The translations under genes were made by a program, and so were the position numbers. DNA of 64,000 nucleotides from Mesocentrotus franciscanus (taxonomy: Eukaryota > Echinodermata > Echinoidea > Camarodonta > Strongylocentrotidae), in assembly GCA_037976565.1 (NCBI GenBank), contig CP137682.1, positions 28,640,199-28,704,198 on the forward strand. Reading direction: 5' to 3'. Shown here one piece after another: positions 1-64,000 of this stretch. Each line of letters starts with the position of its first letter. Positions within the stretch are counted from its first letter, which is position 1. A model generated the notes under the pieces. It ran no database searches, was not told the origin of the DNA, and was given only the letters and a program-made list of their open reading frames with translations.

Positions 1-1646
1 TTAGTATTTAAGAGTATACAATTCATTTGAGTATACTCAGGAATAGAGTTATAGTACACAGACATAAAACATTGCCGCAAATTGAAATATCATTACAAAT
101 TAGATTTAAAGAATAACATACATGTTTGTTGTTGTGTGCATGTAAATAAATGTGCATGTAAATAAATGGGCATAAGAGAAGAACCTTAACAGATATTTAA
201 AAAAGATATCCCAACATTGGATTGAGTCATTACTTTTGCAAAAATTCTAATAAACCACAGTGATAAGTTTTGCAAATGATTTTTTTCCCAAAAGAAAGAA
301 ACAAATCATATATAACACAGGGTGTCCCTGAAAAAGTTTACCCGTAAACAACTTGATAATTTAAAACTATTTCTTTGTTAATGCATGAATGGTTAGGAAA
401 GCCCAATTTTTCTTTTTTCGTATGACACCAAAATCATGATCAATCATGATCAAGAAATCAAGCATGACTAATTTCAGACAGCATAGTGGCAGTGTCAGAA
501 ATTGTCCAAAATAAGTGGATGGCTGTTATATTTCGGTCATTATGGTTTTGGAAAAAATAGTAAATGATGTGTAATTAATAATTGTTAAACATACACATCA
601 TTGAAAAACTCATATTTTCTTCTTTCATATGAGACCAGAATCACCATGAAGGGATCACGCATGAGTGAGCAAGTAGCACAATTTGCAATTGGTTAGGCAC
701 ATGCCATATTGTTTTAGGAAATGAAATGAGGCAGATGAACAAATGCAATTTTGCCTTACTGATTACAAATTGTTTCTGCTCGGTCCATTCATGATCCTTC
801 CATCATTATTATTTTGCCGTACTGAAGATGATATTAAGAGCTTTCAAATGATATGTATTTACAATGATAAATAATTCCATATCATTTCCCTTCCTTAAAA
901 AGCACAATGAACCAAATGTAGCAGCCATTCACTTATTTTGGTCAATTGTTTTTTAATGCTTCTAATTAAGAGTGTCTGAAATTGGTAATGCGGGACTTCT
1001 TGATCATGGTTTCGGTGTGATATAAACAAAAGTATAATAATGAGCTTTTCAATGATGTCCTAATAATCGACAGAATTTGAATACTTGAGTAATTCATCCA
1101 CAACCTTGGGTTTCCTTTTCTCAGGAACTGTCTTTATAACAAATCACTGTTTATTACAATACATCAAAATGGTAAGGAAGGAGATGATGAACCATAATAA
1201 AATGAAAAAAAGAAGATGAACATGGAGGATGACATATAACGGACCAGTTTTTAGAAAAAAAAGTGATGATGATCAAAATGATAATGCTGTTGATACTGGA
1301 GAGGATGATGATGATGGTGATGGTGATGATGATGATGATGATGATAATGATAAGGATGATGATGATGGTAATGATGATGATGATGAAGCTGATGAAGATG
1401 ATGATGATGATAATGATGATAATAATGGTACTGCTGATGATTATGATTCTATAGATTATGACAGGTACTGATACCAATACTTGTTACAGTGATGAAGATG
1501 ATCATGAAGATAAGAGTGAAGGAAAGACTACAGGCAGAGCAGAAAATACGTGTGTAATCCAACAACAAAAAAGTGAATGGAGAAAAAAAGAATAAATAGA
1601 ACAGCCAATATTGTGGAACAAGAGGACAAACTGCTTGATAGAATAC
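1..1646 (-). other. Intron of paralogue 2 after exon 4 (runs off the left edge)
   Basis: No exon is visible here. The stretch aligns by eye with the intron at 36,718-38,568 of the complete gene, so the fifth exon (SH3-like) should lie just outside the window. The only structured content is the GAT microsatellite. Confidence 0.6.
1263..1480. repeat. (GAT)n trinucleotide microsatellite, short copy
   Basis: Imperfect GAT/GAC/AAT triplets. They leave three reading frames open as Asp-rich, Met-rich and (minus strand) Ile-rich strings, which is a composition artefact. The paralogous intron holds a roughly threefold longer version at 37,765-38,400. Confidence 0.9.
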
Positions 1647-1832
1647 CTAAAACAGGGAGATGTGTAGCGTAGTAACCTATCCCTGTTCCTGCTGTGGTGT
1701 ATTTCAGATCCACTTTTCCATCAAATCCAACTCTATGAGTAGTGACCAGTTTAGACTGAGTCCAGCAAACAGTGACGCCTGATCTTGGCCTTTCAGAAAA
1801 GGGACATATCTCAACAACAGTCCCACCGGCAC
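1647..1832 (-). CDS. Paralogue 2 exon 4: second half of the second MIB/HERC2 domain
   Basis: 186 nt, the same length as its partner at 38,569-38,754. It encodes CPFSERPRSGVTVCW, then HRVGFDGKVDLKY and YYATHLPVLG, which are MIB-domain signatures. Acceptor TTCAG, donor GTATTC; enters and leaves in phase 1. Confidence 0.85.
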
Positions 1833-4313
1833 CTGAATCATCGAGAGAATATTCAATCACTCCACGTTTTCAAACAAAATATTTACAAAAGCTAAACAAA
1901 ATCAAGTATTATTAATCAATAACTCAATAATTACCATACATAACATGATACTACAGGTATATGCCAACTTTATTACTAAATGTAAGCCATACCTTATAAT
2001 TATTTATTGATCAGGGGCATGTCTGTGGGGATACGTATACTTCATTTGTTTATATACTCAAAGTGACTACCACAAATTTACCTGAATAATAAATCTACAA
2101 GTCTATTAACTCTTTATATACCACAAAAATTCCCCCTGTACCACATGTTATTTATCATGGGATAAATATACAAAAGGCTGTGAAATTAAAAACTATTTTA
2201 CAAGATTACAAGAGTTATCGTGGAGCTAATTAAGATTGGAAATGGTTGATTTTGCAAAGACAATATATTACTTAAAGTAGTCCTTCCATCAATTGGTGTT
2301 TACTGTTTTGTGCAAAATTGCACGTGTGGCAAACAAGCACTCATAGAGAGAGGCGAACAAAGCAACCAAAGTGTTTATATCTGGCCAAAGGGTCCATGGC
2401 TGGGCTAAGAAAATGAAAACATTCAGTCCTAAATTCTGTTACTGCTAAGTTAAAGTTTATGATGATTTATAATTATGCTTTTTAAACAAGTTACTAAAAT
2501 CACAAATTTACAGGCTTTGCATTGGCAAATAAGCAAATCGTAAATGAAAGGAAAATAAAAGGAAACATTTTTAAAAGAAATTTCAAACCTTCTTCTTCCC
2601 AATTCTTCCCTCTACGGACCTCTGCCTCTGGGCACAGCCCTCTGGAAACTGTCTTCGCTTTTCCAAATCTTGGTGTCACCTGTGTCCTAAAGAAACAAAC
2701 AAATCTCTTTCTTTTTCTTTTTTTAAAATTATTTTAAAGAGAAATATATGAAGCTATTACAGCATTCAGACTGTGTGGACTTAACTCATTCAAATACATC
2801 TAAAGAGGTAAATACATTTTGAGACAGTTCCAACTCAAATTTTATGAGACAAAAGTTTCCCTGCAGGGGGTAAAACAAGGTTAGTAAGGGCATAGTTATA
2901 ATTGATTTTTCTTTATGACTAAAACAGTCCTTTATATTAAGGTTTAGAAAAAACAACCAGAATACCGTGACATCACAATCTTCACTTGAATTATGACATC
3001 ATCACCCAAATCGACTGGATCTCATCTCATGCCCCCTGGGGTGGGAGGGGGCCTATATATCTATCTTTCATTTTGGATGGGGGAATGCCCCCATTGCCCT
3101 GCTTCTTGAGTACATCCTAAACAATATTAAGTTTCCCAGTTCTCTATCCCACTTTCATTTTAAAGATATTTTCATATTCACCAAATATATTGTATTTTAA
3201 TGTAAAATATACAAAAGCAAAAACTCATAGTTAAGAAAAAAATATATATATTTTTTTACTAACCCTGTTTCTTTCTGGCTGGTGAAGCGAGTGAATGTAT
3301 GAGTCAAGTCATGTTTATCATTCATGTAGCATGGAGTACAAAGGTCATAATCAGGGCAGCTTTGATCGCTGCATTTCCAGCGTATGCCCGCTATAGGATT
3401 CATCAAACAGCTGTCACAAACTATACCCAAATGATTCACACCTGGAAAAAGAATTGAGGAAGATGAAAAAAATAAGAACATGTATAGCAGTAGTGGTGTA
3501 GCTGTCAATATGCATTGATTATTAATCCCAGTGGCGGATCAGGGGGCCGGGGGCCCCCCCTCCCTAGGAAAAAAACAGGTAAAAACAGCCTTTTTTTGAA
3601 AAAAAAGTAGATGGGCCCCCTCCCCTAGCGCCCAAGGGGTGGCGGTGAAAAACAAAATCACCCTTCCCGGAGGGGGAAAAAAATTTCGGGTGCCAAAAAA
3701 AAAAAAATTGTGCTCACTACTCCTGGCGCCCAAGGGGTGGTGGTGGAAAAAAATCCTTCGGAGGAAAATTTTGTTCGGGTGCCAAAAAAAGTGTGCTCAC
3801 CACCCACCCCACTGAGCGAAAAATCGACCGGCACGATTTTCAAATGTTCGCACGAAGTGGGCCCCTTTTTAGGCCCCCTCCCTTGCCGCCGGCTGGATCC
3901 GCCCCTGATTAATCCCCCATAAGATACATGAACTTAGAATTTGTCACTGTAAAATAAATTAACAATATATAGTCATTGACCATTTCAACAAAATTTGTTG
4001 ATTAAATTACTAGTCATAATTAAGATTTTAATATAAACTAAAATTTTTTTTTAACGAGAATTAGTTAGGGAATATTACCTGCGGGGGCATTGTCGAAGAG
4101 CGTAAGATCATATAACCAACTGGACCCGACCTGATAGTTGTTACTATTACCATTATCCCATCTGACCTTGGCCCAGTCTGTAGGAATGGGTTCCTGTGGA
4201 TCTTGATCTTTGAGCTTGACCACTGTCCCAAGATGACCCTCACCGCCATCTTGATCTCGCCATGTCCAGGTTGGGCTCCGGACAACTCGCTGGCCGACCT
4301 CCACGGTTGTCAT
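1647..4313 (-). CDS. Partial paralogue 2: Mind-bomb-like MIB-ZZ-MIB protein, first four exons
   Basis: Exons, 5' to 3': 4313-4079, 3441-3264, 2686-2589 and 1832-1647, all with GT/AG introns and compatible phases. The ATG at 4313-4311 starts an intact N-terminus with the family pattern VGQRVV...WTWRDQDGGEGHLGTV, as in Mind bomb proteins, so this start is preferred. The product contains a MIB/HERC2 domain (about residues 1-78), a ZZ zinc finger (79-138, CxxC pairs and HxxxH-type ligands) and a second MIB/HERC2 domain (about 155-232). In MIB1/MIB2 these modules bind the cytoplasmic tails of Notch ligands. The rest lies beyond the left edge, so whether it ends in RING fingers or a kinase cannot be seen. 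Relative to the complete paralogue, exon 3 is 9 nt shorter in frame and exon 1 has no frameshift. Confidence 0.85.
2210..2395. repeat. Dispersed ~190-bp repeat, copy 1 of 4
   Basis: Shares an ordered set of words (GAGCTAATTAAGA, GATTTTGCAAAG, CAATTGGTGTTTACTGTTTT, GTGCAAAATTGCA, AAGCAACCAAAGTGTT) with 23,290-23,485, 25,600-25,810 and 39,785-39,965. No coding frame and no clear pol III boxes; class unknown. All copies lie in introns, on the 3' side of an exon. Confidence 0.7.
2589..2686 (-). CDS. Paralogue 2 exon 3: first half of the second MIB/HERC2 domain
   Basis: 98 nt encoding TQVTPRFGKAKTVSRGLCPEAEVRRGKNW then an acidic end. The paralogue exon is 107 nt; the 9-nt difference removes three residues next to the donor and keeps frame. 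Donor is GTTTGA. Confidence 0.8.
3264..3441 (-). CDS. Paralogue 2 exon 2: ZZ-type zinc finger
   Basis: 178 nt. Encodes CDSC, then WKCSDQSCPDYDLCTPCY and HDLTHTF, the cysteine/histidine pattern of a ZZ finger and close to that of Mind bomb proteins. Acceptor TTCCAG, donor GTTAGT. Confidence 0.9.
3529..3907. mobile_element. hAT-type MITE with 8-bp target duplication
   Basis: Ends are CAGTGGCGGATC and GGATCCGCCCCTG (inverted, one mismatch), flanked by ATTAATCC at 3521-3528 and 3908-3915. The matching place in the paralogous intron (about 41,050-41,065) has no insert, so it arrived after the gene duplication. An 8-bp duplication and CAG-type terminus fit hAT non-autonomous elements. The interior is G/C-homopolymer-rich with no real gene. 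Confidence 0.85.
4079..4313 (-). CDS. Paralogue 2 exon 1 with start codon: first MIB/HERC2 domain
   Basis: 235 nt from the ATG to a CAG|GTAATA donor in phase 1. Encodes a full first MIB/HERC2 domain ending in YDLTLFDNAPAG. A possible acceptor (AAAACAG) lies about 40 nt upstream of the ATG, so a 5' UTR exon may precede it. Confidence 0.85.
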
Positions 4314-4379
4314 CCTGATTTAGATGATCTGATCTGATTTAATTTATTTGGGCCTGTTTTAAGATAAAAATATAATAAC

Positions 4380-6170
4380 ATTCTAATAGTAAATAATTAT
4401 TTTCTAATGTAAATATACCTGCATTCAAACTAACCACCTACTTCTCCCTTCATCTTTCTCTCTTCTCTCTCTCTCTCTCTCTATCTTTTTCTCTCTGTTT
4501 CTATACTTTCTTTATTTTTCTTTCTTTCTTCTCTCCCTGTTCCCCCTTAAAAAAAAACTCTCTCTCTCTCTCTTTAGCTCTCTCTTTCTCCCTCTCTATC
4601 TACCTCTCTATATCTCCTGTACACCCACCCCTCTCTGTCTTGCTCTCTCTTGCTCTCTCTCTCTCTCTCTCTCTCACACTCTTTCTCTCTCTCTCTCTCT
4701 CTATTTATAGTTCACCACACCTTTGGTAAAATAACTATGAAATAAGGGAACTGAGGAAATGCTATTTCTTTGTAAGGAACATTTGTTACAGTATAATTTT
4801 ACCAAAGGTATGAATAATCAGTTCATAATTTTAGATTTATCTTTCTTTCCCACTCATGTAGAACATGACAGGTCAAATGTGCAATGCAATACTACACAGT
4901 TGCCTTTCAATACATAGTTGTCTTTCAAATGCCCATTATTATATTGCTTTATGGCTGCAGATATAAGTATACAAACATGGTACCAAAGTAGCTGTTTAGA
5001 AGAATAAAATAAATACAATGGACTATCTGCAGCAAAATCTATTCATAATTTGTTTCATTATATTCAGAAAAAATATTACTATGTAGATCTTCTTTCTTTG
5101 ATTACGTCCTTGTCACAGAAACATATCTGAACATTAATGCTTACTGTCTCCTGAGTTTCAAATACAATTTATATGGATATAGGCTATTTTTAGTAGGGAT
5201 AATACTGCCAACACTACCACCCCCGAAAAAAAACTGTTATGTTAACCAGTATATGTAACAGTAGACCTAATGTGTAACAGGATTTGGAAAAATAAACCTT
5301 TTCTAATATACCTATACCCGCATTTAATCTCACCACCCTCTTTTTCCTTCATCTTTCTCTTCTCTCTCTCTATTTCGGCTTTCTCTGTTTCTCTGTTTAC
5401 ATTTTTCTTTCTTCCCTCTCTCCGTGGACCCCCCTTCTCTCCCTCTCTCTATTACTCCCCCCTCTCTCGTTCCCTATCCCTATCTCTATCTTTTTCTTTC
5501 TCTCTCTCTATCTACCTCTCGATATCTCCTGTACAACCCCCTCTCTCTCTTGATCTCTTTCTCTCCCCTCTCTCTCTCTCTCTCTCTCTCTCGATCTATT
5601 TACATTTAACGACTAAATTATTCCTGCTCTTACCAAGTTTTAAAAGTATTTAAGTATGTGAAAACTTGATTTGTTCCGATTGTATGTTTCTTGAGAATGT
5701 GACACATAAAAGCTTACATCACAAAGTTTTCAATATAGGCCCTAACTCAACCAATTTACATTTTTATTCTTAAGGTAGGGGAAACCCCCAAAGCATCACA
5801 TTTACAAAGGGTATGAATAATTCAGTTGATAACTATAGATCTATCTTTCCCTCCCACTCATGTAGAACGTGACAGGTCCAAGGTGCAATGTAATAATACA
5901 CAGTTTCCTTTCAAATGCACAATAGCTTGTTTTGCTTTATGGCTGCAGATATAGGTATGCAAACATGGTACCAAAATAGCTGTTTAGGAGAAGAAAATAA
6001 ATACAATGGACTATCTGCAGCAAAATCTATTCATAATTTGTTTCATTATATGCAGCACAAATATTACTATGTAGATCTTCTTTCTTTGATTATGTCCTTG
6101 TCACAGACACATATCTGAACATCAATGCTTGCTGTCTCCTGAGTTTCAAATACAATTTATATGGGCAATT
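4380..6170. repeat. Local tandem duplication of ~0.9-1 kb with CT tracts
   Basis: Two diverged copies: about 4380-5170 and 5290-6170. Each begins with a TTCTAAT..TATACCTGCATT-like line, runs into a CT-rich tract (4440-4715; 5340-5612) and contains a matching block with CCCACTCATGTAGAAC, then GACAGGTC, then GGCTGCAGATATA. The right block has essentially one version (41,520-42,370). Confidence 0.65.
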
Positions 6171-6299
6171 CTGTAACTTTTAACACAAAAAGTTGTTGCT
6201 TTATGAACAAAATTAATACACTCAATAATGCAAAGAATAAACACAAATGTATCAGTATTTCAGGGATGAATATAGGCCATTTTCCTCAAAGGGCGGAGT

Positions 6300-6765
6300 T
6301 GGGGGACTTTGCCTTTTTTACCCCTGGATCTGCTTGTTGGGGATGCTTCCATTCTCAAGTTTAACAACTGAAGAACCATTTTCACATGTAGCCCTATATT
6401 GGAAAGTTTAAGAAAAATAGTTTTAGACAACCCCATCATTAAAACAAGTTTGATATGGACAATTAATGAATGGTAAATTATTTGCTGAAAACACATTCTC
6501 TCTACTTCCAGTCATGACTAGCAGTACTCCTCTATAGCTGGTCAAAAGATTAATACTCACAACCTATGAACCTAGTAATAAATTGGAATGACTATTGTAG
6601 AAATTTGGTTAGACATGTAAGAGGAACATGTACGAATGCAGAGAACGTGGGTATGGCAAGATATTGTGGAAAAGACAACCCTGATCACACATAGTTGCCT
6701 AATTCCTCTGTATGCTTCATTACTACCGGTATCACTTTCCTGTCTCCTCAAGCAAAATCTTCATT
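6300..6765. repeat. Segment inverted relative to the paralogous block
   Basis: Reads as the reverse complement of 42,634-43,075: GGGGGACTTTGCC here matches GGCAAAGCCCCC there, and CCTGTCTCCTCAAGCAAA matches TTTGCTTGAGGAGACAGG. Flanking sequence is in direct orientation. Confidence 0.65.
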
Positions 6766-8344
6766 TTTGTGGAAGTCAAGTAATCATTGTTTACTATAAC
6801 TTTTCACTGAAAAGAGATATAAGCTGCTTCTGTGCACATTATATTTTCCTTGTACGTGGTCAAATTCCTGAAAAAGTTACGAATAAAGACACCTCTCTGA
6901 TTTTGATATATGGAAAATAACGTTTTTGGATAAAATAAAAAAATTAGAATTCAGTTTTTTGAAGAACAAAAAAAAATCACAAAAAATATGTTTGTTACTT
7001 TAAATTGCGATGTTAATTAATCTCAATTCCATTTAAATTAGTATCAAAATGTAGGAAATTTAATAAACTTTAATATGATAGTAAACTCGTGGTGGTCTAA
7101 AATTTCCTTATTATACTATTTACAAAATACTTTTTTCGTCAAAATTGTGTGTATTATGAACAAATATTTCGAATGAACAAGGTGTGGTTAGTTTGCGCGA
7201 TAGCGGCAGGCTTACCCTTCTTTTTCTCACTTTGGCCTTCCGCTTGTACGAGTTTATCGAGATAAACATTAAGAAAACATGGCATCCATGAGAAAAGAAA
7301 CGAAAATCAACTTACGAGATCTACAGATCAGCAGTAAAAGTTATTCCTCGACAAAGAGTTGGCGACAATGTTTACTGCTGTGATGACGTAGTATTAATAT
7401 GTATATGTTCCCATCGCTCTTTATCTCGTCTCCTGATAAAGCACGGGAGCTTCCACCGCTCTGCGGAGCTGTAGTACGAAGAGCTATAGAGAGCTGGCCG
7501 GGTGTGGCAATTCCCGTCGGGAAATGTATTTTTTAACAGTGTTACAAAGTATAGCTGGCAAATGTTGTTTGTACGGCAATAAGTGAGAAAACTAATTGTA
7601 TTCAGGCATGTGAGACGGAATTCTTGAATTCCGCTGTGTATGTGGTGGGTGGTTAATTTGAATATGAAAAGGGGAAGATGAATGAGAAGTGTGGGAAGTG
7701 TGGGATGTTCCGTCTGGAAATCCCCTTCTCGCAAGTAGTGTTGCATTACCTCATCATCTACTTATCAAACGCGCATGCGTTTCTTCTGCAGATACTAACG
7801 GCTGTTTCTGCTGGTCTGACTTAATCTTCGATTGTTTCTAATCTGATTCTTCTTCTTCTTTCTGAACGGGTATATTACAATCATTATTAGTTTGCTTATT
7901 ATCTCAACAAAATAAAGTTCTCTTATTTCCTGATTATTTAAGTATCTTTGTCTTTACTTAATGTCATTGACTCGCCAATATCCTCTACCTCTACCTTTCT
8001 CTCTCTCTCTCTATCTCGCTCTCTGACTTTTACTGCCCCTCGCTGCACCCTTCCCCTCCCAACCCCCCTCTCTCTCTCTTTCTCGTTTTGCATATTTCAA
8101 ATCAATCTTCATCTCACTCATAATATTTCCCCGAAACTTCTGCCTATCCCGTATGAGCATTCGAATACTGGAAAAGTATTGAATGAAATTATGTTTGATG
8201 GAGAAAACAAAAGTGCTGTCCTTCTAGGACTTCGTATGATATGTTAACTCTGTATCGATCAATTCAAACAATAACATTAAAATGTATACTTCCAGTAAGG
8301 GTTGAACATCAGTCTATTTTTGAGAGATATCAAAGAAGGTGGAG

Positions 8345-8430
8345 AAAAAAGATACTAGCTGGGTATTGAACCCAAATCGTTCCGGTTAAAAGACGATAAC
8401 GAATCCGAAAGACTGCTGTGCCTCACTGAA
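8345..8430 (-). repeat. tRNA-derived repeat (SINE-like)
   Basis: On the minus strand a B-box-like GGTTCAATACC follows GTGAGGCACAGCAGTC, but the stems do not close into a tRNA. A matching copy sits at about 46,215-46,295 in the right block. Confidence 0.45.
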
Positions 8431-8704
8431 AATCTCTAATTATTTTCAATACATTAACACTTTTTGTCATGTCTTCCTCATATTAACACTTTCAGTTGCA
8501 GTTGATGGGATATAAAAGACGTAAATTTAGTAATTGAAAAAATAAGATGCTTTGATATTCTTCGTAATTCAGAAATTCACTTGTTAAAGAAAGATGATGA
8601 AAATCAAATTTTCCCACAATTGTTTTCTTAGGGAGGCCCCCCCCCCTCCAAGAAAAAAAAATGGCAAGTCAATATTATGGAGTAAAACATAAGAAGAAAA
8701 CAAT

Positions 8705-8778
8705 AGGATGAAGGAGTACGTGGGAATCGAACCCGTTATCTCCGCGTTGTGAACGATCACTTTTCCACAAGACCACAC
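8705..8778 (-). repeat. tRNA-like pseudogene or SINE head
   Basis: The minus strand carries a B box GGTTCGATTCC preceded by a tRNA-like arm (CTTGTGGAAAAGTGATCG). The acceptor stem does not pair, so this is not a functional tRNA. A more decayed copy lies at about 46,510-46,585. Confidence 0.45.
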
Positions 8779-8790
8779 TAACTCATTGCT

Positions 8791-9186
8791 ATAGAGTGGT
8801 GAAGTGTGACGTCATCAAAAATCTATTTTTGGAAATTTCTCAATTTTTTCTTCATTTTCCGAAAGAGCACCAGAAATAATGTCCAAATGTCGAAAACCAA
8901 TTGAATATGTTAAGTATTGGCTGAGATATGACCATCTGAATAAAAAGATTGCCTGGGAACTCAGTGTTATATTGCTCTGGCTCCTAATGTTATGAGCCAG
9001 AGCAATATAACACTGAGTTCCCATTGGCGATCTTTTTAATCAGATGGTCATATCTCGGCAAATACTAACATATTCGATTGGTTTTCGACATTTGGACATT
9101 ATTTTTGGTGCTCTTTCGGAAAATGAAGAAAAAATTGAGAAATTCCAAAAATAGATTTTTATGACGTCACAGCTTCGGTACTCTAT
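8791..9186. mobile_element. Foldback MITE: 193-bp arms, ~10-nt loop
   Basis: The arms 8791-8983 and 8994-9186 are near-perfect reverse complements, meeting at GGCTC-loop-GAGCC, with GTGACGTCAT-type outer sequence. The right duplication block lacks it at the matching point (about 46,590-46,610), which suggests a later insertion. If transcribed it would give a long double-stranded hairpin. Confidence 0.85.
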
Positions 9187-9225
9187 TTGCCCTTATTTGT
9201 TATCGCTTCTTGTTAACACTTCGTT

Positions 9226-11880
9226 AAGTTAATAATTTAATTCCCTCTATGTGGAATAAAGATAAGAATTTGCATGTATCTGTAGCAGGTCTATACCATT
9301 TTGTTTATTGCTAACTTAAGACTTGTTAAATGTATTTTAATTATTTACAATTATTAAACTATTATTAAACTAACTTGCCAGTGTTTTATATTTCTTGTGT
9401 TTAAATATCATGATACGGGGGTCGCACAATTCTGAAAATTTTTGAGAAAGATTGCATTTTCACGACCGTTTTTAAAAATCTGTCAAGCAAGGATAGTGTT
9501 TTGTTTTGTTTTTAAACACAAATTTTGAATTTTTATGCAACATTTACATTTGCCGGGGCTTATCCCTATGATCACCCAATATACATGGGGTCTTTTGTTA
9601 ATTTAAATACTGTCCCTCCAGCATTGATTTTAACTGTCTATACTTTTGTTTTCTTGGATAAAGTTATCTAACAGAATTACATGCCATCTTTAAGTCGATG
9701 CTCTAATCAAAAGTCCAGTATTTCACAAAATGTTACTCCAGATAGAATAACCAAAATCAGACAGACAGAATACTACTCACGGATGATTAAAATTAATAAT
9801 TTTTTATGCAAGACTCGTGATACACAGACTCGGATGATAGAAAGCAGGAAGTACAAAGATGTTTCATGGCAAATGTAAACTTGTATATCTGTCTTGTATA
9901 TATGGTACCATTCTTACATCAATAAACAGGCTCTTTGTGGTATGAGCAGATACAATGTCATCAATTCATTCTATATATTTACATACATGTACTTTGTTGA
10001 CCAACTGAAATGTTAAACCTGTGTATGTTTCGTATCAGATGTATTGTGATCCCCTGCCCCAAAACCGGTTATCACATTTATCACTAGTGGGAGTGGAAGC
10101 AGAACACACAAGAACATATTGGGGGCACTGTGGGACCAAACTCAAGGTTTTGTATGGCATGCTGTTTGTTTGTTTTAGTGTTTTGGTGCCCCCCATCCCA
10201 GAAGAGTCTGCTACTGTATGTAAATGTGAATGTAAATTATACGTCTATAGAATGGTGTGATGCTAATTACATGTTCATGCGTATTCATATTTATTAACAG
10301 GAATACACAATTTACAGACGTTATGACCTTGGGAAGATAATATGTACACTAACATCATTTACAGTATCAACATTTCAACAATGGTTTTGTTTATAAATAA
10401 TTGTTAATCTTATATTTGCTCTAAGAAGTACAGTCACTGTAATCGCTTTTAAAGTTTAAAATAATTAAAGGTGGTTGAAAACAAGATATTTAAAACATTT
10501 TCTTACATATAATGTTGGATGAATAGAATAAAATAATCATTTAAAGATTTACAAGGTAGACAAAAACATTATGTTGCAATAAAGACATTTCATTTTAAAA
10601 ATGTGCATAGAATTCACATTTGGAGACAAAAATACATACAAGCGTACAATGTAATAATGATTATTATTTTAATTTTGATTTTTTTTTTAAAGGAATTTAG
10701 GAATAGCTATAAATTTTTCTCACACTTATCTAAGGTTCTGCCAATTTTTTTGTTTTAACCATTTGCAGTGACTATTGTTTTGTTATGAACAACATCATGC
10801 AATAAAGCAGTCATTTTGAATATCTACAAAATAACCACTTACATATAAAAAAAAATTAAAAAATCTAATGCAATGCAAAATACTACAGAGCAGTTGAAAT
10901 GTCGAGAGGCCCCGACTTGAGTTCACTTTGTACCAGATGAAGTGAAAAGTAGTCTACATATACATGTATATTATAATCAGGAATTATAAACGCATACATG
11001 TGTTGTAGCTCCTTTGCCTCAGGCTTTCCATTTTGACATAATATAAATATATTACTCAACTGGTCAATAAATTAAATACACATTAAATACACATCTGATC
11101 TGGTTTGTTATGCTTATTATGAACAAAATATAAATGTAGAAGTACACTCCAAACATATTTTTTCTAAATTTACCTTGAAAAGTGTGTAATTGCTTTTTTA
11201 AATGGATATATGTCTCTATATAAAATCTCTCCTGATATGACAATTTCTTATCTACAAATATTATTTAAACTAAATTAGACTAAATCATTCAATAGTACAG
11301 ATTACTACGTTGCAAAAAATCTTGATGTTCTTGTTCATATGGCCAGCCTCTAGACAGCCTGGAAATATTAATGATTAGATATAATACTTTTCTATACGAT
11401 ACATTTCTAAAAACGATTGTACATGTACCATTGAGATATTCATTATCCCATCAGCTGCCACAACAGATTTTATGAGACACATTGCTTAGTACAAAACCTC
11501 TCTTTTACACTTCATTTTTCCAGGAGGCATTAAAAAGTGAAGTTTTGTGAAGCTCTGTGGTTTCTTGTACGGTTGTATCTATGACTCTCCAGTCAATATT
11601 TGTCTGGAGGTGCCATGGTCGTGAGTAAAAACTCTGGCGCAGACCTAGTGTCCTCTCGCAAGATATTAATATACATTTGCCACTCTCCATCCAAGCATTA
11701 AATGGGGACCGGTAATGAGGAATTCCTTCAATGCTGTGAGTACCGACATCGGTAGGCTATGTACAGCCGGGAGAATTTTGGAGCACCTTGAGCACCCTTG
11801 TATGGTGGATATGTGTGCTATGAAAGTATATAATACATGTATTATTATCATAGTTGTTGTTATGCAAAAAACAAGAAGAT
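9226..11880. other. AT-rich intergenic DNA between the two paralogues
   Basis: No ORF with recognisable similarity, no clear repeats beyond short homopolymers. Short ATG frames here look random. Confidence 0.5.
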
Positions 11881-11881
11881 A

Positions 11882-11887
11882 TTTATT
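11882..11887 (-). terminator. Candidate polyadenylation signal AATAAA
   Basis: TTTATT on the plus strand gives AATAAA on the minus strand about 40 nt past the stop codon of the MIB-ankyrin-kinase gene. The cleavage site is not determined. Confidence 0.4.
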
Positions 11888-11927
11888 TTTACTTTTTCAC
11901 TTTTACAAACCCTGCACATAACACATA

Positions 11928-12335
11928 TTAGGCAATGTCATTTAACTGGTCCAGGAGATCAGAAGCGGATGGCCTCTTCTCTGGCTTCTGTTCGAAGCAT
12001 GGTTCAAGGATCTTCTGAACCCTAGGATCAACAGTTTTCAAAGACTCAGGTTTACCCATCTGGCCTGTAACAATACGAGCCACCAGGGCTGCAGGATGCA
12101 CAAAGTTTCCCCACAGCCGCTTCATAGAGTACAGCTCCACTAATGTTCCTGCAACCGACCAGATGTCATGTTTGTTGGAGTGCCTGTAACCGTGTTCCGT
12201 TGCGCCAAGTGCCTCTGGGGGCATGAAGCATGGCGTGCCTCTCATGTTGAATGAGGATTGGGACATGTGGTTGCGATTCTTGATGTGGGCCAGGCCCAAG
12301 TCACAGATGTAGGGACGAACTGTTGCAGTGTCCAC
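11928..12335 (-). CDS. Exon 20: kinase C-lobe, DLG motif to stop
   Basis: 408 nt ending TAA. Encodes YICDLGLAHI (metal-binding DFG replaced by DLG, as in RIPK1), an activation segment rich in Ser/Asn, RGTPCFMPPEAL (APE motif as PPE), DIWSVAGTLVEL (subdomain IX) and KRPSASDLLDQL (subdomain XI). The Asp residues needed for catalysis are present. Acceptor is GTTAG. Confidence 0.9.
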   Translation of the reverse strand: MDTATVRPYICDLGLAHIKNRNHMSQSSFNMRGTPCFMPPEALGATEHGYRHSNKHDIWSVAGTLVELYSMKRLWGNFVHPAALVARIVTGQMGKPESLKTVDPRVQKILEPCFEQKPEKRPSASDLLDQLNDIA

Positions 12336-15300
12336 CTAACATAATAAAAAACACTATATTTCATGATGGGTAAATTCTCAAAGATGAAATTGAACTTGTG
12401 ATAAAATGCAGGACATGTGATTTTAAAGATCGAATATATACAACATAAATATAATGGGTTACGTCTTCCTTACTTGCATAGCCTTGTATGGTGTGTATCA
12501 CACACACACACAGAAAATGTAGCTGAATCTGAACACGAACAACTACGAACCGCGATTTTGCTTTATGTCTGCTTTTCTACGTTTTTCTAAGCTTTTCTAG
12601 TCATTTCGTGTAAGACTATAATGTAGCTTGTGGCCAGCACCTTCAACCCACCGGAAATCGTGCCTCATATAGTATCGGAAAGTTAGACATTTGTATCGAG
12701 ATATCTTCATGTTTCTAGGATTCATTCTATGTCTACTAGGATAGTCCCACTTCATCAGTTTCCTGCTGTGTCTACCAGTCGAACGCTGTCTCTACTAGTT
12801 TGACCAAGAATTTGTCAGTGCCCGGCCCATCCCAATTTTCTATTGTTATATTACGTAATCATTCTCAACATGTCAAAGCCAAACCTAAGATCGAGGGGCC
12901 GCTTGCACTCAGCTGATCCGTGTACCCCACCATCTGCTCCATCGTTGACTAAGCCGACACAAAGTCCAGTGTACCTAGATCGCATTGATACTGTCGTACA
13001 AAGAGCGGTTGCCGTGGCAATGGAACGCGACAGACAAAACTCAGTGATGACATGGAGGAGCGTGAAAATAAATTTTGTGAAATACTTGATGAGAAGCTCG
13101 CTAGTGTCCAGGATTGGAAATTTCTATTGATAGCAAACTGCAGAAAATTCGTGATATTGAGAAATCAGTTTCTGAAAACTCAACTGAATTCAATGCTTTG
13201 TTAAATAGGCTTGATCACATCGAACAATACTCTCGGCGAAACAATATTCGCATTCTGGGAGTAAAGACTACTCCAGATGAAGATACCAACGTGATTGTTC
13301 GCAACGTAGCCCAACCAAAGAGATTAAGAGATATCACAACATGGAGTTCCAGCCTAGCATTTTTACGACCAGAAGTATTACGCAACGCGCGAGATAACGA
13401 CAGACATCAGAGTGCCGCTCGCTGGAATTTGCCCGTAGGCGACAGCTGGGCAACTCTCTGATGTACAAGCTTAGAAGCCGCCGTTCAAACCCATTCACAT
13501 TGAGTGGAGTAAAGATTCGCAAACGAACAAAGCAACTGGACGTGCGCAGTACCGACCTAGTAGTAGTGAGCATGCGCAGTTGTTGTTATTGAATTCCCTT
13601 TGTTTCTGTGATTCCAACGATATATTTTTCGTCAAAATCCACCGAGAAATGGGCTAGTTATGATACTTTTACTGACTTCATATTAATTTTTAGTATCAAT
13701 TTCATAATTCGTTATAAATATGTTCCGATCATTTGCGGAATTTAGATTGTATTTCATTCGAAAAAAAATGTTTTTATCTTTGAAACCCACCCTAGCGGAA
13801 GAGTGCCCAGGGGTGCCCATACGTTTAGATTTGCACGTGAAGATGCCTATGCATTTGGTCAGCTTGGTTTGTGTCGTCTGCTGGGGAAAGAAATGCCAGC
13901 CCCACGCGTTCAAACTCGTGTTCTGTGCACCTAGTGATTCTGATTTTCAATTCGGCTTGATTATTTTTTTTTTCTGATTGCAATCTAACGAATCGATCTC
14001 GATCTCGATAATTGTACAGGGTCTAACGTCTATGTAAAGAAAAGTTACTTTTTATGAATTATTGAATTTAAAGTTAATCTAGACTAGTCTAGTAGTCTAC
14101 TACTAGTTTAGTAGTTAGTTATAGATCTAGACCTAGAACAAAGTAGAACTTAGAAGTCTAGGTTACTTTATACTATTATAGTGTTTGTCTTAATTCTTTT
14201 TATCTAGATTAAAAGTTACTCACATGCATTACATCGTTCATGATGGTTCAAACATCATTTTCAGCCATCAAGGCATCATTATTTGTTTAAACTTTGTTTT
14301 CAGGACTTTCAGTGTCATTTTTTTCACTGCATCTTTTAGCTTTACAGCTATTCATCCCTAATTGTGTTGTGAACAAAGAGTTGCTCCTCATGTAGATTAT
14401 ATTTCGTTTCTAATAAGTAATAGACTCTAGAGGGGTCTATAAATATAGAACCTAGGCAATGACCTAAGGTCTGTAAGGAAAAGGCTATACTATAGTAGGA
14501 GTAAGGTCTAGACCCTAGACCTAGTTGATTTTGATGGAGGGGGGGGGGGGTAATAATGGCTGGATTTTTGTTAACCTCTTCCGACTTCCTTCTGTTTAAT
14601 CAGGCAATGTATATGTTATTTAATGATATGATAACCATTGAAAAGAAATGTGAAAAGCCTGTCATAAACGCGCAAGGCTATATTTCCCCAAAACATTGCA
14701 AAACCGACACGGAATGCAATGTACGGGACCGAAGACGAAGTCATTACTTACACGTTTCGTCGTTTGTGCTTCCTCTTATATTAGATCTAGTCTTAATCGT
14801 AATAATACTTCAATAAACTCTTCATGAATTCCGATTTCCGAATCATCAGGAACGAGTTTCAATTCATCGATTTCGGATAACAAAGATAACTCGTCATCTA
14901 AATCAAAGTTGTATTCGGAATCGGTGTTATCTGCCATTGTTTGCGATTGTCAAAATAGTTAATCCAAGAAAGCCAAATTCGAAAGTAGCAACTGCGCATG
15001 CTCACACTGCGCGAAGATCTAGAGCGAACCCCAAACAGCTGTCGTAAATCATCTCGCGAACACCCGCTGAGTTTACGAGTCGGCTCCACAGCTCGTTCAA
15101 AAGGCTCTCGCTAGCTAGAACTCCATGTTGTGTTATATCTCTTTGTGTTATATCTCTTTGGCCCAACAGATTGGTATTACTCTCACCCCTTGTGACATTG
15201 ATAGATCACATCGTCTTCGCAGACCAAACAAGAACCCTCACGATGTCCAATCTCAAGGATCGTACGCCGGCGCGGCTCGCAACGTCAAGTTATCGCCTCC

Positions 15301-18300
15301 GCCTATCATAGTAAAGTTCACTTCTTACAGGCCTAAACTAAAGATGATGAAAAATCGAAGAAAACTGAAAGGCACAGGTACAGTGATTGTCGAGGATTTG
15401 ACTAAGAAGAATTCAAATCTTCTCTTCCAGACGTCGAAACACACAAACGTTCAGGCTTCCTGGACCATTGACGGTCGCGTTTTCGCGTTGGTCAAATCAA
15501 CAGGCGGACATGAGATGAACAAAACATATTACAGGTCTTCCCGATCTTAACTCTATCTGATATATTTTACTGGTAAGCCATTTTTACAAAAACAGAATTG
15601 TACATTATGAATGATTCATTAGAATCTCTATTTGTTGAGATTATAATTCCTGGAGAAAAAAACTTGTTAGTGGGAGTAGTCTACAGGCCACCAAATGGTG
15701 ATGTGAATGAATTTGTTGAAGAATTGTCTAACACTATTTCAAGCCCATTATTCAGAAATAAAAAAATAATAATTATGGGTGATTTTAATATAAATTTATT
15801 AAGTTATGATCGCGATAACTCTGTTAATAATTTTGTTGATACTTTAAGTACATTCTCTTTGATTCCTCTAATTAATAAGCCAACTAGAGTAGCAGAAAAC
15901 TCACAAACCTTAATTGACAATATTTTCACCAATTTGCACCCTATTCCGACTGCTGGTATAATAGTGGCCGATATTTCGGATCATTTCCTATTTTTGCTAG
16001 AACATCTTTAGCATTAAGGAGTTCTTGTAATGAATCCTGTGATAAGTTAACACGGAAATTCACTCAGGAAAATATAGCAAAATTTAAGAGAGAATTGGAA
16101 ACTGTTGAATGGAACAAAGTTTTATGTGAAACAGAAGTTGATAAGTCTTTTGATAATTTCATGGATATAATAGTGTTATTTTATGACAGATGCTTTCCCT
16201 TGGTGCAAAGAAGTAAGCAAGAATATAAAAGAGTACCTCGAATGCCATGGGTCACTAAGTCTTTACTTAGGTCTATAAATAAAAAGAATCGTTTGTTTTG
16301 TAGATACAAAGCAAAGCAGACTGGTGTAGCCAAGTTTAAGTATACTAACTATAGAAATATATTGACTTCTGCTCTGCGCCAAGCAAAGAAAGACTATTAT
16401 CATTTTCAATTCCAGTCTACGTGTAACAATGTTAAAGGAACATGGAAAGTTATTCGAAATGTCTTGAAAACCAATCCTAAACTACAGAGTATTACAAAAC
16501 TCACCTGGAAGGATGGTCTTATTGAAGACAAGAAACTTATGTGTGAAGCATTTAATGAATATTTTTCTAACATTGGTGCTACGCTGTCTAGCTCCATACC
16601 TGATATACAGGAAACCTATGGAAATTATTTAACCAGTCCAAATGAAAAGACTTTATTTTTTGTTCCTGTAGTTAATTCTGAGATTATAGATGTTGTAAGT
16701 GGCTTGAAAAGGAAAAAGAGCCCTGGGTATGATGGTATAACTAATGATTTGATAAAAGAAGTAATTTCATTTGTAGTCATACCTCTCACTCACATTTATA
16801 ACTTGTCTTTAATGCATGGAAGTGTTCCTAAAAAAATGAAAATAGCTAAAGTTGTGCCTATATATAAAAAAGGGAACCCTGTAGAAACGGGTAATTATAG
16901 ACCAATTTCTCTACTTACTGTCTTCTCCAAGATTTTGGAAAAACTTGTATATATTAGATTGATAAAGTTTTTGAAGTCGTGTCAAGTTTTCTCAAATTCT
17001 CAGTTTGGTTTTCGCGAGAAACACACAACTTCTCATGCTGTTTTATGTCTTTTAGACAAAATATCTTCGGCACTTGATAAACACCTCCGTACGGTTGGTA
17101 TATTTTTGGATTATTCCAAAGCTTTTGATACGGTGAACCATAATATTTTGTTGCACAAGCTCTCTTATTATGGGGTAAGAGGACCTGCACTCGAATGGTT
17201 TAGAAGTTATCTTAGTAACAGACAGCAATTTGTGCAGCTCGGCGAAACTTGTTCAGATATGTTACCCGTCACGTGTGGAGTACCTCAAGGTTCCCTTTTG
17301 GGTCCCCTGCTTTTTATTTTATATGTAAATGATTTTCCAAAATCCTCAGAGACGTTTTATTTTTTGCTATTTGCAGACGATACAAGTGTATTCTGTTCTC
17401 ATAGAAACTTAAATACTCTTTTAGAAACTGTAAATAAAGAGCTTTGTGTATTGACTAAATGGATTCATGCAAACAAACTGTCACTTAACTTATTAAAAAC
17501 TAAATATATGTTATTTAGTAATAGTGAAACAGTAATGCCTGGTAATGTAGTCTTTGATCAGGTAAATATTGAAAAGGTCTCAGTTATTAAATTTTTAGGT
17601 CTCCACATTGATGATAAATTGACTTGGAAGATGCATACTACTCATTTAAGTAAAGTGCTCTCTAGAAATGTTGGTATGATCAACAAATTGAAGTTTGTAT
17701 TCCCAAGAAATGTACTTAGTATGTTGTACTGTTCCTTAATCTTGCCATACTTAAATTATGGTGTGCTAGCCTGGGGTGCCTCAGCCAAATCCTACTTAAA
17801 TAAAATTCTGCTCATTCAAAGAGAGCAGTGAGAATTATTTCGGCAGCTGATTGGCGCGCCCACACTGACAAGCTATTTTACGAAAATAAAATGCTGAAGG
17901 TAAAAGATATATACTTTCTGTATCTGGGATATCTTATGTATCAGTTGGAGAAGGGTGAAGCTCCCATGGCAATAGCATCTATTTTTGTAAAGAATAACCA
18001 AATACATAAATACTCTACTAGGCAGGCTGCCTTATACCATGTGTCATCAGCTAGAACTCAGCTTAGGATTAATACACTTGCACATACTGGACCAAAGTAT
18101 TGGAACTCTTTAGACTGTTCTATTAGGCAGTCTGTAAGCTCTTCTGTCTTCAAACGTAAGCTGAAATTTCATCTACTGTACACCTACAGTGAATAGATCT
18201 TATATTTATTGATATTCAATATAGGTAACTGGATTAGCATTGTTCCCCCGTGTTTGTACATTATCCTCCTCCCCCTATTTCTTTACTTTTCCATTATCTT

Positions 18301-21300
18301 TATTCTGTTTTCTTTTTCTTTTTAGTCTACCATATTCTGTAAATTAGTGGTAGATCTGATATTTATTTATAGTCTGTATAGGTAACTAGATTAGTATTGT
18401 TAGTCCCCCTCCCCCTGTATTGTAACCTACCTCTCTAAAAAAATGCTGTTCCTGTAAAGGTGATCTGTGTTTAACAAGCTGTGCTTCTTAACAGACCACC
18501 TCTTTTTCCACATTTGTTTAAGTCTTTATTACTGTTTCATTGTTAATGTATTTATGCTAGTTGACGATGAACATGTTGCTACTGCTCCTGAATGAAATGT
18601 TTTTTTATGCAAGTGGAAAGAAATAAATAAATCTTGAATCTTGAATCTTGAAAACTTGATCTTTCCACTGTTCTTTAGTAATTTTCTCGAATTTACCTTT
18701 TCCGGTGGAAATTCATTTTTGCTGATATTATACAAATTTTGTCGATGCTTTATGTGTTGTTGTTTTTTACTGTGTATTTTTGCTATGCCTGATCGTGATT
18801 TGTATCTTCAATTTCTCAAGACTTTAAATTTTACATCATTATCTGATCAATTATCTCCTTTTACTGATGATGAATGTACTCATGGTCCTCAACAAAACTA
18901 GATATATTAGCAATGTTTGATCAGGCTTTTAAAATATTTTTTATAGTTTTTTAGTGTGTTTGTTTGTTTTGTTTGTGGTCTTTGTCATTGCTAATGTAAG
19001 AAACATAAACAATTCTTGTTTTTGTTTGTTAATCTTTTGAGTATCTATGCTTATACTTATTCTGTAAATCTTCAATCTGGTCTTGTTATACTCTCATCTT
19101 ATCCCAATTTCAAATTTTCAGTTTTGTGTAGGTGGCAGCACTAATAAAGCATTTCCTTTCTAGCTGTCTTCTCATTCTCATAAATACTCACTTTTCCCTA
19201 TATTTTGTCCAGATTACCTTTATGATGTATATTATATTGTCTGATTATCTTTGTAATGTATGTTTTTTTTTACTTTAAATCTATGTGATATTGTATGCTA
19301 TTTTATGTAAATGTTTTTTATGATGAATTAAATAAATATGACCATCTGATCTTTCTGATCTTTCTGATCTGAACGTATGACAGAATGTTTCTAAGTTCTT
19401 CCTACGTAGATTTTGCCTACCAGGCATCACCATCACACAGATCATATCAAAAAATACATGTACATCCTAGCAGACCCATTCGGCATGAATTTACAGTTCC
19501 CCTTTAAAAGCCTAAGAAGTATAAAACTCGTTGTGTGAGAATTCCATATTTTTTTGTCTCCTTCCATGGAATTTGATACATCAATAAACTCTCTGAACTT
19601 TTAAAATGGCTGTACCCATGTACTTACTAGAATATTGGCAGGCTTAATATCAAGATGCAAGATGTTACAGGCATGCATGAAGGTTACGGCTTGGAGAACC
19701 CCACGAGATATCTGAAGCTTTTTAGCCCAGTCTAGAGGAATCTGCAAGTTGATTATTGAAAAGCAATAAGAAACCGGCTATTTAAACAATGTACAGAATG
19801 ATATGCATACATTATTTTTTACATGACAAACTCGGTGAGAAAAATTAATATGATCTTGACGTCATTTATGTCTGGGAAAATGATGATTTTCTAAAGCTTT
19901 GTTCTCACATGACGTAGTAAACTATCTTTTAAAAAATCCCTGCGGCAAAAGAACATCCATTTCAGGAAAAAGTGAATGGCAATTTAAGTATAAAAGGATG
20001 TATGTAGCTGTGGCACCTATAGAAGTTCCTGTGATTTAAAAGATTTGAAGGGCACTAGGTCATGCAATTTCATTGCGGCAGTTTTTGAGAATTATCACGT
20101 CATATGTGAATAAAGCCGAACTTGCACTTACAACCAGGGAACGAAATGGTATTCAGTCTACCAATCATTTACTTAAATGGCTCTCTTTCCTGCTCACAGC
20201 CCCCCACCTCAGCCCATTCTCCCCCTCTCCTCCTCCATACCTTGCTTGGGAGGACCAAGACTGCACTTGGGCATCCTCTAACTCTCGCAATAATAATGAT
20301 GCTCAAACTTATACATTTAATCAGCAGGAAGTTTGGTTTTCATTAAAGAACGCCGCCAGCTTTGTCACCCACCATCCGCTGCATCTCTATATAGACCTTC
20401 ATACCATTACCTTAATATTACCCCTAGCTGATAAAACTTGCTCCTTCAATCATCTTCCAGCCATTAGCCCATTACCCCCCTTGCTTCCTACATTTACACC
20501 CCTTTCCTTCAGCCGCACATTTTCCTGGAAACCCTAGATTCAATTACCTTAACGTCATCCCGATCAGGAAAGATGATGGTGTATAAACTCGGTCCTTCAA
20601 TGAACTGCATTACCAGGAAGGCCTCTTGTCCCTGATATCCTAGAGCCATCATCTGAACAATGTTAGGATGAGATGCCCGTCTTAATGGAGAGAAGAGAAT
20701 GTTTGATGATCATTTCTCATCCCAAATATCTCTGGTCAACAAAGCTAAGTCCTGAGTATATAAACACATACTCACTACCGTACCAGGTTAGTCATGACAT
20801 TTTAACAATACTATTCTGGATCGATATATAGCTTCATACATCAAAGTTTGTGTCCCAGCTCTTGGTAGACATGTCTCTATCACGGTCAGCTTCCACATAA
20901 TGGATGTACATTCTCCGATTGCAGGGGAGCATAATGCTGACCAACCACTACGACTTTCCGATCTTCCAAAATACCCTTTCAATACTTGGCTGGAGAGTAA
21001 GAAATTACATAAAATCCACAAGTGTTTAGATCAAATATATATTTTTTTAACTGGAAAAATGTACTCTAAATTTTCCTTTTCAAACTTGAATTGATCGTAC
21101 GATTTCCTAAGGCCATTTTGTCCCATTTTGTTGGTGATGTGCCACATGACCTTACATATTTGGGAAAAAAATCTAACTAGACATGAGACTACATCTGGAA
21201 TACATCTGGATACCTGTGTATAGAGACTTCCTTTTCGATTTCATCTTTTCTGCTACCCATGATGGGGATCTTTTTTACTGCCACTGGAGTCCCTCTCCAG

Positions 21301-24300
21301 AAGGCTTGATGGACCACTCCAAACTGCCCCTTCCCAACCACACGACCCATGTCTAGGTCAGAGACTTCAATTTTGTGCACAAGATCGAAGACTGGAAAGA
21401 GAATAAAATGGGAGAAATTGATATCATACATATATACAATCTAATCTGTTTTTATGTCTAATAGTATAGATATATTGACTGCTATGAGAGGCATGGCTGT
21501 TTCTATATGCTCAAGGGGACGTTGCATCCTGCCATGACCCAGAGGCGAGCCGAGGGGTCATCGCAGGATGCAACGTCCCCGAGAGCCAGTATAGAAACAG
21601 CCATGTCTCGAATATTAAAGCAGTCCATATATCTTTTATATACCGAAATAACATAACGATCTACAAAGAATTCTTATATTCTCCTTTTCTTGAGTGAAGA
21701 CTGGTTAAAACATCACAGACAACCTGTGAAAATGTCTGTTAATCTATCATTGGGGAATCGCACACACTAAGCGACCAAATCGCACGCAAACTGTATGGTA
21801 TCCGCGCTCGCACAAACTTTTTACACGTAAACCAATGGGGATCTCGCCAACATGTATTTATGCGGCCAGTTAACCAGGGCATGAGGGAATTTTTTAAAAG
21901 ACTATTGACTGGTAGGAGGGCATGAGTGCATTAAAAAAAAGACTATTGACTGGTAGGCGGGCATGGCTAAAATCAAGACTCCAGTTTCGACCAATCAGAT
22001 GGCTAGATTTCTAAAGTGAGGTATATAATATAGATATATCGACTGCTACGATATGCCTGGCTGTTTTATAGGCTCAAGGGGACGTTGCAATCTGCCATGA
22101 TCCCGAGGCGCGCCTGGGTTTCTGTGCGAGCCAGTATAGAAACAGCCAGGCCTCGAATATTAAAGCAGTCGATATATCTTTTACATACAAGACGGTAAAC
22201 AGTGGATCTTTTTTTGCTAAACGATTGGCAATAGGGGATGAAAATATATGTAGCTGCATTCAAAAATGGTTCTACACATAATTGTAACTCGGTTATTTGA
22301 TATAAGATATACACATGTGAAGCGCAGTATGCTCTAAAAAAGTGATTAACCGGTTTACAACACCATGTGTTGACATGTAGGCTTATTGTAGATGTTTACC
22401 TTCAATTTTTGGACAATCAGTTGCACTTTCTCTCTCAGCTGAGTCCTGTCTTATCCGCTTTGGAGAGCATTTATCAGTGCCGCTCAGACCATCGTTTCGC
22501 TTTACGATAATATCATCGTCGTCAACAATGATGGACTTACTGCTCAGGCGTCCCTTTTTCACATCCTCGTCTTTCCCGAGGCCATCCCATGATGACATAT
22601 CACCAGCTCTGAAAAAGTATTTGATGAAACGGATAATATCCTCGACATAATGACATTGCAATTAGTGAAGATAATGTAATTGTAAGTACACTAGATTAAT
22701 GAATGACTAGGGTACAATTTTGTTTGTTTATAATGCAAGGTGACAAGAAAGGATTATTATGTGAGATCATTTAGATAAAATATGAAGACAGGATTTTTCA
22801 ACAAAAACAAAAGTTGAAGAGTAGAGGAAAAGAAGGAACTCGTTCATGTAGAGATCAGAAGATATCAATTCAGTCCATAAAAGGGTATAGGGTGAGATAT
22901 GAATGTGGCATTAATTGACTAAAAAGAAAACAGAACTAGTGATTCAAAAATATAATAGAGTAAAGAAAATATATGATGAGACTAGAAATCATGTGATCGG
23001 CCACGAAAGAATTTAAAATAGTTAATGGGAATTACAATGTTAAATGTTAATTAACATCAGGTTTGAGGGGCATGAACAGCATCATGTAGACAAAACATTC
23101 TGCTTGGCAGTACACATAAAATTAGAAAAATACAAATTACATTATTTTGATCTCATATGATTTTTGACATCTTCTTTAATTCTTTATATACCACAAAAAT
23201 AATCCCTCTATGCCACATTGTATTTATTGTGGGATAAATACTAATACTAATGGCATAATCCAGTTTCAAACACTGTTTCTAGTGCAATGTTCATCTTTAC
23301 TGGTATTACAAGGGTTGTCTTTGAGCTTTTTAAGACTAATAATGGGCGATTTTGCAAAGCTATTGTGATGCACAAAGTAATCATTCTGTCAATTGTTGCC
23401 CATTGTTTTAGGCAAAGTTGCATATGTGGCAACCGAGCGACCGTGCAGACAGGCAACGAAGGCAACCAAAGTGTTAACGATATTGACTTACATCTTTTCA
23501 CGAGCGATCTTCTTCAAAGTCTTCTTCAGCTCAGCATTCCTGATGTAATATAGCGGTGTTCGACATTCGGCATTCTCTAGGTCTACGGACGCTCCATTGA
23601 GAACCATGTAGCAGAGTGCGGCGGCAGCACTGTTATCAACTCCGCAATCTCTAAAACGCTTGCGAATCTGGTAGAAAATACAGAGCATCAAGTCAATCAG
23701 TCTTTGCTCAAATGTGGAGGGATTTGTTATTTTTGATTAGAACACCAAGTTAGAATCCCTGAAAATCTAAAAATCTGAAAATCTGAAAATCTAGGACCCT
23801 TGGTTATTATTTGGGGGATGGTACAATTTGCTTCACAAAAGTTGTTTATGGAGATTCCTCCAAACTAATGAGCATCAAAATCATTGAATCAAACTATAAT
23901 CACATCTTTTATTTAATGACTAAATGGAGTCAGTTGCTATCAATGTATATGAACCCTAGCAGTCGAACTGATTGTTGCTTTGAACGCCCTCATTTTAATG
24001 ATGGCAGCGGTGGGATACTGAGAAATCTTAGTAATAAAAATGACTGGTAACACATACTCCTTTATTGACATGGTGATAGCAGAGGGAAATTAACCCTAGC
24101 GATTAAAACGACTTGTATCAAAGTAGTTTTGTCTGGAATATCACATTGATGTCCTTCATCTGTGTCTCTTTATTACGGAAGGCATCTCACTATAAAAAAT
24201 AATGCCATGAAAGTGACTGCAGGTGTCTGAAACTCCTTCATTAACATTGGGTGCATTGTCTGGAATATTACACAGTACCAAATATCATTCCTCCTTATCC

Positions 24301-27300
24301 ATCTCTCCATTAGGGCAAGCATCTTATGGAAACAGAACATACTGAATGCCATCTTACATCAGCGCCTAACTAAACTATCTAAATCAATTGCATTTATTGT
24401 ATGTTTTGTTCTTAAAAGCTTATGGCATAGGTACTGTCATTGTAAACTATATGTATTATATCAATAAAAATCAACAACAACACAACAATTTTAGAGCGGA
24501 CATTTGCGTACAAATACAACATTAATTAATACCTTAATAGCTTATGTAGAATATCTTTGGTATGTTTTGGATGACAAATGCACTTACGAATTGTGGTTTA
24601 TTTAATAAAATATGTGACCCAATAATTTTAGATTTTGGGAATATAATCTCTGTATCAAATTCATCTCTACTATTGAACACCATGGCTTCTAAAATGAGAC
24701 ACTCGTACGCTTATCCTTTGGCACACACAAACGTAGACATACCTTCCTCAGTGTAGGAGTGTCTTTGATATTACTTGCATCTTTCCCTGCAGCGTTGGCA
24801 ACGTGGTGCAGGGCAGTGTGATCATCTTGACCTTGAAGATTGATATCAGCACCCTGTGACACCAGAAACTCTATGCTGTGGGATTGTCCTCGATAAGCAG
24901 CCAGGTGTAGTGCTGTATCTCCTAGCACGTTCTTAGCGTTCACATCCAACCCATGATCCTTTCATGAGCACAAAATGTACAACTTTCATTTTTTGTTCAT
25001 TGTAATAGATAAATCAGTTTCATCCTTATCTAAAAAAGAACTTGATTTACCTTAATAGGGTATCATGTAAAATCTGAGTTAACTGAGAAATGGAAGACTT
25101 TTCGACATGCTTCACCCATTGCATACAAGAACAGTGAGACCCCCATACATTATGCCTTTATGGAAATCAGAAAATTTAGTAGTCATCATGGTAAAACAAG
25201 AGATTTACATTGCATAATGTGTCTCATGTATTGATAGTCTACATGTACCTGTACAAGCTTGTACTAGACAAATAAAGTTGACTTTCAGGTACATGTATCT
25301 TTACACATTCACCATAACATAACAAATACAGATATTCAACTGTCATATATCTAATCCAATCCAATACATTTGTAAAATCAGAAGTACATAAACATGGAAA
25401 TTTAAAACGAGCTACATACTGATGGGGGAATGTTTTTTCTAAGACAAAACAATTTGATTTTATGTTTCATAATTGTCTGGTAGCTTACTTAGAGGAAGAG
25501 GTACGTAAAGTCATAACTGAAATGCAAACGCATAATTGTTGGAAATCGTAACTTTTTGGCAAAGGCTTCAAAATTACATAACTGTATCAAGTGCAAGATC
25601 AATCTGGTATTAAGTGGGTTGTCATTGAGCTAATTATGACCGGAACCGGGTAATTTTGTAAAGCCATAGTGTTGCACAAAGCAATCCTTCAGTCAATTGG
25701 TGCCTACTCTTTTGTGCAAAATTGCATGCATGACAAAGTAGTGACCATTCTGAGAGGGTACACAGAAAGCAACAGAAGTGTCAAATTCAACATTACCACC
25801 AACAATTGTGTCTTTTGCATTCCAGATAGGTCTGTATGTGCTTTAACATTTCGCTAGGGTACTTGAGAGTCTAAGTAAATTACCTTTACAGCCATAACAA
25901 CCTTCATGACTTCTACATGGTTATTGAGTGCACCGATATGCAATATGGTGTAACCGTTATCCTTTGCAGCAACACCAATAGATCGAGGGCAACTTTTTGC
26001 AATTAACTCAGCAGGTCTAAAATGTTTTATAAAAGAAAATGAAAACATTTAAGATCAGACAGGAAGTTTTCATAATTATGAATTCAAGTTGATGGTTGTA
26101 ATCTCTTTTCTAACGATCCTTGCTATACATTTACATGAGTGACCACACCCTCGCATGTAAATAAAGACAACTTATCAAATGGATTTGCCTCCGTGCAGAA
26201 CGAGTACAATGCCTATTGTACAACACATGCTTTGGCAACGATTATTCAGCAGTCAATTTATGATAATAACTGACTTTCTACATGTACAATGAGTTGACAA
26301 AATAGTATAATTATTCTATGACCTATGTAATAAATACAAAAATAATGAAGCGATATAATCTTCTTTTGAATTGCAATCGCTTCACCATAAGCGAGTCTAT
26401 AATTTTCTATGGCGAAAGTGGCATATAATATTGACTTTTCACCAAGTCACCGTCATGTATATATTTTCTACGGGTCGCAGTTTCATTCCCAGGACAAATC
26501 AAAACTTTACTCTAGGCCACATCACAACCCTGGCTCAATCAAGAAGATGTAAATATGCCTGCCTATGCTTGAGTGATACAATGGAATTGATACTTCACAC
26601 GGAACAAGCATAAAGTATACTTACCGATTGTGTCATATCTTATTCAAAGGTGAAACCCATGATCATTAGCACAATTTAAAATGGCCCTCTATTTTTTATA
26701 CATTATAGAACCTTTTCCAGACATATGACCAATTTTTGCATTAAAAAGGTGAGAAATGGGCTCTAAATGTAGCCCTATTCGGGAGCTTATCGATTAAAAA
26801 TTTACAAAAAGTACCTTATTTTTTTAAAAACAGGTACAAACGTATTCATATGCTTGCAAACATTGTGAAAATATGGCCCCCTTTTCATGAAATTTCTTGC
26901 TCTTTCCAAAAACATTATCTTTTTTCCAACATTCTTACACCGCTGCAAATCACCCCTTTTTTGCATGAAATTCCTAATGGTTATGCGTACAAATTCCAGG
27001 TCAATATGAAGTGATACGACCAGAGGAGTACTTACTCTGGTTTGCCCATGCAAGTTGCAAACTGTAGAGCTGTCAACTCCATCTTGTTAGCCAGAGTCAC
27101 ATCAAGGTCCGGAACTTTCACCAATAGTTCAATGACACCTACCCTGCTCTCGATTATAGTGTCATGAAGGGGAGTATCTCTTGCTGTATCCTTATATCAA
27201 ATTAATGGTAGTTATGTAACATTAATGTCATATTTCCATTCTTCTATGTTTGTGATTGATTGCCTTGTTCGATAAGCATTCCAATCAGCTGCAATATCAT

Positions 27301-30300
27301 GTGGAGAAAACACTTTCGGTTACCTATCGCCAAAGTAAATGAATTCATGGACGTAATAGTTTTATTCTTAAGACATATTAACTGAAATATATGTAATGAT
27401 CAGGATGACTACTCAGATACAAATACCTCCCCCCTTCCATCAACTACTTAATTTTGCCAATTTCTTTGAGTTTCGGAACATCAACTTTTTAACCAATCTT
27501 GTAACTTAGCTTTAATATTTTATCTTTCACTTTACTTATCTTTTCATGCATCTAAATTTTATTTCACCTGAATGTGCATTTGTTTGCTCTATTTCTTCGT
27601 TCTTTGTATTAAATTGGGAACCTTTATATCTGTTATGGTTTGAAAATCACAATCTCCATCAATCTTCGTGGGCTACTCCGTCGTTGTTTCAATAAACATG
27701 TAAATGATCAATGTATACTCAAATTTCTGATCTTCTCAAAACAAATGGCAATTTATATTAACAAAGGAACTTTTAAATCCCATGTAAATATTCATAATAT
27801 TTATTCAGTTGTTAATATGTTTGAATGTGTTATCAATGTACTTTTATCCAATGTACTTTTTACTCTGTAAATTGAACAACTTCAGCTCTTTGCTGCCTGT
27901 TCGATGATTTATTTTTAAATCTTAATAAACCAAACCAATAAACCAATTATACCCCAGAGTACAATGATTCCCATGACAATTATGCCGTCAACAACTACTT
28001 TTCTAGGAGAATCCCCCCAACCAATTACCTCAAAGACAAATAAGAACCCCAGGACATCTGAAAATAATTGTTTTTTACAGTCAATTGCACACTATATTTT
28101 CAGATATTAAAGCTCCTCTCCCCCCCCTCCTTGGCCAATTTGCTTCTTTTAACGTAAAATTTCTGAATTAAGTTGAGTTTTAATTTGCATTAGCCTTTTA
28201 TTGTAATATTTTTAATCATGTTTACGGTGCTGATATTTTGTATGGAGAATTTTGCACATGCATGGTTGTGGTCATCCAGTTAAGAAAGTCTGTATGGACT
28301 ATACCTCTCATTAATCCACACAATACCTTTATCCTGACATCCCAGTACTCCGATAGCCATGAGACCGACAGCCCATGATACCAATGCCATGGCCCACAAA
28401 AACGACAGCCCACAAGACCGATAATATCAATTTGGTCAACCCTCAAAAAGTTGTGGGCTGTCAGTCTCAAGGGCCTTAAAGAGAAGGTTCATTGAAATTT
28501 GGAAAATAGGCAAATTATACCTCTACAGATTGCTGAGAACAAACAAAATGAGTAAAGTACTTTTTAAGCCCTCCCTATTATGAGGAATAAATTAAATGCA
28601 ATTTTGATACCCTTTCCAGAACCCACACACAAAGTGAAATAACGGCGTTATTTACATGCGATAAGGTGACGTCACAATATGAACAACCTATACATCACCG
28701 GTCGGGACAATGTGGGATACCCATTGCAATTTTTAGATATGGGTTAACGTTGTTTGTATATTTACCGCCAGTTGTGATATAGTTTCCTCTTTTTGCATTT
28801 TGAATGAGATACACTTAATTAACAAATACTTTCTACAAATGTTTTTTATTTTATTTTTTATGTTTTTTCCCGTCACATTTGAGCATAAAAATCGGGAAAA
28901 TAATCACATATTCTGAGGGCAGGTCAGCGTGTATGTGTTTGATCTGGGAGTGCAAAGGACATATTTGATTTCATTAAATTTTATTTTATTTACGAAAATG
29001 TCTGATTAGGCCGATTAATTTAGATTTTGGATAAATTAAGTCGTAGTACCAGATAAATGGGGAAAGGGGAAACCGAGAGAAGACTTAGATCAGTCCGGTT
29101 CGCGATTCACGTCTAGCTCGAGCGCCGGGCTAGGCTGGCTACGGCAAGCAAGCTGCGCTAGATGCGATGCAATGCAGGCAGGTTGTACGTACAATGTACG
29201 TACGTATATATACGTACGGGTAATGCACAGACAGGCCTACGGTATACTTGAACGCTACATCGACGTTATATCCACTCGCTATTTGGAAGTTATAAAATTG
29301 ATCTATAGTCTAGAGATCTCCCAGATCTCCATTGTCGTTGTCGCTGTCCAAGGTACTTCCTTCTTCTATCTCCTCAAAACTCAAATCAAGTATGTTTTCG
29401 TCCATATCGATATTTCTAGGCGATTTTGATGAAGGTAAACAGCGTCGGGTATGAATGGGTACAGTGCTCAAGAGTCAATTCAATACATGTGAATTGCACG
29501 CAAACTGCATCGCACAGCGTCGCCAATCATTTCAGCTGAGCGGCCCATCGTTCATATTGTGACGTCACTGAAAAATCAGCTGAATTAATGAGTTTTAGGG
29601 GTTAGTGGGTTGATTTTTCGTCAAGTTTAATCATTTTTTTAAATTTTCGCTCGAATTAACAAGTTACACAAATGTAATCATTTTACTCAGTGTAATTTTT
29701 CGATTGCAATGACACCAAATTCAGTCAAGTTTAAAATCAATGATCCTTCTCTTTAACAAATCTTTTAGAAGTTTCACTAGATTTGACATTATCAATCTTG
29801 TGGGCTGTTGGTCTTATGGGCTGTCTTGTCTGTTGTCCATCTCATGGGTTGCAGCCCCCTTTATTAGGTCACTCTCACATCTCTAGTAATAATGGACAAG
29901 TTCTTACATACCTGTACATTAACGTCACATTCGTGATTAATCAAGACCCTTGCACAGTCAACAAACCCTCTGAAAGCTGCTTGATGGATTGCTCTCCGTC
30001 CGTTATCATTACCTCTGTTTATATCCGCTCCTTTACCAATCAAATACTTTGTGATAGCTGGTTCATCCCTGTGGTAGTTTTAAGAATAAAACACAAATTT
30101 GCTTACTCTGTACACCGTTTACTGGACATTCCACATATACTACAAAATATGAAATTACTGGAAATTTGCCTCTGATTTCAGATATAAACATCACTGGTAC
30201 AGAGCCAATATCATTTGTCATAATATCTGTTGCAACTATGCACAAAATAGCTTTCCCATGAATCGCACACCATAATGTCCCAGTATATATGCAACTTTTT

Positions 30301-33300
30301 TGTATTTATTTTAAAGGGGACAAAAGAATTATCCGAAATTGTTATGCACTGTGTCCTTGGGGTCTTATACATCATGATGTTATTTGAAATTTTTCTGCTA
30401 ATTCCTGTAAAAGAATATTATTTAACAAAGCATTACATAATGATAATCTGTGTCTACAAAGCCAACTTTATCCATACAGCGGGTTCTATAATAATAGTAA
30501 TAAAAATAAGAAGAAGAATAAAAAGAAGGGGCAAAAATATATCGCGCTCGATATTAATGTTTCTTAGTGCTGTATTATCAATACCCTGTCATAAGCTGAG
30601 CTCCCCTGATAATGCACTCTTTAATTCAAGAAAAATCGTCTTACCGGGTACCATTTTACATCGCATGGGTGGAGAGTAGAAAACATAGATTAATATCTTG
30701 CCAAAGGACATCAGTGTGCTGCGGCAGAACTAGGACCATGTGATCCACTAGACATATACCCACTATAGACGATAACACCTCTACACATGTTTGGCTGTAC
30801 ATTGTATATCACATCATACATGTATCCATCAAAATTGTAAGACACATTCTTCAATCTCTCTGCCGAGTAACTTCCTATACTAACTGAATTCCTAACTTCA
30901 ACCCTGGAACAAACACCATACCTAACCCTAACCTAAGCCTTACCTTAAACCCAAACACAACCCTAACCCTAAGGTCTGGTTCAGATATGACTCCGCAAAA
31001 CTGCAGCGTTTTTATCTTACGCTGACGTGAAGTGTGTATTACGTCTCACATTTTTGTGTCTTACATGTAAAAAAAAAACTCAGCGTTTGTTTTCTTTACG
31101 GCGAGCCTTCAGCCTTTATTAACCCTTACTTATGACCAAAAATCGTCAGAGCAATTGTCACCAAAGCGATTGTTGCTGGAGCAAATGCCAGATCACTGAC
31201 TGTCACATGACCTACCCTTCGACAGAGTAATGAAGCGGAGTGTTCCCACCATCATTAGTGATATCTATCTCAGCCCCTGACTCAAGAAGTGCCTGAACTA
31301 CTTTAAGATGACCAAAGACAGCTGCGCTGTGTAGGGCAGTCATCCCACCAATTTTTACATTTGCCTGTAATATAATAATCATGATAATACAGAGTTATTA
31401 ACCCAAGGTAGCATTATTAAGATCAATATGACTCTTCCCGAGGGCCCTGCAATTATTATTACCCAAGCATTACCCATTTAATTCACCTGGCTTGAGGGGG
31501 ACGAATTTGGGCACAAAACCATGTCCAAGGATGCAAGCATTGAGCAAAGATCAAACTGGGACCTTTCATATATGTATGATAGTCATGAGTCTTCACCAAT
31601 ATACCACGATGCTTGCCTTTGAAGGATTTGGTGTGCAAAAAGATACATTCCCTATCAATGAAGCAGCTTAGAACTATGTATAAAAGTTGTGATAAAAAAC
31701 TTCTACTTGGAAATACAGTATACACGTAAAAGTTCAACTCCGTATTGAAAGACATTTTGGAAAAGAAGAAACTTTCAAGTGCATGACACTGTCATGCATT
31801 TCGTGGGTGGACAAGATTCACAAAAGTTTTAATGCCTTGAAAGTGTTTGGATTTACAGTTTTGAAGTTAAATGGGATCACCTTTTCTGGTGATATTGATA
31901 GAATCTCCACGACGCGTTCAACGTTGCCTCTCTTAGCGGCATTGATCAGTTGAGACTGTTCGTCTCCTTCGCCTGAATCACTATCGAATAAGCTGCCAGC
32001 TTTTGTCTGGAATAGTGATAGCATGGCTTTGACGATTTCAGTTTGTCCACTTCCGTCTGAATCAGTGATAGAAGATACCAATAATAACAATAGTAACATT
32101 TGTATGGTACTTTATAATAATACGTTGGCAAGCACTTTACATTGTAATTATTATTATAAACCAGAGTCAGTGGAATCAGTTGCTAACTCTATTACAGTGC
32201 ACACACTCTGCTCCATGGGGAGTATTCCGGCCAGGCACCATTTTGCAAGGGCACACATACCAATCCAACCACATTGACTTTCAGATCCTACTGGGTACCC
32301 ATTTAACACGAGGATGTAGAGTGGAAAATGTAGATTAATATATTGTCAAAGGACATTGGTTTCGCGACAGGACTCGAACCGTGAACCATGTGATCCACAT
32401 TCCCATGACGTATTAAGGTAGACCATGACACCTCAGTCTACAATAGGCCTTAATTTATCCAGGACCGTTTTTCATAAAACTTGTTATCAGCAACAAGTGT
32501 CAAAAATTCATGAAGGATTTGCTCACAGCCAATCAAACGCAATAGTTTCAGAAGTTTATAACAATTATTGTAACTTGTCATTGATAACAGGTTTTATGAA
32601 ACAGGGTCCAAGGTTCTTGCCAGAGGATAATAGCCTTGGTGCTAATATAAAACATGGGGGACTACAGCAAATTGACAAGGGCAAATTGTCTCTGACAAGG
32701 GTAGCAGCAAGGTTATTAAATATGGCAATGCATACTTTCAACCTGTAAACTTGTTCTGGTCTTCTTAAATCATTGATATTCCAACCCACCTAGCTTGAGG
32801 CCTATAGATTTAGCATCCTGCTTGTCATCATCTGATGAGTTCTTCTTGATGAGGACCAAGCAGCAGGGATGCCATGACCACATTTTCTCCAAACCACTCA
32901 ATCGCAACCGGCTGTCGTACCGTGAATCGACATTCATCACCGTCCCTTCCATTCCTAGACACTGAACATAGACATGAACTAATATTTGATAATAATTTAT
33001 TTTGCATGTAGTGAAACATCTTTAAAAATATCACGCTTACATAAAAATCCCAGGGCTACATCTTCTCCAAACCAGTCAATCACACCTGACTGTAGTGAAG
33101 TTCAACACTGTTCCTTCCATTCCTAAACAGTATAATAGAAATGGAGTATAGAGACTGAAACAGAGCTGATGCAACGTTTAATATATAAATAGAGCATCCA
33201 ATTTGATGAGTAACTCTCATATGACCCTTATAAGCACAATGGTGCAATATGTTTTTGAATGTTTTGAGAAAGGCTATACAGGATTATTAAATACAAACTT

Positions 33301-34294
33301 TGCCACCTGTCTTCCAAGGAAACTAAAGTTGAATATAATAATCATTCATAATGCATGTATTGAAACCTTAAAGAACACTTTTAAACATACTCTCATCAAA
33401 AGAAGGTATTATACTGGTTCAACTCTTTGTATTATGTATTCTCTTGTTCTTGATTCCTAGTGATATAGGATTCCATAAAAAAGGTAATCCGTGGTCTCAA
33501 AGAGTTTCCTAGAAAGACCACAAATCGACATTCAGAAATATGGTATGACCTTTCTATGCAATAATCACCAGTGGCTCCCCGTGTAGTAACCATACTTTTT
33601 CAAAGGCCACTGGACTTCATGTCTCCCAAGATAAACACAAAAGTTGAATATAATGCCAAACATTATTTTCATTTTTGCCTAAAATGAATGATAAGCTTTG
33701 ATTGATTACAACCATGATCTATTCAGATTTTAGATGTCATGCGACATACTGATTGATCCTTGTGAAAGATTTGTTTTTCTTAGCTACCGCCAAGTCCATG
33801 GTATTTCATAATTTTGTTTCCAGCACATGCATGTGCAAGTATCATGTAAATATGAATACAATAATCATCAATAGTATCATAGCCTATATAGCAACGTAGA
33901 ATCATAAACTTGGTACACTCATCAGATGAATTAACAAGTTTGAAGTAATTTGTAAAAATAGAATCCGTCCATTGATTAGTTTTTTTGTTTTTTGCAATTT
34001 ATTTAATAAGTAACATTTTCAAAATGTGGGAGGTTTTACACTAAGTTTCTTCTCTGGTTAATGCACAAACTAAGCACAGTGGGCTCTATTACTGGTACCG
34101 GACTTGGTACTATGTAGGCACATACAAGGTTAATAAGTCATACAGAACTTCATATTGTTTAAAAGTTTGTTTTGGGCTGACCTTTTCCATGCCATCCACC
34201 CATCCATTTTGACTGTTTTCTTGAAGATTCATCACGAACTTCAAGTCTTTATTGATCTGCACACGGTCTCCCTTACCTAGCCTTGGAACCTGAA

Positions 34295-34362
<68 letters not shown>

Positions 34363-35816
34363 ATATATATATATATATTTAATATATTTAATATAATAAG
34401 AGATGAAAATGATATTAGAGAGAAAAGAAAGAGAGATAGAGAGGTTGTGTAATAGAAAGGATGTGGGAAAGCGTGTTTGTGCATGTGTTTGTTTGTGTGT
34501 GTGTGTGCATCACAGAGAGAGAGAGAGAGAGATTGTGTAAGAGAGAGGATGTGGGACAGCGTGTGTTTGTGTGTGTGTTTCGAGCATAAATGAAAAGGTG
34601 GAGGTTGTGGGAGAGTGTGGGTATATATGCATGAGAGAAAGAGAGAGAGAGAGATTGTGTAAGAGAGAGGATGTAGGAGTGAGAGAGAGTGTGTGTGTGT
34701 TTTGTGCATAACCCTTACACAAAAAACATGGTACAGTACTACCACGGTACTACTATGATACAGACAGTACTACCATGGCTCTATATGTGTAGTGTACCAT
34801 AATAATTGTAATGGTACTACCATGGTAGTACCATGGTATATGTATTGTGATCAAAATACCGTGGCCAAAATATCATGTACCATGGTAACTTTTTATAAGG
34901 GAAGAGAGAAAGAGACAGAGAAACAGAGGGAGAAGGAGTAAGCAAGAGAGAGCAATAAAGGCAGAGGGAGGGACAAACGAAGGACAGAAAGAGACAGAGA
35001 TGGAGCTCGAGTTACAGTTAGTAAACATTTAAACTTGATACAAATAAAATCTCTAGCAGATGTGAAATTACATGTAGGAAAGAAAAGAAACTAAAGTTCA
35101 ATATGAACAATTATAAAAACATCATATATGTATAGAGCATGAACATATCTGACCGAAAACGTTCTGAAACAGTTATAAAGTGCACAGGAACTTCAGGAAC
35201 CTCAATTCAAGAAACAAATCAAGAATTTCATCATCACTGCTATTTCACTTCTTCATGTATGTTTCAATAGGCCCCTCTACACTACACTACACTACATGTT
35301 GTCTAATGCAATGTTTTCCATTGGTTCTTACTATTGACTTTCTCCATGGCATTTCTTATCAATGTTCAGATGGTGGTGGTCCGACATTCTCTTTGGCAAC
35401 TATTGCGTGGGGCTTTATTTCGTCAAAAGTATAGAGTCAATTTTAGGAAGTTAAGAATTCATTTACTGTAGGAAATTACTGCAAAAAACAATTGTCGCAA
35501 GAGCAAGTGATGTACAACTTCAGACCATACCTTGTTTAGTACAACTGGATGGAAGGTAAAAGGTTGTTCTCTTCTCTCAGGGTAAGTGACTTCTGCATTC
35601 CCGCTTGAGTTGATACCAGTAACCTTGGCAACCTTCCCATACAGCTGGAAGGGTAAAGAGTGTGAAAAGAAGATCAATGAGTAAGAAGATATTCCAAGTG
35701 ACAATGATCATTAAATATTTCAGTTTATAACAACAACCCTACTCTACTCTGTATATTACAGTATAAACACATATCATACATATAAATATAGTTATGATTT
35801 TGTTTTAAAATTATTA

Positions 35817-35859
<43 letters not shown>

Positions 35860-38800
35860 TTTTTTTTTTGGGGCTACTTTACATGTACTTTGTTTTGTGT
35901 ATTATCTTTCGTGTCACATACAGGCTGTATAGCTGACTTTACTAATGTTATTCAAAAGCTCCCTTGTAACACAAATGATGTGTTCTGATGAAAATAGATA
36001 AATGGATAGTGCGTTTAAATTAGTTTGTTAAACATTTGTTTGCTTATTTGTTTTGACTTATCTTTGCCTCCATTTAATAATCATAATAATAATAATAATA
36101 ATAATAGTTCGTCCTTATATAGCGCATTTATTGGGTTGTTGTTATTTGTTTGTATTTGTTGACATTCCTTTTAATACTTGAATTTACGTGTTAAAAGTTG
36201 TTTTATGCATTTACATATTTATTTGGTTGCTTATCTTTTTTTGCATACATTTGTTGTCTATTTTTTTAATTTTTTAAATCTAATCATTTGTATTTGTATC
36301 ACGCTACTCACATTTCCCATTTCTGGTAACCACTCTCGTCCACCCATCTGTTGCATAATATGCAATGTTTCCCTGTCCAGAGTAATAGCTACCAGATCTC
36401 CAACCTTCAAACCAACCTCTGTACCTGTTATCAAAACAGCCACATCAATGAAATTGAGAGGTTGGACATTAGAAATATATTGCATTTTTAAATTGAATAG
36501 CTTTGTCAAAAGAACATGATAAGCAGCTCAAGGTTGATATTGTCTGTTTTACCAAATAATCAAATAAAGTTAATTACATCATAATAAATACAAAAATCGA
36601 AGGTCACATCAAAATACAAAAGCTATATGTTAAAGATAACACCACACAATACCTATTCATAGAATATTTAAAATTTAGTATAAATAAAGATAAAGTAACT
36701 AATCACAATAATTCAGATACTGTCCACTAGTATTCAAGAGTATACAATCCATTTAAGCATATACAGGAATAGAATTATAGTAAACAGCCATTACAAAATG
36801 CCACAAACTGAAATATCATTAAAAATTGATTTAAAGAATAGCACAAATGTATGTTGTTGTGCGCATGATAATAAATAGGCCTAGGAGAAAAACGTTAACA
36901 GATATTAAAAAAAAAAAATCCGACATTGGGTCGAGTCATTACTTTTGCAAAAAATTAACCACAGTGATAAGTTTTGCAAATGCGAGTAATTTTTTCCCAA
37001 AAGAAAGAAACAAATCATATATAACAGAGGGTGTCCCTGACAAAATCTCATTTGACCAAAATAAGTGGATGGCTGTGTCATTTGGGTCATTATGGTTTTG
37101 GAAAAATAGCAAATGATGTGTAAATAGTAATTTTTAAACATACACATCATTGAAAAACTCATGAGTGAGCAATTAGCATCATGCGCAATTGTTAATAGGC
37201 ACATGCCATATTGTTTTAGGAAATGAAATGAGGCAGTTAAACCATTGCAATTTTGCCTTATCAATTGCAAATTGTTTCTGCTCGGTCCATTCATGATCCT
37301 TCCATCATTACCGTTGTGCCGTACTGAAGATGAGATTAAGAGTATTTAAATGATATGTATTTCCAATTATAAATAATTCCGTATCATTTCCCTTCCTTAA
37401 AAAGCATAAAGAACCAAATGTAGCAGCCATTCACTTATTTTGGTTAATTGGTTTCGTAATGCTTCTAATTCAGAGTGTCTGAAATTGGTAATGCGTGACT
37501 TCTTGATCATGGTTTTGGTGTGATATTAAAAAGTATAAAAATGAGCTTTCCAATGATATTCAAATAATCGAAAGAATTTGAATACTTCAGTAATTTACCC
37601 ACAAACTTGGGTTTCCTTTTCTCAGGAACACTCTGTAAAACAAATCACTGTTTATAATAAATCAACATGGTAAGGAATGAGATGATGAACCATAATAAAA
37701 TGAAATAAAGGAGATGAACATGGAGGATGACAGATAAAGGACTAGTTTTTAGGAGAAAAAAAGAGCGATGATGATCATGATGATAATGCTGTTGATGATG
37801 GAGATTATGATGATGATGATGGTGATGAATATGTTAATGATGATGGTGCTGTTGATAATGATGAAGGTATATAGTGGTGGTGATGATGCTAATGATGATG
37901 ATGATAACGATGAGGATCATGATGATGATGATGGTGATGATGATGATAATGATGATGAAGATGATGATGATGAATATGGTAATGATGATGGTGCTGTTGA
38001 TAATGATGATGAAAGTATATAGTGATGATGATGATGATGATGATAACGATGAGGATCGTGATGATGATGATGGTGATGATGATAATGATGATAAAGATGA
38101 TGATGATGATAATAATGATAATGATGATAAAGACGGTATAGATTATGATTATAAAGATGATGAAGATTGTGAGGATGGTAATGAAGATGATGATGATGAA
38201 ACCGGGATGATGATGATGATGATGATGGTATTGATGATGATTAAGGTGATGAGGATGAATAAGATGATGATGATGATGATGATGGTAATGATGATGATGA
38301 TTAAGGTGATGAGGATGATGAAGATGATGAGGATGATGATGATAAATATGGTACTGCTGATACTTATGATTATAATGATTATGACAGCTACTGATACCAG
38401 AACTTGTTACGGTGATGAAGTTGATCATTAAGATAAGAGTGATGGAAAGTAGACAACAGGTAGAGCAGAAAATACGTGTGTAATCCAAAACTAAAAAGTA
38501 AATGGAGAAAAAAAGATTTAGAGCAGCCAATATTGTGGATCAAAATGACAAAGTGCTTGATACAATACCTAAAACAGGGAGATGTGTAGCGTAGTAACCT
38601 ATCCCTGTTCCTGCTGTGGTGTATTTCAGATCCATTTTCCCATCAAATCCAACTCTATGAGTAGTGACCAGTTTAGACTGAGTCCAGCAAACAGTGACGC
38701 CTGACCGTGGCCTTTCAGAGAAGGGACATATCTCAACAACAGTCCCACCGGCACCTGAATCATCAAGAAAATATTCAATCAATCCATTTGTTTAGACAAT

Positions 38801-41440
38801 TTATTTAGTAAAGCTAAACAAAATCAAGTATTGTTAACCAATTACTCAATAATTACCAGACATAACATGATACTACAGGTACAAGCCGATTTTCTTACTG
38901 AATGTAAGCCATACCTTCTTATATTTATAGATCAGGGGCATGGCTTCATATTTTCATTTTGTTCAAATACTCACGGTGACTACCACAAATTTAGCTGAAT
39001 AATAATGGCATGATAATTTTACATTAAAATATCAGGTTGCATAAATACTTCAGTCATTTCCATGTTACTCCGGGATAGTATTTTTGCCTTTACTAATTTG
39101 CACTGGCAATAACTAATGCATTCGTCGTACTACATTCTGTACTAGGTAAGAGTAGAAATCTACAAGTTTATTAACTCTTTATATAACACACAAATATTGC
39201 CCCCCCCCCTCTTGTGCCACATTGTATTTATCATGGGATAAATATACTTATAAGTTTATATTTCCATGAATAATTGTAAATGTATTTTTATGGTTGAAAT
39301 AAATTGAAATTGAAATTGAAAGGCTTTGAAATTAAAAACTGTTTAACAAGGTTACAAGAGTTATAATATGAAAAGCTCTAATTCAATGAATATTTTTAAG
39401 CGATTGTATAAATCCCATCTTTTATCATTATATTCAATCTTAAATTAAATGATGTAACGCTTTAGTAAATGCACTGTGTAGTGTATTCCCCCTACCCTTC
39501 CCTTCCCCTTCGCTTTTGTTTTCTTTTGTATTGGGGTTCAGGTTTTCTCTGCGTTTCTTTTCCTTTTTTATTTTCTTTAAGGGGTTGACTTTTAAGGGGT
39601 TGATGTTCTTAAGGATAATTGCCCTTTTTGTCAACCCCACATTCCCATAAAATTTTGTTTACTCCTTCCCTTTGTATTTTTCTTGTAATCGATCTTTTTC
39701 CTGTAAATCATGTACATCATATTTGTATGTTTAATGTTTTTTTTACTACGGAGAATGAAACAAAGGAAATGAAATGAGTTATCATGGAGCTAATTAAGAT
39801 TGGAAATGGTTGATTTTTGCAAAGCCATTACATTACACAAAGCAATCCTTCCATCAATCCTTCCATCAATTGGTGTTTACTGTTTTGTGCAAAATTGCAC
39901 AAAACAAGCAACCATGCAGAGAGGCGAAAAAAGCAACCAAATTGTTGATATTTTGCCAAACGGCCCATGGTTGGGACGCTCTTAAGAAAATGAAAAAAAT
40001 CAACCCTAAATTATGTTACTGCTACGCTAAAGTTCATGATGATTAGTAATGTATACTTTTTAAACAAGTTACTAAAATCACAAATTAATAGGCATCGCAT
40101 TGGCAAATAGGCAAATCGTAAATGAAAGGAAAATAAAAGGAAGAAGTGAGAAATATGACTTTCATACCATCTTCATCATCTCCTTGCCAATTCTTCCCTC
40201 TACGGACCTCTGCCTCTGGACACAGCCCTCTGGAAACTATCTTCGCTTCTCCAAATCGAGGTGTCACTTGTGTCCTGAAGAAACAAACAATTCTCTCTTT
40301 TTAATTTTTTAAGAGAAATATATGAAGCTATCAGAACAATCAGATTGTGTAGAGTTAACTCAATCAAATACATCAAAAGAGGTCAATACATTTGAGACAG
40401 TTCCAACTCAAATTTCTGAAGCCAAAAGTTTGCCTGCAGGGGGTAAAACAAGGTTAGTAAGGGCATTGTTTTATGACTAAAAATGCCCTTTATAGAATAG
40501 CTTAGAAAGAAACACAAAATACCTTGACATCACAATCTTCACATGAATTATGACATTATCACCCACATAGCCTGGAACTCATCTCATGCACCCTGGGGTG
40601 GGAGAGGCCGATTTATCTATCTTTCATTCTGGTGGGGCAACGCCCCCATTGCCCCGCTTCTCGAGTACATTCTAAACAACATTAAGTTTTCCAGTTCTTT
40701 ATCCCACTTTCAAACAAAAGATGTATTGATATTCACAAAATATATTGCATTTTAAGGTAAAATATACAAAAGCAAAAACTCATAGTTATTTGTTTTGTTT
40801 ACATACCCTGTTTCCTTCCGGCTGGTTAAGCAAGTGAATGTATGAGTCAAGTCATGTTTATCATTCATGTAGCATGGAGTACAAAGGTCATAATCAGGGC
40901 AGCTTTGATCATTGCATGTCCAGCGTATGCCAGCTATAGGATTCATCAAACAGCTATCACAAACTATACCAAGATGAATCACACCTGGAAAAAGAATTGA
41001 GGAAGATGAAAAATTCAGAAATTGTATAGCAGTATTGGTGTCAATATGAATTGAAAAGCAATTCTCCCATAAGATACTCGAACTTAGAACTTGTCACTGT
41101 AAAAAAAATATATATAATTAGTTATTGACCATTTCAACAAAATCTTTTTATTCATGTACTCGTTATAAAACAAAAATTGTTACGAGAATTATTAAGGGGA
41201 TAATTACCTGCGGGGGCATTGTCGAAGAGTGCAAGATCATATGACCCATTGGACCCGACCTGATAGTTGTTACCATAACCATTATCCCATCTGACCTTGG
41301 CCCAGCCTGTAGGAATGGGTTCTTGAGGATCTTGATCTTTGAGCTTGACCACTGTCCCAAGATGACCCTCACCGCCATCCTGATCTCGCCATGTCCAGGT
41401 GGCTCCGGACAACTCGCTGTCCGACCTCCACGGTTGCCAT
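11928..41440 (-). CDS. Mind-bomb-like MIB-ZZ-MIB-REP-ankyrin protein with a C-terminal protein kinase domain
   Basis: Twenty exons joined by phase-compatible GT/AG sites: 41440-41208, 40984-40807, 40274-40168, 38754-38569, 36424-36312, 35644-35531, 34289-34182, 32961-32790, 32056-31881, 31364-31216, 30068-29912, 27190-27036, 26016-25884, 24958-24743, 23667-23492, 22608-22400, 21391-21214, 20680-20548, 19741-19628 and 12335-11928 (stop TAA). With the 2-nt loss in exon 1 made good the length is 1,138 codons. Approximate residues: MIB 1-78, ZZ 79-138, MIB 155-235, SH3-like repeats 236-404, ankyrins 410-792, linker 793-861, kinase 862-1138. Up to residue ~790 it follows MIB1/MIB2 module by module; the RING fingers are absent and a kinase takes their place. 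Kinase marks: GKGQFG, VAVKK, HLDIKPAN, DLG, PPE. MIB family members ubiquitinate Notch ligands at the membrane/endosome; here substrate recognition may be coupled to phosphorylation (inference). Oddity: the conserved ATG is out of frame with the rest. Confidence 0.85.
12870..15550 (+). pseudogene. LINE ORF1, frameshifted and split by a DNA transposon
   Basis: The first part (12870-13040) is Ser/Pro/Thr-rich; a frameshift near 13,040-13,110 leads into a coiled-coil-like stretch and EQYSRRNNIRILGV, a hallmark of L1/CR1-type ORF1 proteins. The frame breaks at 13,315, where a transposon is inserted, and resumes in the same frame at 15,161 with QIGITLTPCDIDRSHRL and a basic C-terminal domain ending at 15,550. 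ORF1 proteins bind element RNA. Confidence 0.75.
13316..15160. mobile_element. Non-autonomous DNA transposon nested in LINE ORF1
   Basis: Starts CAAAGAGATTAAGAGATATC and ends as a near inverted copy (ATATCTCTTTG), with inverted similarity continuing through CATGGAGTTC and, further in, GAGCATGCGCAGTTG. Flanked by GCCCAAC at 13309-13315 and 15161-15167; an eighth base differs (A/G). Removing element plus one repeat restores the ORF1 frame. Most consistent with hAT-like (8-bp duplications). No transposase frame is visible. Confidence 0.8.
15598..18196 (+). pseudogene. LINE ORF2: endonuclease remnant, reverse transcriptase, C-terminal domain
   Basis: 15598-16011 encodes the C-terminal half of an AP-type endonuclease (VYRPPN, MGDFNINLL, DISDHF). 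A one-base loss near 15,985 shifts into the reverse transcriptase frame (16095-17831): KKSPGYDGITNDLIK, NYRPISLL, DYSKAFDTVNHNIL, GVPQGSLLGPLLF and the catalytic FADDTSVF. A 2-nt GA expansion near 17,822 then shifts into the C-terminal domain (17828-18196) with TGPKYWNSL. The N-terminal endonuclease half is missing. CR1/Jockey-group by motif order. Confidence 0.85.
18652..19371 (+). mobile_element. 3' end of a second non-LTR element
   Basis: Ends in AATTAAATAAATATGACCAT followed by three TGATCTTTC repeats (19,346-19,371), the kind of short tandem tail typical of CR1/Jockey-like elements. The body has no recognised domain; one frame (about 18,641-18,901) is open but unidentified. Confidence 0.45.
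19628..19741 (-). CDS. Exon 19: kinase catalytic loop
   Basis: 114 nt, phase 0 both sides. Encodes ...VTFMHACNILHLDIKPANIL: the HRD motif is HLD with the catalytic Asp and the KPAN lysine/asparagine kept. The first half is subdomain VIa. Confidence 0.9.
19742..20547 (-). other. Intron between kinase exons 18 and 19
   Basis: A 154-aa open frame on the plus strand (20,073-20,537) is Pro/Ser-rich, has no similarity I recognise and is judged random. Confidence 0.5.
20548..20680 (-). CDS. Exon 18: kinase beta4-hinge region
   Basis: 133 nt. Encodes ASHPNIVQMMALGYQ (subdomain IV, HPNIV) and AFLVMQFIEGPSLYTII (hinge, Met gatekeeper). Acceptor ATTAAG, donor GTAATT. Confidence 0.9.
21214..21391 (-). 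CDS. Exon 17: kinase N-lobe
   Basis: 178 nt. Encodes VVGKGQFGVVHQAFWRG (glycine loop), TPVAVKKI (ATP-binding lysine) and an alpha-C helix with EIEKEVSIH. It follows the linker exon in phase 1. Confidence 0.9.
21466..22195. mobile_element. Pair of hairpins forming a complex foldback MITE
   Basis: Hairpin 1 (about 21,466-21,640) pairs GGGGACGTTGCATCCTGCCA with its reverse complement and GGCTGTTTCTATA with TATAGAAACAGCC. A diverged second hairpin lies at about 22,030-22,190 with the same AGACTGCT/AGCAGT outer words. The ~380 bp between has the repeat GACTATTGACTGGTAGG twice. Intronic, class unknown. Confidence 0.65.
22400..22608 (-). CDS. Exon 16: linker between ankyrins and kinase
   Basis: 209 nt encoding a low-complexity hydrophilic linker: DVKKGRLSSKSIIVDDDDII, then KCSPKRIRQDSAERES. 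It has an acidic run and a basic KRIRQ patch that could act as a nuclear signal or a phospho-regulated tether (inference). It occupies the place where RING fingers begin in MIB1/2. Confidence 0.85.
23290..23485. repeat. Dispersed ~190-bp repeat, copy 2 of 4
   Basis: Same word order as copy 1 (GGGCGATTTTGCAAAGC, TGCACAAAGTAAT, GGCAACCAAAGTGTTAACG). It abuts exon 15 within about 10 nt of the splice donor. Confidence 0.7.
23492..23667 (-). CDS. Exon 15: final degenerate ankyrin and basic helix
   Basis: 176 nt. Encodes SAAAALCYMVLNGASVDLEN (matches the SAASIACFLAANGADL region of MIB1), RTPLYYI and a basic helix LKKTLKKIAREK. This is the last segment alignable with Mind bomb. Donor GTAAGT. Confidence 0.9.
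24743..24958 (-). CDS. Exon 14: ankyrin repeats
   Basis: 216 nt, phase 0. Encodes GLDVNAKNVLGDTALHLAAY, then FLVSQGADINLQGQDDHTAL and HHVANAAGK: one full repeat plus the start of another. Confidence 0.9.
25600..25810. repeat. Dispersed ~190-bp repeat, copy 3 of 4
   Basis: Contains GAGCTAATTATGACC, TAATTTTGTAAAGCCAT, TTGCACAAAGCAATCC, CAGTCAATTGGTGCCTACT and GTGCAAAATTGCATG. It lies about 75 nt downstream of exon 13. Confidence 0.7.
25884..26016 (-). CDS. Exon 13: ankyrin repeat
   Basis: 133 nt. Encodes [20 protein letters not shown], nearly the same as the [20 protein letters not shown] stretch of MIB1, one of the clearest family matches. Confidence 0.9.
27036..27190 (-). CDS. Exon 12: ankyrin repeats
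   Basis: 155 nt. Using acceptor ATATAAG|GAT gives phase 0 and DTARDTPLHDTIIES, continuing the previous exon (...CDVNVQ). Ends MELTALQFATCMGKPE in phase 2. Confidence 0.85.
27540..27945 (+). repeat. Possible LINE 3' fragment in intron
   Basis: Ends in TTAAATCTTAATAAACCAAACCAATAAACC, a polyadenylation-like, short-repeat tail. The body has no recognised domain. Confidence 0.25.
28345..28475. repeat. GGGCTGTC-type minisatellite, left part
   Basis: Irregular units of the kind CGACAGCCCA-CAAGACCG. Related units recur on the far side of the inserted element at 29,795-29,865 (GTGGGCTGTTGGTCTTATGG). Confidence 0.55.
28476..29756. mobile_element. piggyBac-like non-autonomous element (TTAA target)
   Basis: TTAA at 28476-28479 and 29753-29756. 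Termini AGAGAAGG and CCTTCTCT are inverted; matching continues inward (TTCATTGA/TCAATGAT) and includes GTGACGTCACAATATGAAC at 28,668 against its inverse at about 29,550. A TTAA duplication is the mark of piggyBac-type transposition. No transposase frame is visible. Confidence 0.75.
29912..30068 (-). CDS. Exon 11: ankyrin repeats
   Basis: 157 nt. Encodes DEPAITKYLIGKGADINRGN, then GRRAIHQAAFRGFVDCARVL and INHECDVNVQ. Enters in phase 2, leaves in phase 0 at CAG|GTATGT. Confidence 0.9.
30642..30790 (-). repeat. SINE-like repeat, copy A
   Basis: Shares GGGTACC..TTTACA, GTAGATTAATAT-like, CAAAGGACAT and ACCATGTGATCCAC with 32,289-32,436. The B-box region is decayed here. Confidence 0.6.
30905..30973. 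repeat. Degenerate telomere-like CCCTAA repeats
   Basis: Several CCTAACCCTAACCTAAG-type words. Too short and irregular to be a telomere; a minor simple repeat. Confidence 0.4.
31216..31364 (-). CDS. Exon 10: ankyrin repeats
   Basis: 149 nt. Encodes GGMTALHSAAVFGHLKVVQA, then LLESGAEIDITNDGGNTPLH and YSVEG: a textbook ankyrin consensus. Donor GTAGGT, phase 2. Confidence 0.9.
31881..32056 (-). CDS. Exon 9: junction of REP region and first ankyrin
   Basis: 176 nt. Encodes AMLSLFQTKAGSLFDSDSGE (aligning with the LLKKLFETQESGDL stretch of MIB1) and SQLINAAKRGNVERVVEIL, the first ankyrin helix pair. Confidence 0.9.
32289..32436 (-). repeat. SINE-like repeat, copy B
   Basis: The minus strand carries a pol III B box, GGTTCGAGTCC (about 32,357-32,371), and the TAAATGGGTACCCAG block common to tRNA-derived SINEs. 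Lies in the intron upstream of exon 9. Confidence 0.6.
32790..32961 (-). CDS. Exon 8: second REP repeat, C-terminal half
   Basis: 172 nt. Encodes GMEGTVMNVDSRYDSRLRLS, then MWSWHPCCLVLIKKN (compare GRVQQIYSDSDLKVEV...WTYNPAAVSKV of MIB1) and an acidic tail. Confidence 0.85.
33048..33135 (-). pseudogene. Decayed duplicate of exon 8
   Basis: GTTCCTTCCATTCCTAAACA and TTCTCCAAACCAGTCAATC match the exon 8 words GTCCCTTCCATTCCTAGACA and TTCTCCAAACCACTCAATC in the same order. The minus frame starts CLGMEGTVLN-like, then hits a stop and is shortened, so it is a relic. Confidence 0.7.
34182..34289 (-). CDS. Exon 7: second REP repeat, N-terminal half
   Basis: 108 nt, phase 0. Encodes LGKGDRVQINKDLKFVMNLQ and GWVDGMEK, parallel to the [20 protein letters not shown] and GEWAEAM segments of MIB1. 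Confidence 0.85.
34296..34710. repeat. AT and GA/GT simple repeats beside exon 7
   Basis: (AT)n at 34,296-34,394, beginning only a few nt from the exon 7 acceptor, followed by GAGA and GTGT tracts to 34,710. Confidence 0.85.
34725..34888. repeat. Cluster of TACCATGGTA palindromes
   Basis: Repeated TACCATGG/CCATGGTA words, some overlapping (GGTACTACCATGGTAGTACC). Intronic, no other context. Confidence 0.6.
35531..35644 (-). CDS. Exon 6: first REP repeat, C-terminal half
   Basis: 114 nt, phase 0. Encodes LYGKVAKVTGINSSGNAEVT and FTFHPVVLNK (compare WTFNPAVLTK in MIB1). Confidence 0.85.
35811..35870. repeat. (ATT)n then (TTTA)n microsatellite
   Basis: Simple repeats in the intron upstream of exon 6. 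Confidence 0.85.
36312..36424 (-). CDS. Exon 5: first REP repeat, N-terminal half
   Basis: 113 nt. Encodes GLKVGDLVAITLDRETLHIM, then GGREWLPEMGN (compare [20 protein letters not shown] and GGWTDGMFE in MIB1). Donor GTGAGT. Confidence 0.85.
37765..38400. repeat. (GAT)n trinucleotide microsatellite, expanded copy
   Basis: About 640 bp of imperfect GAT triplets in the intron between exons 4 and 5, against about 220 bp in the paralogue. Creates long Asp-, Met-, His- and Ile-rich open frames that are not genes. Confidence 0.9.
38569..38754 (-). CDS. Exon 4: second half of the second MIB/HERC2 domain
   Basis: 186 nt, only a few substitutions from its partner (1647-1832), encoding GVTVCWTQ, HRVGFDGKMDLKY and YYATHLPVLG. 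Confidence 0.9.
39249..39318 (+). mobile_element. Short LINE 3' tail insertion
   Basis: Ends in (TTGAAA)n-type repeats. The paralogue is uninterrupted at the matching site (about 2,170), so this is right-copy specific. Confidence 0.55.
39365..39775 (+). mobile_element. 5'-truncated CR1-like LINE with target duplication
   Basis: Begins inside ORF2 (NSMNIFKRLYKSHLLSL then stop), followed by 3' UTR and a (GAAAT)-type tail. Flanked by GAGTTAT at 39358-39364 and 39776-39782; the paralogue has a single GAGTTAT at 2212-2218. Confidence 0.8.
39785..39965. repeat. Dispersed ~190-bp repeat, copy 4 of 4
   Basis: Orthologous in position to copy 1 (downstream of exon 3), with CCTTCCATCAAT duplicated locally. 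Confidence 0.7.
40168..40274 (-). CDS. Exon 3: first half of the second MIB/HERC2 domain
   Basis: 107 nt. Encodes VTPRFGEAKIVSRGLCPEAE, then VRRGKNWQGDDEDG. Donor GTATGA. Confidence 0.85.
40807..40984 (-). CDS. Exon 2: ZZ-type zinc finger
   Basis: 178 nt. Encodes LGIVCDSCLMNPIAGIRWTC, then CPDYDLCTPCYMNDKHDLTH: full ZZ ligand set. Acceptor TTCCAG, donor GTATGT. Confidence 0.9.
41208..41440 (-). CDS. Exon 1: first MIB/HERC2 domain, 2-nt deletion after the conserved start
   Basis: From the conserved ATG (41440-41438) the frame reads VEVGQRVVRS and then loses register, because the minus strand has AGCCACCTGG where the paralogue has AGCCCAACCTGG. The domain frame (WTWRDQDGGEGHLGTV...YDLALFDNAPAG) stays open upstream to about 41,529 but contains no ATG. 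An acceptor-like AAAACAG about 40 nt upstream could join an unseen 5' exon. Otherwise this copy's N-terminus is broken or mis-assembled. Confidence 0.75.
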
Positions 41441-42633
41441 CCTGATTTAGATGATCTGATCTGATTTGATTTATTTTGGCCTGTTTTAATATAAAAATAT
41501 AACAACGTCCTAATAGTAATATTCCTTTTCTAATGTACCTATACCTGCATTCAAACTCAGCACCCCTTCTCCCTTCATATTTCTCTTCTCTCTCTCTCTT
41601 TCCATCTGTTTCTCTCTTTTCTTTTCTTTTCTTTTCTTTCTTTCCTCTCTCCTTGGATCCCCCCCCCCAAAAAAAAAATCCTCTCTCTCTCTGTTTCTCT
41701 ATTTTTTTTCTTTCTTTCCTCTCTCCCTGGATCCCAACGGGAAATTTTTTTTTTCTCTCTCTCTCGATCTTCCTCTCTTTATCTCCTGTACAACCAATCA
41801 CTCTCTCTTGCTCCCTCTTGCTGTCTATCTACAGTTAACAAATAAATTATTCATGCTCTAACCAAGTTTTGTAAGTTTTTAAGTATGTGAAAACTTGATT
41901 TGTCCCGATTTTATGTTTCTTGAGAATGTGACACATAAAAGCTTTCATAAAAAAGTATATAACATAGGCCCTACCTCGACCAATCCACCTTTCATTCTTC
42001 AGTTATGAAAAAACAAAAGAACATCACATTTACAAAGGGTATGAATAAATAATAATATTACTTCTTTCTTTGATTACTTCCCTTACACAGACGCATATAT
42101 GAAAATCACTGCTTGCTTCCTCAAAAATTTAAAATGCAATTTACATTGGCAACGTTATAGTACATTTAAGATAAAAATGTACTGCTTTATGAAGAAAGTA
42201 ATATTAAACAGCAAGACTATATAAACGTATCAATATTGCATGGGAAATGAAGAGCTAAATTTTCGTGGGGATAAAGCTTCAATCATTACCCCCCATCCCA
42301 GTAAAAGAACTGTTAATGTTAACCAGTAATCTTAAACAGTAGGTCTCATGTTTAACTAGATTTGGAAATACTACTGTCAACAAATAACATCCATGACACA
42401 TAATCAGTGTCGACTCGGTTCCCTTATTTCATTTTTATTTTCCTCTATACCAAAGTAGAATTTTAATAAACATACAAAATACATATATGCCTGGTTGCAG
42501 GTGTACTGTCTAGCAGGGATTATAACAAATATCTGTTGTACAATGTGACTTCTGAACCGTACAATAGTCATCCATTTTTCCAATGCCCAACTTGACTATG
42601 ATACAGGTACATGCATGTAGACAGGATAACTCT

Positions 42634-43075
42634 TTGCTTGAGGAGACAGGAAAGTGATACCGGTAGTATCAGAGGAAGGCAGATAGTTGTGATTAGGGTT
42701 GTCTTTTTCACAATATCCTGCAATACTCACGTTCTCTGCATGCATACATGTTTCACTTTCATGTCTAATCAAATGTCCACAAAAATCATTCCAATTCATG
42801 AATAGGTTTATAGGTTGTGCGTTTTAATCTTTCGACCAGCTATACTGGAGTACTGCTAGTCATGACTGGAAGTTGAGAGAGGATGTTTTTAGCACATAAT
42901 TTACCATTTATCAATTGTCCATATCAAACTTGTTTTAAAGATGGGTTGTACACAACTATATTTCTTAAATTTGCCAATATAGGGCTTCATGTGCAAATGT
43001 TCATTCAGCTGTTAAACTTGAGAATGGAATCATCCCCAACGAGCAGATTCAGAGGCAAAAATGGCAAAGCCCCCT
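42634..43075. repeat. Inverted counterpart of 6300-6765
   Basis: Reverse-complement match to the left block segment; breakpoints are approximate. Confidence 0.65.
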
Positions 43076-43786
43076 AAATTAAAAAAACAAAGATAATAAA
43101 TATGGGAAAATTTAAAGAAAACGAAAGAATAGAGATATAAAATTAAAGAGACATATCAATAATACTATATACGAAAAAAATAATGGCAGACAGAACAACT
43201 GCAACAACAACAACACTATGGTATTAAATAGTAATAGTAGTAATAATACTAATTATTAACCGTATCAGACATCTGAGCAGGGCAATTTTTAAATTGTATT
43301 GCCCTCTAAGTTTAATTGATAAGCCAACAAAACTACTCGCGAAAAACGAATATTGACCGCTCAGAAAAGTCAATGGGATTTTGTGTGTAATTTGCCTGTC
43401 AATATTATTACACAGTAAAACACTGAACAAATATTATTGCCCATTCTGGAAAGTCAATGGCGAATTGTGTTAAACTAGTGGGCAATAATGTAAAGCCAAC
43501 ATCCGGGTTTTTGAATTTTTTTTGCGCATCTATTACGCGTATGAGAGTGTGCGCACTTTGCGCGCACTCTATTGTGACATAATAATCACACCCAAGGCAC
43601 ACTGTTTGCAGTTTATCGAAAATTTTGTCAAGCACTAGATGAACAGTGTTGGTTTGACGATGTTTTTGCAACTTTTCATGCTAGGAAACCCTGTGCAGGG
43701 TAGGCTACGGTATTTTACATAATTTAAGAGTATAAGATAGTAAGAGTTTCTTGTTTGCTCTAGATGTCTGATGTGATTAATAATAG

Positions 43787-43889
43787 TAATATTGACTGCC
43801 TAATTCAGGGCAATACGACTTGTCATATATCACCCTCACCTTCGGTTCGGGCGATATATGTCGTATTGCCCTGAAGGCAGTCAATATTA
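43787..43889. mobile_element. 103-bp hairpin (foldback MITE end)
   Basis: TAATATTGACTGCC and GGCAGTCAATATTA at the ends, CAGGGCAATACGAC and GTCGTATTGCCCTG inside. Resembles in plan the hairpins at 21.5 and 22.1 kb. Confidence 0.7.
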
Positions 43890-44426
43890 CTTAAAAGTAA
43901 TACTACTACTAATAATAGCAATAATAATAATGATGATGATGATGACGATGAGTTGGAGGAGAAGAAGGAGAAGAAAAAGAAGAAGAAGAGCAACAACAAC
44001 AACAATAATAATATTGCACTCGATCGCATGAATGCATGTGTGGCAACAGCTGATATCAAAGTGAACTAGATACTATTCTAATTCTATTATTTAAGTCTCA
44101 AATCATCTATGCTTATCCTCAATCAGATGCAAATTTAATATATTCTCAAAACTACACATCCTGGTGTTGATGATTAGTCAAGTATGATTTAATGAATATC
44201 CCAGGGGGGTACTCACATATTAAGACAAACGGGGATGTGCCGCTCTAATGGGTCACTTCTTCACAAAAATCTTTAAACATGGGTCCCATTTTTTACAAAA
44301 AAATCAAAACTTGTGAAAAATGGGCCTTTATTTCGAGAAAAGTCTGCCAAAATGACCCTTAAAAATGGGTAGGGGTTTCGAGGGTAGGGGTTTCGAGGCT
44401 TGAGCAGCACACTCCCGTCCAAACTC

Positions 44427-46060
44427 TCGTGTTTCATGTTTGTGAGAAAAGTCAATACGAGTTTATCGAGAGAGAAAAAAAAAGAAAACATTGCATGCAT
44501 GAGAAAAGAAACCGAACTGGGAACTTACTTGATCTGCAGATCAGCAGTAAAAGTCATACCTCGAAAAAAGGGTTGGCGACAATGTTTATAGCAGTGATGA
44601 CGTAGTATAAATACATTCACAGTGCCTTTGCCTTGTCTTCTGATGCTTCACTGCACTGTCAATAAAGCACGGAAGCTCCCGTCGCTGTGTATACATACGA
44701 ATAGCTATAGCGAGCTGGTCGGGTGTGGGAATTCCCATCGGGAAATCCCCTTTCGCAAGTTGCATTACCTCATCATCTAATTATCAAACGCGAATGCGCT
44801 ACTTCTATTCCTATTTCTATGTCTTTTCCTTTATCCCCCACCTCTCTCTTTCTCTCTCTCTCTTTCTTTTCTCCCTTTTGTCTCTCTGTGCCCCCTACAG
44901 TATTCTCTCTCTCTCTGTGACTCCTATAGCCCCTCACTGCCCCCCCCCCTCCCCCTTCCCACCTCTCTCTCTCTCTCTCTTTCTCTCGTTTTGGATATTT
45001 CAAATAAATCGTTATCACTGGTCCTATCCCACTCATAATATTTCTGCCTATCCTGTATGAGCATTCGGACTGAAAAAAGTATTGAATGAACTTATGTTTG
45101 ATGGAGAAAACAGTATTGTAGTCTATATACTTAAAGATCATGATGCTTTTTCGAGTTTGGAAGCCATATCGCATACACCTTGTACAATATCTTGGCTGAT
45201 AGCCTAAGACCGAAATCTGTCTTTTATGATATCAACTGTTGTTCCAATGAGACTACGCCTGGCTCCACTGACCGCCTTTTCCCCATAGCTGACAATTATT
45301 TCTGTCTACGTGCACATCGACTCTTGTGTTTCATGTTTGTGAGAAAAGTCAATACGAGTTTATCGAGATGAAAATTAGGATAACATAGCATGCATGAGAA
45401 AATAAACCAAACTGGGAACTTACTTGATCTGCAGATCAGCAATAAAAGTCATACCTCAAAAAAAGGTTGGCGACAATTTTTACTGCGGTGATGACGTAGT
45501 ATAATGTGTCCTTTAATTATTAATTAATTAATTTATTTATTTTATTTCCAGGCAAGATGATAACAATACATAGAAAATATCACAGGGTTTTGTCTCCTAA
45601 TGCTTCACTGTCAATAAAGCACGGGAGCTCCCGTCGCTGAAGGACGGATAGCCATAGCTAGCTGGCCAAGTGTGGGAATTCCCGTCGAGAAATCCCATTT
45701 TTGCAAGTTGCATTACCTAGTCATCTAATTATCAAACGCGCGTGCGCTATTTCTATTACTATTTCTATGTATTTTCCTATATCCCCTACCTCTCTTTTCC
45801 TCTCTCTCTCTCTCTCCTCCTTTCTACTCTCTGTGCCCCCTTCAGCATTTCCCCCTCTCTGTCTCTCTCTGTCTCTCACTGCCCCCTCCCCCTCCCCACC
45901 CCCCTCACTCACTCTTTCTCTCGTTTTGGATATTTCAAATAAATCGTTATCACTGGTCCTTTCCCACTCATAATATTTCTGCCTATCCTGTATGAGCATT
46001 CGGACTGAAAAAGTATTGAATGAACTTATGTTTGATGGAGAAAACAGTATTGCAGTCCTT
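44427..46060. repeat. Local tandem duplication of ~0.7-0.9 kb in the right block only
   Basis: Two copies start GTGTTTCATGTTTGTGAGAA at about 44,427 and 45,323 and share GATCTGCAGATCAGCA, GATGACGTAGTATAA, AATTCCC(A/G)TCG, CT tracts and GCATTCGGACTGAAAAA. The left block has one copy (about 7,240-8,260). Confidence 0.75.
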
Positions 46061-46701
46061 CGTGTTCTTCGTATAGCCCAATACGTTCACTTTGTATGGA
46101 TCAATTAAAATAATAACATTAAAATGTATACTTTAAGTCACAGTGAAATAAAAAGGAGTTGAAAATCAGTCTATTTTTTGAGAGATAACCCCTAAAAAAG
46201 GGGAAAGGAAAAAAAGACATTGTTAGGTATTGAACCCAATAGGTTTCAAAAGAGACGCGATAACCTATCCGCAAGAGTGCTGTGCCTCACTGAAAATCTC
46301 TATTTATTTTCTTCATATTAACACTTTTAGTTTTTGTAGATGGAGTCGGAAAGGCGTATATTTAGTTATTGAAAGTATGAGGTGTATTCTTCGTAATTGA
46401 GAGAGTCACTTGTTAAAGAAAGATTATGAAATTCCAATTTCCACTTTTTTCTTGAGAGGAGGTCTCATAAAAAAAAATTTGGTAAGTCAATATCATGGAC
46501 CAAACATAGAATAAAGGAGTAACAGGGAATAGCACCCATTGTCTTTGCATAGTGAATGATCGTTTATCCACAAGACCACTCTGTATCATAGATATTATCT
46601 AGTTTGCTTTTACTTGTAAACACTTTCTGACGGCAATGACTTCACAAAAAGATGCTGATTGACTGATTTCACCGCTTTCGGGATACATGATGATTATTAT
46701 T

Positions 46702-46731
46702 AGGTGATACGTACGTAGTTATACGTATCAC
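46702..46731. repeat. Perfect-type palindrome AGGTGATACG...CGTATCACCT
   Basis: Short inverted repeat with a small centre, outside the duplication block. No associated gene. Confidence 0.5.
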
Positions 46732-47027
46732 CTATTGATTTCGTCAAGATTTGTCTTTATTTATTCTTCCTCAAATTTGTTCGCACGATATCTCAAGACT
46801 GAATAAAGCCATTAGCATGAAACTTACCATGATGATAGATCTTAGTCTAACTTAGAACTGCGTGACTTTTCAGAGACTTAAAGTTATCGTGACGTCATCC
46901 AGGCGCCATTTTGTGAAAATAATCTCATGATCATATCTTCCAAACAGAAGGTCATTTCTCATTCATATTTATCATGATCAAGGTCAATATGTGTATGGTC
47001 AATTTCAGGTCAATAAATACGCGCAAA

Positions 47028-47070
47028 CATGCGCGTACGCGTACGCATGCGCGTTAACGCGCGCGTAAAA
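47028..47070. repeat. Alternating CG/CA tract
   Basis: GCGCGTACGCGTACGCATGC and following bases alternate purine and pyrimidine, the composition that favours Z-DNA. Confidence 0.5.
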
Positions 47071-47340
47071 TTTTAAATTGCTCAAAATCGTCTTAAATTT
47101 TTTTTTGCATACGTTTTAGGTCATTTTAAGCATTTGACAAAAAATTACGCAAACCCGCATTTTCGCGCGTTTTCGTTCGTCACGGCCGAACGCAAAATAG
47201 TTCCTCCTATATTTTTTTTGACAGGATATTTCTCATGTTTTCCCAAACAATTTGATACCATGCTTATCTCTTTATCACTATTAATAAGGGAATGAGCGTC
47301 CGTTCAAGATAAATGTCCGTGCGCGCGACCTGTTGTAATA

Positions 47341-48105
47341 CAAGGTTTCAAGGTTTCAAGGTTTCTTTTATTTGTCCACATAATATAACAAAATCAAATG
47401 AACATGTAATACATACAAATATACAACAAATAATTATACAATTATTGTTCAAATAAGTAATTTAAGATTGGCACATTGGAGAAAACATAGTGGAGGAGTC
47501 TATTAAAAAAGCATGGCTTGTATTTTATAGACCCCTTGAGAATAAAAAAAGGTTGCAAGTGCTCTGTAATATAAATTTAAAACAATATGTATAAATGCTT
47601 AGGTAATCCTACACCCGCCCCCCCCCCCACGCTACAAAACAAAAGGTTGTCTTTAACATTGGTGTATACAGATAATTTCTACAGATGTCGGAAATAATAG
47701 CAAATGATGATCTTTCTAGCAGAGAAGAGAGATAGAGAGAGAGAGAGAGAGAAAGTAAGAAAGAGAAAGTGGAACATGAAGCATGAAGGAAGAAGGACGG
47801 GGACATTACACACTATGGTTACTTTTGCAATGTTTCGATATTATCTTACTATTAGGTTTATCTTTTATTTTTGTTATTATTGTTCCAAAAGCTGTTATCC
47901 CTAAACATGTTGACGTTTTAACAAATGTATCTATCTAGAAGGATTTTTTTGAGTCTACGTTTAAATGAAAAAAAACTAGGAGCTGATTTAATGTTATCAT
48001 TCAATGAGTTCCATAGCTGTGGTCCGGTATGCGACTTTACGTTTTACACTGTAGTTCCGTCATTTTCACGATAAGTGAGTAAAACCGGGCTGCAGCAAAG
48101 ACTAG
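47341..48105 (-). mobile_element. 3' fragment of a CR1-like LINE
   Basis: On the minus strand ORF2 ends with SHTGPQLWNSLND, then SFKRRLKKILL, matching the TGPKYWNSL...FKRKLKFHLL end of the 12.5-18.6 kb LINE. The 3' tail is (AAACCTTG)n at 47,341-47,364. Its upper part recurs inverted at 61,832-61,902. Confidence 0.75.
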
Positions 48106-48202
48106 TACTTCATGAACAGCGCGCCTGATCTGAACTTGCCAGGTTATTCTCGCATTCTTGACGTTATATTTCATTAATGGTTGATTTATGTCATAATCTG
48201 CC

Positions 48203-48244
48203 ATGGAAGACATTACGCAAACAACGCTTCCTGATCCATTGCAG
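48203..48244 (+). CDS. Candidate first coding exon (weak)
   Basis: ATG followed by 14 codons (MEDITQTTLPDPLQ) and a good donor CAG|GTATGT. Its phase does not join the 48,761 exon directly, so an extra exon would be needed. Confidence 0.25.
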
Positions 48245-48760
48245 GTATGTAAATGAAAAATTTAAAATAAAAAACGTTTTATCATACGTCTCACAGATAG
48301 TAGATAGATGTAGACTAGTCCCACATGTGGATTTTTTGTAGTGTAACTGTACTATAGTGTAAGACGATGAAATCACCCAAGAAATCTCCAAAGAAAGTGG
48401 AGGGATCAACCAAGAGAGAGAGAGAGAGAGATGATGATGTTGGCTGCTGCTGATGACGATCAAGTTCGCGAACCACCTTGGTTTTTTTTTCTTCATATTC
48501 AGAGAGTATTGGGTGTACAAGATGTATTTACAGGGTTGAAAAGAACCAGAAAGAGATCTACCATGTCATGTCTTACATTTGGTTAACAATGAACATAGAA
48601 AAACCAAGCCTGAGCAAATAATCAAATAATAACTTCCTGAATTGTAGATGTTGTTCTCTCCTGTGAAGAATACTGTACTTTAAAGACAGTATGCAGTGCA
48701 TTTGTTGTCCAATGTAATGTTTTCTAAATTGGGTAGTGATATATAATTATTGAATTTCAG

Positions 48761-51700
48761 CAACAAGCAATGTGCCATCAGGATGGCTTGGCCCTCTCCA
48801 GTCATCTGAGCCCACAGCTGAGGATGTGCCCGAGCCTGATGTAGATGAGCCAATGTCTAGTAGCCATCTTGATGACCATGCTTCAATCGAAGATCCTCAA
48901 CTAGTCAGGCTAGAAAGCCTGCATGCCCAGAGAGATCTACACAACCAGTTTGCCCAACGTATGCATAGACATTACTCCACCAAATGTAAGCAATGACTTT
49001 CATTTTTACTGCATGCATTATAAGATCGTTCTATTTTTCCATTTATGCTTAACCCTCATCCCATTTTTTTTTTTGTTCACTTGAGTCCATGGAGGGGGGG
49101 AAGGGGGCATTTTTTGCCCCCCTTCAGATCTCAACCACCAATCGCGCAATCTCCACGAAAATTTGCATGATAGTAGTGTGCGATGTGATCTACAAGAATG
49201 TAAAGTTAGTCTTTCCGAAATAATGTCTTTTTATTTTATGTTAATTATGTTAATTTATGCACGAAATCATACTTTTTGCTCTAAATCACTAAATAAAGCT
49301 CATAGAATTCTAATTTTTGGTGTAAATATTCTTTGTAGCATTCCAAAAAATTATACTTGAAGAAAATTCCTGGTATCAAAATTATTTTCTTATGTATTTC
49401 TTCTTTCGCGACCTTTTGTTTTTGTTTGTTTTGGGGCAAAATTTATTGCAGAAACTTTTCGAAGCATAATTATGCTGAAACAAAATAATTTTAGCCAATG
49501 AGCTGTTTTTGGTTTGACGGATATTTGTTTAAATCGTGCAACGTCGTAACGGTATGCCCGTTTTCGTGAAAATGTTTTTGAAAGTAAAAAGTCAGCGAGC
49601 GCCGCGTTCAAAATTCGCGTCAGAATGGTCGTGGAAAATGTTGATGGGCCCCCTCCATGTGGTTAGAGTTAATTTTTGTTTTTCTTGGCATTTCAATATC
49701 TTACAACATTGGAATAAATCAAATTTGTTTACATAATAATGGCTATCATTTGCATGCTACAGATAATTTGCATATTACATCCATGCGGATGGATACACAG
49801 GTGCGGATGCAGTAGGGAGCCAATTGTGCCCCCTCCCAGTCCTTGTTCTACCCTGTGTCCGCACCTGATTTCCTGAGAATTTACATTATTGTTTATCCCT
49901 GATGATACATGTTGCATTTTATTGTTAATTATTAATATTCATGATAACAGTTGTTGAATCTAATTTGCATGTTATAGTTATTAATATTCATGATGATGTA
50001 TGTTGCAGAGAATCTATATGTTACTGTTAATTATTACTATTAATGATAAAATATATTGAATAGAAGTTGCATTTTATAAATTATTATGTTCATGGTACAT
50101 GTTTCAGAAAATTTGCATGTTGCATGTCAGACCAACCACCCCCAAAAAAAAAAAAAAAAAATTGTATTGGCATAACAGCCAACTGAAAAATATGTTTGAC
50201 AATTACAATTTTTTTCACTCGAGTAATTCCATATTTGCTGCTTGCCCTACCTTAACAAGTGCATGATATAAATAGATTAGCCAAAATGAGGACCATACTT
50301 CTTTTGGTTTTTATTTTTTCCAGAGATTCTTGTATATATTTTGGAATAAAAAACAAATCCAGGGTCTGTGGTACTACAGTCAAACCTGCTTTAGTGACCA
50401 CCTGTCTACAAAGACCACCTGTCTACAAAGACCACATTTTTTGTTTCCCTTGAAAATGGTTTCTCATTGAAACATGTACTAAAGGAACCTGTCTACAAAG
50501 ACCACCTGTCTACAAAGACCACTTTTTGTGTTTCCCTTGGGTGGTCGCTATAGACAGGTTTGACTGTATTATGTTAGGTCAGGTTATGCCAATTCAACAT
50601 CTTTCCTTGAGGGGGTCTTATCTTGATTATTAATGTTCATGACATAACAAATTCTTCTGTTTGTTTTTTTATTTTTCTTCCATCTGTTAACTCACACCTT
50701 GTCTATTAATGATTGGATACAGATGTAGCAAACAAGTAAGTATAATACAGTTTTATTTCATTTTCAGCATATTCCATTTTATATCTAGTTTGTAAATGAA
50801 TGTCGCCAAGGCGCACATTTCAGCACTCCCTGCTTACAGTAGTAAACAAGTGGATACTGCCATCAACAAAAGTTGACGATGTGTGCTCCTCTTATGTTAT
50901 ATGTTTTTGGACATATTTCTTACCATTGTTATTATAACATTTAAGGGCTAACATGTTTACAGAGAAAAATTATAATTGAAACAAAACTCAAGCAAAATAG
51001 AATTGAGTTGTATTTACATCTTGTTTGTAGATACTTCTTTGACAGTGGCCAGTCACTTTAAATTAATGAAGGAAAGTGTAAAATGCTAGTTAACTGATAG
51101 TGAGTATGTAACCAAATAGAACTGTTATGTGAGATTTTGTCTTACTAGGTAATTTTTCTTGCTTTTTGTTTTCAGCTCCACAGAGAGACAACAGGATTTT
51201 GGAGGATGTCCATCATATGTTTGTGGACATGGAGGAAAAACTAAACAAGATCCAACCACCTACGTAGAATCGTACAAGGCTATGCTCAGAGCATATGGTC
51301 GTTTAAAAACAGACAGTGCCCTTGTATCAGCAATCCGAATGTTTGGCAGGTATAGCGGAGTAAATCTTGCTAAAAGGAAGGTGAAGTCGAAGGCAGGAGT
51401 CTCGGGTGGACTGCTACAGTCATCTGGCCCCAGCATCCCTGTTCAGCCCTCAGCCATATCACGCCGTCGACTGAAACTCGGAGGGAGGAGGAAACTAAAT
51501 AAGGGACGTCCAACCAAACAGTCTGCCATGAAAGAGCAAGCCTTTTCTAGACCATCTTCATCAGCCATAATTCCATCCAAGAAAAAGCGTGTTGCTGCAC
51601 CACATTCCCTTGGACATGCAGTGACTATGTGCCAATCTTTAGGGAAGACACATAGTACAAAATAATTGAGTATGCTCAACCAAACACCTTCATCTTCAGG

Positions 51701-51812
51701 CGAATTACCAGAAGATTATATACCAGAAGCCGTGGCCCGCTGCATGAATAAGGCACAGCGGGATTATATGCCAGATATACCGATCCTCTATAATTCTTCC
51801 AATGACTTAGGA
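48761..51812 (+). pseudogene. Broken gene, tentatively MULE/SWIM-transposase C-terminal region
   Basis: Exon 48,761-48,985 (acceptor TTTCAG, donor GTAAGC) encodes PSGWLGPLQSSEP and an acidic stretch ending HRHYSTK. Exon from 51,176 (acceptor TTTTCAG) continues in phase as RDNRILEDVHHMFVDMEEKL, but the likely protein then changes frame near 51,255-51,265 into AYGRLKTDSALVSAIRMFGR and a basic tail (RRLKLGGRRKLNKGRPTKQS, PHSLGHAVTMCQSLGKTHS). TAA at 51,663 is followed in the same frame by PEAVARCMNKAQRDYMPDIP to a stop at about 51,812. The tail resembles, from memory, C-termini of SWIM-domain MULE transposases; the catalytic part and SWIM finger are absent. Confidence 0.4.
50377..50566. mobile_element. 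Tc1/mariner-type MITE with TA duplication
   Basis: Ends CAGTCAAACCTG and CAGGTTTGACTG, each followed by TA. The inside has ACCTGTCTACAAAGACC in two adjacent pairs. Pogo/mariner relatives duplicate TA on insertion. Confidence 0.8.
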
Positions 51813-52337
51813 GGGGATTAGTACATCCGGTATAAAATGCTGTTTTGCGGTTTTCCCAAGTAAGTCACCTAAGCTGTCATTATGCACTGGATGTGTCCCA
51901 AAAAAGTATTATTTGGACTATATTTGGGATAGTTATGACTTTTGTTTTTCAATTCTGCTGATGTCATATCTTTGCAAACAAATTACCACCTTGAAAGCTA
52001 TTTCTTATTTGCTAACAATTGCCTGATTTTGTGATACTTTTTCCCTTTTTAGTCTCACTTTCATGATAATCAACATCCATAAAAAAATACAAATTAAAAG
52101 GTTTAAATGCTAATGAACCTTACCTAATAACAAGGCATTAGCGATGTTGTGTCTCGACCACTTGTGAAAATGACTAGAAATATCGCGATCTCCTTGCCAT
52201 CCATGAGAATTGTATATGAGAGTCATACAGGTAAACTTTAAACGTTTTACCTGAAATGACCTATGACTTCACCATGTGACCTCTGAAGGCACGAATATAT
52301 CCTAAATTTTGTTTGCCATTGCAGCAACATGTGCAGA

Positions 52338-53240
52338 GTTATTTATTTTGATTTATTTATTTATTCATATATTCATATTCCACAAATCATCAAAGTACAT
52401 TTCATAATAAAACATTTCCATTGAAAAAAATACATCAACTGCATAACATATGCAGATTTGAAACGTACCAATAAAATGAAAAAATGTGGAGGGGCCTACT
52501 GAAAAGCATAGCTTGTAAGATGTAGACCCCCTATCGAGATTTTATACAAGGGTAATATGATATAAATTTAGCAAAATAATCAGCAAAATTCTATAAATTT
52601 ATATAGATATAAACATTGTAACATGAATGTATATAAACTATATACAAAATTATGTAGATATTGACTTTAAAATAATCAACACTACCGTGGATAAGTATAA
52701 AGTTCACGAGATATTTGATTAAATCAATAAGAATTCAGAAGAAATTTTTTGATGAGTATTCTAAATCGGTTCAGATTTTGGGTCCTGTGAAAAATAGTTT
52801 TGCTAGAAAATACTGTTCTGCTTTTAGGTATTAAGTGATAGTCATTTGATTGTCTAGTATTATAGGAATGCAAAGTATTATTTCTCATAAATTTTATTTT
52901 GTAGGACATAAGGTATACTATCTGTATCTAGCTGATACATGAATTGGAATAGTTGTAGAGGTCACTGACTTTAAGGATACGTTTCTGACGAAACTATTCA
53001 TCCGTATGTCGTATGAGCTCTAAAGGGCTTATTGCATATCATTCTCAGTACTTTTTTCTGAAGTAGAATGACTTTGTTGAGTCTCGTGTGAGAGGCATTT
53101 CCCATGCCAGAATCTCATAATTAAGATATGGTAAATTATTGCACAATACCACATGGATAGTGCCTGTGCTGGAAGAAAGCTTTTAAGCTTGTTGATGACT
53201 CCAATATTTCTTGCCACAAGAGAGTCTTGCAGGTAAATTT
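52338..53240 (-). mobile_element. 3' fragment of a CR1-like LINE
   Basis: Minus-strand pieces: ARNIGVINKLKSFLPAQALS (about 53,140-53,220), an RAHTT / FMYQL stretch and HSYNTRQSNDYHL...FRILIKKFLLNSY (52,724-52,880), in the order of the reverse transcriptase C-terminal domain. Broken by stops and shifts. AT-rich tail near 52,338-52,370. Confidence 0.75.
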
Positions 53241-53630
53241 TAACATATGACCTCAAACGACCTTTGAACTCACCATGTGACCTCTGACAGCACTGCAACA
53301 TGGTGTTATCCCTATTACAGGGAAACTGAAACATTGTGAGAAAATAAGTACTTGTTTTGCTACTTAGTAACATAATAATTACGGTATGCATGCATTGAGT
53401 AGTGAATTAGTGGGCCTATATCATAAGACTACACTGCTCAGAATGTTGCATTATGGATTAGTAACCGGGCCAGATTTGAGTAGTTCAGGAATTGAGGTGG
53501 TGCTATACAAGGCTGCTGGTTCGTATTGGGTTTAAAAGGCGACGTACAGAAATTAGAGCCAATCCTAGATGAGATCTGCAATCTCGAAGATGAGATAATC
53601 AGATTTGTGTAAAATGTTATGTTTATATTA
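53241..53630. other. Spacer before the foldback element
   Basis: No gene seen. Ends in the TTATATTA target duplication at 53,623-53,630. Confidence 0.5.
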
Positions 53631-54255
53631 GGTAACCCGACACATGCTCCGCCGACAATTGCTCCGCCGACATTTACTCCGCAAAACGCGACAATTGCTC
53701 CGCGACATTTGCTCCGCGACAATTGCTCCGCCGACAATTGCTCCGCCGACATTTGCTCCGCCGACAATTGCTCCGCCGACATTTGCTCCGCCGACATTTG
53801 CTCCGCCGACATTTGCTCCGCCGACAATTGCTCCTCCGACAATTGCTCCGCGACATTTGCTCCGCCGACAATTACTCCGCATGAAGTGATAAATGCTCCG
53901 ATGACAAATGCTCCTCGAACGACAGTTGCTCCGACGACAATTGCTCCGCCGACATTTGCTCCTCGACAAATGCTCCTCCGACATTTGCTCCGCCGACAAT
54001 TGATCCTCCGACAATTGCTCCGCCGACATTTGCTCCGCCGACAATTGCTCCTCCGACATTTGCTCCGCCGACAATTGCTCCGCCGACATTTGCTCCGCCG
54101 ACAATTGCTCCTCCGACATTTGCTCCGCCGACAATTGCTCCTCCGACATTTGCTCCGCCGACAATTGCGCTGCATGAAGCGACACTTGCTCCGGTGAGAT
54201 TTGCTCCGCCCCAAAAGTGCCCCGTAAAAGACAAATGTTCCGCCGACAATAAAAT
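53631..54255 (+). repeat. Left inverted repeat: 15-bp minisatellite
   Basis: About 38 units alternating ACAATTGCTCCGCCG and ACATTTGCTCCGCCG, with unit variants (CTCCTCCG, CTCCGCG). Because the unit is 15 nt, several frames on both strands stay open; these are not genes. Confidence 0.9.
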
Positions 54256-54367
54256 TGCTCTCTGATCCAAAAGTGCCTCGTGAAAGACATGAATGCTCCT
54301 CTGGCAATAAGTGCAATAAATTGCTCTGCCGTCATTTGTCCTGCCTAAAAAGTGCCTTACAGAAGAC

Positions 54368-54497
54368 CAGGCCCGTAGCCAGGGGGCACGTGCCCAAAAT
54401 TTGTCCAAGATTAGACACCCCTCCTCTTAGACCCCTCCCCAGGACGTCGATCAATTTGTATGTGCCCCCCAAACATCAAACTCTGGCTACGGCCCTG
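54368..54497. mobile_element. 130-bp hAT-type MITE inside the foldback element
   Basis: Ends CAGGCCCGTAGCCAG and CTGGCTACGGCCCTG, flanked by CAGAAGAC at 54,360-54,367 and 54,498-54,505. Confidence 0.85.
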
Positions 54498-56549
54498 CAG
54501 AAGACAAATGCTCAGACGTTTATTGCTCTTCCCCATAATGTTTGATTTAAAAAAAAAATCAAGTTATAGCTCCTTATGCAAGTTCTCCACCGAAAGATAA
54601 TTACTCCGCTCAAAATCTTAGCTGATCCAAAGCTCAAAACAAACTCTCTCACTCTCTTTCTCTTTCTTGCTCCTCCTTTTCCTTTTTACACCATTTTCTT
54701 GTCTTCCTAGCTCTTTTCTTTCCTCTCATGCTATTAGTCTTCTTTAATTTTCCTCACTTCTTCTCTTCTCCCCTCTCGAGTTCTATTTCTCTCATGAAAT
54801 TGTAACCTAATGTAGTACATGTAATACATTCTTGTTTAGAATAGTATTTTAAATAATATCCAGTCCGTTTTCTATAGGTTTCTTTCCTTCAGTTAAATGT
54901 ATGTAGCTTTACTATATATATTAGTGTGTAAAGCACCCCGTCTCATTCGAGTACTTTGTTTTCACTGACTTTAAGTGACACACGGAGCCATCGGAAGAAG
55001 AGCAATTGGCTGATCATGAAGAATTAACATCAAACTGCAACAAAATGATTTGTGAAAATGGGAATAAGCAGAAAGGTTAAGAACTAAACCATAAAGATAA
55101 TAAAATAACAGTGTTATTCATTTTCTTTATTCTTACCTTTTCAAATAACAATTACAAAAACTTACATCACATATTCAACCAAACAATTTCCATGATGCAG
55201 ATATGTTATATATTATCAAATGTTACCATCCTTTTCTGAAAGAACTGTTATCACAATTATCTTCATATTGTTTCAACCTAATTATTTTACAAACTGTATT
55301 ATAATAGGTCTAATTTCCATGATCCTAACATCATTTTCTACTCGGTTTATCTTCTTCTTATCTCAATTCCAATCAAATTTTTATTGGAGTTCTGGTCATC
55401 AAATTACATTTCGAAATAAACAGTTTCAAAGCATTGTGAAATTAGATTCGTTCCTCAGAGCTATTGGGCCATCCATTAAGATAAATAAAGCCTGGCATCG
55501 TGATGAGCAGGCACCATAGTTTGTACCCAACCGATAAATGTGACCTGCAGAAAATCACTATTCATCTATACTGGAATTTCTTGTGGATGAAAGTGGAGTG
55601 TATGCTCATGTTACTTTTCTATTGTTGTTGTTGTTGTTTTTATATGCTCTGCTGTGGCTTCAGAGCTACTTGATTACAAAATTAATGCTTATTTTGCATT
55701 GCAAACATCTACGTTGTTCACAATTTGGCAGTAAACAGTGGGGGAAGGGCTCGTTAAACAAGGATTCTGATTTTAGCATCTTAAGTGAGTTTACATCCCG
55801 TGCATGTTCACTGGATATTCCTACTCGGAACATGCCTATACTCTCTTTGAATTAATTTTGTAAGAGAATATATGAAATATTGTTTGCCGAGGTGTGCCGG
55901 ATATTATTTAAGCTTTCTTAAGGTGCCTGAAAATGTCTGTTCTGGAGATGCCGTTCAGTAATGTTCTCCGGCTTAATACCTCCATATAGCCATTTGCAAT
56001 ATCAATATAATTGTACTTAGTAGTGTGATGCTGTATAATCCCTTGATGTAGTTATGTTATACCCCAAGAATATGAAGAGTTTTTTGCAAAAGGACCTTAA
56101 TCCACTTTAGCTATTTTGGAGTAAATCAAGGTTTTTATTTTATACATTTGCCTTTGTTCTTTCACCATAGGTCCTTCTAATATCTTGAAGAGTTACCATA
56201 AGAGGTAATAAAATGACCGTTTGAAAGATCTTGCTGAAATCTTGTATTTTATATAATTTCCTTTTAAATATATATTTTTTTATGTCAGGACTTTTGCAAG
56301 AAAACAGGGATATAAGAAAACATTTGAATGCTTAATAGACTCGTACATTATTAGCTGTTCGTAATAAAAGTATCTAACATGATAAGCACCAATCTATCCA
56401 TCCTTGTACAATCCTATTGCAAGGCTACTCAATCATTTACTTTGCCCCACATAGCAATAGCATCTATTGAATTCAATTTAGAGCAACAATAGCCCTTGTT
56501 GCCGTGATTCATTTGGATAATCAGAACACCATGACTACCTGGGGTCTCA

Positions 56550-56825
56550 TCGTTAATATTCATAAGGACTATTTCTAAGGACCGCTATTCATAGTATGAG
56601 GGGAGGGTCGCTATTCATAATACAAAATCGGGGTCGTTAATCATAACGATCACTAATCATAATGCAAGAAAAGAGTGTTGGTATTCATAATATTATACCT
56701 AATTTATTGTCCTATTGTGGGAAGCGTTCCTCAATTTGAATTATGAATAGCGACCCTCATCTCATATTATGAATAGCGGCCCTTACGAATGATGATCCTT
56801 ATGAATTATGGTCACTATGAATAGT
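56550..56825. mobile_element. Foldback repeat with ~50-bp arms
   Basis: GACCGCTATTCATAGTATGA / GGGTCGCTATTCATAAT at 56,580-56,622 pairs with ATTATGAATAGCGACCC / TATTATGAATAGCGGCCC at 56,740-56,785; weaker inverted words continue outward. Confidence 0.7.
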
Positions 56826-57864
56826 GAGGTTACTCTGAATACCTAATCCTTATCCCCATCCACTTGTCACCTTCTGCCCCTCTTTGCGGGATAATACACC
56901 CTGCCCCGTGGATTGTACCCCTCCCGTGGAGTTTTGTGCTCCTTACCCGCTTTAGTGTAATCCACCATCTTTTGGTTAATTATATCCCTGCCCACCTTGC
57001 CCTTGAGCCCTTCCCCTCTGCATTCTTACTTTTTAAAAAAATTACCCAAAACATCTTTTCAATTTGTTTTCTCATCCACCCCGTTTAACGGTGCCTATTT
57101 ATTATAAAAGCTTATTTTGCAATCTTTGTTTTGTTTTGTGTGTGTTTTCCCATCCCCCCCCCTTCTCAGTTAGGAAGAATGTTATAACTTTTTTAAAGGT
57201 TCCCTGAAAGGGGCTGCTCGTCAAATGCCTTAGTTTATAATTGATATTAGTAATGACAAGAAGTAGCTGAAGTGTTTGGGCTGAACATTCATGCCAGAAT
57301 AAATTGAGTTTGGTCCCATAACTCGTTTCTGCACGCAGCGCACGTGCCTGAGGGGGACTTTCGTGTGCAAATTTATCGATTCGATAATCCCTAAATCTTG
57401 TTTATGTTCTCTTGTTTACGTACAAATGTCCTTCAAAGCTGATTTTGATGCCTCCCCTGTTATTTTCTAAAAATTCCATCATGAATGCTTTACTCGCAGA
57501 TGGTATACTTATGCTGCAGGTGCTTGCTTGCATTCAGGTCATTTCAGGTCTTACATATTGATGAGCTGTTTGAAATTAACGAGGAGGTATGCGCGTATTG
57601 GGGAATGTGGCTCGCTGCTCTACTTTCTTTCTCTTCTTTTTTTTAAAAACTTCCCCTGACATGTAATGATTGCTTAGTGTACATTATCTGGGACGTACAG
57701 TGATAGATGAAAAGTTATTTCAGCATATTCGACATGACTTTTAGGTAACTCTTTTTCTCCCACATCATCAACATTCATTCATTTCATTTCATCTACATTA
57801 TTTCATGAAATGCATTCAGAAAACGAAACAAACTAAAAACAAAACAAAGAAAATAACACATGAA

Positions 57865-58478
57865 GAAAAATATTGTCGGCGAAGCATTTGTCGTAGTACT
57901 AGTAGCATTTGTATTTTTACGGGGCACTTTTGGGGCGGTGCAAATTTCGTCGGAGCAAATGTCGGAGGAGCAATTGTCGGCGGAGCAAATGTCGGAGGAG
58001 CAATTGTCGGCGGAGCAAATGTCGGCGGAGCAATTGTCGGCGGAGCAAATGTCGGAGGAGCAATTGTCGGCGGAGCAAATGTCGGCGGAGCAATTGTCGG
58101 AGGAGCAATTGTCGGCGGAGCAAATGTCGGAGGAGCATTTGTCGGGGGAGCAAATGTCGGCGGAGCAATTGTCGTCGGAGCAACTGTCGTTCGAGGAGCA
58201 TTTGTCATCGGAGCAGTTATCACTTCATGCGGAGTAATTGTCGGCGGAGCAAATGTCGCGGAGCAATTGTCGGAGGAGCAATTGTCGGCGGAGCAAATGT
58301 CGGCGGAGCAAATGTCGGCGGAGCAAATGTCGGCGGAGCAATTGTCGGCGGAGCAAATGTCGGCGGAGCAATTGTCGGCGGAGCAATTGTCGCGGAGCAA
58401 ATGTCGCGGAGCAATTGTCGCGTTTTGCGGAGTAAATGTCGGTGGAGCAATTGTCGGCGGAGCATGTGTCATGGATTC
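57865..58478 (-). repeat. Right inverted repeat: 15-bp minisatellite
   Basis: Reverse complement of the left arm (GGAGCAATTGTCGGC units), slightly shorter, with the same order of irregular units. Confidence 0.9.
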
Positions 58479-58486
58479 TTATATTA

Positions 58487-58700
58487 TTCAGTTGAGCTAC
58501 CCACCGTTCATGGGCATGTGCATTGGGGTTAATTCATTAATTGATGTAACTTGATTGTTATGCCATGCTACTGTACTTTGTGCAGAAAATGGACTCAGTA
58601 ACTCAGCTTGCAAGCATCCTAAAATATATATATATTGATTGCTCTTGCATGAAACTGCCAGTAGCCATGATCAACTGAAGTATTCCATCTTCACAGGATA

Positions 58701-58731
<31 letters not shown>

Positions 58732-61500
58732 TTTTAAATCTAAATCACTTAATACTAATGTATCTTGTTCAGATATTCTATGTACTATTTGGCAAAATTG
58801 TTTGAAAGGTTCATGTCTTAAACCATGTTAAAGTTGCTTGAAACTTTGAGAAAACAACTTGTGAAATTGTGTGATAAGGCCATTGCACAATGCATAACTA
58901 TTGTGCAAAACATTGATGATCAATGGTCGAACCCCCCTCCATCAGTTACAATAGGGTTAAAATATGCATGCATTTACTACGTTTTTTTTGTTTTGTTTTT
59001 TTGTTTTTGGTATTGAGTCTAAGTTCTGATTATAAGATGTTGAAAAGTCTGTCATACATTTTGAGATGAGATTGTGTGTCCGCGTAAATAAAAATTGAGG
59101 TTCAATGAAGTGAGTTTCTGTTGATAAAACATTTGCTGGTTTCATCTCTTTTTTTAATTTTGTCACTGTTAATTCAGCTTGTGCAGTTCCTATAAAAGCA
59201 CTGTCCTTGATTTTTGTGTGTATATTTTAGGCAATAATTTACAGGGTTATTGTGTATCATGGCACCGTGACATTGTATAGTTTTATAAACTCTACATGCA
59301 TGCCAAATATGAAGATAATAAAAGGAGTTAGTGAGGGGGACACTGTGAAGCCAAATATATGTCCCCCCTTCTTTGGGCCTGTGAATGGACAAAATGCCTT
59401 GGGCTGAATATAGTTAATTACTCACAAATAAATACATGCAATTGAAAACTTGTGAAAGGAGTTAAGAGCACTGTGCTTTTCATGTGATAATTTCTTTGTT
59501 TTTTCTACCCTGATATGATATAACAGGGTTCTTGGAATAATTACAATTTACATAGTAATATAATCATAAATTTAGAAATTATGGTTAAGATATAGATCAA
59601 CATTACTCAGAATATAAATTCCGAGTTGGTATGAGCTGTAGCCTTTATGACTAGACTATTAGCAAAACAGTTTTTGATCTCATAAATGTACATGCTTAAT
59701 ATAGGATGACAAAAAGGGCTGGGGTCACTTCTTGTATAAAATCTTGGGAAAATCATTGATTGTTTTTTTTAATATACCTGGCTGAATGAAGTTTTATGAT
59801 TTTATGGTCAGTTATTCAAAAATAACTCGCCCTAAAATTATAAAACTTCATTCAGCCTGGTATTTACTTTTTACCATCCTTAATTTGCAACAAAAAAAGT
59901 GTTATAACAAAAGCTAGTGAATGAACTTTTGTGATTGCTCTTTCCATTGTGATCCATAGTTTGCGTATATTAGATGTGAAGTAACTGGATTTTTGGGGGA
60001 CACCCTGAATGTTATACGGAAAATAATACAGAACAGGCACGTCAATCAAAATATTAACATTCCGGTTAAATGTCAATTGTGTATGAATTCAATTAACATG
60101 TATATGTGCACTTTGTGTACTTGGCAATTCAATGTAATGTGGGCTAGATATTGATTATTTCAGTCATTTAAAGACCATGTGCAACCAATAACAAGTTAAC
60201 TGCTTTTGAACCATATGATCGTCCACATTTGTAACATTCTGAATGTAATAAATGAATTATACATTTATTCAGTGATTTGCAAAGTTGATATATGTGTGTC
60301 GCTTATTGTGGAATTGCCATGTACTATTTGTGAATGTTACGATTGTGTCATAGATGCTTGCTTTTGTTTGCAAACTCATTTATTTAGGGGAGGGGTGGGG
60401 TACTCAGATTTGTCACCAATGGGGTGTATGGAGCCTCTCAACCCATACTATTTTATTAAGACTCAGTTGCCCTCCCCCAAAAAAAATGTAGGCCTAACAT
60501 TTATTAGGGATTCTAGATCATATTTACAAATAGAAATTTACAGATTTTTTAAAAACAAAAATGTGGAAAATGGGGGCATGTTTTTTTGTGTGCGTGCTTT
60601 CGTGTGTGTGTGAGGGTGTGTGTGTGTGGTTGTCGGCCAATGTGTGCCAAATTGCAATACCAATTAAATATTTTGACAGCCACACTGTCACAGATCAAAA
60701 AGAGACCATGAATGATATCATTTATAGCCTCACACACCGCCCCCACCATGCACCCCTCCAAATGCAGAATAGTAATTTTCTAGGGTTTTTTTTAAAATAT
60801 TTTTTATCTTATTTATTTATTTATTTTCTTTTGAGCAGCTAGTTGGGTATACAGCGTCGATATCTACACACACACACACAAGAAAACTGGAGAGAAAAAA
60901 AAACGGCTTCGTATTTAGGGTGGGGGTCGATCTCCCCTTTATTATTCTTTATATTTTGGTTAGATGGGCTGCTATTGCCACCCCACTCCTCCCCTTCCCA
61001 TGCAAGCCCCAAAACAACAATAAGGAAGTAATTATTTCGTCTTAGCTCTGTGTGATTATTGTGCTCCTTTTATATATTATCCGTAAACTGATCATATTTA
61101 CTGTTTGAAAGTTTAGTTTGAAAGTTTATTTATTTACTTATCGACAACCCATTCTGGGTATCGGAGTCCATTACAAATACATTAGAATAATTTACATAAC
61201 AGCATTTGAATAATACATATTCAAACAAGCAAATCGAAAGTACATTAAAAAAGCAAAATGTACAAAATAACATTAAATAAACAAATTATTTGAGTGATAT
61301 AAAATTAAGAAAAAAAAGGAAAGAAAGAAAGAAAGAAGTATATGGAAATATATTACAAGAAAGGAAATTTGAAGGGAGTGAGAGTGAAGGTGGTGGGGTG
61401 AAATGTGACTCTTGATTGTAAGTCCATATATCTGATGTTCACATTATGTCAATTGTTATGACATACAGGAAATAAATGAATGAAATAAAATAATAATAAT
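58487..61500. other. Non-coding stretch with simple repeats
   Basis: Contains (TA)n at 58,700-58,725, a hairpin at 59.8 kb, a GT tract near 60,590-60,630 and an AT-rich, TTTATTTATTTACTTA-bearing block at 61,110-61,480 that may be a minus-strand LINE 3' end. No gene recognised. Confidence 0.5.
59775..59862. mobile_element. Small hairpin MITE with TA flanks
   Basis: CCTGGCTGAATGAAGTTTTAT pairs with ATAAAACTTCATTCAGCCTGG; TA lies on both outer sides, as for Tc1/mariner-type MITEs. Confidence 0.7.
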
Positions 61501-61519
61501 AATGAAGAATAATCTCTGC

Positions 61520-61830
61520 GTACCGAAAAATATAACAGTAGTGGCGCATGCGCAAAGCTATCTTCCGCATGTCCATAGTGAAGTCGCATACGTCTACATG
61601 GTATCTATCATATCACCGGTGAGTTCAGATCAGTGTGTGTGTGTGTGTGTGTTTGAGTTTTTACAGACGTGTATCAATCAGATATGATTATTTACGTCTG
61701 GGACCGACCTTTAACGTCTCCATCCGAAAGACGTGACCAGGGCTCGAACCTCGAACCTTTGAATCAATTCGTAACTTCCCCACGCAGCTTGGATTACAGG
61801 CGCACGCCACAACGCCCAGTTGTACATGTA
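61520..61830 (-). repeat. tRNA/pol III-derived SINE
   Basis: Minus strand: GGCGTGCGCCTGTAATCC (A-box-like, resembling the 7SL/Alu start), B box GGTTCGAGCCC at about 61,740-61,750, then CTTTCGGATGGAGACGTTAA and GGTCGGTCCCAGACGTAAA, a block like the conserved central domains of marine-invertebrate SINEs. Domain naming is from memory. Confidence 0.6.
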
Positions 61831-61831
61831 G

Positions 61832-61902
61832 TCTTTGCTGCAGCCCGGTTTTACTCACTTATCGTGAAAATGACGGAACTACAGTGTAAAACGTAAAGTC
61901 GC
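61832..61902 (+). repeat. LINE ORF2 scrap joined to the SINE
   Basis: CTTTGCTGCAGCCCGGTTTT through AAAACGTAAAGTCGC is the reverse complement of about 48,030-48,100 with no differences I noticed. It is followed by GGATCCGCCACTGG, an end like the 3529-3907 MITE. Confidence 0.65.
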
Positions 61903-61984
61903 GCCGGCCCCCCCCCTGGATCCGCCACTGGTCAAGCTGCAAAGTGATTTAGAGGAGAAAATAATTACGCATTGAAAAAGACAG

Positions 61985-63260
61985 TGTTTATTTATTTATT
62001 TATTTATTCTAAGTGATTTCTTTAAACAGGGTAGTTTCATTCAGTTCCATTGGAAGCTAATGGATCTGCTTTTCAAGAAACCCCTGCATAATACAATAAC
62101 AGTATAAAAACATAAGTATAATAATGAAATAATTAAAAATTGTACATACATGTGGAATATAAAATTAAACATAAATCTTTTAAAAAATAACACTATTTGA
62201 ATCATACAATATTTATTATCAATTATTTATTTAAAAAAAAACCCTGAATTATTACAATAACAAAACCACGCCTAAAACAACAACAAAAACAAAAAACAAA
62301 AAACCCAAAACCCACAATAAATAAAATAGAAATACTAAAATAATTACAGAAGGAATAGAGTGCAGAAGGCCTATTGCACTTTTGAGAGTTTACCTAAAAT
62401 GTAAAAGGGTCACAGTAAATGTATAGAAAGACGGCATTGCTTTTTGAACAACTGTAGTGATGTGCATGACTGAACAGAAAGTGGGAGTTTGTTAAACAAC
62501 AGCGGACCGTAGTAGGCAAAGCTACGTTTCCTATATTCAGTGAGTGCCTGTGGGACAAACAAAGGACTGTTAACTGCGTACCGTGTCATATAAAAGACTG
62601 GTCGTCGAGTAACGAGACGGTTTAAATAACTTGGGGCTTGTTTATGCAAAATTTAAAAAACAAGAAGACGAAATTGATATTATACCCTTATTTCTAGAGT
62701 TTGCCATTTAAGAATGTTGTAAAATTGAGAGACAGAAGTAAATGAATCTACATTAAAAATCATTCGAACGTTTTTATTTTGAATTCTTTGTAATCTAATG
62801 AGATTAGTTTTTGAGTAAATTCCCCAAACAGTACAACAATAATCAATGTGTGGCAAGATTAGTGAGAAATAAAGACTGATAATTGTTTTACGAGTTAAAT
62901 AAGGCTAAATTCTCCGGACAACCCCAATAGCACGAGATATTTTACAAAAGACACTTCTTACATGTTTAGACCAATTTAAACCTGGATCCAAAATAACTCC
63001 TAAATATTTAAATTTTTATGCCATTAAATTCAATTTCAAGTTTTTGTTTTCGTATTCTTTTCTTTGGACCAAACATCATTACCCATGTCTTGTCTACATT
63101 CAGAATAAGCTTATTGATACTCAACCATTTAATACATACTATGTCAAATTGATATTGCATTTTAATTCTAAGATCATTAACATTTCTACTTTTACAGAAT
63201 AATACGGTATAATCAGCATACAATGACATTTTAACAGTGATGAAGAAGGCCAACAAATGG
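61985..63260 (-). mobile_element. Degraded CR1-like LINE 3' half
   Basis: Minus strand: YADYTVLF (decayed YADD catalytic motif) and LSINKLILNVDKTWVMMFG at 63,008-63,230; KYLGVILDPGLNWSKHV and ILPHIDYCCTVWG near 62,800-62,990; ALTEYRKRSFAYYGPLLFNK at 62,440-62,540. Stops interrupt it. The tail is (AATA)n at about 61,985-62,010. Confidence 0.8.
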
Positions 63261-64000
63261 GGCTACCATGCAGAATACCAAACAGTAAGTAGGTGTTAGC
63301 TATAGTAGCATACGCAATCGGGTGTAGATCTTTATTTTTTCTGGCCGTTATCTAAAGAATCAGTATGCATTTTGTTTCCCCGACATAGCACCAAGAACTT
63401 CGAAAAAATGCCAAATTCGAATCAATTCAGTTATAAGTAGCGAAGCTGGTTTGACAATCTTTTTCAATGGGGAAATTTTTGTTTACTCTGCTGGATTACA
63501 TAATGGGTTAAATTAGCCCTCCTGACATAGCAACAATGGACGAATTTTGATGAATTGTCCCTATATGCACAGTAGAGCCTCTTTCTCCTCATCTGGGACG
63601 ACAAGCGCTTTCAATATCCCTACAGGAAAACAATAGGCTGGAGCTGTAGTGAAATTTCGAGAGAAGAAAACATCTTGAAGACTGTTTAAACTAATGCTAA
63701 GAAATGGAAACTAAATAAATACCGCTTTTCAAACCAATGGGATATGGATGATGTTTAAATATTTAGGATTTGGGTGCAAACGCAATTGGGTACCACTACG
63801 CTGTCTGTGCCAGCTTAGCTAGACCCTAAAAGAATATATAGACCCTATTTAGGAACTCCATTAAGACTCCGATAGTTATTTGCAAAATAACCCCCCTCCC
63901 CTGTCATAGGCCCTTATTTTAATTTGTTTGAGAAATCCATTGACAAATTGTGCTTCACACCCTTTACCTAATTATACATGTATCAACAACAAGTATTTTA
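63261..64000. other. No feature seen
   Basis: AT-rich, no open frame of note, no recognised repeat. Confidence 0.5.

Follow-up and report, generated by a model that had tools for sequence, protein, structure and literature searches.

The MIB-ZZ-MIB and REP modules of MIB1 hold the tails of Notch ligands, and both MIB1 and MIB2 are RING E3 ligases. The locus studied here raises the question of whether such a scaffold can end in a protein kinase instead of a RING and, if so, what the resulting protein would do. It lies in a window of 64,000 nucleotides (C17:28,640,199-28,704,198; "the window" always means this whole stretch), and the genome searched for related sequences comprised 773 Mb in 21 contigs.

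Exon map of the window gene

The exon borders of the window copy were carried over from an intact neighbouring copy (copy d, described below). They agree with a tblastn search using the S. purpuratus protein P0004, which found all of its blocks in order in the window copy; among these were the catalytic-loop exon (19,750-19,604, HLDIKPANIL) and, at 40,273-40,166, the initial part of the second MIB domain. The gene runs on the minus strand from 41,440 to 11,928, and its 20 exons correspond to MIB-ZZ-MIB, REP, ankyrin repeats, an acidic linker and a kinase domain:

41208..41440, minus strand: exon 1, start codon and first MIB/HERC2 domain; net 2-base loss after RVVR
40807..40984, minus strand: exon 2, ZZ zinc finger
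40168..40274, minus strand: exon 3, start of the second MIB domain
38569..38754, minus strand: exon 4, second MIB domain; alone 32.5 bits, slightly below the Pfam cut-off
36312..36424, minus strand: exon 5, REP (SH3_15)
35531..35644, minus strand: exon 6, REP (SH3_15)
34182..34289, minus strand: exon 7, REP (SH3_15)
32790..32961, minus strand: exon 8, end of REP
31881..32056, minus strand: exon 9, linker and first ankyrin repeats
31216..31364, minus strand: exon 10, ankyrin
29912..30068, minus strand: exon 11, ankyrin
27036..27190, minus strand: exon 12, ankyrin
25884..26016, minus strand: exon 13, ankyrin
24743..24958, minus strand: exon 14, ankyrin
23492..23667, minus strand: exon 15, last ankyrin
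22400..22608, minus strand: exon 16, acidic linker; 30 nt less than its counterpart in d
21214..21391, minus strand: exon 17, kinase N-lobe with glycine loop and VAVKK
20548..20680, minus strand: exon 18, kinase N-lobe and hinge
19628..19741, minus strand: exon 19, catalytic loop HLDIKPANIL
11928..12335, minus strand: exon 20, DLG to the kinase end, including the stop codon

A sequence-only reading of this DNA had proposed twenty phase-compatible exons leading from MIB-ZZ-MIB through REP and ankyrin repeats into a complete kinase domain and stop codon. Its exon number and outer coordinates matched the mapped borders exactly, as did the stretch from 23,667 to 21,214, and the modules were found in the order described on the minus strand. 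All 19 junctions of the window copy are GT-AG, and the lengths of all exons except exon 1 differ from those of copy d by multiples of three bases. MIB_HERC2 scored 68 bits in the window copy, above the Pfam cut-off, and exon 2 contains all eight Cys/His ligands of the ZZ pattern. Exons 5-8 align to P0004 across REP (the homologue P0002 has two SH3_15 stretches), and exons 9-15 align to it across the ankyrin region, where Ank models match in the homologues.

The proposed phase compatibility held for exons 2-20, which form 1,059 codons without a stop that continue into the kinase and end in TAA at 11,930-11,928, and it failed at exon 1, which is frameshifted; the window copy is therefore not intact. 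Exon 1 is 233 nt long here, whereas c, d and f each have 235 nt; as it is two bases short, the ATG and the first MIB domain lie in different frames: the ATG frame reads MATVEVGQRVVRS and meets a stop after 23 codons, and the MIB frame (ATWTWRDQDGGEGH; ATWTWRDQDGG...) is offset from it. Either the window copy is a null allele or a young pseudogene, or the assembly is wrong at this point; unless the frameshift is such an error, this copy is probably non-functional or N-terminally truncated. A later start could still yield a product, which would then have lost the first MIB domain.

Intron 19 (7.3 kb) contains reverse-transcriptase-like frames at window positions 15,577-18,196 on the plus strand, i.e. 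opposite to the gene, and by eye these belong to a non-LTR retroelement. Elsewhere in the window, a repetitive tract that contains long open frames occurs twice, in opposite orientations and about 3.4 kb apart (53,438-54,331, minus strand, and 57,745-58,554, plus strand).

The kinase domain and the search for a RING

The kinase pieces of the window gene scored 95 bits against Pkinase (PF00069) and 85 bits against PK_Tyr_Ser-Thr (PF07714), above the Pfam cut-offs without the catalytic-loop exon. The catalytic Lys, Glu, Asp, Asn and Asp are shared by all 11 of the homologues aligned, without exception, and are present in the window exons too; in a 21-row alignment some of the kinase catalytic residues are merely near-invariant, and the predicted protein P0008 has no catalytic loop. 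HLD stands in place of HRD, and D-L/M-G in place of DFG. When a profile of the domain was searched against PDB sequences, the best of the matches listed were CTR1, then RAF, B-RAF and TAK1. NEK7 and ASK1 scored little lower, and the scores of Src-family kinases were close too; CTR1 again came first in a second such search. The fold model of the homologue P0028 is a two-lobed kinase, and its Foldseek structure matches were headed by CRAF/BRAF, with IRAK4 near the top of the matches listed. RAF, plant CTR1, TAK1 and IRAK4 are members of the TKL group. The urchin domain is like these TKL kinases in that it matches them best among the matches listed, and unlike them in its HLD and D-L/M-G motifs and in being joined to a MIB scaffold; these features point to a TKL-like, non-RD kinase. 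The S. purpuratus kinome comprises 353 kinases, 35 of them TKL (PMC4883820, quoting the 2006 sea urchin kinome paper).

A RIPK identity was considered because mammalian MIB2 binds RIPK1. No RIPK was found among the best 60 sequence matches and best 50 structure matches listed, which were headed by CTR1 and RAF kinases, and the link to RIPK is accordingly offered as a functional analogy only.

We also considered a RING hidden in introns 15-19 or downstream of the gene. This was rejected after a scan of the three minus-strand frames of window positions 4,400-23,668 gave no RING at E<1, while detecting the kinase exons of the window gene and the ZZ and MIB exons of the next copy. A genome-wide RING search (best 150 of 301 candidates scored) likewise gave no match in the window or in C17:28.34-29.87 Mb. 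Within the reach of these searches, the claim that the MIB-kinase gene has no RING was borne out.

RING-type genes do appear elsewhere in this genome. Six of the eight loci around the best MIB matches (L001-L008) are closest to kinase-type urchin proteins; for L001 the nearest protein is a RING-type MIB2 from Diadema (86% over 72 aa), and L002 matches insect and crab MIB1 best (80-83% over 83 aa). A RING match at C17:19.709 Mb lies downstream of a MIB exon on the same strand, 37 kb from the MIB match of L001, and further RING matches lie downstream of same-strand MIB exons at C17 16.879 and 3.989 Mb. The same-strand RING matches nearest to L002 lie at a distance of about 217 kb (150 of 301 candidates scored) and could be part of this gene or of another. 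These matches indicate that a RING-type MIB2 and a MIB1, the latter judged by its N-terminus, are still present beside the kinase-type copies. The locus that extends from C17:3,988,787 to about 4,020,815 (both minus strand), where a RING match lies downstream of a partial MIB exon, adjoins the kinase-type array at 4.05-4.44 Mb, and it is possible that the exchange of RING for kinase took place there.

Copies, relatives and selection

Genome-wide, the last kinase exon gave 22 matches among the best-scoring candidates, which manual pairing reduced to 19 kinase ends; two pieces at C17:19.5 Mb were counted as one, and C5:8.30 Mb and C17:21.63 Mb were left out as doubtful. Eighteen of the 19 are on a single contig, C17 (ten at 28.37-29.87 Mb, seven at 4.08-4.42 Mb and one at 19.55 Mb), with one more at C13:2.11 Mb. 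The kinase N-lobe exon lies upstream in 18 of the 19 cases. In 15 of the 19, an exon for the first MIB domain precedes the kinase end by 22-67 kb on the same strand. For the kinase ends at 28,776,676 (which carries a TGA), 29,868,723, 4,166,706 and 4,272,677 no first-MIB-domain match was found upstream among the best candidates scored. The MIB-kinase is a multigene, tandemly expanded echinoid family, and the window locus is one member of it.

The whole of C17:28.34-28.54 Mb and the rest of the neighbouring copy f were mapped. Two neighbours are intact, c with 1,146 aa and d with 1,148 aa, and the lengths of exons 15-17 keep the frame in c, d and the window copy (copy g). Copy f begins in the window:

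4079..4313, minus strand: copy f exon 1, 235 nt, frame agrees
3264..3441, minus strand: copy f exon 2 (ZZ)
2589..2686, minus strand: copy f exon 3, 9 nt shorter than in d
1647..1832, minus strand: copy f exon 4 (MIB); the gene extends past the window, with its kinase end at C17:28,620,998

In copy f, exon 16 is reduced to a remnant by the mapping. Copy e (C17:28,482,104-28,549,334, plus strand, loci L027-L032) has one MIB N-terminus and a kinase end at 28,548,933, and its ankyrin block (exons 9-16) is begun four times; three of these reach exon 16 and the fourth is cut by the end of the mapped stretch. A -1 shift lies in its exon 6 (in e1), and further shifts occur in the repeated ankyrin blocks. 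The frameshifts in the window copy and in e, together with the exon-16 remnant in f, suggest that part of the array may be decaying.

A separate cluster at C20:7.14-7.31 Mb (loci L038-L040) has five tandem MIB_HERC2 exons on the minus strand; the single member that was inspected also has exons for ZZ and REP. The searches placed neither a RING nor a kinase near the cluster, and 20 kb of 3' sequence gave no Pfam match; perhaps these genes have a different C-terminus.

We compared c, d, f and g in six pairs by dN/dS (NG86, no significance test), bearing in mind that gene conversion in a tandem array could distort the values. The kinase had the lowest mean of the five parts (0.29, range 0.19-0.40), followed by REP (0.32, 0.22-0.44), MIB-ZZ-MIB (0.38, 0.21-0.58), the linker (0.52, 0.31-0.73, three comparable pairs) and the ankyrin region (0.59, 0.46-0.87). 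This pattern suggests that both ends, MIB and kinase, are held and that the ankyrin part is freer; the ankyrin values are compatible with diversifying binding, with no value above 1. For the kinase, the pairs that include the window copy gave 0.31 (c-g), 0.29 (d-g) and 0.40 (f-g), and the others 0.29 (c-f), 0.23 (d-f) and 0.19 (c-d). As the kinase of the window copy is thus about as constrained as that of the other copies, the exon-1 defect is young, polymorphic or an error. In MIB-ZZ-MIB, pairs with the window copy gave 0.39, 0.40 and 0.48 vs 0.21 for c-f and d-f, a pattern that relaxed constraint would also give.

The same architecture occurs in predicted proteins of five named urchin species and is present in Strongylocentrotus, Lytechinus and Diadema; the nearest relatives of the window gene are Strongylocentrotus and Lytechinus proteins. 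When the kinase region was searched as a rough model without the catalytic-loop exon, 27 proteins matched, with urchins filling the first 10 places, and a search with Diadema P0009 gave 15 urchin proteins among the best 120 of 170 matches. A profile built from 11 full-length members was scored against the 7,988 candidates with the most words in common; the top seven of the best 120 of 360 matches were Lytechinus, Strongylocentrotus and Diadema MIB-kinases, and the remaining 113 had no kinase in their precomputed Pfam lists. The MIB-kinases P0002, P0004, P0005, P0007, P0031 and P0034 of the query alignment fell outside these best 120 of 360. Among the matches listed in the three protein searches, MIB and kinase in one protein were found in echinoids only. 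The search for the architecture elsewhere, suggested by the sequence-only reading, thus gave further echinoids among the matches listed; the listed MIB2-type entries of the crinoid Antedon (P0155), the sea cucumber Apostichopus (P0194) and the hemichordate Glandiceps (P0146) all carry RINGs, and sea stars and amphioxus were absent from the matches listed.

Its suggestion that relatives might already exist in echinoderm databases proved right, mostly under the label 'E3 ubiquitin-protein ligase MIB2(-like)' and otherwise as 'ankyrin-2-like', 'mind-bomb-like' or 'uncharacterized'. MIB_HERC2, SH3_15, Ank and Pkinase were above cut-off in six of eight scanned kinase-type entries; ZZ was marginally below it in P0006 and P0007, and P0001 and P0009 have no MIB. 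The weak reverse-transcriptase match included in the predicted homologue P0142 indicates that predicted urchin protein models can be faulty. In a scaffold tree of 35 rows (quick method, MIB1 chosen as outgroup) all 15 rows of the kinase type cluster together on the MIB2 side (SH-aLRT 87), with the four MIB1 rows apart (SH-aLRT 100). The group stands beside two long-branched coral rows, a placement that we do not trust.

Proposed function and rival readings

The earlier interpretation of a scaffold 'rewired from ubiquitination to phosphorylation' is compatible with the domain order, with the conserved catalytic residues and with the dN/dS pattern. We consider it probable that the family is a MIB2-side paralogue with a TKL-type Ser/Thr kinase in the place of the RING, which phosphorylates a client and is likelier to act in immune or cell-death signalling than in classical ligand ubiquitination. 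MIB-ZZ-MIB and REP would hold the cytosolic tail or linker of the client, as in MIB1/MIB2, the ankyrin repeats would supply paralogue-specific binding or oligomerisation, and the kinase would phosphorylate the client, itself or a neighbour within the assembled complex. Kinase activity, client phosphorylation and a receptor-proximal immune or cell-death role are thus predictions from sequence. The immune reading is based on the expansion of the family, the non-RD kinase type and the divergence of the ankyrin repeats, none of which is specific.

If the kinase were secondary or a pseudokinase, kinase-type MIBs could instead act mainly as dominant-negative competitors for clients shared with RING-type MIBs. 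The retention and constraint of a scaffold in which no RING was found, the RING-type MIB2 in the same genome and the variant catalytic motifs would all suit such a decoy; we nevertheless think it unlikely, as the catalytic residues are invariant in the aligned homologues and the kinase, with a lower mean dN/dS than any of the other four parts, is more constrained than a dispensable domain would have to be. That the protein is a new Notch regulator, which binds Delta/Jagged tails via MIB-ZZ-MIB and REP and phosphorylates these tails or trafficking partners, is in our judgement improbable. The same modules do bind Notch ligand tails in MIB1, and the best solved relatives are the MIB1 structures 4xi6, 4xi7 and 4xib, but 19 kinase ends and ankyrin divergence would be unusual for a developmental regulator, and the RING-type MIB2 and the MIB1 orthologue (by N-terminus) persist. 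Client-directed phosphorylation is more likely to belong to an expanded immune or stress network than to core Notch signalling.

It could also be argued that two adjacent genes, a RING-less MIB and an ankyrin-kinase, have been mis-joined both by eye and by gene predictors: P0001 and P0009 hold just the end of REP, ankyrin and kinase, P0028 and P0029 hold ankyrin and kinase, and four of the 19 kinase ends have no upstream first-MIB-domain match. This reading is very improbable and was rejected as the main one: 15 of the 19 copies have MIB followed by kinase on a single strand, as do the predicted proteins of the five named species in their domain order, and exons 15-17 keep the frame in c, d and g. 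The earlier claim of one gene rather than two was in this respect upheld, with no separate RING exons in the regions scanned and no independent kinase gene found.

The preferred reading, i.e. a MIB scaffold with a client-directed kinase, can be set against known systems. Like the MIB1/MIB2 RING E3s, the urchin proteins have MIB-ZZ-MIB, REP (SH3_15) and ankyrin in the same order, with MIB1 4xi6 the best solved relative of the N-terminus; unlike them, they form a tandem multigene expansion with a C-terminal kinase, in which no RING was found. PMC5912950 reports that mammalian MIB2 needs MIB-ZZ-MIB to bind oligomeric RIPK1, which it then ubiquitinates via its RING, and that it binds the RIPK1 linker and not the kinase domain. 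In both cases a MIB scaffold would work with a kinase, the difference being that the mammalian system consists of two proteins and ubiquitination, whereas the urchin has one polypeptide, a putative functional analogue of the pair whose kinase need not be a RIPK. The 'MIB2-like' protein P0242 of the lungfish Protopterus annectens also has MIB-ZZ-MIB-REP-ankyrin with another enzyme in the place of the RING, although this single predicted protein, unlike the urchin family, carries a PARP catalytic domain there (81.6 bits); we found no literature joining MIB2, PARP and lungfish. A more far-reaching idea, which we regard as doubtful, is that evolution has used the MIB scaffold as a chassis for client recognition and has swapped its catalytic end more than once (RING in most animals, kinase in urchins, PARP in a lungfish), the echinoid form being a diversified one-polypeptide counterpart of MIB2-RIPK1 in immune or cell-death signalling.

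No description of a MIB-kinase was found among the papers listed in literature searches. MIB_HERC2 and Pkinase are both hub domains of animal-specific combinations in PMC2394772. Many urchin proteins annotated as E3 ubiquitin ligases are very likely kinases and not RING ligases, and pathway and expression studies that rely on a wrong E3 label can be wrong. A S. intermedius 'MIB2' transcript that was lower at 25 degrees, and that may be of the kinase or of the RING form, was read as a ubiquitin ligase (PMC6458246). If active, the MIB-kinases would provide a natural test of what controls MIB-bound tails, be it binding, ubiquitination or phosphorylation, and would illustrate how an E3 scaffold can be converted to a kinase and then expanded.

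Duplicated blocks were seen in some of the predicted proteins. In the MIB2-like protein P0158 of Mercenaria mercenaria the MIB-ZZ-MIB-REP block is doubled and the terminal RING match is below the curated cut-off, and in Lytechinus pictus P0006 and (by eye) P0010 the ankyrin blocks are doubled.
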